Shown in pieces: positions 1 through 43,095 of a stretch of 43,095 bases of DNA (position 1 is its first letter; each line of letters opens with the position of its first letter). Position numbers and translations under genes: made by a program. This DNA comes from an uncultured Clostridia bacterium (GTDB taxonomy: Bacteria; Bacillota; Clostridia; Oscillospirales; Ruminococcaceae): positions 1-43,095 of the forward strand of contig CANQYD010000014.1 in NCBI GenBank assembly GCA_947627985.1, given 5' to 3'. Below the pieces are notes generated by a model, which was given only the letters and a program-made list of their open reading frames with translations, did no database searches and had not been told where the DNA came from.

Positions 1-213
1 CCCGACTGGGCAATCGCATTTTATGAAGGAAAGGTAAAACATATTTATTTCGTAGCCGAAACAAAGGGCTCTATGAGTTCAATGCAGCTGAGGCTGATTG
101 AGGAGTCCAAGATTCACTGCGCAAGAGAGCATTTCAAAGCAATTTCAGGCGAGAATGTTGTTTACGATGTTGTGGATAGCTATAAGACTTTGCTGGAGAG
201 GGTTATGAGATAA
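1..213 (+). CDS. Type III restriction enzyme Res subunit, C-terminal end (partial)
   Basis: The window opens inside this reading frame (frame 1), and 70 codons remain before TAA. The residues [10 protein letters not shown], then [11 protein letters not shown], then an acidic/basic helix with CAREHF match the C-terminal PD-(D/E)xK nuclease domain of type III restriction Res subunits. There D (in PDW) and E-x-K (in AETKG) are the metal-binding catalytic residues. In the intact enzyme this domain follows a DEAD-like helicase and cuts DNA with the Mod methyltransferase. The helicase and mod lie outside the window, so completeness of the system cannot be judged. A strong terminator follows, so this is the last gene of its transcript. 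Function is from family motifs; the N-terminus is unseen. Confidence 0.8.
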
Positions 214-236
214 ATAGTCTGGGTCTGATAGTACAA

Positions 237-277
237 AAACACGAAGTACAGGAAAATCCCTATACTTCGTGTTTTTT
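237..277 (+). terminator. Intrinsic terminator after the restriction gene
   Basis: The arms ACACGAAGTA and TACTTCGTGT form a perfect stem, flanked by an A-run on the left and a T-run on the right. It sits 24 bases after the Res stop codon. The flanking A/T runs would let it work on both strands, which suits the converging lipoprotein gene. Confidence 0.85.
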
Positions 278-368
278 AGTTGCCAAATTCCGTCCGACGG
301 ATGCCGTAAATTGAATTTTTTGATTGAAAACTTCTTTATGGGCACCTGCCTTTTCTCGGTGGGATTTT

Positions 369-674
369 TTATCCGTATCCGTAGCCAACGATCTTCCAGC
401 CGAACGGGGTACGCTCAAGGTCCCACGTCCAGCCGGAGTAGATTTTGTTGGGGCTGAGGCTGCCGTCGGTCCTGCCGGGGGTCTTGAAGGTCGATTTGTA
501 GACGACGGTGCCGTCCGGCATCTCCCGGTCAAATTCGAGGTCGATAAGCTCATACCCCTTTAGAGTCCAGTGCTTGAAAAACTCCCAGCGGACCGTCATC
601 TCGGGGCTTTTGCAGCCGGTGAGCGCGGTGAGCATGATGACAAAGATCATCATTATCGCAACTTTTCTTTTCAT
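369..674 (-). CDS. Small lipoprotein of unknown function
   Basis: The 101-residue protein begins MKRKVAIMM with a hydrophobic signal ending in a lipobox (L-T-G-C, Cys at about residue 21), so it should be exported and lipid-anchored. The mature part is about 80 residues, rich in Trp, Phe and Tyr, with no motif I recognise. The chosen ATG at 674 follows an AGGTGCTCGGA-like ribosome site; an upstream in-frame start at 695 would add seven residues ahead of the signal peptide and is less likely. It lies 72 bases after the anti-sigma-like gene on the same strand and may be co-transcribed as an envelope target of that sigma system. This is inference from position. Confidence 0.6.
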   Translation of the reverse strand: MKRKVAIMMIFVIMLTALTGCKSPEMTVRWEFFKHWTLKGYELIDLEFDREMPDGTVVYKSTFKTPGRTDGSLSPNKIYSGWTWDLERTPFGWKIVGYGYG

Positions 675-746
675 TCCGAGCACCTCCCTAAGCATATTTT
701 ACCATGCCTCGGGATTTCGGTCAACCGGGAAAATCTTAAGTTTTTC

Positions 747-1778
747 TTAATTTTCGGGATTTACCTCGACCTTAAAGTATTCGAGCTCGAGGTCGGATTC
801 GCAGTCGTTGAAGATGTCGGCGAGGGTGAAGCGGTACTCCCCGCTGAACTTGAGCGGGAACTCGAGGACGGTCTCGTAGCCGTCGATCCGCACGTATTGA
901 GGATAGAACCAGCCGTCGCCTTCGCGGTATGCGGGTCCGTCGCTCTCACCCATCGGGTCGGACGGGTTGAGGTAGAAGCCGGGGTATATGCTCTCTCCTA
1001 TAGCTTCATCGGGAAGATTTTTAAATTTAAGGGTGTATCTTACAATATCTCCCTTTTTATATGTCGCCGTCCCCTCGCCTATCGCGACGGTCTGATCCTT
1101 TTGGATCACGAACCCCGAGCCGTTTTCTACGGTTTTTACTTCGCCCGTCGGCTCGCTGATGTACCCCGTCGGTGTGTAGTCGAGGACGATGTCGTTGTCA
1201 CCGGTCATCGGGTAGATGTTGTAGGTGAAGCCGCAGCCGACTTCATCGATCATCGTGAAGACGTTTTCTGATTTTCTCGTCAGCACAAATTCCGTCCAAG
1301 GGCAGACCATTTTCAGGCTCCCGCCGATTGGTATCCGGTACGCGGAAATGTCGGGGATTTCGTCATCTCCGTCATAAAAAACGAAGGGCGCGGTCTCGAG
1401 GTTTTCAAGCTCCTCAAACACCGTCATGATCTCGGCTTCGGGGTCGCCGAGGACCGTTTCCGGGAGATAGAGCTTGCCCTTGACCCCCTGCGGGCGGTAT
1501 GAAGCGGGGTCGAACACCGACTGCTCGACCGCGACGGCTTTGCCTTCGTCGTTATATTGCACCACCGCGGACTTGCCGAAAATGCTGTTCAGAACGGGCT
1601 TTGCGGCTGCGCATAAAAGAGCCGCGCCGATGAGCGCCGCAAGGACGATCGCGGCTCGCTTCGGGACTTTTTTATTCATTTTAACACTCCTTTTTTCGGT
1701 GATTTTCGATTCTGCCCGCTCATGCAGATCGTCGGGCAGAACGATATCTTCAAAAATTTTCCTTATATTTTGATTCAT
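747..1778 (-). CDS. Membrane anti-sigma-like protein paired with an ECF sigma factor
   Basis: The product has 343 residues. A short cytosolic N-terminus (about 40 residues, MNQNIRKIFED onward) is followed by one membrane helix (about 42-60, Ala/Leu rich) and a large outer domain of about 280 residues. This is the layout of DUF4179-like anti-sigma proteins. No HxxxCxxC zinc motif is present in the cytosolic part, so it is not a classical ZAS anti-sigma. Its ATG at 1778 overlaps the sigma-factor stop as ATGA, so the two are translationally coupled, and a GGAGG lies inside the sigma gene end. The likely role is to hold the sigma factor at the membrane until an envelope signal arrives. The family name is inferred from architecture and neighbour. 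Confidence 0.6.
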   Translation of the reverse strand: MNQNIRKIFEDIVLPDDLHERAESKITEKRSVKMNKKVPKRAAIVLAALIGAALLCAAAKPVLNSIFGKSAVVQYNDEGKAVAVEQSVFDPASYRPQGVKGKLYLPETVLGDPEAEIMTVFEELENLETAPFVFYDGDDEIPDISAYRIPIGGSLKMVCPWTEFVLTRKSENVFTMIDEVGCGFTYNIYPMTGDNDIVLDYTPTGYISEPTGEVKTVENGSGFVIQKDQTVAIGEGTATYKKGDIVRYTLKFKNLPDEAIGESIYPGFYLNPSDPMGESDGPAYREGDGWFYPQYVRIDGYETVLEFPLKFSGEYRFTLADIFNDCESDLELEYFKVEVNPEN

Positions 1779-2257
1779 TCGGAATACCTCCTCCGAATTT
1801 TTTCTATCGCGCGATAGCATGCGGATTTTGCGGTGCCGTACGGGATTTTAAGCATCTTCGAGATGTCGCCGAAGCCGTAGCCGAATGCGTGCCGAAGGAC
1901 GATTGCGGCTCGCTCGGTCGGGGTCAGCTCCTCCAAAAGCTCAGCCAAAGTCAATCGGTCGAGCACCTCGTTTTCAAGGCTTTTTGACGGCTGGGATACC
2001 TCGGGAAGGTCGTCTATGGATATCTCCGAGCCCCTCTTTTTCAGGATATCCTTGGCGCAGTTGATGGTGATCCTGATCGCCCAAGTCTTGAAAAATTCGG
2101 GTTTTCTGAGCTTATTCATACCCTTATAGCACCGAAGCGCCGCCTCCTGAACGCAGTCGAGTGCGTCGTCGCGGTTTTTTAAGTACAGATACGCCATGCG
2201 GTACAAATCGCCCTCGATCGGCTCAAAGAGCTCCGAAAATCTTAGATTTCGATCCAT
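1775..2257 (-). CDS. ECF-type RNA polymerase sigma factor
   Basis: The 160-residue protein has a region 2 (DLYRMAYLYLKNRDDALDCVQE onward, ending in the FFKTWAIRITINCAKD helix) and a region 4 helix-turn-helix (LTPTERAAIVLRHAFGYGFGDIS then IPYGTAKSACYRAIEKIRR). This is the two-domain form of ECF sigma-70 factors. I start it at ATG 2257, behind AAAGAGGTGACGGCG; the alternative start at 2287 adds ten residues with no better ribosome site. It is coupled to the membrane protein downstream. A perfect 12-bp palindrome lies in its leader (2273-2284). The target promoters cannot be read from the window. Confidence 0.85.
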   Translation of the reverse strand: MDRNLRFSELFEPIEGDLYRMAYLYLKNRDDALDCVQEAALRCYKGMNKLRKPEFFKTWAIRITINCAKDILKKRGSEISIDDLPEVSQPSKSLENEVLDRLTLAELLEELTPTERAAIVLRHAFGYGFGDISKMLKIPYGTAKSACYRAIEKIRRRYSE

Positions 2258-2272
2258 CGCCGTCACCTCTTT

Positions 2273-2284
2273 TGTAAGCTTACA
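2273..2284. promoter_or_regulatory. 12-bp palindrome in the sigma-factor leader
   Basis: TGTAAGCTTACA is a perfect palindrome just upstream of the ribosome site of the minus-strand sigma gene. It could be an operator or only a chance HindIII-centred palindrome. No partner regulator is evident. Confidence 0.3.
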
Positions 2285-2395
2285 CATATTAGACTGCGGA
2301 TTTTTGACTTTAGCCCTGATTTTTCTAAAAAAATTCTGCGTGCCGCATAAAGTTCGTATAACATAAAATATTTTATGTTTATCGTTAAAAATATA

Positions 2396-2424
2396 TTGAC
2401 AAAGATAAAGTCCTGTGATATAAT
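2396..2424 (+). promoter_or_regulatory. Consensus sigma-A promoter for the DUF2975-XRE operon
   Basis: TTGACA (2396-2401) and TATAAT (2419-2424) are both perfect consensus hexamers with an ideal 17-base spacer, 32 bases before the start codon at 2456. A palindrome overlaps the -10 box, so this very strong promoter is probably held down by a repressor. Confidence 0.9.
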
Positions 2425-2435
2425 CATCATATCAC
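2415..2435. promoter_or_regulatory. Palindromic operator over the -10 box
   Basis: GTGATAT (2415-2421) and ATATCAC (2429-2435) are perfect inverted arms separated by seven bases, and they cover the -10 hexamer and probable transcription start. The small XRE regulator encoded by the second gene of the operon is the obvious candidate to bind it and autorepress. That link is inference. Confidence 0.6.
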
Positions 2436-2455
2436 AAAACCGTGGAGGAATCAAT

Positions 2456-3040
2456 ATGGAAAATCTTACAAAAACAGCGCGGGTGATCGACATATTCGCA
2501 AAAATTATCATTATCTTCTGCATCGTCGCGATATGCATGCTCATCGCCGCGAACATTTTTACCGCCGTGGCGGTCTCTCTGCCGATCGACGACCTGCCAA
2601 AGACCCTGTCGTTGGTTTTTAATTTCGAGGACAGCGATTTTGTCGTCTTTGAAAACGGGCAGCTTTTGATCACAAAGCAACAGTTTGCGGTCTATCTCCT
2701 CATGCTGAGCCTCACCGTGGCGACCGAGTCCGTGATTCTGATGATCGGCGCGAAGTTGGTCCGCAGGATTTTGCAGCCGATGAAGGAAGGGCGACCGTTT
2801 GAAGAGGGAATTTCCGGGATCATCAAGAAATTCGGGCATTTTGTGCTCGCCGTGACGGTCATCACCCCGGGTATTCAGCTGCTGCTCTCGGCTGTTTTCA
2901 TGATGATCGACGCCGAGACCGAGCCTCTGCCGATCAGCATTTCGGGCGAAGGGATTTTTGCGGCGCTGGTGATCTATCTCATCAGCTACATTTTCCGCTA
3001 CGGCGAGGAGCTGCAAAAGCAAGCCGACGAAACGCTGTGA
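2456..3040 (+). CDS. DUF2975-like four-helix membrane protein
   Basis: The 194-residue protein has four hydrophobic stretches: about 14-40 (IIIIFCIVAICMLIAAN), 75-105, 125-150 and 165-185. A short charged tail follows. A membrane protein of this size directly upstream of a tiny Cro/CI regulator matches DUF2975/YoaS next to YozG in Bacillus. ATG 2456 is chosen because GGAGG stands seven bases before it; upstream in-frame codons from 2375 precede the promoter -10 and would not be transcribed. The stop overlaps or abuts the next gene. The biochemical role of the family is not known to me. Signalling or sensing with the regulator is a guess. Confidence 0.75.
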   Translation: MENLTKTARVIDIFAKIIIIFCIVAICMLIAANIFTAVAVSLPIDDLPKTLSLVFNFEDSDFVVFENGQLLITKQQFAVYLLMLSLTVATESVILMIGAKLVRRILQPMKEGRPFEEGISGIIKKFGHFVLAVTVITPGIQLLLSAVFMMIDAETEPLPISISGEGIFAALVIYLISYIFRYGEELQKQADETL

Positions 3041-3048
3041 GGTGTGCC

Positions 3049-3255
3049 ATGCCGATAATTCTGAGACTTGACCGCGTGATGGCTGACCGGAAAATGTCGC
3101 TGAACGAGCTTTCCGAGCGGGTAGGGATTGCGAATGTGAACCTGTCGAAAATCAAGACGGGGAAGGTGTCGGCGATCAGATTCTCGACGCTGGAGGCGAT
3201 TTGCAGGGAGCTCGACTGCCAGCCGGGGGATATATTGGAGTATGTGAGGGAGTAG
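3049..3255 (+). CDS. Small XRE-family (Cro/CI) transcriptional regulator
   Basis: The 68-residue protein is essentially a single helix-turn-helix domain: MSLNELSERVGI, then NVNLSKIKTGKV as recognition helix, then FSTLEAICRELDCQPGDILEY. The ending is typical of the YozG-like compact XRE group. ATG 3049 follows AGGTG at short spacing and gives the usual family N-terminus; a GTG at 3037 overlaps the upstream stop (GTGA) and would add four residues. It is co-transcribed with the DUF2975 protein and probably binds the palindrome at 2415-2435. Confidence 0.85.
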   Translation: MPIILRLDRVMADRKMSLNELSERVGIANVNLSKIKTGKVSAIRFSTLEAICRELDCQPGDILEYVRE

Positions 3256-3269
3256 GGGGAGGGTTTTTT

Positions 3270-3430
3270 CGCCTCGCTTCGCTCGGCTTCGGGCGACTTC
3301 GTCGCCCTCTTTGAAGGCAATTAAAAGCAAAAAGGACAGCTCTCGCTGTCCTTTTTGCGGGGAATTCGCGCTCTGCGGAGCGCGACTCGGGGGCTCTGCC
3401 CCCGAGACCCCCGCAGCCTTGAAAGGCTGG
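3270..3430. repeat. Cluster of GC-rich hairpins in an intergenic gap
   Basis: The 326-base gap 3256-3581 holds no gene. Perfect or near-perfect hairpins stand in series: GGGCGAC/GTCGCCC around TTC (3291-3307), the terminator at 3327-3358, CGCGCTC/GAGCGCG (3367-3384), CTCGGGGGC/GCCCCCGAG around TCT (3386-3406), and CAGCCTT/AGGCTG near 3413-3427. The style (GC arms, mostly triloops) resembles the composite elements A-E elsewhere in the window, but the GGGCGAAGCCC caps are missing. Confidence 0.6.
3327..3358 (+). terminator. Terminator of the DUF2975-XRE operon
   Basis: GCAAAAAGGACAGC and GCTGTCCTTTTTGC form a perfect 14-bp stem with loop TCTC, carrying A- and T-runs within the arms. It could also work on the minus strand. 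Confidence 0.8.
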
Positions 3431-3511
3431 CGAACTTTTTGACTTGTCTTTTAGATGGTAAAGTGCTAACTCAGACCTCCGCACTGTTTTCTGCTTTCTG
3501 CTATAAGGTTG

Positions 3512-3556
3512 GATTCTGATTCTAACCTCTAACCCTCTAACCTCTATCCACTAAAA
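3512..3556. repeat. Seven-base repeat array H1
   Basis: On the plus strand the unit TCTAACC/TCTATCC recurs about six times with one-base slips. It lies directly past the T-run of the minus-strand GGDEF-gene terminator. The same motif recurs at six other places in the window. Confidence 0.65.
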
Positions 3557-3577
3557 AGCCCCGGTCTCCCGGGGCTT
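3552..3577 (-). terminator. Terminator of the cyclic-di-GMP gene cluster
   Basis: On the minus strand AAGCCCCGG and CCGGGGCTT pair around a four-base loop, followed by TTTTTAG. It starts five bases after the GGDEF gene stop. Confidence 0.9.
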
Positions 3578-3581
3578 CTCA

Positions 3582-4775
3582 TTATTCTTCACTCTTCTTT
3601 GCCTGCTCCGGCTCGTCGGTGTAGCGTCTGAGGACGAACTGGTCCGCCTTTCTGCCGCGTTCCTTCGCCTCGTACATTGCCTCGTCAGCAAGCTCGAACA
3701 GCCGCTCAAACTCTATCCTCTGACCGTCGCAGATGACCGCGCCGAGGCTCGAAAATACCTTTATAGCGCCGGTTTTCTGTGCCCTATAGCCGATCTCGTC
3801 CGCGATATATTTGCACTTATTCCTGACCGACTCCTCATCGCAAAGCCCGTCTGCCAAAACGATAAACTCGTCTCCGCCGAACCTTCCGATAATGTCGGTG
3901 TCCCTGAACAGGCTCACCAGCGTGTCGCTCATGCACTTGAGTATCTGGTCGCCCATGTCATGCCCGTAATTATCGTTAATGTGCTTAAAATCATTGAGGT
4001 CGAGGACGATAAACGCGCAACTGACGTTCGGGTTTTTCGCGACTAAGTAGTTGTCGATGGCGTCCTCATAACCCCTCTTGTTGTAGATATTTCCCAAAAG
4101 CGGATCGAGCATCGAGAGGGTCTTGTACCTTGCGTTAGAGGTGAAGCTCTGAATCTGCGTCTGGCGGAAGTGATAGCCGATAGCCGTCGCGCAGGAGAAT
4201 CCCACCAGCGCAAAGAATATATCCAGCCTCGCGATCATCTCAAAATACTCGTTATCGACGTTGACCATCAGCGCGCAGAAGCAGAAAACGCCGGTGTAGA
4301 CGAGATTTATGATGTTCGTCATGTTCGTCGAATAGAAGAGCGTCGCCGAGAAGATCACGATCGCAACCGGCATGAAGTTTGCCGGCATTCCGGGGTGGAC
4401 GAAGATATCGACCGCTATCGTGAAGATGAATACGATAAACTCAAAGAACAGTGAGAGTATCGTGACGATCTTCTGGCTGGTCTTTCCCTTCACGCGGTAG
4501 AGATTTGTCAGGACCGCAAATATCAGCATCACGAAGATAAACGCGATATTCGGCGGCGAAGGGTACTCATAGGGGTTCCCCCCGAAGCCGTTCAGAAAAT
4601 CCTTCGGGACGATATATCCGAAAAGCAACACCGCTATCGCCAGAACGGTACCCCAGACCGACATTCGGCAGAGCGTTTTCAGATTGTATTTAGCTATCGT
4701 GCGCTTGCCGTCTCGCAGGAATTTCTTCTCCGATTCCCTCAGCTCACTGATATACTGCTTGAGCTTCTGCATCAT
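3582..4775 (-). CDS. Membrane-bound diguanylate cyclase (GGDEF)
   Basis: The 397-residue protein has about six membrane helices (roughly 40-57, 77-93, 103-124, 134-150, 153-172, 185-202) followed by a GGDEF domain (about 218-385). The active-site motif GGDEF is intact at 300-304, preceded by RFG. An RxxD inhibitory site (RDTD, 291-294) sits exactly five residues upstream, so product feedback inhibition by cyclic-di-GMP is expected. It should make cyclic-di-GMP from two GTP at the inner membrane face. ATG 4775 has AGGAGG seven bases before it. It is the last gene of a minus-strand cluster holding EAL, HD-GYP and HPt proteins and ends at a strong terminator. Confidence 0.92.
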   Translation of the reverse strand: MMQKLKQYISELRESEKKFLRDGKRTIAKYNLKTLCRMSVWGTVLAIAVLLFGYIVPKDFLNGFGGNPYEYPSPPNIAFIFVMLIFAVLTNLYRVKGKTSQKIVTILSLFFEFIVFIFTIAVDIFVHPGMPANFMPVAIVIFSATLFYSTNMTNIINLVYTGVFCFCALMVNVDNEYFEMIARLDIFFALVGFSCATAIGYHFRQTQIQSFTSNARYKTLSMLDPLLGNIYNKRGYEDAIDNYLVAKNPNVSCAFIVLDLNDFKHINDNYGHDMGDQILKCMSDTLVSLFRDTDIIGRFGGDEFIVLADGLCDEESVRNKCKYIADEIGYRAQKTGAIKVFSSLGAVICDGQRIEFERLFELADEAMYEAKERGRKADQFVLRRYTDEPEQAKKSEE

Positions 4776-4809
4776 TTCTTAACCTCCTGTTACGGGAATG
4801 ATAGGTCGA

Positions 4810-5160
4810 TCAGCCGTTGATTGCGTCGATCACCTTTTTATATTTCTCCCTGATTTCCCCCATCATGTTCTTGGCGCCGTCAAAATCGCCCTCGCGGAAA
4901 AGTCTCACCTGATCCGTGAGAAGCGCGAAGAGGTCCTGCATCGAGAGATTGCCGCATACTCCTTTTAAAGTATGAGACGCCGCAAGCGCAGCTTCGCTGT
5001 CACCTGCCTCTATTGCGCTTTCAAGGGCGGGGAAATTTTTATCCAGAGTGAATTTTCCGAGGAATTTCTCAAACATATTTTCGTTTCCCATGAATCTCGA
5101 CACCGCGTCCGCGACGTCTACGCCGGCTTCCGCAAGGCGCTGCTTCTTTTCGGCTTCCAA
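4810..5160 (-). CDS. Histidine phosphotransfer (HPt) protein
   Basis: The 116-residue protein is a single four-helix HPt domain. The phospho-acceptor motif is ASHTLKGVCGNL with His at residue 63, spaced as in HPt family members. The start is a TTG at 5160, eight bases after GGGAGG; no in-frame ATG fits better. It relays phosphate between a hybrid kinase and a receiver domain. No histidine kinase is encoded in the window, while a receiver-HD-GYP protein is encoded 20 bases upstream in the same operon. That receiver is the obvious partner, by position only. Confidence 0.85.
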   Translation of the reverse strand: MEAEKKQRLAEAGVDVADAVSRFMGNENMFEKFLGKFTLDKNFPALESAIEAGDSEAALAASHTLKGVCGNLSMQDLFALLTDQVRLFREGDFDGAKNMMGEIREKYKKVIDAING

Positions 5161-5180
5161 AATGCTTACCTCCCAAACAG

Positions 5181-6272
5181 TTAATCTTCTTTTTTAATAT
5201 AAAATCCCGCCAAGGTGTCCTCAACGCTGAAAAATGCGTCAAGAAGCCTCGGGCTGAATGTCCCGCACTCGCCGTCTCTAATCATCTGCACGACCTTTTC
5301 CCGCGGGAAAGCGTCCTTATAACAGCGCTTGCAGGAAAGTGCGTCGTAGACGTCGGCGATGGATACGACCTGCGCCCAGACGGATATTTCGTCGCCTTTT
5401 AAGCGGTCGGGATATCCCCTGCCGTCCCATCTTTCATGGTGATGGCGGGCGATGTCATAGGCATAGGTATACACACCGCTGTCCTTGAGCTGAGGGATCT
5501 TGTCAAGAAGATTTCCCCCCTGAACGGTGTGGGTCTTCATTATCTCAAATTCCTCCGGCGTCAGCCTTCCCGGCTTGCCGAGGATATTGTCGGGTATGGC
5601 GATCTTGCCGACGTCATGCATGATCGACGCCAGCGCGATGTTTTGTATCTCCTCGACGGTCATGCCCTTGCCGAGCTCGGTATTTTCAAAGATGAGCTTG
5701 GTGATGTCATGTATCCTGCGGACATGCTCGCCCGATTCGCCGTTTCTGAACTCGATCGCGGTGGACAGAGCCTCGATAAGACCGTGGTTCAGCTCGATTA
5801 TCTGCTGAGCCTTCTCCAAAAGCTCGATGTCCTGAGCCATCACCCGGTCCCCGAGGACCTTTCTTGCGGTGAAGAGCTCGACCACCGAATCGATCCGCCT
5901 TAAAACGACATAAGGCGTGACCGGCTTTAGGATCACGTCCATGACTCCCAAACGGTATGCCTCGTGAAGGGTCGCGTTGTTTGCCTCAGCCGTTATCAGA
6001 AATACCGGAATTTTCTCCAAAAGCCCTTCTTTGCGCAGGTTCCTGACGACCTCGATACCGTCCATCTTCGGCATCATGACGTCCAAAAGCACGGCGCAGT
6101 ATCTTCCCGGCTCGGAGAGGATCATGTCAAGACCTTCCCTGCCGTCCTCAGCCTCGTCGATGAGGTAATAGGGCTCGAAAATATTTGTAAGAATTGCGCG
6201 GTTGATCTCGTCGTCGTCGACGATGAGAATCCTGATGGAGGGTGCTTCCCCCAGTCGCTGATCTACTGTCAT
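5181..6272 (-). CDS. Response regulator with HD-GYP phosphodiesterase domain
   Basis: The 363-residue protein has an N-terminal receiver (about 12-130; acidic pocket DDD near 19-21, phospho-acceptor Asp64 in LLDVMMP, Lys116 in LKP) and a C-terminal HD-GYP domain (about 160-350). The metal-binding HD pair is at 219-220 (IMHDVGKIAIPD), and HHHERWDGRGYP carries the GYP at 286-288, so the phosphodiesterase looks intact. Phosphorylation would switch hydrolysis of cyclic-di-GMP. It starts at ATG 6272 behind GAGGAGAGAAG. It lies between the EAL gene and the HPt gene in one operon, so synthesis and two kinds of breakdown of the messenger are co-encoded. Confidence 0.92.
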   Translation of the reverse strand: MTVDQRLGEAPSIRILIVDDDEINRAILTNIFEPYYLIDEAEDGREGLDMILSEPGRYCAVLLDVMMPKMDGIEVVRNLRKEGLLEKIPVFLITAEANNATLHEAYRLGVMDVILKPVTPYVVLRRIDSVVELFTARKVLGDRVMAQDIELLEKAQQIIELNHGLIEALSTAIEFRNGESGEHVRRIHDITKLIFENTELGKGMTVEEIQNIALASIMHDVGKIAIPDNILGKPGRLTPEEFEIMKTHTVQGGNLLDKIPQLKDSGVYTYAYDIARHHHERWDGRGYPDRLKGDEISVWAQVVSIADVYDALSCKRCYKDAFPREKVVQMIRDGECGTFSPRLLDAFFSVEDTLAGFYIKKED

Positions 6273-6334
6273 CTTCTCTCCTCGATTTTTTATATTTTAT
6301 CTGCCCGGTTTCCCGGCATGAATATTTCTATATA

Positions 6335-7912
6335 TCAGGCGGTCGCGGAATCGTCTTCGGAGACAAGACCCCGCTTGATGAGGGTCTCCTTGGCTTCCCA
6401 GACGGGTATCGGACGGTGGAATCTGAATCCTTGGATAACGTCGCACTTGATGTTCTGAAGCTCCTTTACCTGATCGTCGCTCTCAACGCCTTCGACGATG
6501 ACGGTCATGTTGAGCTCATGCCCCATTCTCGTCATGCCGCGAAGGATAGTGTTGCCCTTTGAGGTGTGGATATTGTCGACCAAAGCTTTATCGATCTTGA
6601 GACCGTCTACCGGATATTCCGTCAGATCATAGAAGCTCGCAAAGCCCTCGCCGAAGTCGTCCAAAAGCAGCTTTACGCCGAGGTCCTTGAGCCTTAAGGC
6701 GTTCTGATTCGCCTGCTCGATGTTCTTGACGTTGACGCTCTCGGTCATCTCGAACGCGATCATCGACATTGGGAAGTTATACTTATTAAATATCTCACGG
6801 CAGTTATCGACAAAATCGTAGGACGAGAAGGTCTTGCGCGAGAAGTTGCAGGAGATGTAGAAGTCGTTGATGCCGGCGTTATTCATCTCCTCAAGGAATT
6901 TGCAGACCTCTTCGAGGCTGTAGTAGTCCATCTTAGAGATGATGTTTTCGCGCTCCATGAAGGATATGAACCGCATCGGCGGAATGAGACCCTTTTCGGG
7001 GTGATGCCAGCGGGTAAGCGCTTCGCCGCCGATTATGTGGCACTTCTCGGTGTCCACATAAAACTGGATATATGTTACAAATTCGTGATTCTCAAAGCCC
7101 TTGGCGATCTCGCTTCTCATCTGGCGCTCTTCCGAAAACGCCGCAAGCATTTCATCGCTGCAAACCGCGATATCCTCGTTTGCGTCATATGCCTTCTCGG
7201 CAGCCTGCCATGCATAGAAAACGCACTCGTGAATGTCGTCGTCGGTATCTTTTAAGCGGTATATTCCGGCTGACGCCCGGCAGGAATCCAAAAGTCCCCT
7301 GTCGGTGCTGTATCTCATTATCTTCTGCAACAGATCGGGAATGTCCCGGGTCAGTTCTTCGCCCTTGGACTTTGTCAGGACCACAAGACCTATGCCGGGG
7401 ATTCGGCAGAAGAAATCGTGAGAATTTAAATATTTTTGGGTGATGTCGGCGGAGTAGACGACAAAGTCGAGCATCGCTTCCCTGCCGTAAATCCTCTCCA
7501 TTCTCTCGGAGTCGGCAAAAAGGCATACAAGGGCGTATTCATGCCGTTTCTCGGGCTTGACCTGCTCCTCGTAGCACCGCTCGAGATAGTATCTGTTTCC
7601 AAGACCGGTGCCCTCGTCGATCTCGCTTGAGTGCTCGGCTGAGAAAATTCTCCTCGTGCGGCGGAGGTAATAAATGACAATGACGACGCCGAGCGTGACG
7701 ACCATCGCCGTAACGACGGAGACCGCAAAGCCCATCATGATGTGCTGTGCTCTTGTGTGGATATAGCGCGGAGGATCGTCGGCGATTGCAGCCATCAAAA
7801 ACGCTTTCGCTTTCCAAAGCCCGTCGGTCATTTTTATCACCAGCTTTACAAGGGGTTCGGAGGATATCATAAGCCCGGTAAAATATTCCAAAATATGAAA
7901 AAGGGTCATCAT
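6335..7912 (-). CDS. Membrane-anchored EAL phosphodiesterase with degenerate GGDEF domain
   Basis: The frame is open from 7933 (532 residues). One membrane helix (about 66-90, numbered from 7933) precedes a degenerate GGDEF domain (about 105-260), where RIPGIGLVVL replaces the R-x-GGDEF signature. An EAL domain follows (about 275-525). EAL residues look intact: EALTRW at 304, N in SCNFSRKTF, E in AFEMTES, the DDFG motif, K in LKIDK, E in VEGVES and Q in VIQGF. It should hydrolyse cyclic-di-GMP to pGpG, with the dead GGDEF perhaps sensing GTP. A good promoter overlaps the ATG at 7933, so I place the start at 7912 or the adjacent ATG 7909, behind GGAG. First gene of the cluster. Confidence 0.85.
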   Translation of the reverse strand: MMTLFHILEYFTGLMISSEPLVKLVIKMTDGLWKAKAFLMAAIADDPPRYIHTRAQHIMMGFAVSVVTAMVVTLGVVIVIYYLRRTRRIFSAEHSSEIDEGTGLGNRYYLERCYEEQVKPEKRHEYALVCLFADSERMERIYGREAMLDFVVYSADITQKYLNSHDFFCRIPGIGLVVLTKSKGEELTRDIPDLLQKIMRYSTDRGLLDSCRASAGIYRLKDTDDDIHECVFYAWQAAEKAYDANEDIAVCSDEMLAAFSEERQMRSEIAKGFENHEFVTYIQFYVDTEKCHIIGGEALTRWHHPEKGLIPPMRFISFMERENIISKMDYYSLEEVCKFLEEMNNAGINDFYISCNFSRKTFSSYDFVDNCREIFNKYNFPMSMIAFEMTESVNVKNIEQANQNALRLKDLGVKLLLDDFGEGFASFYDLTEYPVDGLKIDKALVDNIHTSKGNTILRGMTRMGHELNMTVIVEGVESDDQVKELQNIKCDVIQGFRFHRPIPVWEAKETLIKRGLVSEDDSATA

Positions 7913-7923
7913 ACTCCGAATAT

Positions 7924-7952
7924 ATTCTACCATTTTTATTCTGAGATGTCAA
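7924..7952 (-). promoter_or_regulatory. Promoter of the cyclic-di-GMP cluster
   Basis: On the minus strand TTGACA (7952-7947) and TAGAAT (7929-7924) are 17 bases apart. Transcription would begin near 7917, leaving almost no leader before ATG 7912/7909. If it is real, the longer reading frame from 7933 is not the translated one. Confidence 0.6.
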
Positions 7953-8030
7953 CAATAATAATAAAATTTCTTTATAAGTGACAAATTTTTGTACTATTTT
8001 TCATAAAAAACGCCGGGTTGAATATATAAA

Positions 8031-8060
8031 CAAAAAATCAGCGCACCGGATTCGGCGCGC
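8031..8060 (-). terminator. Terminator of the trpS-containing operon
   Basis: On the minus strand GCGCGCCG and CGGTGCGC pair (one G-T) around AATC, followed by TGATTTTTTG. It begins a few bases after the toroid-protein gene stop at 8067. Confidence 0.8.
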
Positions 8061-8066
8061 CGTTTA

Positions 8067-8981
8067 TCACCGGGGATCAAATTCCCGCAAAAATCTGAGA
8101 TTGTCAATGCCCACGATCGCCTTGCACCACATCTCCGCGACATTCCACTCTTTGTAGTCGTTGCACCAATTCCACGGCAGATAAAATGAGCCGTCGGGGT
8201 TTTGGGAGGACTTGATGAAGCCGCATTCCGAAACGCAAATATCCTCAAGCTCGGCTCGGTAGAACCTGCTCTTTCGGGATTCTATGAACGCCGAGGGGCG
8301 GGGCAGATATTCATGCCACTTATTCGGATCAAGGCAGATTGAGCGGGCGACGACAACATCCAAAGTATTCAAAAGCGCCTCTCTGTCATAGGGAACCTCC
8401 CCGGCTGAAAGGCAGTCGCCGTCCATCGTGATGAAGCAGCGGGCTACATGCTGCTCAAGCGGCTCGGTCCTTATGAACCAATCGGCAGCCTCTTTGACAA
8501 GCCGGACGCCTTTACAGTAAAGAGCGCTCCCCTTCTCGGCGTATTTCACGATAAACCCAGCGAGAGCCGCCGTCGGGTTGTAGTTAAAGTCGCTGCCGCT
8601 TTCCGGATATTTCCACCAGATCGCACAGGGAGCGCCGTTGTTCGAGGGCACGGTGTTCAGCCATTGATTATGCTCTGAATCGAACCCGTCGCCGCTGTCA
8701 AGATATCCTAAAATTCCCTTGATGATGGGATGCGAGGGCTCCAGACCTCCCGCCTCGCGGATATATTCCGTCGCCTTCCAAGCACCCATCGGCAGGGACA
8801 GGGGGTTGAAATTATCCGGCTCGATAGCGTGCCCGAAGCCGCCGTCGGGGTTCCGATACGCGCAAAGGGCGGTGATGATATCCTCCGCGGGACCCTTTTC
8901 AAACGCGTGCTTAAAGACCGCAAGGTCGATGGGTCGGGCGAAGCGGTAGATGAATGAGCGGGCTTTTTCGTAGGTTGTCAT
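8067..8981 (-). CDS. Alpha/alpha-toroid (terpene cyclase/prenyltransferase-fold) protein
   Basis: The 304-residue protein carries two repeats of the N-P-D-G-(G/S)-F type (AYRNPDGGFGHA near the start and SQNPDGSFYLPW near the end). Such repeats cap helices in alpha-alpha toroid proteins such as squalene cyclases and protein prenyltransferases. No DxDD cyclase motif or prenyltransferase zinc ligands stand out, so enzymatic activity is doubtful. ATG 8981 follows AAGGAG at good spacing; upstream in-frame codons to 9026 lack a ribosome site. It is the last gene of the operon behind the AraC regulator, 57 bases downstream of it. The substrate is unknown. Confidence 0.55.
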   Translation of the reverse strand: MTTYEKARSFIYRFARPIDLAVFKHAFEKGPAEDIITALCAYRNPDGGFGHAIEPDNFNPLSLPMGAWKATEYIREAGGLEPSHPIIKGILGYLDSGDGFDSEHNQWLNTVPSNNGAPCAIWWKYPESGSDFNYNPTAALAGFIVKYAEKGSALYCKGVRLVKEAADWFIRTEPLEQHVARCFITMDGDCLSAGEVPYDREALLNTLDVVVARSICLDPNKWHEYLPRPSAFIESRKSRFYRAELEDICVSECGFIKSSQNPDGSFYLPWNWCNDYKEWNVAEMWCKAIVGIDNLRFLREFDPR

Positions 8982-9038
8982 TTTAAAGACTCCTTTAAGA
9001 TAGATTTCGGGAAATCTCCCGCTCACATTTTACCGAAA

Positions 9039-9896
9039 TTATAAGCTCCCGTCTTGTAAAAATCCGTCACGCGAGAATTTTATTGCCTGCGACGGGGTCA
9101 TGCCGTGGCGCTTTTTAAAATCGTTTAAGAGGTGCGGCTGGTCAAAATATCCGTATTTACAGACAAGATCGAGCGCGTCAAACCTGCCGCTTCGGCATAT
9201 CTCCTGCCACAAAAGCTGATATCTGACAAGGGTTATAAACGTCTTTGGCGGGACGCCGATATTCTCGGCAAAAAGCCGTTCGAGCCGCCTTTCGGAGAGT
9301 ACATTTTTTGAACATATCTCACCGACGGTCACTCTGCAATCCGAGGATATGATATCGTAGACCGAGTTCATCAGATTTATGTCAAACCTTTTTAAATTGA
9401 GGATTCTTAAAAGATAGCGCTCCGCGGCTTCGGCTCGCTTTTCAAGTGAATCGATATCATACAGCCTTGCGCCGAGATCATTCATTATGCCGCCAAAATA
9501 TCTGTCCGGCTCAAAGACTTTGTTCTTGCTGCCGGTAAAATCGCAGTCGGAAAAGAGCGCGGCGGACCATGCAAAAAAACGTATCGCAAACGTCGAGCAA
9601 AGAGAGGGCTTGTGAGAGCCGGCGGGGTAGGAGTTTTCATCGATGGCGCAAAAGCTGCCGGTCATTTTGCCGCTTTCATGGTCAAAGTCAAAGATTATAT
9701 CCATGCAGGTGTCTGGTATCACGACGCCGTGATTGCCGTCGGCATGACCGCGGGACACCGCCTTCCCGGAAGTTCCCCAAAAGCAGCGGATATAGTGCTT
9801 TAAAGCGTCGCAGGGCTTTAGTTCGGCATATCGGGAAGAGCGTTCATATGGGGTCGCGGTTATCGGGAAGTAGAGGCAGGATAAGTCTTTTTGCAT
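9039..9896 (-). CDS. AraC-family transcriptional regulator
   Basis: The 285-residue protein has an N-terminal sensor-like region (about 1-165; RYAELKPCDALKHYIRCFWG is typical of the cupin-like DUF6597 start) and a C-terminal AraC double helix-turn-helix (about 185-275). The second HTH reads DLVCKYGYFDQPHLLNDFKKRHGMTPSQ, close to the family signature. ATG 9896 has only a weak ribosome site and lies five bases after the kinase-like gene stop, so coupling is likely. The neighbouring toroid protein may be its target. The ligand is unknown. Confidence 0.85.
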   Translation of the reverse strand: MQKDLSCLYFPITATPYERSSRYAELKPCDALKHYIRCFWGTSGKAVSRGHADGNHGVVIPDTCMDIIFDFDHESGKMTGSFCAIDENSYPAGSHKPSLCSTFAIRFFAWSAALFSDCDFTGSKNKVFEPDRYFGGIMNDLGARLYDIDSLEKRAEAAERYLLRILNLKRFDINLMNSVYDIISSDCRVTVGEICSKNVLSERRLERLFAENIGVPPKTFITLVRYQLLWQEICRSGRFDALDLVCKYGYFDQPHLLNDFKKRHGMTPSQAIKFSRDGFLQDGSL

Positions 9897-9901
9897 AATT
9901 T

Positions 9902-10453
9902 TTACAGGTTAAACCTCTCCTTTATCGTCTTCGCGACCGCCTCCGCAGAAAGCTCCGAGTTGTCGATTCTGATATAATTTTCAAATGTTATCTCGCCGGG
10001 ATTGCTCTCAAAGCGGTGGTTTTGATCGTCGTTTAAAAGCCGCAGGTTCGATATCTCGATATCCCTCTTTGAAGCCTTGTGCTTAAGGCGGTTTTCGGTG
10101 GCGTTCCTCTTTAGCCTGATATTTTGCGGCGCGACGAGTTCGACATGATAAAACTCCGTGCCGTAGGGTCGGAAAATGTCCTTGACATGCTCTAAATCGT
10201 CCCAATCCGACTGCATGTCAAACGCGAACATGAAGGTGAAGATCATGCCGTAGTTGTCTGTCTTGGCATATTCTTCAAATATGACCTGCCGAAGCCGGTT
10301 TATCGCCGTAGGGTTGAAATATCCGAAAATTTCGATGACCGGCTCGATCGTCATGTGATTGTGAAAGAGCCGAAGATCGGTGATTTTTGACAGCTCCTGA
10401 CCTACCGTCATCTTGCCGACGGCGGCGTCGCCGAATATAAATACAAGCTTCAT
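9902..10453 (-). CDS. P-loop kinase-like (AAA/shikimate-kinase type) protein
   Basis: The 183-residue protein has a Walker A loop at residues 8-16 (GDAAVGKMT), with Met where Ser/Thr usually follows the Lys and Thr next to it. A conserved HNHMTIEPV motif near 30 follows, then a lid-like Arg/Lys region (about 113-130). This is the size and form of small P-loop phosphotransferases (shikimate, gluconate or chloramphenicol kinase-like), often annotated as AAA family ATPase. The substrate cannot be named. It begins two bases after trpS and is followed closely by the AraC gene, so the three share one transcript. Confidence 0.65.
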   Translation of the reverse strand: MKLVFIFGDAAVGKMTVGQELSKITDLRLFHNHMTIEPVIEIFGYFNPTAINRLRQVIFEEYAKTDNYGMIFTFMFAFDMQSDWDDLEHVKDIFRPYGTEFYHVELVAPQNIRLKRNATENRLKHKASKRDIEISNLRLLNDDQNHRFESNPGEITFENYIRIDNSELSAEAVAKTIKERFNL

Positions 10454-10455
10454 TA

Positions 10456-11463
10456 TTAACGGTAATCCACAAAGCCGATCTTGCGGCAGGCTTTTGCAAA
10501 GACCCTGTTAGAGATTCTGAAAGCGCGCTGAGCGCCGTCGGTCCAGCACTCCTTAAGATAGTTTCTGTCCTCCATGAGGCGGGCGAACTCGGTTCTGACC
10601 GGCTGCAGATAGTCCGCTACGGTCTCGCCGACCGCAAGCTTGAAATCGCCGTAGCCCTTGCCGGCGAACTCCTTTTCCGACTCCTCGATTGTCTTTCCCG
10701 TCGCGCAGGAATAAATCGTGAGGAGGTTGTTGATGCCGTCCTTGCCCTCCGCGAAGCGAATCTCGGAATCGCTGTCCGTCACGGCGCGCTTGAATTTGCG
10801 CATGATCGTGTCCTTGTCGTCAAGAATGAAAACAGTGGCGTTCGGGTTTTCGTCCGATTTAGACATTTTTTTGGTGGGCTCCTGGAGGCTCTTTATCCTT
10901 TCGCCGAGCTTCGGGTAATAGCCCTCCGGAACGGTGAACATGTCGCCGTAGCGCTGGTTGAACCTGACCGCGATATTCCTCGCGAGCTCCAAATGCTGGC
11001 GCTGATCGTCGCCTATCGGGACAACGTCGGCATTATATACCAAAATATCGGCAGCCATCAGGACGGGATAGGTGAACAGCCCGGCGTTGATGTCGTCGGC
11101 ATGCTTGGCGGCTTTGTCCTTGAACTGGGTCATTCTTGAGAGCTCGCCGAACTGGGTCACGCAGCCGAGGATCCAACTGAGCTGGGAATGGTTCGGGTTA
11201 TGCGACTGAATAAACGCGACGGAGCGCTTCGGGTCAATGCCGCAGGCGAGGAGCAAAGCATAGCTCTCGACGGTTTGTTTTCTGAACGCGGCGGGGTCTT
11301 TTCTGACGGTGATCGCGTGCTGGTCGGCTATGAAATATATGCAGTCGAATTCGTCCTGTAACGGTCCCCAGTTGCGGATAGGACCCATAAAGTTGCCGAG
11401 GGTGAAAACGCCGGTCGGCTGAATCCCGCTGAGTATAACTTTTTTTCTCTCTGTTTCTGACAT
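10456..11463 (-). CDS. trpS: Tryptophanyl-tRNA synthetase
   Basis: The 335-residue class I aminoacyl-tRNA synthetase charges tRNA-Trp. The HIGH-type motif appears as PTGVFTLGNFMG (TLGN at 21-24) and the KMSKS loop is intact at 199-203, followed by DEN. DDQRQHLELARNIA is the usual TrpRS tRNA/Trp pocket segment. Length fits the family. ATG 11463 lies behind AAGGAGGATACAAAA; the frame extends to 11526, but that part precedes or spans the promoter. The leader is only about 28 nt, too short for a T-box, so no tRNA-sensing attenuation is visible. It heads an operon with the kinase-like, AraC and toroid genes. Confidence 0.96.
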   Translation of the reverse strand: MSETERKKVILSGIQPTGVFTLGNFMGPIRNWGPLQDEFDCIYFIADQHAITVRKDPAAFRKQTVESYALLLACGIDPKRSVAFIQSHNPNHSQLSWILGCVTQFGELSRMTQFKDKAAKHADDINAGLFTYPVLMAADILVYNADVVPIGDDQRQHLELARNIAVRFNQRYGDMFTVPEGYYPKLGERIKSLQEPTKKMSKSDENPNATVFILDDKDTIMRKFKRAVTDSDSEIRFAEGKDGINNLLTIYSCATGKTIEESEKEFAGKGYGDFKLAVGETVADYLQPVRTEFARLMEDRNYLKECWTDGAQRAFRISNRVFAKACRKIGFVDYR

Positions 11464-11497
11464 TTTTGTATCCTCCTTAAGGGATAATAGTGAGATT

Positions 11498-11526
11498 AGT
11501 ATAGCACAGTGGGAGGAAAAAGTCAA
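11498..11526 (-). promoter_or_regulatory. trpS promoter
   Basis: On the minus strand TTGACT (11526-11521) and TATACT (11503-11498) are separated by 17 bases. Transcription should start near 11491, 28 bases before the ATG. Confidence 0.85.
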
Positions 11527-11563
11527 CTTTTAAGATGAGGAGGGTGTGGGGAGATGAGAATCT

Positions 11564-11594
11564 GGCTTCTACCTTCTATCTTCTATCCTCTAAA
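11564..11594. repeat. Seven-base repeat array H2
   Basis: Four units in exact seven-base register (CTTCTAC, CTTCTAT, CTTCTAT, CCTCTAA). It lies just left of composite element A. Confidence 0.75.
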
Positions 11595-11615
11595 GTGCAG
11601 CCGGAGGGTGCACGG

Positions 11616-11701
11616 GGGGCGAAGCCCCGGCGCCGAAGGCGCCGCTGCCACGGCGAAGCCGTGGCAGGGACCGCGCGCTCGCGCGCGGTCGGGCTTCGCC
11701 C
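11616..11701. repeat. Composite hairpin element A
   Basis: Left cap GGGGC-GAA-GCCCC (11616-11628) and right cap GGGC-TTC-GCCC (11691-11701) are reverse complements of each other and each also folds on itself. Between them are three perfect hairpins: CGGCGCC around GAA (11628-11644), CTGCCACGGC around GAA (11645-11667) and GACCGCGCGC with a two-base centre (11669-11690). The right flank reads CTGCTCCTATCAAGGC. Together with element B it fills the 614-base gap 11504-12117, which holds no credible gene. Confidence 0.85.
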
Positions 11702-11844
11702 GTACCCCCTGCTCCTATCAAGGCTGTGTGGTATGTGCAAGCCCGGCGGCAGGGTCGGGTGCCTCTTACGGGGTAAAAGCAGGAGCAGGGAGGCGGGGAC
11801 GGGGTTGGGTGCCACTGACGAGGCTTGATAGGAGCTGAGACCCC

Positions 11845-11926
11845 GGGGCGAAGCCCCGCTGCCGCAAGCGGCAGCGCGCCGACGCGAAGCGTCGGCGGTG
11901 CGCCTACGGCGCACGGGCTTCGCCCC
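11845..11926. repeat. Composite hairpin element B
   Basis: Left cap GGGGC-GAA-GCCCC (11845-11857) and right cap GGGC-TTC-GCCC (11915-11925). Internal hairpins: GCTGCCGC/GCGGCAGC (11858-11875), CGCCGACGC around GAA (11877-11897) and GTGCGCC around TAC (11898-11914). The left flank AGGCTTGATAGGAGCT (from 11821) is the near reverse complement of element A's right flank. Confidence 0.85.
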
Positions 11927-12031
11927 TGCCTCCTGCTCCTATCAGGGTCGTATAGCTGTAGAAGGCTTGGAGCAGAGTTTGCCACTTCCTCCAACCCCCT
12001 GAAAGAAGCAGAGAGTGAAAGATAAGAATCT

Positions 12032-12061
12032 ACCTTCTATCTTCTACCCTCTATCCTCTAA
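12032..12061. repeat. Seven-base repeat array H3
   Basis: CTTCTAT, CTTCTAC, CCTCTAT, CCTCTAA in exact register, to the right of element B. It mirrors array H2 on the other side of the A-B pair. Confidence 0.75.
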
Positions 12062-12117
12062 AGTGCCCTTCTAACTTCCCCACCCCCGCATATAAATATA
12101 GTACAAACTGTAAGGAG

Positions 12118-13815
12118 TTGACCACCATCAAAAAACAAGGGATCATCAAAAGCTCAGCCGTGCTCATGGTCTCGGTCGCGGTCGGGAAAGCGGCGGGGCT
12201 TATATTCAAAATCTTTTTGGCAAACATCTTGGGCGGGACCGGCATGGGCTATTTTTCCGGCGCATATGCCGTCTTCACGCCTCTTTACGCACTCTGCGCC
12301 GGCAGTCTCACGCCCGCTGTCGCCCAGCTCGTCTCGGAAAACGAAGCCCGCAGGAGCCCGTCGCGGGTGCGCGGCGTCAGGACGGCAGCGCTCCGCATTT
12401 TCGCTCTCCCGGGGCTTTTAATGTCGGTCTTGCCGATGGTTTTCGCGGGGATTCTCACCGAGCGGTTTATCGGCAGTCCGGGCGCAAAATATGCCGTAAT
12501 CGCGATCCTTCCGTGCGTGTTTTTGGGAACGGTGACGGCGATCCTGCGCGGCTATTTCGAGGGGCTTCGGAACATGACGCCTACCGCTCTTTCCCAGATC
12601 ACGGAATCGGTCGTGCGGGTGACGGCGGGTCTCGGGCTGTCGGCATATGTAAAAAACGCGGCGCTTTTGGAATATTCGGAATCCGGAACCGTATTCGGTC
12701 ACGCCTGTCCATCTTTGGCATATTTTGACGGGCTGTCTCTTCCGTATATAGCTGCTGCCGCGGTCTTCGGGGTGACGCTTTCCGAGGTGTCGTCGTTTTT
12801 GTTCATGATCGTCCGTACGCGGCTCGGCTCCGACGGGATCGATAAATCCTTAAAGCCCCGTGAATTTGAGATCAGAGGAGAATCAAAAAGGCTGCTGCGG
12901 CTGATAATACCGATCTCGGCGGCGGGAATCGTCGGCTCTTTAGCCGGAACGGTGGATCTTTACACCATCATCTCCGGGATAAAAAGCTCGCTTGCAAGGC
13001 ACCCCGAACTCTACATCGAAAAATACGCCGGCGCGCTCTCAAGCGGGGTGGCGCTTAAAGAGCTTCCCAACTACCTCTACGGCTCCTTCACCGGGCTTGC
13101 GGGGACGGTGTTCGGGCTGGCTCCGTCGCTCTGTTCGGTATTCGGAAAGAGCGCTCTCCCGGCGATTTCCGAGGCATGGTCCGGTAAAGACCTTCCGCGG
13201 GTCTCTCGGGAGATAAGACGGGTTCTGACCGTCAATTTATTCATCTCTGTCCCCGCCGGGCTCGGGCTTTCGGTTCTGTCAAGGGACATATTGGGACTGC
13301 TCTTTTCCTCGCGCGTACACGAGGTCGATATATGCGCCCTCCCGCTCTCGGTGATGGCTCTCGGAACCGCATTCGTGACGGCGGGAGGCGCATGCTTTCC
13401 CATGCTTCAAGCCGTCGGCAGACCCGATCTGCCGATAATCATCACGATAATCGGAGCCGTCACAAGGCTCGGCTTAAACATAATATTGGTCCCGATACCT
13501 TCACTTGGTCTTGTGGGCGCCGCGTTGGCTTCGCTCATAAGCGGCGGGGTGATCTTTATGATCTCGATGATCTTCCTTCTCAAGATCACTCACACCAAAC
13601 TCAAACCCTTTATCATGATAGGTCTGCCGCTTTTATCTTCGGGATTAGCCTGCGCGGGGGCAATATATATCTTAAAAACCTCTAAAAACTACCTTCCCAT
13701 GTCGTTTGCGGTGCTTTTTTCTGTCGGATTTGCCGTCATCTCGTACATATTTTTCCTTCTTTTGTTGGACATTTCTACTAAAAATCGATTTAAAGCAGAA
13801 ATCTTCGGAAAATAG
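12118..13815 (+). CDS. SpoVB/YabM-like polysaccharide (lipid-linked) flippase
   Basis: The product is about 565 residues of almost continuous membrane helices (about 14), with the N-terminus KKQGIIKSSAVLMVSVAVGKAAGLIFKI typical of the MOP/MATE-superfamily SpoVB-YabM-MurJ group. These move lipid-linked sugars across the membrane, and SpoVB-type members serve spore cortex formation. HU and RqcP genes downstream recall the Bacillus yabM-yabN-rqcP neighbourhood. The start is odd. The only usual codon is TTG at 12118, but the Shine-Dalgarno AAGGAG touches it with zero spacing. An ATC at 12127 has ideal spacing. The next ATG (codon 17) lacks a ribosome site. A specific name is not claimed. Confidence 0.8.
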   Translation: MTTIKKQGIIKSSAVLMVSVAVGKAAGLIFKIFLANILGGTGMGYFSGAYAVFTPLYALCAGSLTPAVAQLVSENEARRSPSRVRGVRTAALRIFALPGLLMSVLPMVFAGILTERFIGSPGAKYAVIAILPCVFLGTVTAILRGYFEGLRNMTPTALSQITESVVRVTAGLGLSAYVKNAALLEYSESGTVFGHACPSLAYFDGLSLPYIAAAAVFGVTLSEVSSFLFMIVRTRLGSDGIDKSLKPREFEIRGESKRLLRLIIPISAAGIVGSLAGTVDLYTIISGIKSSLARHPELYIEKYAGALSSGVALKELPNYLYGSFTGLAGTVFGLAPSLCSVFGKSALPAISEAWSGKDLPRVSREIRRVLTVNLFISVPAGLGLSVLSRDILGLLFSSRVHEVDICALPLSVMALGTAFVTAGGACFPMLQAVGRPDLPIIITIIGAVTRLGLNIILVPIPSLGLVGAALASLISGGVIFMISMIFLLKITHTKLKPFIMIGLPLLSSGLACAGAIYILKTSKNYLPMSFAVLFSVGFAVISYIFFLLLLDISTKNRFKAEIFGK

Positions 13816-13856
13816 GCTTGATTTTTGGGAAGAATTCGTATAAAATGTATATTGTC

Positions 13857-13884
13857 TTGAGCCGAAAAGGGTTCAGAGTATACT
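13857..13884 (+). promoter_or_regulatory. Probable hup promoter
   Basis: TTGAGC (13857-13862) and TATACT (13879-13884) with a 16-base spacer, 25 bases before the HU start. A second candidate (TTGATT at 13818 with TAAAAT at 13841) lies upstream, so HU may have two promoters. Confidence 0.55.
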
Positions 13885-13909
13885 ACGCAACATACAGGAG
13901 GAAACAAAA

Positions 13910-14185
13910 ATGACTAAGGTCGAATTAGTTAACAAGATTGCCGTCAAGGCTGATTGCTCCAAGAAGGACGCCGAAAAGGCTCTCAACGCGGTCGTTGACA
14001 GCATCACCGAAGCTCTTACCGAAGGCGAGAAGATCACCCTTGTCGGTTTTGGAACTTTCGAGGTCAAGGAGCGTAAAGCCAAGGAGGGTGTCAATCCTTC
14101 CACCAAGGCTAAGATCATGATCCCGGCAAGAAAGGTACCTTCCTTCAAAGCCGGCAAGGCTCTTAAGGACATCGTTGCGAAATAA
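13910..14185 (+). CDS. hup: DNA-binding protein HU
   Basis: The 91-residue protein is a full-length HU/IHF-family histone-like protein. It shows MTKVELVNKIA, the helical dimer core, GFGTFEVKERKA, the beta-arm region with VNPSTKAKIMIPA containing the DNA-kinking Pro, and the FKAGKALKD tail. It bends and compacts the chromosome as a dimer. It starts at ATG 13910 behind AGGAGGAAACAAAA, a strong ribosome site fitting an abundant protein. It follows the flippase and precedes rqcP, as in many clostridia, with its own promoter and a terminator after it. Confidence 0.97.
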   Translation: MTKVELVNKIAVKADCSKKDAEKALNAVVDSITEALTEGEKITLVGFGTFEVKERKAKEGVNPSTKAKIMIPARKVPSFKAGKALKDIVAK

Positions 14186-14199
14186 GCTTTTCAGCTTTG

Positions 14200-14233
14200 A
14201 CCGATCGGTATCTGCCGGTCGGTTATTTTTTTT
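14200..14233 (+). terminator. Terminator between hup and rqcP
   Basis: ACCGATCGG and CCGGTCGGT pair (one G-T) around a six-base loop, followed by TATTTTTTTT. It ends 16 bases before the rqcP start, so rqcP probably depends on read-through of the abundant HU transcript. Confidence 0.8.
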
Positions 14234-14249
14234 GAAGGCAGGTGATAAA

Positions 14250-14507
14250 ATGCGTCTGGATAAGTATTTAAAGGTCTCGCGGCTCATTAAGCGCAGGACC
14301 GTGGCAAATGAAGCCTGCGACGCGGGAAGAATCTTCGTAAACGGCAAGCAGGCAAGGGCTTCATACGACGTTAAGGTCGGAGACATCATCGAGATAAAAC
14401 TCGGTCAGACCCCTCTGTCAGCCAAGGTCACGGGGGTCTCGGAAGTCGTGAGAAAGGAAAACGCTCAGGAGCTCTACGAGATCATAAGCGGTCGTGAGAT
14501 CGAATAA
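14250..14507 (+). CDS. rqcP: S4-domain RNA-binding protein RqcP (YabO/Hsp15-like)
   Basis: The 85-residue protein is one S4 RNA-binding domain: MRLDKYLKVSRLIKRRTVANEACDAGRIFVNGKQAR, then VKVGDIIEIKLG. In Bacillus this protein joins RqcH on stalled 50S subunits and supports alanine tailing in ribosome quality control. ATG 14250 follows GGCAGGTGATAAA and gives the family start; an upstream frame to 14175 runs through the terminator. HU upstream supports the YabO assignment. YabP, YabQ and DivIC, which often follow, are absent; the next gene lies on the opposite strand. Confidence 0.9.
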   Translation: MRLDKYLKVSRLIKRRTVANEACDAGRIFVNGKQARASYDVKVGDIIEIKLGQTPLSAKVTGVSEVVRKENAQELYEIISGREIE

Positions 14508-14541
14508 AAAACAGCCGGAGAAGCTTTGCGCTCACTCCGGC
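14506..14541 (-). terminator. Terminator of the deacetylase gene
   Basis: On the minus strand GCCGGAG and CTCCGGC pair around a 14-base interior that contains a small AGC/GCT stem, followed by TGTTTTTTATT. The T-run overlaps the rqcP stop codon, so the two converging genes share this space. Confidence 0.75.
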
Positions 14542-14560
14542 GTTATCTATATAAAGGCAT

Positions 14561-15544
14561 TCAGAACTCCGTCGAGAAGCTGTAGCCCCGGGCTTTCATC
14601 TCATCGATAAAATCGCCTAAAATCTCGGCGTTCGTCTTTGAGACGGAGTGCAAAAGATACACTGCACCCGGGTGGGCTCTTGCGATCAGCTTGTCCAAAG
14701 AAGATTTCGGGTCGGGCTGGTTTTCGGTATCCCAGTCCGCATAGGCAAAGCTCCAGAGGACGGTTTTATATCCGAGATCACCCGTGACCGCAAGACTCTG
14801 CTCCGAATATTCCCCCTTAGGAGGTCTGAAGAGCGTCATCTCGCAGCCGAAATCCCGAAGAACTTCACGGTGAAGCTCCATGATCTCATCGCGGCACTCA
14901 TCGACCGAAAGAGAGGGCATGGAGTAGTGGTGGACCGAGTGGGAGCCGACGGTGTGACCCTCGTCGATCATTCTCTTTACGAGCTCCGGCTCGCGTCTGA
15001 CATAATCCCCGACGACAAAAAACGTCGCCTTGACGCCTTTTTCCTTTAATGTATCGAGAATTTTAGAGGTGTAGCCGTTCTCATATCCCTGATCAAAGGT
15101 AAGATTTATGGTCAGATCATCGGTCTCGCGAATAGCTATGGCGTTATATTCCGAATATCCGTTATTAAATTCGACCGCGTCGGCGGGACGGTTTCGTTCG
15201 TCAAACCTGACTCCCTGACCGTAGCCGTGACAGGCGGTATCAAGAGCCGAATAATCCCGACCGAGCGCCGCTTTATCGTCCTTCAAAGTCGCAAGCGGAT
15301 CGACCAAGGCGTCGATATCGGTCGTCGCGTACGGGTCGGGAATGGGGTCGGGAACCGTCTCGGGAAGCGTTTCGGGATATATTCCGGGCGCCTCCGAGGG
15401 CTTTATGCGGCTTTCCTCCCGAGAAATTTCGGGCGCAGAGGGCTCGGTGATCGAGCCGTCAGCCTTTCGCGACGAGCAGCCTGCCAAGATGGCGGCGGCA
15501 AAAACGGCGGTGAATACGGTAAATTTTTTCAGTATTGGGTTCAT
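14561..15544 (-). CDS. PdaA-like polysaccharide deacetylase lipoprotein
   Basis: The 327-residue protein has a signal peptide with lipobox (LAGC, Cys23), a Pro/Glu-rich linker to about 75, and a NodB deacetylase domain (about 130-325). Motif 1 is TFDQGYENGY (Asp151), the variant form seen in PdaA-type delta-lactam-forming enzymes rather than the usual TFDDG. Motif 2 is SHSVHHYSMP (metal ligands likely His202 and His206), and RPPKGEYS is motif 3. It should remove acetyl groups from peptidoglycan MurNAc on the cell or spore surface. The start at 15544 follows GGGAGATTGTA. PdaA itself makes cortex muramic-delta-lactam. Whether this lipid-anchored form has the same timing is not shown. Confidence 0.85.
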   Translation of the reverse strand: MNPILKKFTVFTAVFAAAILAGCSSRKADGSITEPSAPEISREESRIKPSEAPGIYPETLPETVPDPIPDPYATTDIDALVDPLATLKDDKAALGRDYSALDTACHGYGQGVRFDERNRPADAVEFNNGYSEYNAIAIRETDDLTINLTFDQGYENGYTSKILDTLKEKGVKATFFVVGDYVRREPELVKRMIDEGHTVGSHSVHHYSMPSLSVDECRDEIMELHREVLRDFGCEMTLFRPPKGEYSEQSLAVTGDLGYKTVLWSFAYADWDTENQPDPKSSLDKLIARAHPGAVYLLHSVSKTNAEILGDFIDEMKARGYSFSTEF

Positions 15545-15770
15545 TACAATCTCCCGGTTTCGGAGCCGGAAAAGGCGGATTTATGGGATTTTCCGGCATT
15601 TCTCCTGAATTTTTGCGGCAGTCCGCAAGAATAATATGCGCAGGTTGGGGGCGGGTTATGGGTGGGAAATGATGGGATGATTTTTTATTGGGAGATTTAG
15701 GAATTTTTTAGGGGTGGGTGGGTGCGAATGGCGAGCCTTAGTAGGAGCTGGGGGTGAAAGATCGGAATCT

Positions 15771-15800
15771 GACTTCTGCACTCTGATTTCAGACTTCTGC
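15771..15800. repeat. Seven-base repeat array H4
   Basis: ACTTCTG, CACTCTG, ATTTCAG, ACTTCTG in exact seven-base register, to the left of element C. The surrounding gap 15545-16336 (792 bases) holds only elements C and D and arrays H4-H6. Confidence 0.65.
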
Positions 15801-15818
15801 GTAGCCGGAGGGCACGCA

Positions 15819-15904
15819 GGGCGAAGCCCGACCGCGCGCGAGCGCGGTCGCTTCCTCCGCGAAGCGGAGGAAGCCGGCACCTTCGGTGCCGGGGGCTTCG
15901 CCCC
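15819..15904. repeat. Composite hairpin element C
   Basis: Caps GGGC-GAA-GCCC (15819-15829) and GGGGC-TTC-GCCCC (15892-15904). Internal hairpins: GACCGCGC/GCGCGGTC (15830-15849), GCTTCCTCCGC around GAA (15850-15874) and CGGCACC around TTC (15875-15891). The left flank GCGAGCCTTAGTAGGAGCTG (from 15731) is shared with element D. Confidence 0.85.
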
Positions 15905-16010
15905 GAGCCTTCTGCTCCTACCGGGGTTGGTAGGGTACAGAAGGCTGGGTACGGGGGTTGGGTGCTGCTGACGAGCCTTAGCAGGAGCTGGAGGTAAAAG
16001 ATCGGAATCC

Positions 16011-16040
16011 TCCTTCTGCACTCCGGCTTAAGGCTTCTGC
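16011..16040. repeat. Seven-base repeat array H5
   Basis: CCTTCTG, CACTCCG, GCTTAAG, GCTTCTG in seven-base register, between elements C and D. It is the diverged counterpart of H4, 240 bases away. Confidence 0.6.
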
Positions 16041-16058
16041 GGGAACAGGGGGAGCAGA

Positions 16059-16135
16059 GGGCGAAGCCCCGCTGCCGCAGGCAGCGCGCCGACGCGGAGC
16101 GTCGGCGGTGCGACTTCGTCGCACGGGCTTCGCCC
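16059..16135. repeat. Composite hairpin element D
   Basis: Caps GGGC-GAA-GCCC (16059-16069) and GGGC-TTC-GCCC (16125-16135). Internal hairpins: GCTGCC around GCA (16071-16085), CGCCGACGC around GGA (16087-16107) and GTGCGAC around TTC (16108-16124). The module order equals element B, though it lies 4 kb away, whereas its near-tandem neighbour C carries other modules. Confidence 0.85.
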
Positions 16136-16242
16136 GTACCCCTTGCTCCTACCACAAGCCGGTAGGTCGCAGAAAGTTGGGAGCAAAGGTCGGCTAACCC
16201 CTACCGACCCCTATCAGAAGCAGCAGGTAAAATATCAAAATC

Positions 16243-16272
16243 TGTCCTCTGACCTCTAACTTCTGTCCTCTG
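16243..16272. repeat. Seven-base repeat array H6
   Basis: TCCTCTG, ACCTCTA, ACTTCTG, TCCTCTG in exact register. It ends about 30 bases before a TATAAT box (16302-16307) that may serve the downstream sigma gene; no -35 box is evident there. Confidence 0.7.
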
Positions 16273-16336
16273 TTCCGACCCCTTTCCCCCGCCCCGCACG
16301 TTATAATGTATGACCCCACAGAAAGGAGGCACCCGC

Positions 16337-16864
16337 ATGACCCAATCGTCACCCGACCCCCGCAGCCGCGTAGAGGAACTATTTTCCAAATATAAAAACC
16401 TCATGTTCACGGTCGCTAATTCCGTCCTCGGGAACCCGTTCGACGCCGAGGACGCGGTCTTTGAAGCGTTCGCGAGGATCATCAAAAACATCGCGAAAAT
16501 ACCCGCCGAACCCACTAAGGAACGGGCTTTCGCGGTCATCGTCGTCAAAAATATCGCAATCGACATGCTGCGAAAAAAGAGCCGGACCGAGGTCAGCCTG
16601 CCCGAGGATTTCGACCCCGCCGCCGGAAATTTCGCCGACGAAATCCTCGAAAAACTCGACGAATCGGTGCTCCGGGACGCGCTCGCGAGGCTCCCGGACG
16701 CGCACTACGAGGTGCTGCTGTTAAAATTTTACTACGGTTTCGGGGTCGGCGAGATCGGCTCGGCGCTCGGGCTCGGGCGGGAAGCGGTCAAGAGCCGGAT
16801 CAGGCGCGCCAAGGCAAATCTCAGGAAAATTTTGGAGGAAATGGGCTATGAACAATCTTTTTAA
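16337..16864 (+). CDS. ECF-type RNA polymerase sigma factor (second)
   Basis: The 175-residue protein has region 2 (EELFSKYKNLMFTVANSVLGNPFDAEDAVFEAFARI then AFAVIVVKNIAIDMLRKK) and region 4 (LPDAHYEVLLLKFYYGFGVGEIGSALGL then REAVKSRIRRAKANLRKIL). ATG 16337 stands behind AAAGGAGGCACCCGC. The 3' end overlaps the next gene by 17 bases, so the pair is coupled. Its layout repeats that of the minus-strand pair at 747-2257, but the proteins differ clearly in sequence, so it is a parallel system rather than a recent duplicate. Confidence 0.85.
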   Translation: MTQSSPDPRSRVEELFSKYKNLMFTVANSVLGNPFDAEDAVFEAFARIIKNIAKIPAEPTKERAFAVIVVKNIAIDMLRKKSRTEVSLPEDFDPAAGNFADEILEKLDESVLRDALARLPDAHYEVLLLKFYYGFGVGEIGSALGLGREAVKSRIRRAKANLRKILEEMGYEQSF

Positions 16865-18002
16865 GGCTTTTGAGGACACTTTGGGCGACAGATTTTCCGC
16901 GGAAATCGCAGTCTCCGAGCACGATTTTTCACCCGAATTTGAGGAAAAAATGAGCAGTCTTATCGCAAAAATCCCGTCCGAAAACGGCATAAAAACCTCG
17001 CGTTCGGTCGGGATAATGTTAAGATATTTAATTATTGCTGCTGTCGTCGCCATGCTGACCGTTTCAGCCGTTGCGGTCGGTCCGAAAATAGTTAAGCAGT
17101 TTACAAGATGGCTGGATAATTCCCACTATTTTTCATATTCTAAAGATTCCGACGGCAACGTCACCAAGCGCTCCGGGATAATCATGAAGACCCCGGAAAA
17201 CGCCGAAAATGCGGCTTCCGCAGGGTTTATCTTCAACATTCGGACCTACGGTCAACGCGACGGCGAGGCATGTCATCTTGAGACCTTCGACGACCCGATC
17301 CGGCTCACTTTCGGAGGCGGCAGACCCGGTGAAAACTTCATTCTGAAGCTGTTTTTGGACTGCGAAGAGACCGATTTTACGGTCGATGGCGTGACCTCCG
17401 ACCGCTATATCCTGACCCCCGGCGGCGGCTTGACCGAGACCGAGCTAAGGCTTGCCACCGACCTTTCGATGGACCGCGAGCACAGCCTCATCGCTGTCAT
17501 CATGAGCGATGAAAATGTGGAAAATTCCGGAAAAACTCGGGGCGTTGCTTATCGAGTTCGGCTCACGAATGACAGCTGCAAGCCCGAAATTCAGCAGCTG
17601 CCAGATGATCCCGAAAAATATCTTGACTGTAAATATCAGGGAATTGTTGTCGGAAAACAGTTCAATGTTGAGGAAAATATTGTCAGAATCCCGCCGAAGA
17701 AGATCAAAGTAAGCCCCGGCGAGACAGTTAAACTCAGCCTTCGCACCGGCTGCTATCCCGAGGAAATCGACGGCGTCGCCGTTATCTTAATGCTGAACAA
17801 TGAGCCCGTAAACATCGGCGGCAAGGACTTTTTGCACATCTCAAACGACCCCGGCAGGCTCTCTTATGACACTGTCGAGCTCACCGCTCCGACCGAGCCG
17901 GGAAGCTATCGGCTCAGCTGCCTTGCGGTCCCCGACCCCTTCGGAAACGCCGGCACCGGCACCTGCGATTTCGGATTTGAGATCGCGCTGACAGTTGAGT
18001 AG
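16848..18002 (+). CDS. Membrane anti-sigma-like protein paired with the second sigma factor
   Basis: The 384-residue protein has a cytosolic N-terminus of about 55 residues (MNNLFKAFEDTLGDRFSAEIA), one membrane helix (about 56-80, YLIIAAVVAMLTVSAVAVG) and an outer domain of about 300 residues of beta-rich character. No zinc-binding HxxxCxxC is seen. GGAGG nine bases before ATG 16848 lies inside the sigma gene. By position and topology it should restrain the sigma factor and release it on an envelope signal. The outer domain matches nothing I recognise. It converges on the ClpC-like gene with only nine bases between the stops. Confidence 0.6.
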   Translation: MNNLFKAFEDTLGDRFSAEIAVSEHDFSPEFEEKMSSLIAKIPSENGIKTSRSVGIMLRYLIIAAVVAMLTVSAVAVGPKIVKQFTRWLDNSHYFSYSKDSDGNVTKRSGIIMKTPENAENAASAGFIFNIRTYGQRDGEACHLETFDDPIRLTFGGGRPGENFILKLFLDCEETDFTVDGVTSDRYILTPGGGLTETELRLATDLSMDREHSLIAVIMSDENVENSGKTRGVAYRVRLTNDSCKPEIQQLPDDPEKYLDCKYQGIVVGKQFNVEENIVRIPPKKIKVSPGETVKLSLRTGCYPEEIDGVAVILMLNNEPVNIGGKDFLHISNDPGRLSYDTVELTAPTEPGSYRLSCLAVPDPFGNAGTGTCDFGFEIALTVE

Positions 18003-18011
18003 ATTAACGGT

Positions 18012-20339
18012 TTATGCCGATACGGCGGAGGAAATTTCCAGCCCGATTCCTCCGTCGATACCCACTCTGACGGTCCCGGTCGCGCCCGACAAAAGAATGT
18101 CCGCAAGCGGGTTGCCGATCTGCTCTGCCACCACCCTCGCGACGTCTCGGGCTCCGAAGCGCTCAAAATCCGACATCTGCGCGATTTTCTGAGGCAGACC
18201 CTCCGGCATTTCGAGCATTATCCCCCTCGCGTAAGCCCGATTTTTCAGCTCCTCAAGCCGCAGTGAAGCAATCTTCGAGCAGTCCTCAAGCCCGAGCCGA
18301 CGGAAGCTGCAAACCGCGTCGAGGCGGTTCAGAAGCTCAAAGGAAAAGGCTTTCGACAGCCCCGCTCTTGCGCTCTGATTGCCGGATGCGAAGCCCACCG
18401 CCGCGCTCTTTTCAGCCGTCGCGTTGGTCGTCATGATGACGACGCAGCTGCGAAAGGACACCTTCCTGCCGGTGCCGTCGGTGAGGGAGCCGGCATCCAA
18501 AATCTGTAAAAGAATGGATATTACCTCCCGATCTGCCTTTTCAAGTTCATCAAAAAGCAGCACGCAGGAAGGGCGCTTTCTCACCCGTTCGGTGAGCTCT
18601 CCGCCGCTGTCGTGACCCACATATCCCGGAGGCGCGCCGATGAGCCGGGAGACCGTGTGAGGCTCGGAAAATTCCGACATGTCAAAGCGTATCAAAGCCT
18701 CCTCGGAGCCGAATAAATGTAAAGCTAAAAGCCTTGACAGCTCTGTTTTGCCCACTCCCGATGGTCCCGAAAACATCAGCGACGCCAACGGTCCGGATCG
18801 TTCCAAAATCCCCGAGCCTGCCCGCTTAAGCGCCGATATCAGGGCGTTCACGGCGTCTTCCTGACCGATGATGCTGCGTGAAAGCTCAGCCCGAAGATCA
18901 TCGGAACGGGAGGAGAGGGAGCTGCTCCTCGGGATCTTTGTCTGTAAAGCTAAAACCCTTTCCACGTCTTTTTCGGATACCCGGTCGGGAGTCTCCTCGT
19001 GAGCGGTATTTTTAAACAATTCATCAAAATATTTCTCCTTCGTGATCCTCCCGCTGACGTAGTCGTTGAAGGCTGCCGAGAGCCCGGAACGGTCATTTTT
19101 AGTAAAGCTTTTCAGCTTTACAGAGGCGCAGGCTTCATCGATGATGTCGATCGCCTTGTCCGGCAGACGTCGGTCGGTGATATATTTTTCGGATAGACAG
19201 ACTGCCGCCTCGATGGCGCCGTCGGTGATGGCAACACGGTGGTGCTGCTCGTATTTTTGCTTGATCCTCTTGATCATTCTGACCGCCGAGGCATGATCCG
19301 GCTCGTCTACCTTCACGACGCAGAATCTTCGTTCGAGAGCCTTATCCCCCTCGATCACCCGGCGGTATTCATCATAGGTCGTTGCCCCGATCATTCTGAG
19401 CTCCCCTCTTGCAAGCATCGGTTTCAAGATGTTTGCGGCGTCTATCGCGCCCTCCGCCGCGCCCGCGCCGACGAGGGTATGCATCTCATCTATAAAAAGA
19501 ATCACGTCCTTGGAGGCTGAGGCGTCGTCGATGCAGGCTTTGAGGCGCTCTTCAAAGTCCCCGCGGTACTTGGCGCCCGCAAGAAGGGAGGTCAGGCTCA
19601 GGGAGAAAATCCGCTTGCCGATGAGCGGCTCCGGTACCTCCGAGCGGCTGATTTTCGTAGCCAGTGCCTCAACGATCGCCGTCTTTCCGACCCCCGCTTC
19701 CCCGACGAGGCAGGGGTTGTTTTTTTGACGTCTTAAGAGTATCTCGATCACCCTGCCGATCTCCCTATCCCTCTCGGCGCATGGGTCGTAACCGACCGTA
19801 GAAGCCCGCTCGACCATGTCGTAGCCGTACTTTTCAAGGGTATTGTGGGACTTTGCCGAGCCGTCTCTGTGCGCCACAGCCGCGCTCTTTTCGACCGCTT
19901 CGCCCGCGCTGCTCGAAAGTTTTGAGATATTGCAGTTGAGATCGTATAAAATGCTCCTCGCCGTAGAATTCTGCTGATTTAAGATCGCGCAGAGAATGTG
20001 CTCGGTACCGGTTTTGGTGTTTGAGACCTCGATCGCCGTCCTCTTTGCAAATCTTATGCACCGCTTAGCCGCAGGGGTCAGCATCGAGCCGTTGACGGCA
20101 GTCGGCTCCCCTATCCCGATGAGCTCGGTGATCTTCTTCTCGACCGACTGATAACTCAGCCCGAAGCGTGAAAGTATCGCGCCCGCGGCGCCTCCCGAAT
20201 ACATCAGCCCGAGCAGCAGATGCTCTGTCCCGATGTAGGTGTGTCCCATCTTCTGGGCTTTTGAGATTGCGTGACCGACAGCCCTCAGCGCGTCCTCGGT
20301 GAAGTCGGAGTTTTTATAAAGCTCGTTGAATTCAAACAT
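18012..20339 (-). CDS. ClpC-like AAA+ unfoldase
   Basis: The 775-residue Hsp100 protein has a double Clp-N domain (about 1-145), AAA domain 1 (Walker A GEAGVGKT 213-220, Walker B VILFIDE about 279-285), a shortened middle domain (about 410-460) and AAA domain 2 (Walker A GPSGVGKT 525-532, Walker B LLFDE about 594-598). A VGF tripeptide at 648-650 is the ClpP-docking loop type, so it probably feeds substrates to ClpP rather than acting as a ClpB disaggregase. The middle domain lacks an obvious UVR motif, and no McsA/McsB or CtsR is nearby. It may therefore be an accessory ClpC rather than the housekeeping one. It starts at ATG 20339 behind GGGAGGACAGACC. Confidence 0.85.
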   Translation of the reverse strand: MFEFNELYKNSDFTEDALRAVGHAISKAQKMGHTYIGTEHLLLGLMYSGGAAGAILSRFGLSYQSVEKKITELIGIGEPTAVNGSMLTPAAKRCIRFAKRTAIEVSNTKTGTEHILCAILNQQNSTARSILYDLNCNISKLSSSAGEAVEKSAAVAHRDGSAKSHNTLEKYGYDMVERASTVGYDPCAERDREIGRVIEILLRRQKNNPCLVGEAGVGKTAIVEALATKISRSEVPEPLIGKRIFSLSLTSLLAGAKYRGDFEERLKACIDDASASKDVILFIDEMHTLVGAGAAEGAIDAANILKPMLARGELRMIGATTYDEYRRVIEGDKALERRFCVVKVDEPDHASAVRMIKRIKQKYEQHHRVAITDGAIEAAVCLSEKYITDRRLPDKAIDIIDEACASVKLKSFTKNDRSGLSAAFNDYVSGRITKEKYFDELFKNTAHEETPDRVSEKDVERVLALQTKIPRSSSLSSRSDDLRAELSRSIIGQEDAVNALISALKRAGSGILERSGPLASLMFSGPSGVGKTELSRLLALHLFGSEEALIRFDMSEFSEPHTVSRLIGAPPGYVGHDSGGELTERVRKRPSCVLLFDELEKADREVISILLQILDAGSLTDGTGRKVSFRSCVVIMTTNATAEKSAAVGFASGNQSARAGLSKAFSFELLNRLDAVCSFRRLGLEDCSKIASLRLEELKNRAYARGIMLEMPEGLPQKIAQMSDFERFGARDVARVVAEQIGNPLADILLSGATGTVRVGIDGGIGLEISSAVSA

Positions 20340-20535
20340 TGGTCTGTCCTCCCATGAATAATAAAAATCGGTATCAAAAGTATCGCCGGAAAATCCGCGC
20401 GATAATCATCATCGCTAAATTCTATGCAAAAAGTCGGCTTGCCTACGATAGCGGCAGTAACACATTTTCAGCCGAGACATAAACTGTAGTATGAAGTTCA
20501 GACTTCAGAAATTATACATGAAGGAGCAAACTATT

Positions 20536-20709
20536 ATGAATTGTTTCGGTAACGGTTACTGGTGGATCATCATTCTCATCCTGATCATCCTCTTCGGCTT
20601 CAACGGCAACGGCTGCTGCAACTCCTGCGGCAACAATTGCGGCTGCGGCAACAACTGCGGCAACAACTGCGGCAACGGCTGCGGAAACGACTGCGGCTGC
20701 GGCTGCTGA
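20536..20709 (+). CDS. Cys/Gly/Asn-rich membrane-anchored miniprotein
   Basis: The 57-residue protein has one hydrophobic helix (about 8-24, YWWIIILILIILFGF) and a tail made almost wholly of Asn, Cys and Gly in repeats of N-N-C-G and C-G-C-G, with 13 cysteines. The tail could bind metal or form disulfides outside the membrane; neither is shown. Small Gly/Cys-rich one-helix proteins of this build resemble YjcZ-type sporulation miniproteins of Firmicutes, so a spore-coat or late-sporulation role is possible. ATG 20536 follows AAGGAGCAAACTATT. It has its own strong terminator, so it is a monocistronic real gene despite its low complexity. Confidence 0.7.
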   Translation: MNCFGNGYWWIIILILIILFGFNGNGCCNSCGNNCGCGNNCGNNCGNGCGNDCGCGC

Positions 20710-20719
20710 TCCCGAAAAT

Positions 20720-20760
20720 CCCCGCCTTCCTAAGTTTCGGAGGGCGGGGGGTATTTTTAT
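20720..20760 (+). terminator. Terminator of the Cys-rich miniprotein gene
   Basis: CCCCGCCTTCC and GGAGGGCGGGG pair (one G-T) around an eight-base loop, followed by GGTATTTTTATTT. Confidence 0.9.
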
Positions 20761-20843
20761 TTATAAAGGGTTTTCGGGAGATTTTTTCCGCATAATCCCA
20801 CCCGAATCTGCTAATACTATCCAAAAAAGTCTCGGAGGGTTTT

Positions 20844-23800
20844 ATGCATAAATTCGGAAAAAACGGGAAAATAAGCCTCTACAGTCTTGCCTCGGAATCC
20901 GCAAAAAAGTTAAGAAAGCTAAAAAAAATCTACTCCTTTTACCTCCAGAACGGCACCGAAAACGCGGCTGAGGCATACTTTGCCGACAACTTTCACTCGG
21001 TCCTTCGGGGCTGCTTCAAAAAGCCGTCGCGGGATCTTAAGCGCAGGTTTATAAGCCACCGCGGGCTCGATCTCGCGGGCGATATAATCGAGCGCTCGGG
21101 GGAGGAATTTCCGGGAAGCGACGGGATTATAAAGATCATTCGCGACCGCGCTTCGCGGGAAAAAATCTTTGCCCCGGACGTTGAATATCTCGCCGAGACG
21201 CTGAGGTATAAACTGATATGCGGGATTTTTGAGATGATCACACGCTCCGACCCCGGGGTGATTCGGCTGATGTCGCTTCTTTCCGACATCGGAAGCGTCG
21301 ATCTCGGTCGGATAAACGAGGTCGTAAACCCCGTTGCCATAAGGCTTTCAGGCGATCCCGCATACCGAAGAAGCGACATAAAGACCAAGTCGTCATACCG
21401 GGAGGCGATATATCTTCATGCCCGAAAAAATCACGTCGATGAGTGCGAACTGTGCGACGGACTTCTTGAAAAATCCCGCGGGGGATTTTTGGACCTGCGC
21501 GCCCTCGGGATCATGAAAAACAAATATTTACAGCCGAAGCACGCCGTCTTTGCCGTGATTTTTCTGATGATCTTTTCAGCCCTCCTCTCGGTTCTGATTT
21601 CGGGATATGCCGGCTGCCCGTGGCTTTTTATAATGCTGATCCTGCCCGCCGTCGAAGCCTTAAGACCCCTTTCCGACCGCATTTTGCGGCACAACATAAG
21701 CTGCGAACGGCTTATGCGGCTCAAGCAGGACGATCCCGAACTTGAAAAAGAGCGGGTTGCGATCGTTTTGTCGGCGCAGATCACCGATCCCGAGGGCGCA
21801 GAGGAAATTTATGACAAGCTCCTGCGGCTTCACTGCTTAAACCCGGGTGAGAACATCATGATCTGCGCTCTGCTTGATCTTGCAGCCGAGCAGGTGCCGA
21901 TAACGTCGGAGGATCGCGCGGTCTTTGAAAGCCTGCGGGAAGCGGTCATGAAACTTGAAAACAAGGTGCCGGGGAAATTTTCGGTGATAGTGAGAAAACG
22001 GAGCTTCTCGGAGACGCAGCAGGAATACATGGGAAAATGCCGAAAAAGAGGCGCTTTGGCGGAGCTTTGCGAATTTTTGAAAACCGGCTCGGAGGATTTT
22101 TATCTTAAACTCGGGCGGGTGAATGATCTTATCGGCTGCGACTACTTCTGCGCGGTCGATTCGGACACGCTTCCGCTGATGGATTCGGTCAGGGAACTCT
22201 TGGCGGCGGCGCTTCATCCCATGAACAAAATAAAAACCGAGGGCGGGAAGATCACCCACGGGTACGGCGTCATCGCGCCGAGAATGATCACCCGGCTCGA
22301 GGACAGTCTTAGGACGGAGTTTTCAAAAAGCGTCGGGGGGATCGGCTCACGTTCGAGCTACGACGGCGAAGCCGCAAACCTCTGGCAGGACGTCTTCGGA
22401 AGGGGTACCTTCTGCGGCAAAGGACTTATCAACGTCACGGCGCTGCATGAATGCTCAAAAATGCTGACGGGAGAGAGGATTTTATCCCACGATATCTTAG
22501 AGGGCGAGCTTTTGCGGACCGCCTACGCCTCCGACATCTTGTTCACCGAGGGCTTTCCGAAGTCGCCGCAGAGCTATTACAGGCGGCTCGATCGGTGGAT
22601 AAGAGGCGATTTTCAGAATATCCCGGAGATTTTTTCCAAAAGATTCGACTGCATATCAAAGCTTAAACTGCTTGACAATCTAAGGCGCGCGCTTACTCCG
22701 GTATCGGTATTTTCCTGCTTTTTCCCGGGATTTTTCCTTGAGCCTCCTTTGGGCTCGGTAATCGCATTTTCGGCGGTTTTGATGTGGATAAGCCCGTCAT
22801 TATGGGGTGCTCTTCGGGCTTTATTCTGCGACGGGGGCTTCGGGAGGTCCTACTATTCGGGACTTCTGAGCACGGCTTCGCAGTCGCTTCGATATATTTT
22901 ATACAGCGTGATTATGCTGCCGACTCTGGCAATAAAGTCCCTAAGAGCCGCCGTCACCGCGGTTTTGCGGCTTATGAGCGGTCGGAATCTTCTTGAATGG
23001 ACGACGGCTGACGCTCAGGACAAATCCGGGGTGCTCCCCCTGCGGTATTACCTTGTCCCCGAGGTTTTAAGCCTGTCGCTTCTTTGGCAAAGCGATTATC
23101 CGATACGCCTTGCGGGGGCTGTTTTTTCGATGATGCCGGCGCTTTTATGCATCGACCTGCTGCCTGCAAAAAAGGAGACTGCGGGGCTGAGGTACCGCGA
23201 TTCAAGGGAACTTTCAAAGCAGACGGCAGACATGTGGAGCTTCTTTGAAAACAGCGTTACGGCGGACGATAATTATCTTCCGCCCGACAACGTGCAGTTT
23301 TCGCCGGTGTATCGGGTCGCGCACCGAACGTCTCCCACAAACATCGGACTATATATGCTGAGCTGCCTTGCGGCATACGACCGAAAACTGATTAACCTAA
23401 GACAGCTTCATGATCGGCTTTTAAGGACTCTTGAGACCGTCGAGCGGCTCGAAAAATACAAGGGAAATCTGTATAACTGGTACGACACCGAGACTCTTAA
23501 GATCATCGGACCGGAGTTTGTTTCGAGCGTTGACAGCGGCAACTTCACGGTCTGCATGGTCGCCTTAAAAGAGGGGCTTTATGATCTCGGCGGCGAGATG
23601 AAAGAAATCGCCGGCAGAATCGAAAAGATCATAAACGCAACCGATCTTGCGGCATTTTATGATGGAATACGTGGGCTGATGGCGATAGGAATCGAAAAAA
23701 GCGGAAATCTCACAAAAAACCGCTACGATTTTCTGATGAGCGAGGCAAGGCTTCTCTCATACTGGGCGATCGCCTCCCGTCAGGTCCCGAAAAGCCACTG

Positions 23801-26800
23801 GCAAAGGCTTTCGCGGGCTATGCTGTCATCGGGATTTTTCGGCGGCGCCGCGTCATATTCGGGCACGATGTTTGAATTCTTCATGCCGGAGATTTTCTTA
23901 AAATGTCCCGAGGGGTCTTTATCGAGCGAAAGCCTTAAATATGCGCTCTGGGTGCAGAGAAAATACGCGTCAAAAATGTCCCGACCTTACGGAATCTCGG
24001 AAAGCGGCTGCTACAGCTTCGACCCGGCTTTAAACTACCGGTATTCAGCCCACGGAGTGCCTGCGACGGGCATAAGACGGGGGCTGGAGAAGAGCTATGT
24101 AATATCTCCCTATTCGACATATATTTCCTATTCATATGCCCCGAGGGAAGCCGCGGAAAACCTCCGGGAGCTTTGTGATCTCAATATGTACGGCGCATAC
24201 GGGCTCTATGAGGCACTTGATTACACCTCGCCGTCATCGGGCGGTCCCGAGCCGGTCAGAAGCTATATGGCGCACCACGTCGGCATGTCGATACTCTCGG
24301 CGGACAACGTACTTTCCGGCGGGATCATGCAAAAAAGATTCATGAAGGATCTGAGATCGATGGGCGCCGCAGAGCTTTTGGACGAGCGGTTCCACCTCGG
24401 CACGGCGGTGTTTGAAAACATTTTAAGACGACCGCCGGAGAATACCCCGGAAAAGACCGACTTTGACAGTGAGATCATCGATCGCCCCGACCCCTTTGAT
24501 CAGAAGATGAGGATTTTTTCAAACGGCGACAGCACGCTTTTGATGTCCTCCTGCGGGTGCTCGAAATTCATCTACCGCTCCAAAAACGTCTACGATTTCA
24601 AGCCGAAGCCCTTCACAAGACCCGGCGGGTTTATCTGCCTCGCGGGCGAGGACGGCGATATCCAACCTTTCACGGTAAACCTCGAAAACGGCGGCGTTTC
24701 GGCTGAGCTGTGCGAGGACAGCGTGAAGCTCTATATGAACACGCAAAACCTGCGTATGGGACTGATGACGTCGCTTCATGAGACCCTTCCCTGCGAGATA
24801 AGGCGGTTTGCGTTCAAAAATGAGACGGGCAGGACGGTGCCGGTGAATGCCGCGATATATATCGAGCCGTCGCTTCTTGAAGATAAAGATGAGCGCACCC
24901 ACCCGGCATATTCAAAGATGTTTTTAAGACTTGATCGCGACCCGGCTCTTGACGTCGTGACGGTGACGAGGGTCAGGGAGGACAAGAAAATCTATGCCGC
25001 GTTCGGGTTTGTCGAGGACTTAAAGCTGACGGTGAGTTTTGATCGGGGCGAGGTGTTAAAATATCCCTTCGGCGCCGACGGGTTGAAGGACAGCGTCAAT
25101 GAGATCCGCCCGAGCCTTATCTGCGAGCCCGATCCCTGCGTATATATCGGGTGCAGGATCGATCTGCCGGCTAAATCTTCTACGGAACTGACGGCGTTTA
25201 CGGTTTGCGCGCAGTCTAAAGAGGAGCTGATAAACCGGGTCAATATCCTAAGAAGAAAGAGGGCTTCTGCGTGCCGTCTTCCGAGGGCTGACACTGCTGC
25301 CGGAAGGGTCGCGGGAATGCTGCTGCCGAAGATTTTATACGGCGGCTCCGGGGTAAAAAACATCTCCCCTGCCCTGCTTCCATTGAATTCACTTTTTGAG
25401 ATTTCGGCTGCTACGGATATCCCGACCGTGGCTATAGAACTTAACGGCAGAAACGATCGGGCGAAGCTGTCGGCGTATCTTGGGGCGTATCATCTTATAA
25501 GAAGATGCGGATTGAAGATGCAGCTGATCGCCATCTACGACGACGGCGGGAGATACGAGCGGGAGCACTATAACGACCTCGTGAGAGCCGCCGAGGAGGC
25601 GGGCTGCGAAGGGTTCATCTACTCGCCCGGGGGTATCCTGCCGCTCGACATCTCAAAGACAAGACCGGGGCTCGATGAACTGGCAAGGGCTTTTTCGAGG
25701 CAGGTCTGCGAAAGCGACATCACAGAAAGCCCTGTGAAAAAGCCGGAGAGAAAATTCATTAAGATAGAAAGGTCGGAGCCGGGTCATTTTGATATCGATA
25801 AAGAGGTGGCTTGCGGGGGATTTTCGGGGTGCGATTACGTCATCAATGATACCCCTCCCCTGCCTTGGTGTCATGTGCTCTCAAATCCCGTCTTCGGGAC
25901 GCTTCTGTCCTCCTGCTCGCTGGGGTTTTCCTATGCGTTCAACTCCCGGGAGTGCCGCTTAACCCCGTGGTCAAACGACCCGATGAGGGATAACTCCGGG
26001 GAAAGACTGCTGCTTTTATCGGGCGGGAAATTTTATGATCTTATCGACGGCTCGGCTGCTAAATTCGGGTTCGGGTTTGCGGAATATTCATCACAGGGAG
26101 AAAATTATCGGGCAAAGATCAGGGTGACGGTGTCAAGTAAAGGAATGTGCAAAAAGATTTCGGTGGATATAAATGCTCCCGCGGGCTCGTCGGTGATTTA
26201 TTACACCGAGCCCTGTCTTTCGCCCGATAGGTTCGGCTCGGGAATGCTTATCCCCAAAATGCTTGAAAACGGGCTTTTGATACATGCCCCGAGCTCCGAG
26301 ACGGGCGCTTTTATGGGGGTGATGTGTTCCGAAAAAGCCGTCTGCGAGACAGATCGGGAAAAGATTTTTTCGGGGGATTTCTCGGGCGAAGTTTCACCGC
26401 ACGAAGGTCTCGCCGCCGCCGTTAAACGTGAGATATCGGGTGATGAAAAAATTGACTTTTTCCTTACCTGCGCGCTCTCCGAAAATGCCGCGATAAATAT
26501 GCCGAAATATTTTACCGAGCAGGAGTTTAATGATCTTCCGGATAAAAATACCCCCGAAAATCGGAGGATTTTGGCTAAGTGGCTTTACTATCAGGCTCTG
26601 CATGGAAGATTTTATGCTAAAACCGGGTTTTATCAGTGCTCGGGCGCGTTCGGGTTCCGGGATCAGCTTCAGGACGCGTGCTGCTTAGCTAAGCATAAGC
26701 CCGAGGTGCTTAAGTCGCAGATTTTAAGATGCTGCATGGCGCAGTTTGCCGAGGGAGACGTGATGCACTGGGTGCACAGTCTTCCGAACAAAAAGCGAAG

Positions 26801-27788
26801 AGGGGTCAGGACGCATATCTCGGACGACCCGCTTTGGCTGGCGTATGCGGTATGCGAATATATCAAGGCGACGGGCGATGAGGATATTTTGGATATTTCT
26901 GTCGCATATTCCGGCGGGCTCGATATCCCGGGAGAATTTAAGCAGAACTACGGCGAAGTCTACCGCACGGCGATGAGGGAGAATGTGTATCGCCACTGCA
27001 AAAGGGCGATAGATTGCCTTGCCGGGAAAACCGGAAAGCATGGGCTTATGCTCATAGGCTCCGGCGACTGGAACGACGGGTTTGACAAAGTGGGCATGGG
27101 CGGAGGCGAATCGGTCTGGCTGAGCGAATTTTATATCATGGTCCTTGAAAGGTTCTCGCTGATTTCGATGAGCCGCGGGGAGAGAGAATATGCCGAAAAT
27201 CTAAGAAAATACGCGGAACAGCTCAGGGAAAGCGTCTCAAAAAACGGCAGGGACAAGGACCACTGGCTCAGAGGATTTTACGGAAACGGCGAGCCGCTCG
27301 GTTCGCAAAAGTCCGAATGCTGCCGGATAGACTCGATCGCGCAGTCATTTGCCGTATTTGCGGGGTTGGATAGGGACTTCACCCGTGAAGCGCTGCTGAA
27401 AGCCTATCGCGAGCTTTATGACAAAAAGCGGGGAACCGTCAGGCTCTTTGCGCCGGCATTTAACGACATGAGCGAGCCCGACCCGGGGTATATCAAATAC
27501 TACCCCGAGGGGCTTAGGGAGAACGGCGGGCAGTATACTCATGCCGCCGTCTGGCTGGCGATCGCGATGAAAAAAGCGGGACTTGACGAGGAGGCGGAGG
27601 AGATTATCGACGCGCTGAGCCCTGTGGCGCATTCCGAAAACGGCGGGCACCAAAGGTATAAGACCGAGCCTTACTACCTCTGCGGGGACGTTTACACGAA
27701 CAAGAACTGCATGGGAAGAGGCGGGTGGTCGATCTATACCGGCGCCGCGGGGTGGCTGCTGAGGGGGATCGAGGGGGAGGGGGTGTAG
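20844..27788 (+). CDS. Giant GT84-GH94 protein (cyclic beta-glucan synthase-like)
   Basis: The 2314-residue protein has the order seen in cyclic beta-1,2-glucan synthases (NdvB/Cgs). Its parts are an N-terminal region, two membrane helices (about 232-275), a GT84-like glycosyltransferase with CAVDSDTLPLMDS (about 432-445), more membrane helices (about 625-780), and a glycoamylase-like domain (about 800-1180, with SGGPEPVRSYMAHHVGMS). A GH94-type phosphorylase domain forms the C-terminal half, with FGFRDQLQDA, in which the Asp near 1940 is the general acid, then GSGDWNDGFD. In Brucella/Agrobacterium the enzyme builds and length-controls cyclic glucan from UDP-glucose. A Gram-positive product is not established. 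ATG 20844 follows CGGAGGGTTTT. Codon use resembles its neighbours. Confidence 0.8.
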   Translation: MHKFGKNGKISLYSLASESAKKLRKLKKIYSFYLQNGTENAAEAYFADNFHSVLRGCFKKPSRDLKRRFISHRGLDLAGDIIERSGEEFPGSDGIIKIIRDRASREKIFAPDVEYLAETLRYKLICGIFEMITRSDPGVIRLMSLLSDIGSVDLGRINEVVNPVAIRLSGDPAYRRSDIKTKSSYREAIYLHARKNHVDECELCDGLLEKSRGGFLDLRALGIMKNKYLQPKHAVFAVIFLMIFSALLSVLISGYAGCPWLFIMLILPAVEALRPLSDRILRHNISCERLMRLKQDDPELEKERVAIVLSAQITDPEGAEEIYDKLLRLHCLNPGENIMICALLDLAAEQVPITSEDRAVFESLREAVMKLENKVPGKFSVIVRKRSFSETQQEYMGKCRKRGALAELCEFLKTGSEDFYLKLGRVNDLIGCDYFCAVDSDTLPLMDSVRELLAAALHPMNKIKTEGGKITHGYGVIAPRMITRLEDSLRTEFSKSVGGIGSRSSYDGEAANLWQDVFGRGTFCGKGLINVTALHECSKMLTGERILSHDILEGELLRTAYASDILFTEGFPKSPQSYYRRLDRWIRGDFQNIPEIFSKRFDCISKLKLLDNLRRALTPVSVFSCFFPGFFLEPPLGSVIAFSAVLMWISPSLWGALRALFCDGGFGRSYYSGLLSTASQSLRYILYSVIMLPTLAIKSLRAAVTAVLRLMSGRNLLEWTTADAQDKSGVLPLRYYLVPEVLSLSLLWQSDYPIRLAGAVFSMMPALLCIDLLPAKKETAGLRYRDSRELSKQTADMWSFFENSVTADDNYLPPDNVQFSPVYRVAHRTSPTNIGLYMLSCLAAYDRKLINLRQLHDRLLRTLETVERLEKYKGNLYNWYDTETLKIIGPEFVSSVDSGNFTVCMVALKEGLYDLGGEMKEIAGRIEKIINATDLAAFYDGIRGLMAIGIEKSGNLTKNRYDFLMSEARLLSYWAIASRQVPKSHWQRLSRAMLSSGFFGGAASYSGTMFEFFMPEIFLKCPEGSLSSESLKYALWVQRKYASKMSRPYGISESGCYSFDPALNYRYSAHGVPATGIRRGLEKSYVISPYSTYISYSYAPREAAENLRELCDLNMYGAYGLYEALDYTSPSSGGPEPVRSYMAHHVGMSILSADNVLSGGIMQKRFMKDLRSMGAAELLDERFHLGTAVFENILRRPPENTPEKTDFDSEIIDRPDPFDQKMRIFSNGDSTLLMSSCGCSKFIYRSKNVYDFKPKPFTRPGGFICLAGEDGDIQPFTVNLENGGVSAELCEDSVKLYMNTQNLRMGLMTSLHETLPCEIRRFAFKNETGRTVPVNAAIYIEPSLLEDKDERTHPAYSKMFLRLDRDPALDVVTVTRVREDKKIYAAFGFVEDLKLTVSFDRGEVLKYPFGADGLKDSVNEIRPSLICEPDPCVYIGCRIDLPAKSSTELTAFTVCAQSKEELINRVNILRRKRASACRLPRADTAAGRVAGMLLPKILYGGSGVKNISPALLPLNSLFEISAATDIPTVAIELNGRNDRAKLSAYLGAYHLIRRCGLKMQLIAIYDDGGRYEREHYNDLVRAAEEAGCEGFIYSPGGILPLDISKTRPGLDELARAFSRQVCESDITESPVKKPERKFIKIERSEPGHFDIDKEVACGGFSGCDYVINDTPPLPWCHVLSNPVFGTLLSSCSLGFSYAFNSRECRLTPWSNDPMRDNSGERLLLLSGGKFYDLIDGSAAKFGFGFAEYSSQGENYRAKIRVTVSSKGMCKKISVDINAPAGSSVIYYTEPCLSPDRFGSGMLIPKMLENGLLIHAPSSETGAFMGVMCSEKAVCETDREKIFSGDFSGEVSPHEGLAAAVKREISGDEKIDFFLTCALSENAAINMPKYFTEQEFNDLPDKNTPENRRILAKWLYYQALHGRFYAKTGFYQCSGAFGFRDQLQDACCLAKHKPEVLKSQILRCCMAQFAEGDVMHWVHSLPNKKRRGVRTHISDDPLWLAYAVCEYIKATGDEDILDISVAYSGGLDIPGEFKQNYGEVYRTAMRENVYRHCKRAIDCLAGKTGKHGLMLIGSGDWNDGFDKVGMGGGESVWLSEFYIMVLERFSLISMSRGEREYAENLRKYAEQLRESVSKNGRDKDHWLRGFYGNGEPLGSQKSECCRIDSIAQSFAVFAGLDRDFTREALLKAYRELYDKKRGTVRLFAPAFNDMSEPDPGYIKYYPEGLRENGGQYTHAAVWLAIAMKKAGLDEEAEEIIDALSPVAHSENGGHQRYKTEPYYLCGDVYTNKNCMGRGGWSIYTGAAGWLLRGIEGEGV

Positions 27789-27942
27789 GGACGTGTTTTT
27801 ACTGAATTAAAAGAAAGCGCGGCTTTTTGCCTTGCTTTGATCGGCGGGGTGCTCCCATGCGAAGTGTTGCTTCTCTTTTGGAAAGTTCATGCACATTGAT
27901 TATGAGACTGTTTTCCTCGCCCGCCGCGCCCTTTGCAAAAGG

Positions 27943-28083
27943 TATTCCCCCAATTTCGCAGAGGCAAAATCGGGGGAATGCTGTTTTAAGTCCCCACCCC
28001 GACTTGCGACAAAAACTCTCAGAGCACAAGTAATCCCACGCTTTTGATTGCGAAGTGCGATGAGATAGTTTTTGCGCAAGTCG
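27943..28083. repeat. Intergenic inverted repeats 3' of the giant gene
   Basis: ATTCCCCCAATTT near 27943 and AAATCGGGGGAAT near 27969 form one hairpin with a single mismatch. CGACTTGCGACAAAAACT (27999-28016) and AGTTTTTGCGCAAGTCG (28067-28083) form a second, larger one with a one-base bulge and partly complementary interior. No gene is credible in 27789-28390. The stretch could be a small RNA or a decayed mobile element. Confidence 0.5.
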
Positions 28084-28159
28084 TCCCTCCCCGAGGAGGA
28101 GGCGGGGCTTGATGAAGGTCTTGCGCATATCACACAGCCTTGGCAGGAGCAGAAGGTAC

Positions 28160-28246
28160 GGGGCGAAGCCCCCCGGCGCCGAAGGCGCCGGCTTCCTCCG
28201 CTTCGCGGAGGAAGCGACCGCGCTCGCGCGCGGTCGGGCTTCGCCC
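28160..28246. repeat. Composite hairpin element E
   Basis: Caps GGGGC-GAA-GCCCC (28160-28172) and GGGC-TTC-GCCC (28236-28246). Internal hairpins: CCGGCGCC around GAA (28173-28191), GCTTCCTCCGC around TTC (28191-28215) and GACCGCGC/GCGCGGTC (28216-28235). It combines one module found in element A, one found in C and one found in both. The left flank AGCCTTGGCAGGAGC and right flank TCCTTTCCTATCAGGG match the family. Confidence 0.85.
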
Positions 28247-28390
28247 GGAGCCTCCTTTCCTATCAGGGTATGGTAGGGGCGCACAGCCCGGTTCCAAGGT
28301 TTCCTCTCCCATCAAGCTTCGTCAGAGGCGCATAGCCCAGACCCAAGGTATCTGATTCTTTCAAGGATAGGTAGTGACACATACCCCGCC

Positions 28391-29416
28391 TCAAATCTTA
28401 ATATCCCCCACCCCGTGAGAACCACATCTCCTAATCCCTCTCCCCCTCAACTCCATCACCCAAAAATCCTCCATCCGGTCGGTATAGACGATCTCATCCA
28501 AAATCGTCTCCACATATGCAAAGCCCGCCTTTTGATAGGCTCTGATCGCCCGACGATTCCACGCCGCCACGCGAAGCTTAATGCACCCCTCAAACCCCGT
28601 CACACGGCGTATCTCCGACACGCATTTTCTCACAAAATCGGCGCCGCTTCCCCTTCCGCAAAGCTTCGGATTCATCGACCAGCCGACCCACATCTCGCCG
28701 CCATCGAGCTGGCACGCGACCTGCCCGATCACCCGATCGCCGTCGCAAAGGCAAAACTGCTCCGTCCCCCAGCCTGAGCGATCCATCAGCCAGCCGTCAG
28801 CGGCTCCGCGGAAGCTGTACGCCTCATACGGACTCTCATACCTCCAGCCACCTATCTCCGTGGCGGTTTCTTCCGTAAGCGGCATGAGCTTTTCTCTCCC
28901 GCTTAAGTCGAATGGCACAGATTTTTCATATATCTCCATCTTATTCTCGGGCGACCGCTCGCCCGTCGCTAAGAAGCCCATCGCTTCCCAAAACGGTCTG
29001 CCTGTGACGGGGTCGGCTGTCAGGTACATCATCGCAGCCCCATCATCGGCAAAAAGCCGCTCGAGCCGCCGAAACATCGCCCTGCCATAGCCCTTCCTGC
29101 GGTGCCCGGGTTTTACATAAAATTCCATAATATACCCCCACCCGGGCTTGATGAAGCCCCTGTGACCCTCGCGGTCGACCTTGCCGTAGAGAAATCCGAC
29201 CGGCTCACCGAGGGCGAAGCAAAGCTCCAGGTGGCGGTCGGGCTGTCCTTGAATTTCGATGATGCTGTCGACCCACTTTTGCAAAAATCCCTCCGGCATC
29301 GGCTTGTGCCCGTGCTCGTCGAGCTCCTTGACATAGTCGGACATGAGGTTTTCAAAGACAGCACATTCTTCTTTGTTGTCAGCGGATAACTGCACATACT
29401 TGATTTGGTTTTCCAT
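28391..29416 (-). CDS. Tandem GNAT-family N-acetyltransferase
   Basis: The 341-residue protein holds two GNAT folds. The first (about 1-165) shows the acetyl-CoA loop in VKPGHRRKGYGRAMFRRLE; the second (about 190-325) shows NPKLCGRGSGADFVRKC and the tail NRRAIRAYQKAGF. These move an acetyl group from acetyl-CoA to an amine; the acceptor is unknown. ATG 29416 follows GGAGGATATAA. A hairpin (GGAGGGTT/AACCCTCC, 29440-29465) sits in the leader. It is preceded by the methyltransferase gene on the same strand, 176 bases away, with no known functional link. Confidence 0.8.
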   Translation of the reverse strand: MENQIKYVQLSADNKEECAVFENLMSDYVKELDEHGHKPMPEGFLQKWVDSIIEIQGQPDRHLELCFALGEPVGFLYGKVDREGHRGFIKPGWGYIMEFYVKPGHRRKGYGRAMFRRLERLFADDGAAMMYLTADPVTGRPFWEAMGFLATGERSPENKMEIYEKSVPFDLSGREKLMPLTEETATEIGGWRYESPYEAYSFRGAADGWLMDRSGWGTEQFCLCDGDRVIGQVACQLDGGEMWVGWSMNPKLCGRGSGADFVRKCVSEIRRVTGFEGCIKLRVAAWNRRAIRAYQKAGFAYVETILDEIVYTDRMEDFWVMELRGRGIRRCGSHGVGDIKI

Positions 29417-29439
29417 TTATATCCTCCAAAGTTTTATTC

Positions 29440-29465
29440 GGAGGGTTAGAAAACGTGAACCCTCC
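29440..29465. repeat. Leader hairpin upstream of the GNAT gene
   Basis: GGAGGGTT and AACCCTCC form a perfect eight-base stem with a ten-base loop. There is no T-run on the minus strand, so it is not a simple terminator. It may affect RNA stability. Confidence 0.4.
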
Positions 29466-29592
29466 ATACACGGTTCTTTTTCATATGACATCACCCTTTC
29501 TCTTTATTTGTATTCATACGCCAAAATTGACGCTGATACCTGTTTGCTGAAATCCATTGTCTCAATATTTCGCAGCGATCATCCGGTTTTCT

Positions 29593-30363
29593 CTATAATT
29601 TTCTTGCCTTGAATAAAACCGAAATAGGAAGCATTTTTGCTTTTTTGGCTTTGATACTGATATCGCCTTCCGCATGCATCGTTGCGTCATCGGTCTGCTC
29701 AACCATTTGCTCGATTACAAATCCCGCCTTAGCCAAAGCGTTGACATAGGTGGATATTTTTCGGTTGCACAGAAGGATTTCGCTGCCGTCTACCGGCATT
29801 CTGAAGTAGGACTCGTCAAAATAGCTTTTGTTCATTATCAAGGCATCATTTTCAATTACATCTTTCCGTTCATCGCAAGACCATGCAATACAGTAATTGA
29901 GAGTATGGTGCCAGCTGAAAATGAAAATACCGTCTTTTTTTAAGTATGAGGCTATTTTCCGGAAAGTACCGTCAAGATCAGTCGTCCAACCAATCCCGTA
30001 AATTGAATAAACGAAATCGAAATACTCTTCCGGAATACCCGTCGCGACTTCCATTGGAGAGCAGATGAGTTTCGCATGGTAACCGTTTTCGCTCAAATAC
30101 CGCTCAGCATTTTCAAGTTGCTTTTGAGAAAGATCTACGCCCCATAATTCACCGGCATTTCTGTCGGCAAGATACTTTAAGGAATGACCGCTGCCGCAGC
30201 ATATTTCAAGTATTTTCTTTCCGGAAACATCGTCAAAAAGGTGTAATTCATTCTCTGTTACAAAGTGTACTCCGTAAGTAGGGAGCGCTGTAGTTCCAAA
30301 CCACAAATCTGCGTAAGTATCCCAGTAATGCTTATTGGTTTTTAATATTTCGTCTCGATTCAT
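29593..30363 (-). CDS. Class I SAM-dependent methyltransferase
   Basis: The 256-residue protein has a Rossmann methyltransferase core. Motif I is ILEICCGSGHSLKYL (about 51-65), the motif II acidic end is in LWGVDLSQKQL, and motif post-I/III contains YSIYGIGWTTDL and SYLKKDGIFIFSWH. The acceptor substrate is unknown. ATG 30363 is behind GAGAGGATACAA. Its base composition is visibly more AT-rich than the GNAT gene and the rel/recJ genes, which may hint at later acquisition but is not proof. Confidence 0.85.
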   Translation of the reverse strand: MNRDEILKTNKHYWDTYADLWFGTTALPTYGVHFVTENELHLFDDVSGKKILEICCGSGHSLKYLADRNAGELWGVDLSQKQLENAERYLSENGYHAKLICSPMEVATGIPEEYFDFVYSIYGIGWTTDLDGTFRKIASYLKKDGIFIFSWHHTLNYCIAWSCDERKDVIENDALIMNKSYFDESYFRMPVDGSEILLCNRKISTYVNALAKAGFVIEQMVEQTDDATMHAEGDISIKAKKAKMLPISVLFKARKL

Positions 30364-30483
30364 TTGTATCCTCTCATTCGATAATTCATTTTTCGCCGTC
30401 GTAAGAGCATGGTTTCACATAGCCGGGCTTTCTTCTCAGCGAAAAAAATCCACCTCATCAACGGTAAGCTTAATCGCAAAAAG

Positions 30484-31833
30484 TTAATTGACATTTATTT
30501 TGGACAATAGGCATACCGTCTCGACATGCCTCGTTCTCGGGAACATATCCACCGCGCAAAGCCTCTCGACCCGGTAGCAGGCGCCGAGATATTTCGCGTC
30601 TCTCGCAGCTGTTGCGGGATTGCAGGAAATCATTACCAGCCTCTCGGGCTTCATTTTCAGAATCGCGTCGAGCGTAGCGGCGTCGCACCCCTTCCTCGGC
30701 GGATCGACAACGATCACGTCGGGCTTTAGACCCTTTTCGGCAAGCATTTCGGCGATTTTCCCGGCGCCCCCGACGTAAAAATCAGCGTTAGAAATCCCGT
30801 TAGCGATCGCATTTTTTCGGGCATTTTGGACCGCCTGCGGCACAATTTCGACGCCGATGACCTTGGACGCGCTGCCAGCCATCGACAACCCGATGGTACC
30901 TGCGCCGCAGTATAGATCGAGCAGCAAACCGCCTCGGAGGTCGGCAAACTCGGCAGCCTTGCGGTACAAAAGTTCAGCAGCCGCAGTGTTCACTTGGTAA
31001 AAACTGTGAAGAGATAGCTCAGTCTCGATTCCGCAGATCGAATCCGTGATAGTCTCCGCGCCATAAAGTAAAAAATCTCGGTTTCCGAGAATTACATTAG
31101 TGTTCTGAGAATTTATGTTAAGGAAAATCGACTTGATATCGGGATATTTCTCGGTAAGGATCGGTACTAAATCATCATATTCATGAGTGAATTCCGTGAC
31201 AACAAGGCACAGCATTATCTGCTTGGAATGATAGCCTTGGCGAATGAAAATATGCCGCAAAAGTCCTTTACAAGAGGCTTCATCATAGCATAAAAGATCT
31301 CGTGAATTATGATAATCCAAAATAATTTTAATTAACTCAGAAAATAATTCGGGCTGTAATAGGCAATCGTCGCAGGGAACTACACGATGAGATCGTGGTG
31401 AGAAAAATCCGCTGACAGCTTTTTCAAAATTCTCGCAAATCGGGAATTCTGCTTTATTACGGTAACGTGTGGAAATGCCGGTCGAAATAATCGGTTCGCA
31501 TGGGACATTTATGCCGCCGATTCTGCTGAAAGCATCGGCAACAAAACGCTCCTTCCACCTGAGCTCCTCTTCATAATTTATATGTCTGAAATCGCACCCG
31601 CCGCATCTTCCGAATAGCTCGCAATCCGGCTTAAAACGGGTATTTGCAAGTGTTATGATCCTTTCAATTTTACCGAAGCAATAGCTCTTCATGACCTTCA
31701 GAATGCGGCACTCGATGACGTCGCCGGGAGCCGAATAGGGCACAAAAACAGCGAGCCCCTCATGTCTTCCGACGCCGGAGCCCTCGCTTGTCAGTCCATC
31801 AATTTTAAGTTCAATAATGTCGTTCTTTTTCAT
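30484..31833 (-). CDS. rlmD: 23S rRNA (uracil-C5)-methyltransferase RlmD-like
   Basis: The 449-residue protein has an N-terminal TRAM domain (about 1-60), an iron-sulfur cluster motif (Cys71, Cys77, Cys80 in CELFGRCGGCDFRH, fourth Cys in VVPCDDC) and a TrmA/RlmD methyltransferase domain. The SAM loop is LLDLYCGAGTIGL, followed by VIVDPPRKGC, and the catalytic Cys lies in MISCNPATAARD. It methylates a uracil at C5 in 23S rRNA (RlmC/RlmD/RlmCD class; which position cannot be told from sequence). ATG 31833 opens the frame. The gene stands between hemZ and the small methyltransferase, all on one strand. Confidence 0.88.
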   Translation of the reverse strand: MKKNDIIELKIDGLTSEGSGVGRHEGLAVFVPYSAPGDVIECRILKVMKSYCFGKIERIITLANTRFKPDCELFGRCGGCDFRHINYEEELRWKERFVADAFSRIGGINVPCEPIISTGISTRYRNKAEFPICENFEKAVSGFFSPRSHRVVPCDDCLLQPELFSELIKIILDYHNSRDLLCYDEASCKGLLRHIFIRQGYHSKQIMLCLVVTEFTHEYDDLVPILTEKYPDIKSIFLNINSQNTNVILGNRDFLLYGAETITDSICGIETELSLHSFYQVNTAAAELLYRKAAEFADLRGGLLLDLYCGAGTIGLSMAGSASKVIGVEIVPQAVQNARKNAIANGISNADFYVGGAGKIAEMLAEKGLKPDVIVVDPPRKGCDAATLDAILKMKPERLVMISCNPATAARDAKYLGACYRVERLCAVDMFPRTRHVETVCLLSKINVN

Positions 31834-31915
31834 AAAATTCCTGTAGATTGAGAATGTAAATATCAGACAGTGAGAAATCTCTCAAAGTGAGAAAATTTCA
31901 GCCATATTTATCCAA

Positions 31916-33034
31916 TTAAATTTCTATTTTATTAACAGCTTCGATTTTTCGCTTCAAAACTGTCTCGTCGAAGCACCTAAGATAGTCAAGAGGGTACTTT
32001 GGATTGTAAAATCTTTGAATTTTTGTGTCGTCGTTGACAATTTTTGTCGAGCCTCCCGCGCCCACGGCAATCACCGTCTGGACCTCCTCCATCATGTTGA
32101 TGTTGTAAATTCCGGCGTGCCCGCCGCGCTCCCAGCCGACGTTTTCGAGGTTGTCGAGCTGATTTTTCTGGCGGTAGAGGTAGTAGGGTCGGTAGCCCGC
32201 AGTTTCCAGTAGTTTATTAGCTTTACTAATCATATTTGCGGAATTGTCGGTGAAAATTTCACGATTTTGATTTTGCATAAGGTCCGCAGCCCTCTTGATC
32301 GAAAGTGCGTGAATTGTGATATTTTCGGGATTTAGTTTAATTATTTGATTAACCGTCTCTATAAATCCCGCAGGCGTGTCTTTTGGGAGACCTGAGATTA
32401 AATCAATATTTATCGCGCTAAAGTTGAATTTTCGGGCAAGGTCATATGCTTCAAAAAATTGCTTGGCTGTGTGCTTTCTGCCGATGGCTTCAAGGACGGA
32501 ATCATGAATAGTTTGGGGGTTTACGCTGATTCTGTCTCCGCCGTTATTTATTATTGCCGAGAGCTTTTCTTCGGTCACGGTATCGGGTCTTCCGGCTTCA
32601 ACGGTATATTCCCGAAGTGAGGATAAATCAAAATTTGCAGAGACAGTTTTCATGATTTTGTCAAGCTGATTAGCTGTTAATGAGGTGGGTGTGCCGCCTC
32701 CGAAATAAACGGTATCTACCCCGATCCCCCTGCCTTTTAGAAGGTCGGCTGTGAATTTAATCTCCTCGCATAGTCGGTCGACATAGTCGGGAATCAGCGA
32801 TAAAAAACTGCCTACAGTCTGCGAAACGAAGCTGCAATAGGCGCATCTGGACGGGCAAAAGGGTATCGAGACGTATAAACTGACCTTGTTTTTCGGCAGA
32901 TTAGCTAAAATCTTCTGCTGATTTTGTGCAGTTTGCAGTCCTAAATTTATCTTTTCCTCCGAGACATAGAGCATTTTTTCCAGTTTTTCGACTATCTCTC
33001 GGTCGGTCATGCCGTCGTTTTTCAGTCTGAACAA
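31916..33034 (-). CDS. hemZ: HemZ-like radical SAM protein, N-terminally shortened
   Basis: The readable frame gives 372 residues with the radical SAM cluster motif CPSRCAYC (Cys60, 64, 67), then VYFGGGTPTSLTANQL, ISVNPQTIHDSVL and NIDLISGLPKDT, all typical of HemN/HemZ coproporphyrinogen dehydrogenases of heme synthesis. The gene order rel-MBL-hemZ also identifies it. HemZ normally has about 100 more residues before this point. The stretch RLKNDGMTDREIV corresponds to the helix after the conserved TGIRP-x-K motif, which is missing. The frame's first start codon, TTG 33034, has no ribosome site; ATG 33010 is another choice. The true N-terminus lies in another frame (33041-33146). Activity is doubtful without a frameshift. 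Confidence 0.75.
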   Translation of the reverse strand: MFRLKNDGMTDREIVEKLEKMLYVSEEKINLGLQTAQNQQKILANLPKNKVSLYVSIPFCPSRCAYCSFVSQTVGSFLSLIPDYVDRLCEEIKFTADLLKGRGIGVDTVYFGGGTPTSLTANQLDKIMKTVSANFDLSSLREYTVEAGRPDTVTEEKLSAIINNGGDRISVNPQTIHDSVLEAIGRKHTAKQFFEAYDLARKFNFSAINIDLISGLPKDTPAGFIETVNQIIKLNPENITIHALSIKRAADLMQNQNREIFTDNSANMISKANKLLETAGYRPYYLYRQKNQLDNLENVGWERGGHAGIYNINMMEEVQTVIAVGAGGSTKIVNDDTKIQRFYNPKYPLDYLRCFDETVLKRKIEAVNKIEI

Positions 33035-33040
33035 AATTTT

Positions 33041-33146
33041 GCGAAAAGTCTGCTGTTACAAAATCAAAAGTTTCGACCGGGAAGAAGAGCTTCGTCACCG
33101 CTTCGAGCTCGTATTTGAAGCTGTGACCGACAAATACAAGCGTCAT
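33041..33146 (-). pseudogene. hemZ: Detached 5' end of hemZ
   Basis: From ATG 33146 (overlapping the MBL stop as ATGA) this frame reads MTLVFVGHSFKYELEAV then TKLFFPVETFDF, the usual HemZ N-terminus. It then runs out of the family pattern. The downstream hemZ frame is offset by one base and is open only from 33055, so a shift somewhere in 33034-33055 (a stretch with TTTT, AAAA, TTTT runs) would fuse the two. Even fused, roughly 90 residues of the N-terminal domain are missing, so this is a deletion as well as a frameshift. Confidence 0.65.
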
Positions 33147-33784
33147 GAGAAGTCCTCCAAGTCCCTTAAATAGGGGTTATACAGCCTCTCCGTCTCGGTA
33201 TCGGTCGGCATTCCGTGACCCGGGAAGGCTCGCATTTTCCCGCATTTTTTAATTAAGCAATTTATCGAGTGCATTAACTGATCATAATCCCCGTTTCCGA
33301 GATCGGTCCTGCCGATTGAGCCTTCAAACAGCGTATCTCCCGTGAAAACGGCTTCTTTTGAGATGTAGCAGACCGAGCCCGGGGTGTGACCCGGGGTGTG
33401 AAGTACCTCCAAAGAGATCCTGCCGAGGCTGATGACGCCGCCGTCTGTCACCTCCGAAACGCCGAATTTAAATGGCTCGAAGGGCATGCCGAAATAGGAA
33501 GCCTCGGAGGCGCCGGCGTCGTATAACATATCCCTGTCCGACGGGTGGATCATCACCTCGCAGCCGTAATTTGTACAAAGACCGTTCAGCGCCTCGATAT
33601 GGTCGCAGTGACCGTGGGTCAGGAGGATTTTTTTGAGCGCAAGTCCTCTGCGCTTCAGCTCTTTATCGATGATTTCCGCCGAATAAGGCGCGTCGATAAG
33701 TATGGCTGAATTATCCTCATCAGCTAAAATATAGCAATTTGTGCCGAACGGACCGAGGTCTCTGATCGGAAAAATGTCCATCAT
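33143..33784 (-). CDS. Metallo-beta-lactamase-fold hydrolase (glyoxalase II-like)
   Basis: The 213-residue protein has the metal site THGHCDHIEA (about 56-65), VLHTPGHTPGS, FTGDTLF with the bridging Asp, and FPGHGMPT. This is the compact YcbL/GloB-like form that hydrolyses thioesters such as S-lactoylglutathione; the true substrate in this operon type is unclear. ATG 33784 overlaps the rel stop (ATGA) behind GAGGAGGGCAAA, and its own stop overlaps the hemZ remnant. It is part of the conserved recJ-rel-MBL-hemZ operon. Confidence 0.85.
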   Translation of the reverse strand: MMDIFPIRDLGPFGTNCYILADEDNSAILIDAPYSAEIIDKELKRRGLALKKILLTHGHCDHIEALNGLCTNYGCEVMIHPSDRDMLYDAGASEASYFGMPFEPFKFGVSEVTDGGVISLGRISLEVLHTPGHTPGSVCYISKEAVFTGDTLFEGSIGRTDLGNGDYDQLMHSINCLIKKCGKMRAFPGHGMPTDTETERLYNPYLRDLEDFS

Positions 33785-35964
33785 TTTGCCCTCCTCTCGA
33801 CCGACAGCACGCCGTTGATTTTGCGCATTCTCGCGATGACCCCCTCAAGCTCGGCGGTCCCCGCGACAGAAATCGTCAGCGAACCCATGAAATTGCCGTT
33901 TTTGAGGACCCGCGCGGCTGCCTCGTGCGTTGAAATCCGAGCTTCGCTGAGGCTGTTCATGACGTCCGTGAAGATGCCGATCCGGTTGTAGCCGATGACG
34001 TCGAGCCCGACTTTGTAGTACCCCCGGGTCTGCTTGCCGGTCCATCTGACCGGCACCCAGCGCTCCGGCTCGGCGTCCTTTTGGGAGAGGTAGTTGACGC
34101 AGTCTTTTTTGTGGACCGAGACGCCGTGCCCGCGGGTAATGAAGCCGATGATCTCGTCGCCCGGGAGCGGAGAGCAGCACTGCGACAGCTTCACGACGCA
34201 GTTTTCAAGCCCGTCGACGATGACACCCGTGCCGGATCGGTCGGTCGCCGGGGTGAACTCGTAATTCTCCTGCTTTTCGGGTTCCGCAAATTTCTTCTGA
34301 TAGTCCTCCTTGAGCCTCGGGAGGATTTTTGAAAGGGTGACTCCGCCGTAGCCTATCGCGGCGTAGAAATCGTCCAAAGTCTCGCAGCCGTGGTGTTTCA
34401 TATCGACGGCGACGAGCTCGGGAAGCTGCTCCTCGGTTATGTGGATTAAATTCCTGCGGAGCTCCCTCCAAAGGGTCTCCTTGCCCTCGGTGATGTTTTC
34501 CTCCCGGCGCTCTTTTTTGAACCATGCCCTGATCTTCGCCTTGGCTTCGTTCGTCTGGCAGATGTTCAGCCAGTCGCGCTTCGGTCCGTGGTCGGGGTCT
34601 TTTGATGTGATGATCTCGACGATCTCGCCCGTCTTGATTACGTAGTTGAAGGGCACCAGCTTTTTATCCACCATCGCACCGGTCATCTTGTGACCGACCT
34701 GAGTGTGTATAGCGTATGCAAAGTCGATGACTGTAGCTCCCATCGGAAGCGTCTTGACGTCGCCTTTCGGGGTCATCGCAAAGACGTCCTCGGGGGCAAG
34801 ATCGTTTTTGATGGCGCGGACGATATCTTCCGCGTCGTCGGTCTCCTTTTGGGTATCCAAGATTTGGCGGACCCAGTTGAGCCGCTCGTCAAATTTATAT
34901 TTTCCGCTTCTGCCTTCCTTATATTTCCAGTGCGCCGCGATGCCGAACTCGGCGGTGTGATGCATCTCCCACGTTCTGATCTGCACCTCGAACGGTATCC
35001 CCTCCCTGCCCATGACGGTGGTGTGGAGGGACTGATACATGTTCGCCTTCGGGGTCGATATATAATCCTTAAAGCGGTTCGGGATCGGCTGGAACATGTC
35101 GTGCATGATTCCCAAGACGTTGTAGCAGTCGGTGACGGTGTTGACGATCACCCGAACGGCGTATTTATCGTATATTTCATCGAAAGTCTTACCCTGCTCG
35201 TAGACTTTTTTGTAGATTCCGTATGCGGTCTTTACCCTGCCTTCGACGGTCGGCACGGGGTCGAAATCCTGAGCGAGGCGGAGCTTTATCCTCGATTTTA
35301 TCGACTCGATGAATTCCTCCCGCTCCTTTTTGTTTTTATCAAGGAGCTGCTCGATCTCGGAGTAGGCGTAGGGGTCGAGATAGGAAAACGAGATGTCCTC
35401 AAGCTCCTCTTTCACCTGACGGATTCCGAGGCGGTTTGCAAGCGGCACGAATATCGACATGGTCTCGGCTGAGACGTCCCGCCTCTTGACGCCGCTTCTG
35501 AAACCGAGCGTACGCATGTTGTGGAGGCGGTCGGCAAGCTTGATGATGATGACCCGGATATCTTTTGACATCGAGAGGAAGATTTTTCTGATATTTTCAG
35601 CCTGCTGCTCCTCCTTGGTGGCGAGCTTGATCTTGTCGAGCTTTGTGACGCCGTCTACAAGGTTTGCAACGTCCGCGCCGAATTTATTTTTTACATCGTC
35701 ATAGGTCGCGGGAGTATCTTCCACAACATCGTGAAGAAGCGCGGCGCAGATAGCGTCGGTGTCCATTCCGAGCTCGCAGAGGACGTTTGCGACGGCAAGA
35801 GGGTGGGTGATATAGGGCTCCCCCGACTCCCGAAATTGCCCTTCATGCATCTCGCGGGCATAATTATACGCCTCTCGGAGCTTTTTCGTGTTGTAGTGCC
35901 GATCAGACTCGTCGAGCCTTTTTATCATGTTTTCAAAGCTCTCGTTGCAGGTTTCAAGGGTCAT
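33781..35964 (-). CDS. relA: Bifunctional (p)ppGpp synthetase/hydrolase Rel
   Basis: The 727-residue long RSH protein has an HD hydrolase domain (about 30-180; HDVVED at 78-83), a synthetase domain (about 235-350; RFKD at 297-300 and EVQIRT at 326-331), a TGS domain (about 385-450) and a C-terminal ACT domain (about 650-725). The HDxxED is intact and the synthetase bears RFKD rather than the EFDD of hydrolase-dead RelA, so both making and breaking of (p)ppGpp are expected. It acts on ribosomes in the stringent response. The start at 35964 overlaps the recJ stop as ATGA. It is transcribed from the recJ promoter. Confidence 0.96.
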   Translation of the reverse strand: MTLETCNESFENMIKRLDESDRHYNTKKLREAYNYAREMHEGQFRESGEPYITHPLAVANVLCELGMDTDAICAALLHDVVEDTPATYDDVKNKFGADVANLVDGVTKLDKIKLATKEEQQAENIRKIFLSMSKDIRVIIIKLADRLHNMRTLGFRSGVKRRDVSAETMSIFVPLANRLGIRQVKEELEDISFSYLDPYAYSEIEQLLDKNKKEREEFIESIKSRIKLRLAQDFDPVPTVEGRVKTAYGIYKKVYEQGKTFDEIYDKYAVRVIVNTVTDCYNVLGIMHDMFQPIPNRFKDYISTPKANMYQSLHTTVMGREGIPFEVQIRTWEMHHTAEFGIAAHWKYKEGRSGKYKFDERLNWVRQILDTQKETDDAEDIVRAIKNDLAPEDVFAMTPKGDVKTLPMGATVIDFAYAIHTQVGHKMTGAMVDKKLVPFNYVIKTGEIVEIITSKDPDHGPKRDWLNICQTNEAKAKIRAWFKKERREENITEGKETLWRELRRNLIHITEEQLPELVAVDMKHHGCETLDDFYAAIGYGGVTLSKILPRLKEDYQKKFAEPEKQENYEFTPATDRSGTGVIVDGLENCVVKLSQCCSPLPGDEIIGFITRGHGVSVHKKDCVNYLSQKDAEPERWVPVRWTGKQTRGYYKVGLDVIGYNRIGIFTDVMNSLSEARISTHEAAARVLKNGNFMGSLTISVAGTAELEGVIARMRKINGVLSVERRAK

Positions 35965-38015
35965 AGATTTACCTTCTCCCGATATGTGTCAATGATTTCC
36001 TTAAGCTCTTTTGCGGTCTTTCCGCTCATCAGATCAGCCTTTTTCTCGGTAGGAATTACCGTGACTTCCTCCGACGGCGACACGCTGACAAGTCCCGAAT
36101 CCTCAAACATCGCAAGAATTATCCGAAGTTTCAGGGAATTTATCCCCTCCCCCGAAAGTTTTGCATAAAGTCCGCTGACGGTGCCGATCCCGCCGGATTC
36201 CTTGAGCGCTTTGTAGACCGATACCGTCTCGCTCCTTTTCGGCGCGCCGTGCATCAAAAGCTTCGGGTCGGGGTCTTCATGGCGGCGAAATTTTAAGTAT
36301 ATATCGCTGCCCGCGAAGAATTTATCCTGCGAGCAGCCGTGAGGACGGTAATCGACGGCGACGAGCGTCACCCGCTTTGTGCCGCTATATTCGTCTGCCT
36401 GCATGTTAGCCATCGCGTCTATCCGATCCCCGACTTTAAAGGGAAGGGAGGCGGTCTTTGTCCGAAACATTAAAAGCTGAACCGAAGCGCCGTCGTAACT
36501 CAGCCCGAGGCGGGTGTGATCACCGCCGGAAAGAGGATTTATCGAATTTATCACAGCCCCCGAAAGCGCAAAAATCGGCTCGGGATTTCCTGTGCCGCAG
36601 GGTTGCAGCCGCTTTAGCGATTCCGCGTTTTCAACGGTGATGTCCGAGCCTCTGAGGAGTTTGTCGGCGTTGATAGACGGTCTCGGCATTTCGGGGAATT
36701 TTTCCCGCGCATAGCTCTCGGCGGCGCTGATAAAGTCGGGTATGTCTTTTTCATTAAGCGTGATTCCCCCGGCTAACTCGTGTCCCCCGCCTTTTATCAA
36801 AAGCCCCCGGCAGTGCTCGATGAGATCAAATATCCCGAACCCCGGAACGGAACGCAGAGAGCCGGTCGCTACCCCGTCGTCGTCGATCGAGATGACCGCG
36901 GCGGGCTTTTCGTAAATTTCCACCAGCCTCGCGGCGATGATGCCGATGATTCCGCGGTGCCAGCCGTGACCCGAGACGATGAGCACCCGGGAGTATTTCA
37001 AAGCCTCGTCGGAGGCGATTTTTTCGGCGATCTCCTCCATGATCCCGCCCTCGGCTTCCCGTCTCTTGCCGACGAGATCGCAAAGCTCCGAAGCAAGGCG
37101 CTCGGCTTCGTCGGGGTCCTCCGTCAGAAGCAGGTCGAGGGCTGTTTTTGCCGTACCGAAGCGGCTTGCGGCGTTGATCTTAGGCGCAAGGTAAAAGGCG
37201 ATACCGGTCGAGGTCAGCTTTTCGGGATCGGTGCCGATCTTATCCAAAAGTGCCAAAAGTCCCAGATTTTCGGAATTTTTCAGCAGCGTCATGCCCTGAG
37301 AAACGATAAAGCGATTTTCACCGTAAAGCGGCATGACGTCCGCAACCGTAGCTATAGCGGCAAGTTCGAGATACTGCTCGCAGACGGCGTCATACGATCC
37401 TCCGTCCAAAGCGGCGCAGAGTTTTAAGGCGACCCCGGCGCCGCATAAATCCTTAAAAGGAGAAACGTCCCCCGGCTGATGAGGATCGACCACCGCTTCA
37501 GCCTCGGGAAGTTCCTCGCCGCACTGGTGATGATCCGTCACGACGAGCTTCATGCCCTGCTCATGTATGAGCCGAGCCTCATTCAGTGCGGCTACGCCGT
37601 TGTCGACTGTCACTATTAGCGTGGCTCCCGCGTCTGCGATTTTTTGAACATATTCCGAGCTCAAGCCGTAGCCCTCGTCCCTCTCCGGCACTATCGGCAG
37701 GACGTCGGCGCCCATATTCAAAAGATAATCATATAAAATTGCGGTGGCGCAAATGCCGTCGCAGTCGTAGTCCCCGAAGATCGCGATCTTTTCCCCCGAA
37801 TCGACGGCGTCGTTGATGACCGCCGCTGCGTCCTCCATGCCGCTTAAGAGGAAGGGGTCGCTGAGGTCTCCCAAATTGAAAAATTCGGCGAGAGCTTCGG
37901 TCGTTTTAAGACCTCTTGCGGCGACGATCCCGGACAAAAAGGGTCCCAGATCGGTCGAGGAATTTATTTTTTTGGCGGATTCACCGTCCGCCTTAGATAC
38001 TGTCCATCTTTTCAT
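35961..38015 (-). CDS. recJ: Single-stranded-DNA exonuclease RecJ
   Basis: The 684-residue DHH-family nuclease has FGDYDCDG (81-87), VTVDNG (135-140) and TDHH (160-163) as manganese-binding motifs, then the DHHA1 region with GHGWHRGIIGIIAARL and GGGHELAGG. A C-terminal extension of roughly 100 residues ends in a winged-helix-like segment (SVYKALKESGGIGTVSGLY). It degrades ssDNA 5' to 3' in recombination and mismatch repair. ATG 38015 is behind GGAGCTCGAT. It is the first gene of the recJ-rel-MBL-hemZ operon. The adenine phosphoribosyltransferase gene often found between recJ and rel is absent. Confidence 0.95.
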   Translation of the reverse strand: MKRWTVSKADGESAKKINSSTDLGPFLSGIVAARGLKTTEALAEFFNLGDLSDPFLLSGMEDAAAVINDAVDSGEKIAIFGDYDCDGICATAILYDYLLNMGADVLPIVPERDEGYGLSSEYVQKIADAGATLIVTVDNGVAALNEARLIHEQGMKLVVTDHHQCGEELPEAEAVVDPHQPGDVSPFKDLCGAGVALKLCAALDGGSYDAVCEQYLELAAIATVADVMPLYGENRFIVSQGMTLLKNSENLGLLALLDKIGTDPEKLTSTGIAFYLAPKINAASRFGTAKTALDLLLTEDPDEAERLASELCDLVGKRREAEGGIMEEIAEKIASDEALKYSRVLIVSGHGWHRGIIGIIAARLVEIYEKPAAVISIDDDGVATGSLRSVPGFGIFDLIEHCRGLLIKGGGHELAGGITLNEKDIPDFISAAESYAREKFPEMPRPSINADKLLRGSDITVENAESLKRLQPCGTGNPEPIFALSGAVINSINPLSGGDHTRLGLSYDGASVQLLMFRTKTASLPFKVGDRIDAMANMQADEYSGTKRVTLVAVDYRPHGCSQDKFFAGSDIYLKFRRHEDPDPKLLMHGAPKRSETVSVYKALKESGGIGTVSGLYAKLSGEGINSLKLRIILAMFEDSGLVSVSPSEEVTVIPTEKKADLMSGKTAKELKEIIDTYREKVNL

Positions 38016-38047
38016 ATCGAGCTCCGTGAAATGAGATATAATAGATT

Positions 38048-38076
38048 ATTATAGCATGATGCTTGGGAAAAGTAAA
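38048..38076 (-). promoter_or_regulatory. recJ operon promoter
   Basis: On the minus strand TTTACT (38076-38071) and a perfect TATAAT (38053-38048), with 17 bases between. The start codon lies 33 bases beyond the -10. Confidence 0.75.
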
Positions 38077-38143
38077 GAGAAAAGATAAAATTTTAGGATA
38101 CAATTACAAGATTAGGTTCGAGCTGCATAATGTTCAGCTAAGC

Positions 38144-38180
38144 AATCTATCCTCTAACCATCTAACATTCTAATCTCTAA
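38144..38180. repeat. Seven-base repeat array H7
   Basis: CTATCCTCTAACCATCTAA and its continuation to 38180 repeat a TCTAA-centred unit with seven- to eight-base spacing. It lies directly past the T-run of the NlpC-like gene's terminator, the same arrangement as H1. Confidence 0.6.
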
Positions 38181-38210
38181 AAAGCAACGGAGCCGGGGGT
38201 GCCGGCTCCG
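38178..38210 (-). terminator. Terminator of the NlpC-like lipoprotein gene
   Basis: On the minus strand CGGAGCCGG and CCGGCTCCG form a nine-base stem with a five-base loop, followed by TTGCTTTTTAG. Confidence 0.85.
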
Positions 38211-38248
38211 CAACTTGTGTAAATGAAAGTAAGGAGGAATGGAAATTG

Positions 38249-38890
38249 TCAGAAATATCTCGCGCCGGATACGAACCTTGCGGTCCAGTAGCCCGTCGTG
38301 ATGTTGGCGGTCTTGACGGAGCCGCCGGGAGCCGGGGAATAGATGATCAGCCCGCCTCCTGCGTAAATCCCGCAGAAGTTCGCCTTGCCGCCTTCCTCGG
38401 CTGAGAAGAAGGCGATGTCGCCCGCGCGCAGGTCGTCATATCCGACCTCATCGCCCGACCGCAGCTGATCCTTGACCCGCCTCGGGACCTCGACCCCCGC
38501 CTCTTTGAAGCAGTAGTAGACGAGCCCGGACGAATCAAAGCCCTCTTCGGGAGTGCAGCGGTTGCTTGCGTATTTTACGCCTAAATTTTCTTCGGCGATG
38601 TCGATGATCTTCTGCGCCGTCTCGGAGATTTCGTTTTCGGCGGCGATATCTTCTTCGACCGAGGTTTCTGCGCCGTCCGGCGCGACTTTTTCGTTACCCG
38701 GCTCTGCCCCGGGTTCGGGATCGGTATCGCTGACCGAGACCGAGGTGAATGTCGGTATACCCGTCGCGACGGCGGAAATCGGTTCGGGTTCGGCAAAATT
38801 TTTCTCAGCCACGCCGCAGGCTGCCAAAATGCCGCAGATCAGAATTCCCGAAAGAACCGAATTCAAAACAGAGTGCCTGTATTTTTTCAT
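38249..38890 (-). CDS. NlpC/P60-fold lipoprotein with lost catalytic triad
   Basis: The 213-residue protein has a lipoprotein signal (LAAC, Cys25), an acidic low-complexity linker (about 30-88) and an NlpC/P60 domain (about 90-213). The fold signature is clear (EEGFDSSGLVYYCFKEAG, PRRVKDQL, LRAGDIAFF, GIYAGGGLIIYSP). The three catalytic positions are changed: the Cys of FDCSG is Ser120, the His of HVGIY is Phe172, and the His of FIHA is Tyr184. Peptidase activity is therefore not expected; a peptidoglycan-binding or regulatory role is possible. The frame is clean, with its own promoter and terminator, so it is a maintained gene. The start at 38890 lacks a textbook AGGAGG but follows AAGGGGG. 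Confidence 0.8.
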   Translation of the reverse strand: MKKYRHSVLNSVLSGILICGILAACGVAEKNFAEPEPISAVATGIPTFTSVSVSDTDPEPGAEPGNEKVAPDGAETSVEEDIAAENEISETAQKIIDIAEENLGVKYASNRCTPEEGFDSSGLVYYCFKEAGVEVPRRVKDQLRSGDEVGYDDLRAGDIAFFSAEEGGKANFCGIYAGGGLIIYSPAPGGSVKTANITTGYWTARFVSGARYF

Positions 38891-38920
38891 CGCCGTACCC
38901 CCTTTTCGGTTTATGCTTTA

Positions 38921-38948
38921 ATTATACCACCCTGCGGCGCAAAATCAA
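38921..38948 (-). promoter_or_regulatory. Promoter of the NlpC-like gene
   Basis: On the minus strand TTGATT (38948-38943) and TATAAT (38926-38921), spacer 16. The phased repeats at 38958-39016 stand directly upstream of the -35 box. Confidence 0.75.
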
Positions 38949-38957
38949 GAACAGAGA

Positions 38958-39016
38958 GGTTACAATTGGTTACAGATTGATTACAGTTTCGGGGGAGAGG
39001 TTACAGAAAGGTTACG
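38958..39016 (-). promoter_or_regulatory. Phased TGTAAC repeats, WalR/PhoP-type activator sites
   Basis: On the minus strand CGTAAC-N5-TGTAAC (39016-39000), TGTAAT-N5-TGTAAC (38985-38969) and a further TGTAAC (38964-38959). The six-base half-sites repeat every 10-11 bases, one helical turn. Two pairs fit or nearly fit the WalR (YycF) consensus TGTWAH-N5-TGTWAH, and PhoP boxes have similar spacing. WalR controls cell-wall hydrolases in Firmicutes, which suits the NlpC-fold target. Confidence 0.65.
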
Positions 39017-39026
39017 GAAAGACGGT

Positions 39027-40445
39027 TTATACCGCCTCGGCAGTCCTGATCTCGGCTTTGCAGCTCAGGTCTTTGTAGGTTTTGGCGATCACTGCCGCAG
39101 AAATTGCCGCCGTTAAAATATCCGACGCGGGCATGGAATAGAGGACGCCGTCGAGACCGAAATATCGCGGCAGGATCAATGCAAAACCTACGCCGAAGAC
39201 GATCTCGCGGATCATCGACAGTGCCGTCGAGGCTGCGGCTTTTCCCATCGCTTGCAGGAAGATAAATGCCGCTTTGTTGACGCATGCAAAAATTACCATA
39301 CATAGATAAATCCGGAATGCGTGGAGCGCAAAATCGGTGTAATACGCGCTCTCGTTGCCGGCTCCGAAGATCGCGATGAGCTGCCGCGGGAATATCTCGA
39401 CGATGACGAGCGCGACCGTGCCGACGAGCGCTTCAGCCGCCAAGAGCCGCGTAAAGAGCGATTTTACGCGATCACGCCTGCCCGCGCCCATGTTGAAGCC
39501 GACGATAGGTATGCACCCCGCCGCCATTCCGACGACGACCGAGATCACGATCTGGAAAAATTTCATCACGATGCCGACCACTGCCATCGGTATCTGCGCG
39601 AACTCCTCAAGCCCGAAAATTTCGTCCATCGCGCCGTATTTTCGGATCATGTTGTTGATCGCCGCCATCGCGCAGACGAGCGAAATCTGCGACAGGAAGC
39701 TGCATATCCCGAGGGAAAAGGTGGTCCGCATAATCCCGAAATCCGGCTTAAAATCGGCTTTTGACAGCCTCACGGTCTTGGGTTTTGCGAGGTAGATGAT
39801 CGCCAGAACCGCCGTCAGAATCTGCCCGATGACCGTCGCGACCGCGGCGCCCATCATCCCCCATTTGAAAACGAAGATGAAGATCGGGTCGAGGACGATG
39901 TTGACGAGCGCGCCCGAGACCGTCGAGATCATCGCAAATTTCGGGCTTCCGTCGGCTCGGATCACCGGGTTCATCGCCTGCCCGAACATGTAAAACGGTA
40001 TGCCGAGGGTGATGTAGGTAAAATATTCCTTAGAATAATTAAACGTCTCGGCGTTGACGGTGCCGCCGAAGAGGGTGATGATCCCGTCCGAAAAAATCAG
40101 GTAGAGGGCAGTCAGGATCACGCTTGAGATGAGGGTGATGACGATCGCCCCGCCTACGCTTTTGCCGGCGCTTTCCGGCTCGTTTTTGCCGAGCGAGAGG
40201 CTCACGAATGCACAGCAGCCGTCGCCGATCATGACCGCGACCGCAAGCGCGATGACGGTGAGCGGGAAGACGACGGTGTTTGCGGCGTTGCCGAAGGAGC
40301 CAAGATATGGCGCGTTTGCGATGAAGATCTGGTCGACGATGTTGTAGAGCGCGCCGACGAGCAGGGAAATTATGCATGGGACGGCGTATTTTGCCATCAA
40401 CCTGCCGATTTTTTCCCGGGAAAGATACTGCTGATTGTCTTGCAT
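39027..40445 (-). CDS. MATE-family multidrug/cation antiporter
   Basis: The 472-residue protein has 12 membrane helices in two related halves, with the family start (REKIGRLMAKYAVPCIISLLVGALYNIVDQIFI) and SGALVNIVLDPIFIFVFKWGMMGAA in the first half. It exports organic cations or drugs using a Na+ or H+ gradient. ATG 40445 lies eight bases behind GGAGG; the frame begins at a TTG at 40460, which overlaps that site and is unlikely. The leader carries an intrinsic terminator ending at the Shine-Dalgarno sequence, so expression is probably set by attenuation. The substrate is unknown. Confidence 0.92.
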   Translation of the reverse strand: MQDNQQYLSREKIGRLMAKYAVPCIISLLVGALYNIVDQIFIANAPYLGSFGNAANTVVFPLTVIALAVAVMIGDGCCAFVSLSLGKNEPESAGKSVGGAIVITLISSVILTALYLIFSDGIITLFGGTVNAETFNYSKEYFTYITLGIPFYMFGQAMNPVIRADGSPKFAMISTVSGALVNIVLDPIFIFVFKWGMMGAAVATVIGQILTAVLAIIYLAKPKTVRLSKADFKPDFGIMRTTFSLGICSFLSQISLVCAMAAINNMIRKYGAMDEIFGLEEFAQIPMAVVGIVMKFFQIVISVVVGMAAGCIPIVGFNMGAGRRDRVKSLFTRLLAAEALVGTVALVIVEIFPRQLIAIFGAGNESAYYTDFALHAFRIYLCMVIFACVNKAAFIFLQAMGKAAASTALSMIREIVFGVGFALILPRYFGLDGVLYSMPASDILTAAISAAVIAKTYKDLSCKAEIRTAEAV

Positions 40446-40458
40446 AAAAATTACCTCC

Positions 40459-40499
40459 AAAAAAATAATGGCGCAAGCCCGCAGTCGGACTTACACCAT
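40459..40499 (-). promoter_or_regulatory. Leader terminator/attenuator of the MATE gene
   Basis: On the minus strand ATGGTGTAAGTCC (40499-40487) and GGGCTTGCGCCAT (40480-40468) pair over 13 positions with a few G-T pairs, followed by TA and seven T. The GGAGG ribosome site begins on the next base. A mini-frame GTG AGT TTC CTT ATG GTG TAA (40511-40491) runs into the left arm. Ligand- or ribosome-controlled attenuation is likely; the signal is unknown. Confidence 0.65.
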
Positions 40500-40518
40500 A
40501 AGGAAACTCACTAAGGCT

Positions 40519-40547
40519 ATTATAGCAGGTTTTTCGGGGGATTGCAA
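40519..40547 (-). promoter_or_regulatory. MATE gene promoter
   Basis: On the minus strand TTGCAA (40547-40542) and TATAAT (40524-40519), spacer 17. The untranslated leader would be about 67 nt and contains the attenuator. Confidence 0.85.
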
Positions 40548-40786
40548 AGGGCAATTGGGATAAATTTTTTCAACGGCAGAGGGGAATTTTTGAGGTGAGG
40601 CGGGGATATGTGGGGCGACGCTACAGGATGTAATGCTTTAAAGCAGAATAAAGAGAGGTGGGCTTTGCAATTTTTACACTCTAATAATATATGGGGACAA
40701 CCCCTGCGGTGGGTTCCCATGCCCATCCGGCTATTCACCCACGCCCCCAGACCCGTTTAACAAACATAAAGACGCATGTCTGTGTT
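40548..40786. other. Intergenic stretch with short inverted repeats
   Basis: No gene is seen. Short hairpins occur at GGGG-ACAA-CCCC (about 40694-40705) and GTGGGT/ACCCAC (about 40709 and 40737). The ten bases TCACCCACGC (40735-40744) recur at 42402-42411 on the other side of the recombinase remnant, so this may hold one end of a small mobile element. Confidence 0.4.
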
Positions 40787-42382
40787 TTAATCAATTTTAC
40801 CTACGAATCGGTAAAATATTTCAATTTCTTGCGTTTTGGTGCCGTCGGGATCTTTTGTCGCTTCGTGTATGACTATCTTTTCAATCAACGTGTTAAGCAT
40901 CTCGGCGGTCAGCTCGGTCGGTTCGGAATACTGTTTTATCAAAGCAATCCACTTTTCTGCATTGGCAGTTGTTTGCTTTTCGGCCGCAAGTTCGGACTTG
41001 AGTTTATCAATCTTTTCAACTAATTCCTGTTGCTCCGTCTGATACTTCTGCGACAACATCTTGAAGTTATACTCCGTAATGCGCCCACTCGACCAGTCCT
41101 CATAGAGCTTGACGAAAAGCCGGTCTACTTCTATCTTGCGCTTTTCAGCCTTGGCAAGCTCGGCAGACTGCTTTTTGTATGCTTTCGCAGCTTCTTTATC
41201 ACTTGTCTTAAGCAGCCTGTTCAAAAGCACTTTCTCGTCTGTATGTGCCTGATAAATCCAGTCCTGCAGCCTTGCTAAAACATAGGCATAAAGTGTGTCG
41301 TACCGGATATAGTGCGCCGAACACCGTTCTCCGACCTTACCGAGCTTGCGAAACTGTGAACAGTTGAAAAATCCCGTCGAGCAAGTCTTATATTTTCGCT
41401 CGGCATAGCTCATTGACCAACCGCAGTCGGCACATTTCACAAGTCCTGCAAATACCTGCGTTTTGCCTGACTTCATGGGTCGCCTGCGGCTTGCAATCTG
41501 TTTCTGCACTTGGTTGAAAACGTCTTTTGAAATGATCGGTTCATGCGTACTCTCAACGCGAAACCATTCACTTTCACGCTCTTTTTGTTCTTATAAGAAA
41601 CATTCGTCTGCTTGCCATGAACGCTGTTGCCGATGTACGCTTCGTCTTTCAAAATGTCGCTGACCGCTCGGATATTCCAAGCATAGGCTTTTTCGGCAGA
41701 GGCATTTTCGTAAACTGACCGTATTTCTTATAGTTGATGTAACCCGCCGTTGGCACTTTCTCTTGAATCAATATCTTAGTGATTTTTCCTGCACCAGTGC
41801 CATGAACAGCGAGATCGAAGGTTTTTTCAATTATCCAAGCCGTGTCGGGGTCAACCGCAAGTTTGTTTCGATTTTCAAGATGGCGCATATAACCCAAAGG
41901 CGCAGTCGTAAATGTTCGCTCGCCTGCTGCAAACTTAGCATGGAGAGCAATTTTCACCTTACGGCTGGTATCCTTGGCAAGCCATTCGTTAAACCAGTTA
42001 CGAAACGGAACGAAATCTGAAAGTCCTTTTTCGGTATCCTCGCCATCGGTAACGGCTATGTAACGGATTTGCTTTGCAGGAAAGACGAACTCCAAATAGT
42101 AATCCATCATGACGTGTTCACGCCCGAAGTGGCTTAAATCTTTCGTGACTACGCAGTTTCTATGTCATCCATCATTCTTTGAAATGCATGACGCTCGAAA
42201 TTCGTGCCACTCTTGCCGTCATCGACGTACTCGTCATAAATGATCAGACCGTTTTCCTGCGCGAATTTTTGCAAGACTATTCGTTGCGTTTATATAGACA
42301 CGCTGTCGCCAAAGTTTTCGTAATCTCTACTTAACCTCATATAGAGCGCAGTTGAATATTTTGCATTGTTAGGTGATTTCAT
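40787..42382 (-). pseudogene. Large serine recombinase, multiply disrupted
   Basis: Read piecewise from ATG 42382 (behind GGAGGTTATAA), the parts make a TnpX/CisA-like serine recombinase. They are KYSTALYMRLSRDYENFGDSVSI, then an in-frame TAA where a residue is expected, then QRIVLQKFAQENG and DEYVDDGKSGTNFERHAFQRMM. After a frameshift come CVVTKDLSHFGREHVMMDYYLE and the recombinase domain to about 41690. Two more shifts (about 41690 and 41570) follow, then the zinc-ribbon (CADCGW, then CSTGFFNCSQ) and the coiled-coil C-terminus ending at 40787. The active-site Ser region (YMRLSRD) survives. At least one stop and three frameshifts make it inactive. No cargo genes remain, so it is a relic of an integrated element. 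Confidence 0.88.
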
Positions 42383-42401
42383 TTATAACCTCCTTCGTGA
42401 A

Positions 42402-42411
42402 TCACCCACGC
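42402..42411 (+). repeat. Ten-base direct repeat flanking the recombinase relic
   Basis: TCACCCACGC here and at 40735-40744 bracket the recombinase pseudogene in the same orientation. They may be the core of attachment sites; ten bases is too short to be sure. Confidence 0.35.
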
Positions 42412-42412
42412 T

Positions 42413-42432
42413 TACAATACAAGAGTATTGTA
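42413..42432. promoter_or_regulatory. Palindrome over the recombinase promoter
   Basis: TACAATAC (42413-42420) and GTATTGTA (42425-42432) are perfect inverted arms four bases apart. They cover the -10 box and start region of the recombinase promoter, consistent with an operator or recombinase-binding site. Confidence 0.5.
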
Positions 42433-42455
42433 TCACAAACGCAGGACGATTTCAA
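42427..42455 (-). promoter_or_regulatory. Promoter of the recombinase relic
   Basis: On the minus strand TTGAAA (42455-42450) and TACAAT (42432-42427), spacer 17. It is still intact although the gene behind it is broken. Confidence 0.65.
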
Positions 42456-42528
42456 GCTTTAAAGTGATGATTTTACAGAATAATTTATGACATCTTCGAG
42501 CAGATTCTCTAAAGGCTTGCTAATTATT

Positions 42529-42627
42529 ATGAAGAAACTCATCATTCCCGCAGTCGTAACAGCCGTAGCCGGCGCTGCGGCGGCAGTCATCGCGGTCATT
42601 CGCCGTAAAACGGCAAAACAATATTAA
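42529..42627 (+). CDS. 32-residue single-helix membrane peptide
   Basis: MKKLIIPAVVTAVAG starts a short protein with one Ala/Val-rich helix (about 4-24) and a basic tail ending RRKTAKQY. The build (two Lys, helix, Arg/Lys end) is that of small membrane peptides found beside larger ones in Firmicutes. The ribosome site is weak (AAAGG, 13 bases before ATG). It lies 20 bases before the next gene on the same strand, so it is probably its upstream partner. No function can be named. Confidence 0.5.
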   Translation: MKKLIIPAVVTAVAGAAAAVIAVIRRKTAKQY

Positions 42628-42647
42628 ACACACAGGAGGATTTTATC

Positions 42648-42896
42648 ATGGCAAAGTCAAAGCTTGTAAAAGCAAACGAAAAAATTGCCGACGCGGTTGT
42701 CGGCGGGTACAAGAAGATCGAGGACGGCGTCGTAGGCGCATATAAGAAAGTCGAGGACGGATTCGTGGATAAGTTTCTGACCCACGAGGGCGAGACCGTG
42801 GAGGACGCAGAGAAGCGTCTCGCGGAGGAACAGGTTCAGCGCGAAGCCGCTGCCAGCGCCAGTGTAGAGGCCAGCAAGAACGCCGGAAAGCATTAA
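42648..42896 (+). CDS. Small amphipathic protein with 11-residue repeats
   Basis: The 82-residue protein contains tandem 11-residue units: VVGGYKKIEDG (17-27), VVGAYKKVEDG (28-38) and a diverged FVDKFLTHEGE (39-49), followed by an acidic helix and an Ala-rich tail. An 11-residue period gives a long amphipathic helix, as in lipid-binding apolipoprotein-like or late-embryogenesis proteins. From memory, similar KKIEDG-repeat proteins occur in many gut clostridia without a known function. ATG 42648 follows AGGAGGATTTTATC, a strong ribosome site, and a perfect terminator follows. It forms a unit with the 32-residue peptide. Confidence 0.75.
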   Translation: MAKSKLVKANEKIADAVVGGYKKIEDGVVGAYKKVEDGFVDKFLTHEGETVEDAEKRLAEEQVQREAAASASVEASKNAGKH

Positions 42897-42906
42897 ATAC
42901 CGATTT

Positions 42907-42943
42907 TGCGCCGCACATACTTCATCTGTGCGGCGCATTTTTT
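42907..42943 (+). terminator. Terminator after the KKIEDG-repeat gene
   Basis: TGCGCCGCACA and TGTGCGGCGCA form a perfect 11-base stem with a nine-base loop, followed by six T. Confidence 0.95.
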
Positions 42944-42983
42944 GAAAAATTTTTTTAAAAACCCCGAAACGCAAACAAAACTT

Positions 42984-43003
42984 TAACATTTGGGTGTTAT
43001 AAT
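42984..43003 (+). promoter_or_regulatory. Probable promoter of the response-regulator gene
   Basis: A perfect TATAAT (42998-43003) lies 30 bases before the start codon. There is no good -35. Instead TAACA (42984-42988) and TGTTA (42995-42999) form a small inverted repeat at the spacer, which suggests a regulator-dependent promoter. Confidence 0.45.
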
Positions 43004-43033
43004 AAGAAAAACGGATTCACGGAGGTACATATT

Positions 43034-43095
43034 ATGTTTCAGATATTAGTGGTGGAGGACGACAAAGACTTAAACCGCACGGTCTGTTCTTTTCT
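43034..43095 (+). CDS. Response regulator, N-terminal end (partial)
   Basis: The window ends after 20 codons. MFQILVVEDDKDLNRTVCSF is the start of a receiver domain: first beta strand followed by the acidic pair E-D-D that binds magnesium. ATG 43034 follows GGAGG at ten bases. The start LVVEDDKDLN is common in OmpR-family regulators that control drug or envelope responses with a sensor kinase. The output domain and any kinase gene are outside the window. Confidence 0.85.
   Translation, partial: MFQILVVEDDKDLNRTVCSF

What the first reader, a model, noticed from the sequence alone, without database searches (positions are those of the whole stretch)
11616..28246. A family of modular composite hairpin elements (A-E) with mirror-image caps
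Five intergenic elements of about 77-87 bp share one design. A hairpin GGGC-GAA-GCCC opens each and its exact reverse complement GGGC-TTC-GCCC closes each, so the caps fold singly or pair with each other. Between them stand three perfect GC-rich hairpins with very short loops (2-4 bases). The internal hairpins come from a shared set: CGGCGCC (A, E), GACCGCGC (A, C, E), GCTTCCTCCGC (C, E), GCTGCC (B, D), CGCCGACGC (B, D), GTGCG(A/C)C (B, D), CTGCCACGGC (A only), CGGCACC (C only). Arms are perfectly matched even where bases differ between copies (GTGCGCC versus GTGCGAC), which implies paired changes that preserve structure. This looks like cassette shuffling in a structured RNA, a REP/BIME-like repeat or a small non-autonomous mobile element. 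I know no named family with this build.
Basis: partly seen in the sequence, partly recalled or inferred. Interest (0 to 1): 0.85.

Follow-up and report, generated by a model that had tools for sequence, protein, structure and literature searches.

The report
DNA cloverleaf repeats with flipping loops
This gut bacterium and some relatives carry many copies of an 80-letter DNA repeat that folds into a perfect four-armed cloverleaf whose tiny loops flip over during evolution while the stems stay matched, a pattern that points to copying inside the fold rather than to ordinary RNA selection.

Summary
Elements A-E sit where stated. The genome has 159 exact cap-cap copies, 202 with the 9-mer cap cores. 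The two 'caps' are best read as the two strands of one closing stem: with the three hairpins they form a cloverleaf, lower in energy than five separate hairpins in 122 of 122 arrays. Of 125 unique cap spans in 18 genomes, 122 enclose exactly three hairpins; none of 69 cap-pair stretches in viral contigs does. All 14 genomes of one clade carry arrays; part of a second genus has its own version. In 18 orthologous pairs from that genus 4 of 574 arm pairs, 58 of 158 loop nt and 10.3% of flank nt changed; 8 of 53 loops are exact inversions and 2 arrays are inverted. No sense-strand or wobble preference was seen, no Rfam match and no tracking Y1 transposase. Best reading: a strand-symmetric, REPIN-like DNA repeat shaped by replication template switching, mobiliser unknown. 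Architecture and pattern are shown; process and role are inferred.

The parts
11617..11701 (.). Element A: cap 11617-11627; hairpins 11628-11644 (CGGCGCC/GAA), 11645-11667 (CTGCCACGGC/GAA), 11669-11690 (GACCGCGCGC/TC); cap 11691-11701. Subfamily II.
   Evidence: DNA fold z -7.0
11846..11925 (.). Element B: cap 11846-11856; hairpins 11857-11876, 11877-11897, 11898-11914; cap 11915-11925. Subfamily I.
   Evidence: DNA fold z -7.5
15819..15903 (.). Element C: cap 15819-15829; hairpins 15830-15849, 15850-15874, 15875-15891; cap 15893-15903. Subfamily II, array inverted relative to its flanks when compared with A.
   Evidence: DNA fold z -8.2
16059..16135 (.). Element D: cap 16059-16069; hairpins 16070-16086, 16087-16107, 16108-16124; cap 16125-16135. 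Subfamily I.
   Evidence: DNA fold z -7.8
28161..28246 (.). Element E: cap 28161-28171; hairpins 28173-28191, 28192-28214, 28216-28235; cap 28236-28246. Subfamily II.
   Evidence: DNA fold z -6.4
11552..11598 (+). Heptad-like pyrimidine tract (CTTCTAC CTTCTAT ...), flank type P of this genome's repeat islands; similar at 12020-12066, 15759-15805, 16232-16278
11702..11723 (+). Flank type Q (GTACCCCCTGCTCCTATCAAGG), seen inward-facing beside many copies
   Evidence: loose regex classes

Best explanation
A family of intergenic DNA repeats, about 77-105 bp, that fold into a cloverleaf: a closing stem with core GGCGAAGCC/GGCTTCGCC in that order, and three near-perfect hairpins with mostly three-base loops, C(GNA)G or its complement. 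It is strand-symmetric: both strands give the same fold with the same cap polarity, and arrays can sit inverted in place. Its build resembles REPINs (an inverted pair of short conserved palindromes around a spacer that must fold), and like them it multiplies inside genomes, to about 200 copies here. Shown: architecture, distribution, recent amplification of subfamily I, loop and array inversions between orthologous sites, arms changing far less than flanks and loops far more. Inferred: (1) arms are kept matched and loops flipped by replication template switching within the extruded or single-stranded fold; (2) the low arm divergence reflects selection on the folded form whichever strand carries it; (3) copies spread in trans by an enzyme not yet identified, probably not a Y1 transposase.
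For: Closing stem plus exactly three hairpins in 122 of 125 unique cap spans, 93 of 95 when the loci fetched by the structure model (L143-L170) are left out; none of 69 viral-contig stretches with the same cores. Reverse cap order: 0 in G000, 1 non-array in 31 genomes, against 159. Paired change: 443 two-sided cells against 105 shuffled (model-fitted alignment, both strands of each array). 43 of 2026 stem pairs deviate in 231 distinct hairpins, against 44 of 252 in a neighbouring repeat hairpin chosen by pattern. Sense strand of 64 tandem-context arrays: GU 8, AC 6 of 1634 pairs; GNA 77, TNC 85. 18 reciprocal-best orthologous pairs found by caps alone: arm pairs 4/574 changed, loop nt 58/158, flanks 549/5317; 8 of 53 loops exact inversions, 5 inversions with one substitution; 2 of 18 arrays inverted, one with both flanks supporting it. 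ilvC-ilvD: array identity 0.79-0.93 against 0.23-0.57 upstream and 0.47-0.70 downstream in five species; G000's copy fits better inverted. PMC8794818 and PMC8604942 (passages read) name loop/spacer inversion and arm homogenisation as template-switch footprints.
Against: One-sided stem changes are not absent: 6 one-sided against 2 two-sided cells in 46 recent copies, 2 against 2 in orthologues, so stepwise change is possible. Template switching alone should not slow arm change; the low arm divergence needs selection or another cause, and an RNA role could supply it. Low-copy arrays lie mostly between co-directional genes (28 of 41 with both neighbours called), as expected of a transcribed element. 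The sense-strand test rests on 19 deviating pairs. Cap conservation could not be measured, because arrays were found by their caps. No clean empty site or target duplication was found in the loci read, so transposition is not shown; in G000 array and flank types often go together (loose classes). No mobilising gene was identified. Many loops are not GNA/TNC (in g33 54 of 81 distinct hairpins are). A general outer stem failed its control.
Confidence: 0.58

Rival explanations
1. A transcribed RNA element in operon spacers (REP-like 3'-end or processing structure that tunes relative mRNA levels, as between ilvC and ilvD), whose DNA copies multiplied secondarily in some species.
For: Low-copy arrays mostly lie between co-directional genes (28 of 41), many within 150 bp of a neighbouring gene. 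In ilvC-ilvD the array is far better conserved than the upstream spacer. RNA folds are very stable.
Against: No wobble or loop preference on the sense strand (small numbers); in-place inversion occurs; 21 of 86 classified G000 copies lie in divergent spacers; no Rfam match.
Confidence: 0.2
2. Functionless palindromes: arms made perfect and loops flipped by template switching, copies spread by segmental duplication of intergenic islands.
For: Loop flips and two-sided changes are the known mutational footprint; G000 copies occur in tandem clusters sharing flanks.
Against: Arm pairs change about fifteen times less than flank nt (4 of 574 pairs against 10.3%; arrays with lost caps would be missed); 14 of 14 clade members keep arrays; cap order is strict; three hairpins nearly always.
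Confidence: 0.14
3. A true REPIN/REP family mobilised by a RAYT (Y1 transposase).
For: Inverted pair of short conserved palindromes around a folding spacer, extragenic, high copy, tandem clusters.
Against: Y1 in 8 of 31 own-genus and 1 of 5 g33 genomes, absent from G010, G003, G005, G022, G020, G992; none of 20 Y1 loci holds an array; GTAG and CGTC 3 and 3 in 244 cap flanks.
Confidence: 0.06

Closest known systems
REPINs (REP doublets forming hairpins; PMC3116915, passages read)
   Same: Unit of similar size; two short conserved palindromes in inverted orientation; spacer constrained to fold, with compensatory changes; extragenic, high copy, tandem clusters.
   Different: Three separate hairpins in the spacer instead of one; caps form a closing stem with a GGCGAAGCC core; no GTAG/CGTC tag; no tracking RAYT; found in Clostridia-related genomes.
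GTAG/CGTC-tagged REPs and their dimers (PMC3733652, abstract and section 14 read)
   Same: Dimers can fold as one large structure; some spacers hold small stem-loops; CGTC REPs also lack a known transposase.
   Different: No tags; three-hairpin spacer; two caps in one fixed order.
Repetitive hairpin-forming elements of sponge mitochondria and the LIMP palindrome of Lobosphaera (PMC2800124, PMC4524435, passages read)
   Same: Stems conserved, loops variable in the sponge elements; the LIMP loop occurs in both orientations; recurrent amplification.
   Different: Organelle; single, tandem or triple hairpins, no closing stem of this kind in the passages read.
Template-switch mutation footprints (PMC8794818, PMC8604942, passages read)
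   Same: Loop/spacer inversion, multi-base paired change, arm homogenisation.
   Different: Described for rRNA and coding inverted repeats, not as a repeat family of this build.

Membership tests
REPIN/RAYT | Inverted pair of conserved short palindromic ends around a folding spacer | tested here: met
REPIN/RAYT | RAYT (Y1) gene present and flanked by the repeat | tested here: not met
   Y1 absent from many array-bearing genomes; none of 20 Y1 loci holds an array
REPIN/RAYT | GTAG or CGTC tag at the foot of the REP | tested here: not met
   3 and 3 in 244 inward 14-nt cap flanks, about 10 expected by chance
MITE | Terminal inverted repeats | tested here: met
   caps
MITE | Target-site duplication / empty site | tested here: inconclusive
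   94 joined-flank queries against the G000 loci read by then (not the whole genome), 20 junction-spanning hits, none a clean empty site
Rfam structured RNA | Match to a curated covariance model | tested here: not met
   window at gathering scores: 0; 8 loci at E<=1: 0
Structured RNA (general) | Wobble pairs tolerated and loop identity kept on the transcribed strand | tested here: inconclusive
   No preference seen, but only 19 deviating pairs in 1634
Template-switch-shaped inverted repeats | Loop inversion with unchanged arms; paired change | tested here: met

The most novel reading that the evidence does not exclude
A self-propagating DNA cloverleaf: a new class of REPIN-like element in Bacillota, recognised as folded single-stranded or cruciform DNA through its GGCGAAGCC ends and C(GNA)G hairpin apices on either strand, moved by a non-Y1 enzyme, and renewed at replication by copying one arm from the other.
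Probability: 0.3. Interest if true: 0.82.

Novelty: new variant of a known kind. Interest (0 to 1): 0.66.

Why it matters
Paired base changes are often taken as strong evidence for RNA structure. Here is a natural family with hundreds of near-perfect hairpins in which paired change coexists with loop inversion, in-place array inversion and strand symmetry, so covariation may arise at the DNA level. The orthologous arrays (arms nearly frozen, loops flipping) make the template-switch account of compensatory change directly measurable. If the element is mobile, it would be a REPIN-like replicator without a RAYT.

Tried and rejected
Rfam: no match. tRNA/tmRNA scan of 12 loci: two ordinary tRNAs only. 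Y1 transposase as driver: does not track. A recurrent transposase among flanking genes: none; 64 of the 77 genes were scanned, 128 Pfam families, of which 7 are in 2 genes and the rest in 1; only 25 names were shown. Loss of SbcCD as the reason arrays are tolerated: opposite trend, SbcD over cut-off in 9 of 15 array genomes and 2 of 16 others (confounded by kinship). A general outer stem beyond the closing stem: not above shuffled partners (37 arrays, 5.51 against 5.36; 76 G000 arrays below chance), although single cases such as L021 have 15 bp. Viral vector: 69 stretches with the cap cores in viral contigs; none a three-hairpin array, one with two weak hairpins. Clean empty site: not found.

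Mended on re-checking: the wobble count (GU 1, mismatch 42) was strand-arbitrary and is replaced. The energies used cut caps; one search repeats them with full caps (again 122 of 122). The orthologue counts reused some arrays and pre-selected perfect hairpins, and their 'no cap changes' was true by construction; one search replaces them with each array once, found by caps only, and the cap claim is withdrawn. In one search arms are those of the G992 copy, so arms already broken there are partly missed.

Dropped rows: 3 of 125 cap spans without three hairpins (L022, L031, L147) before the hairpin counts; 8 of 44 cap spans were unpaired (5 of 23 in G992, 3 of 21 in G313); 17 of 30 ilvD loci were not read at the ilvC-ilvD site because the text pattern missed them. 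In G018 the ilvC end was not found and 90 nt were used as upstream spacer.

Papers: searches showed no description of this element; the library lacks most subscription journals. PMC13155455: passages only. The special stability of GNA DNA triloops is recalled; one search was seen as a listing.
Full report
Observation. The five elements are present as described, with the start corrected by one base. Each is a cap GGGCGAAGCCC, three hairpins with perfect arms and a cap GGGCTTCGCCC. A and B lie between divergent genes (trpS-like 10456-11526 and a SpoVB/MurJ-like gene 12118-13815, below that family's cut-off), C and D between divergent genes (a PdaA-like deacetylase, below cut-off, and an ECF sigma factor), E between convergent genes.

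Scale. The window lies in a 2.16-Mb genome (G000) with 159 exact cap-cap copies and 0 for the reversed control pattern; with the 9-mer cores GGCGAAGCC..GGCTTCGCC there are 202. The opposite cap order occurs 0 times in G000 and once, not as an array, in 31 genomes of the genus. I read 96 distinct exact-cap copies of the 159: 95 decompose into three hairpins and one into two. In subfamily I (CGCTGCC-CGCCGACGC-GTGCGAC) 41 copies share identical arms, so it spread recently. In 46 gapless copies of it, 1050 of 1058 internal pairs equal the reference, with 6 one-sided and 2 two-sided changes. Subfamily II has a variable middle hairpin whose arms mostly vary together.

Fold. The caps are complementary to each other, so the array is a closing stem carrying three hairpins, a cloverleaf. 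That fold is lower in energy than five separate hairpins in 122 of 122 arrays under RNA and DNA parameters, and seven elements folded as DNA gave z of -6.4 to -12.4. A longer outer stem exists in some copies (L021, 15 bp) but is not above chance overall.

Distribution. Exact caps: 13 of 60 genomes including G000, all in its genus. A covariance model built from the arrays finds matches in 15 of 31 genus genomes, 5 of 295 in an order sample and 1 of 398 in a phylum sample, G000 itself. The 9-mer pattern rings in 4 of 297 family genomes, its reversed control in 3, once each. In an IlvD tree of 30 of the 31 genomes all 14 members of one clade carry arrays, plus G026 outside it. In a second genus of the family (g33) the pattern hits 8 of 60 genomes, the reversed control 2, once each; reading the hits, five hold real arrays (G313, G992, G171, G102 and one of two hits in G1000), with closing stem GCGGCGAAGCCGC and arms that can be AT-rich (arm GC 0.1 to 1.0). 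As a control, 69 viral-contig stretches with the same two cores contain no three-hairpin array. The nearest named relatives by the IlvC of G010 are uncultured Oscillospiraceae/Clostridia MAGs (records of the window's own genome may be left out there).

Three hairpins. 122 of 125 unique cap spans in 18 genomes have exactly three. Some of these loci were fetched with the structure model; without L143-L170 the count is 93 of 95 in 13 genomes, although the places fetched were picked from the model's list.

Loops. In 231 distinct hairpins of the first set 186 have triloops, 158 of them GNA or TNC, and 209 close with C-G; in g33 54 of 81 are GNA/TNC, most others AAA/TTT. The hairpin next to the 5' cap tends to show GNA and the one next to the 3' cap TNC, on either strand (outside G000: 30 GNA to 10 TNC at the first hairpin, 12 to 26 at the third). 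Such GNA loops are, from recall, unusually stable in DNA.

Pairing. On a model-fitted alignment of 74 rows (both strands of each array) 99.4% of cells pair and 443 cells differ on both sides, against 105 in shuffles. Over distinct hairpins 43 of 2026 pairs deviate; a neighbouring repeat hairpin in the same islands, picked by a pattern, deviates in 44 of 252. A G-U on one strand is an A-C on the other, so the test needs a known strand: in 64 arrays between co-directional genes the sense strand has 8 GU, 6 AC and 5 other deviations in 1634 pairs, and loops of 77 GNA, 85 TNC and 30 other. This gives no sign of selection on one RNA strand, though the numbers are small.

Orthologous arrays. Of 13 species read between ilvC and ilvD, 7 have an array and 6 do not. 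G010, G016, G018, G020 and G022 share it at 0.79-0.93 identity while the upstream spacer falls to 0.23-0.57 and the downstream one to 0.47-0.70; G000 has it in inverted order (0.74-0.92 inverted, 0.66-0.72 forward) and G015 has an array with other modules. In G028 and G022 the first loop is flipped GAA to TTC with its arms unchanged. In g33, 18 reciprocal-best pairs of G992 and G313 arrays, found by caps alone and each used once, show 25 loops the same, 11 with one substitution, 8 exact inversions, 5 inversions plus one substitution and 4 other. Arm pairs changed at 4 of 574 (2 on one side, 2 on both), loop nt at 58 of 158 and aligned flanks at 549 of 5317 nt. Two of the 18 arrays are inverted in place, one supported by both flanks and one mainly by one flank. 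Caps cannot be scored, because they were used to find the arrays.

Interpretation. Loop inversion with unchanged arms and homogenised arms are published footprints of template switching (PMC8794818, PMC8604942; passages read). That process can keep arms matched without wobble intermediates, but by itself it would not make arms change more slowly than flanks, so I infer selection on the folded form, strand-independent because both strands fold alike and inverted copies occur. 0 of 96 G000 copies lie inside predicted genes (my own simple gene caller). In G000 copies lie in spacers of all orientations (16 convergent, 49 tandem, 21 divergent, 10 open-ended); of 46 arrays in other genomes 28 are tandem, 9 divergent, 4 convergent, 4 open-ended and 1 overlaps a predicted gene, which leaves room for an RNA role.

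Mobility. The plan is that of REPINs (PMC3116915; passages read), but Y1 genes do not track the arrays, none of 20 Y1 loci read holds an array and the GTAG/CGTC tags are not enriched. The amplified unit in G000 often includes flanking repeats, and no clean empty site was found in the loci read. The mover is therefore unknown.

Limits.

Noticed in passing
window 20604-20715: 12-bp tandem repeats (CGGCAACAACTG-like) that could encode a Gly/Asn/Cys-rich peptide, just upstream of the 2314-aa ORF.
   Followed up: no
window 20844-27788: 2314-aa ORF with only a weak NCBIfam match (glucans glucosyltransferase MdoH, below cut-off).
   Followed up: no
G000 contigs C15, C28, C52, C64: Several contigs begin or end at or inside an array, so arrays break the assembly and copy number may be underestimated.
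   Followed up: no
L178 2090; L011 1501: Chimeric arrays: a subfamily II arm joined at the GCTTCGC apex to a subfamily I arm, and a I-I-II hybrid, suggesting exchange at hairpin apices.
   Followed up: partly
L199 1729-1840: Apparent collapsed array: flanks intact with a single cap (GGGGGCTTCGCCC) left.
   Followed up: no
L321 1501 (G1017): Cap pair enclosing one very long, nearly perfect hairpin instead of three.
   Followed up: no
upstream of ilvD in several loci (e.g. G010, G016, G020, G022, G007): A GCCGAGG..CCTCGGC-like hairpin precedes ilvD, apart from the array.
   Followed up: no
genus survey: SbcD passes the cut-off in 9 of 15 array-bearing and 2 of 16 other genomes, the reverse of a tolerance-by-loss expectation.
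   Followed up: partly
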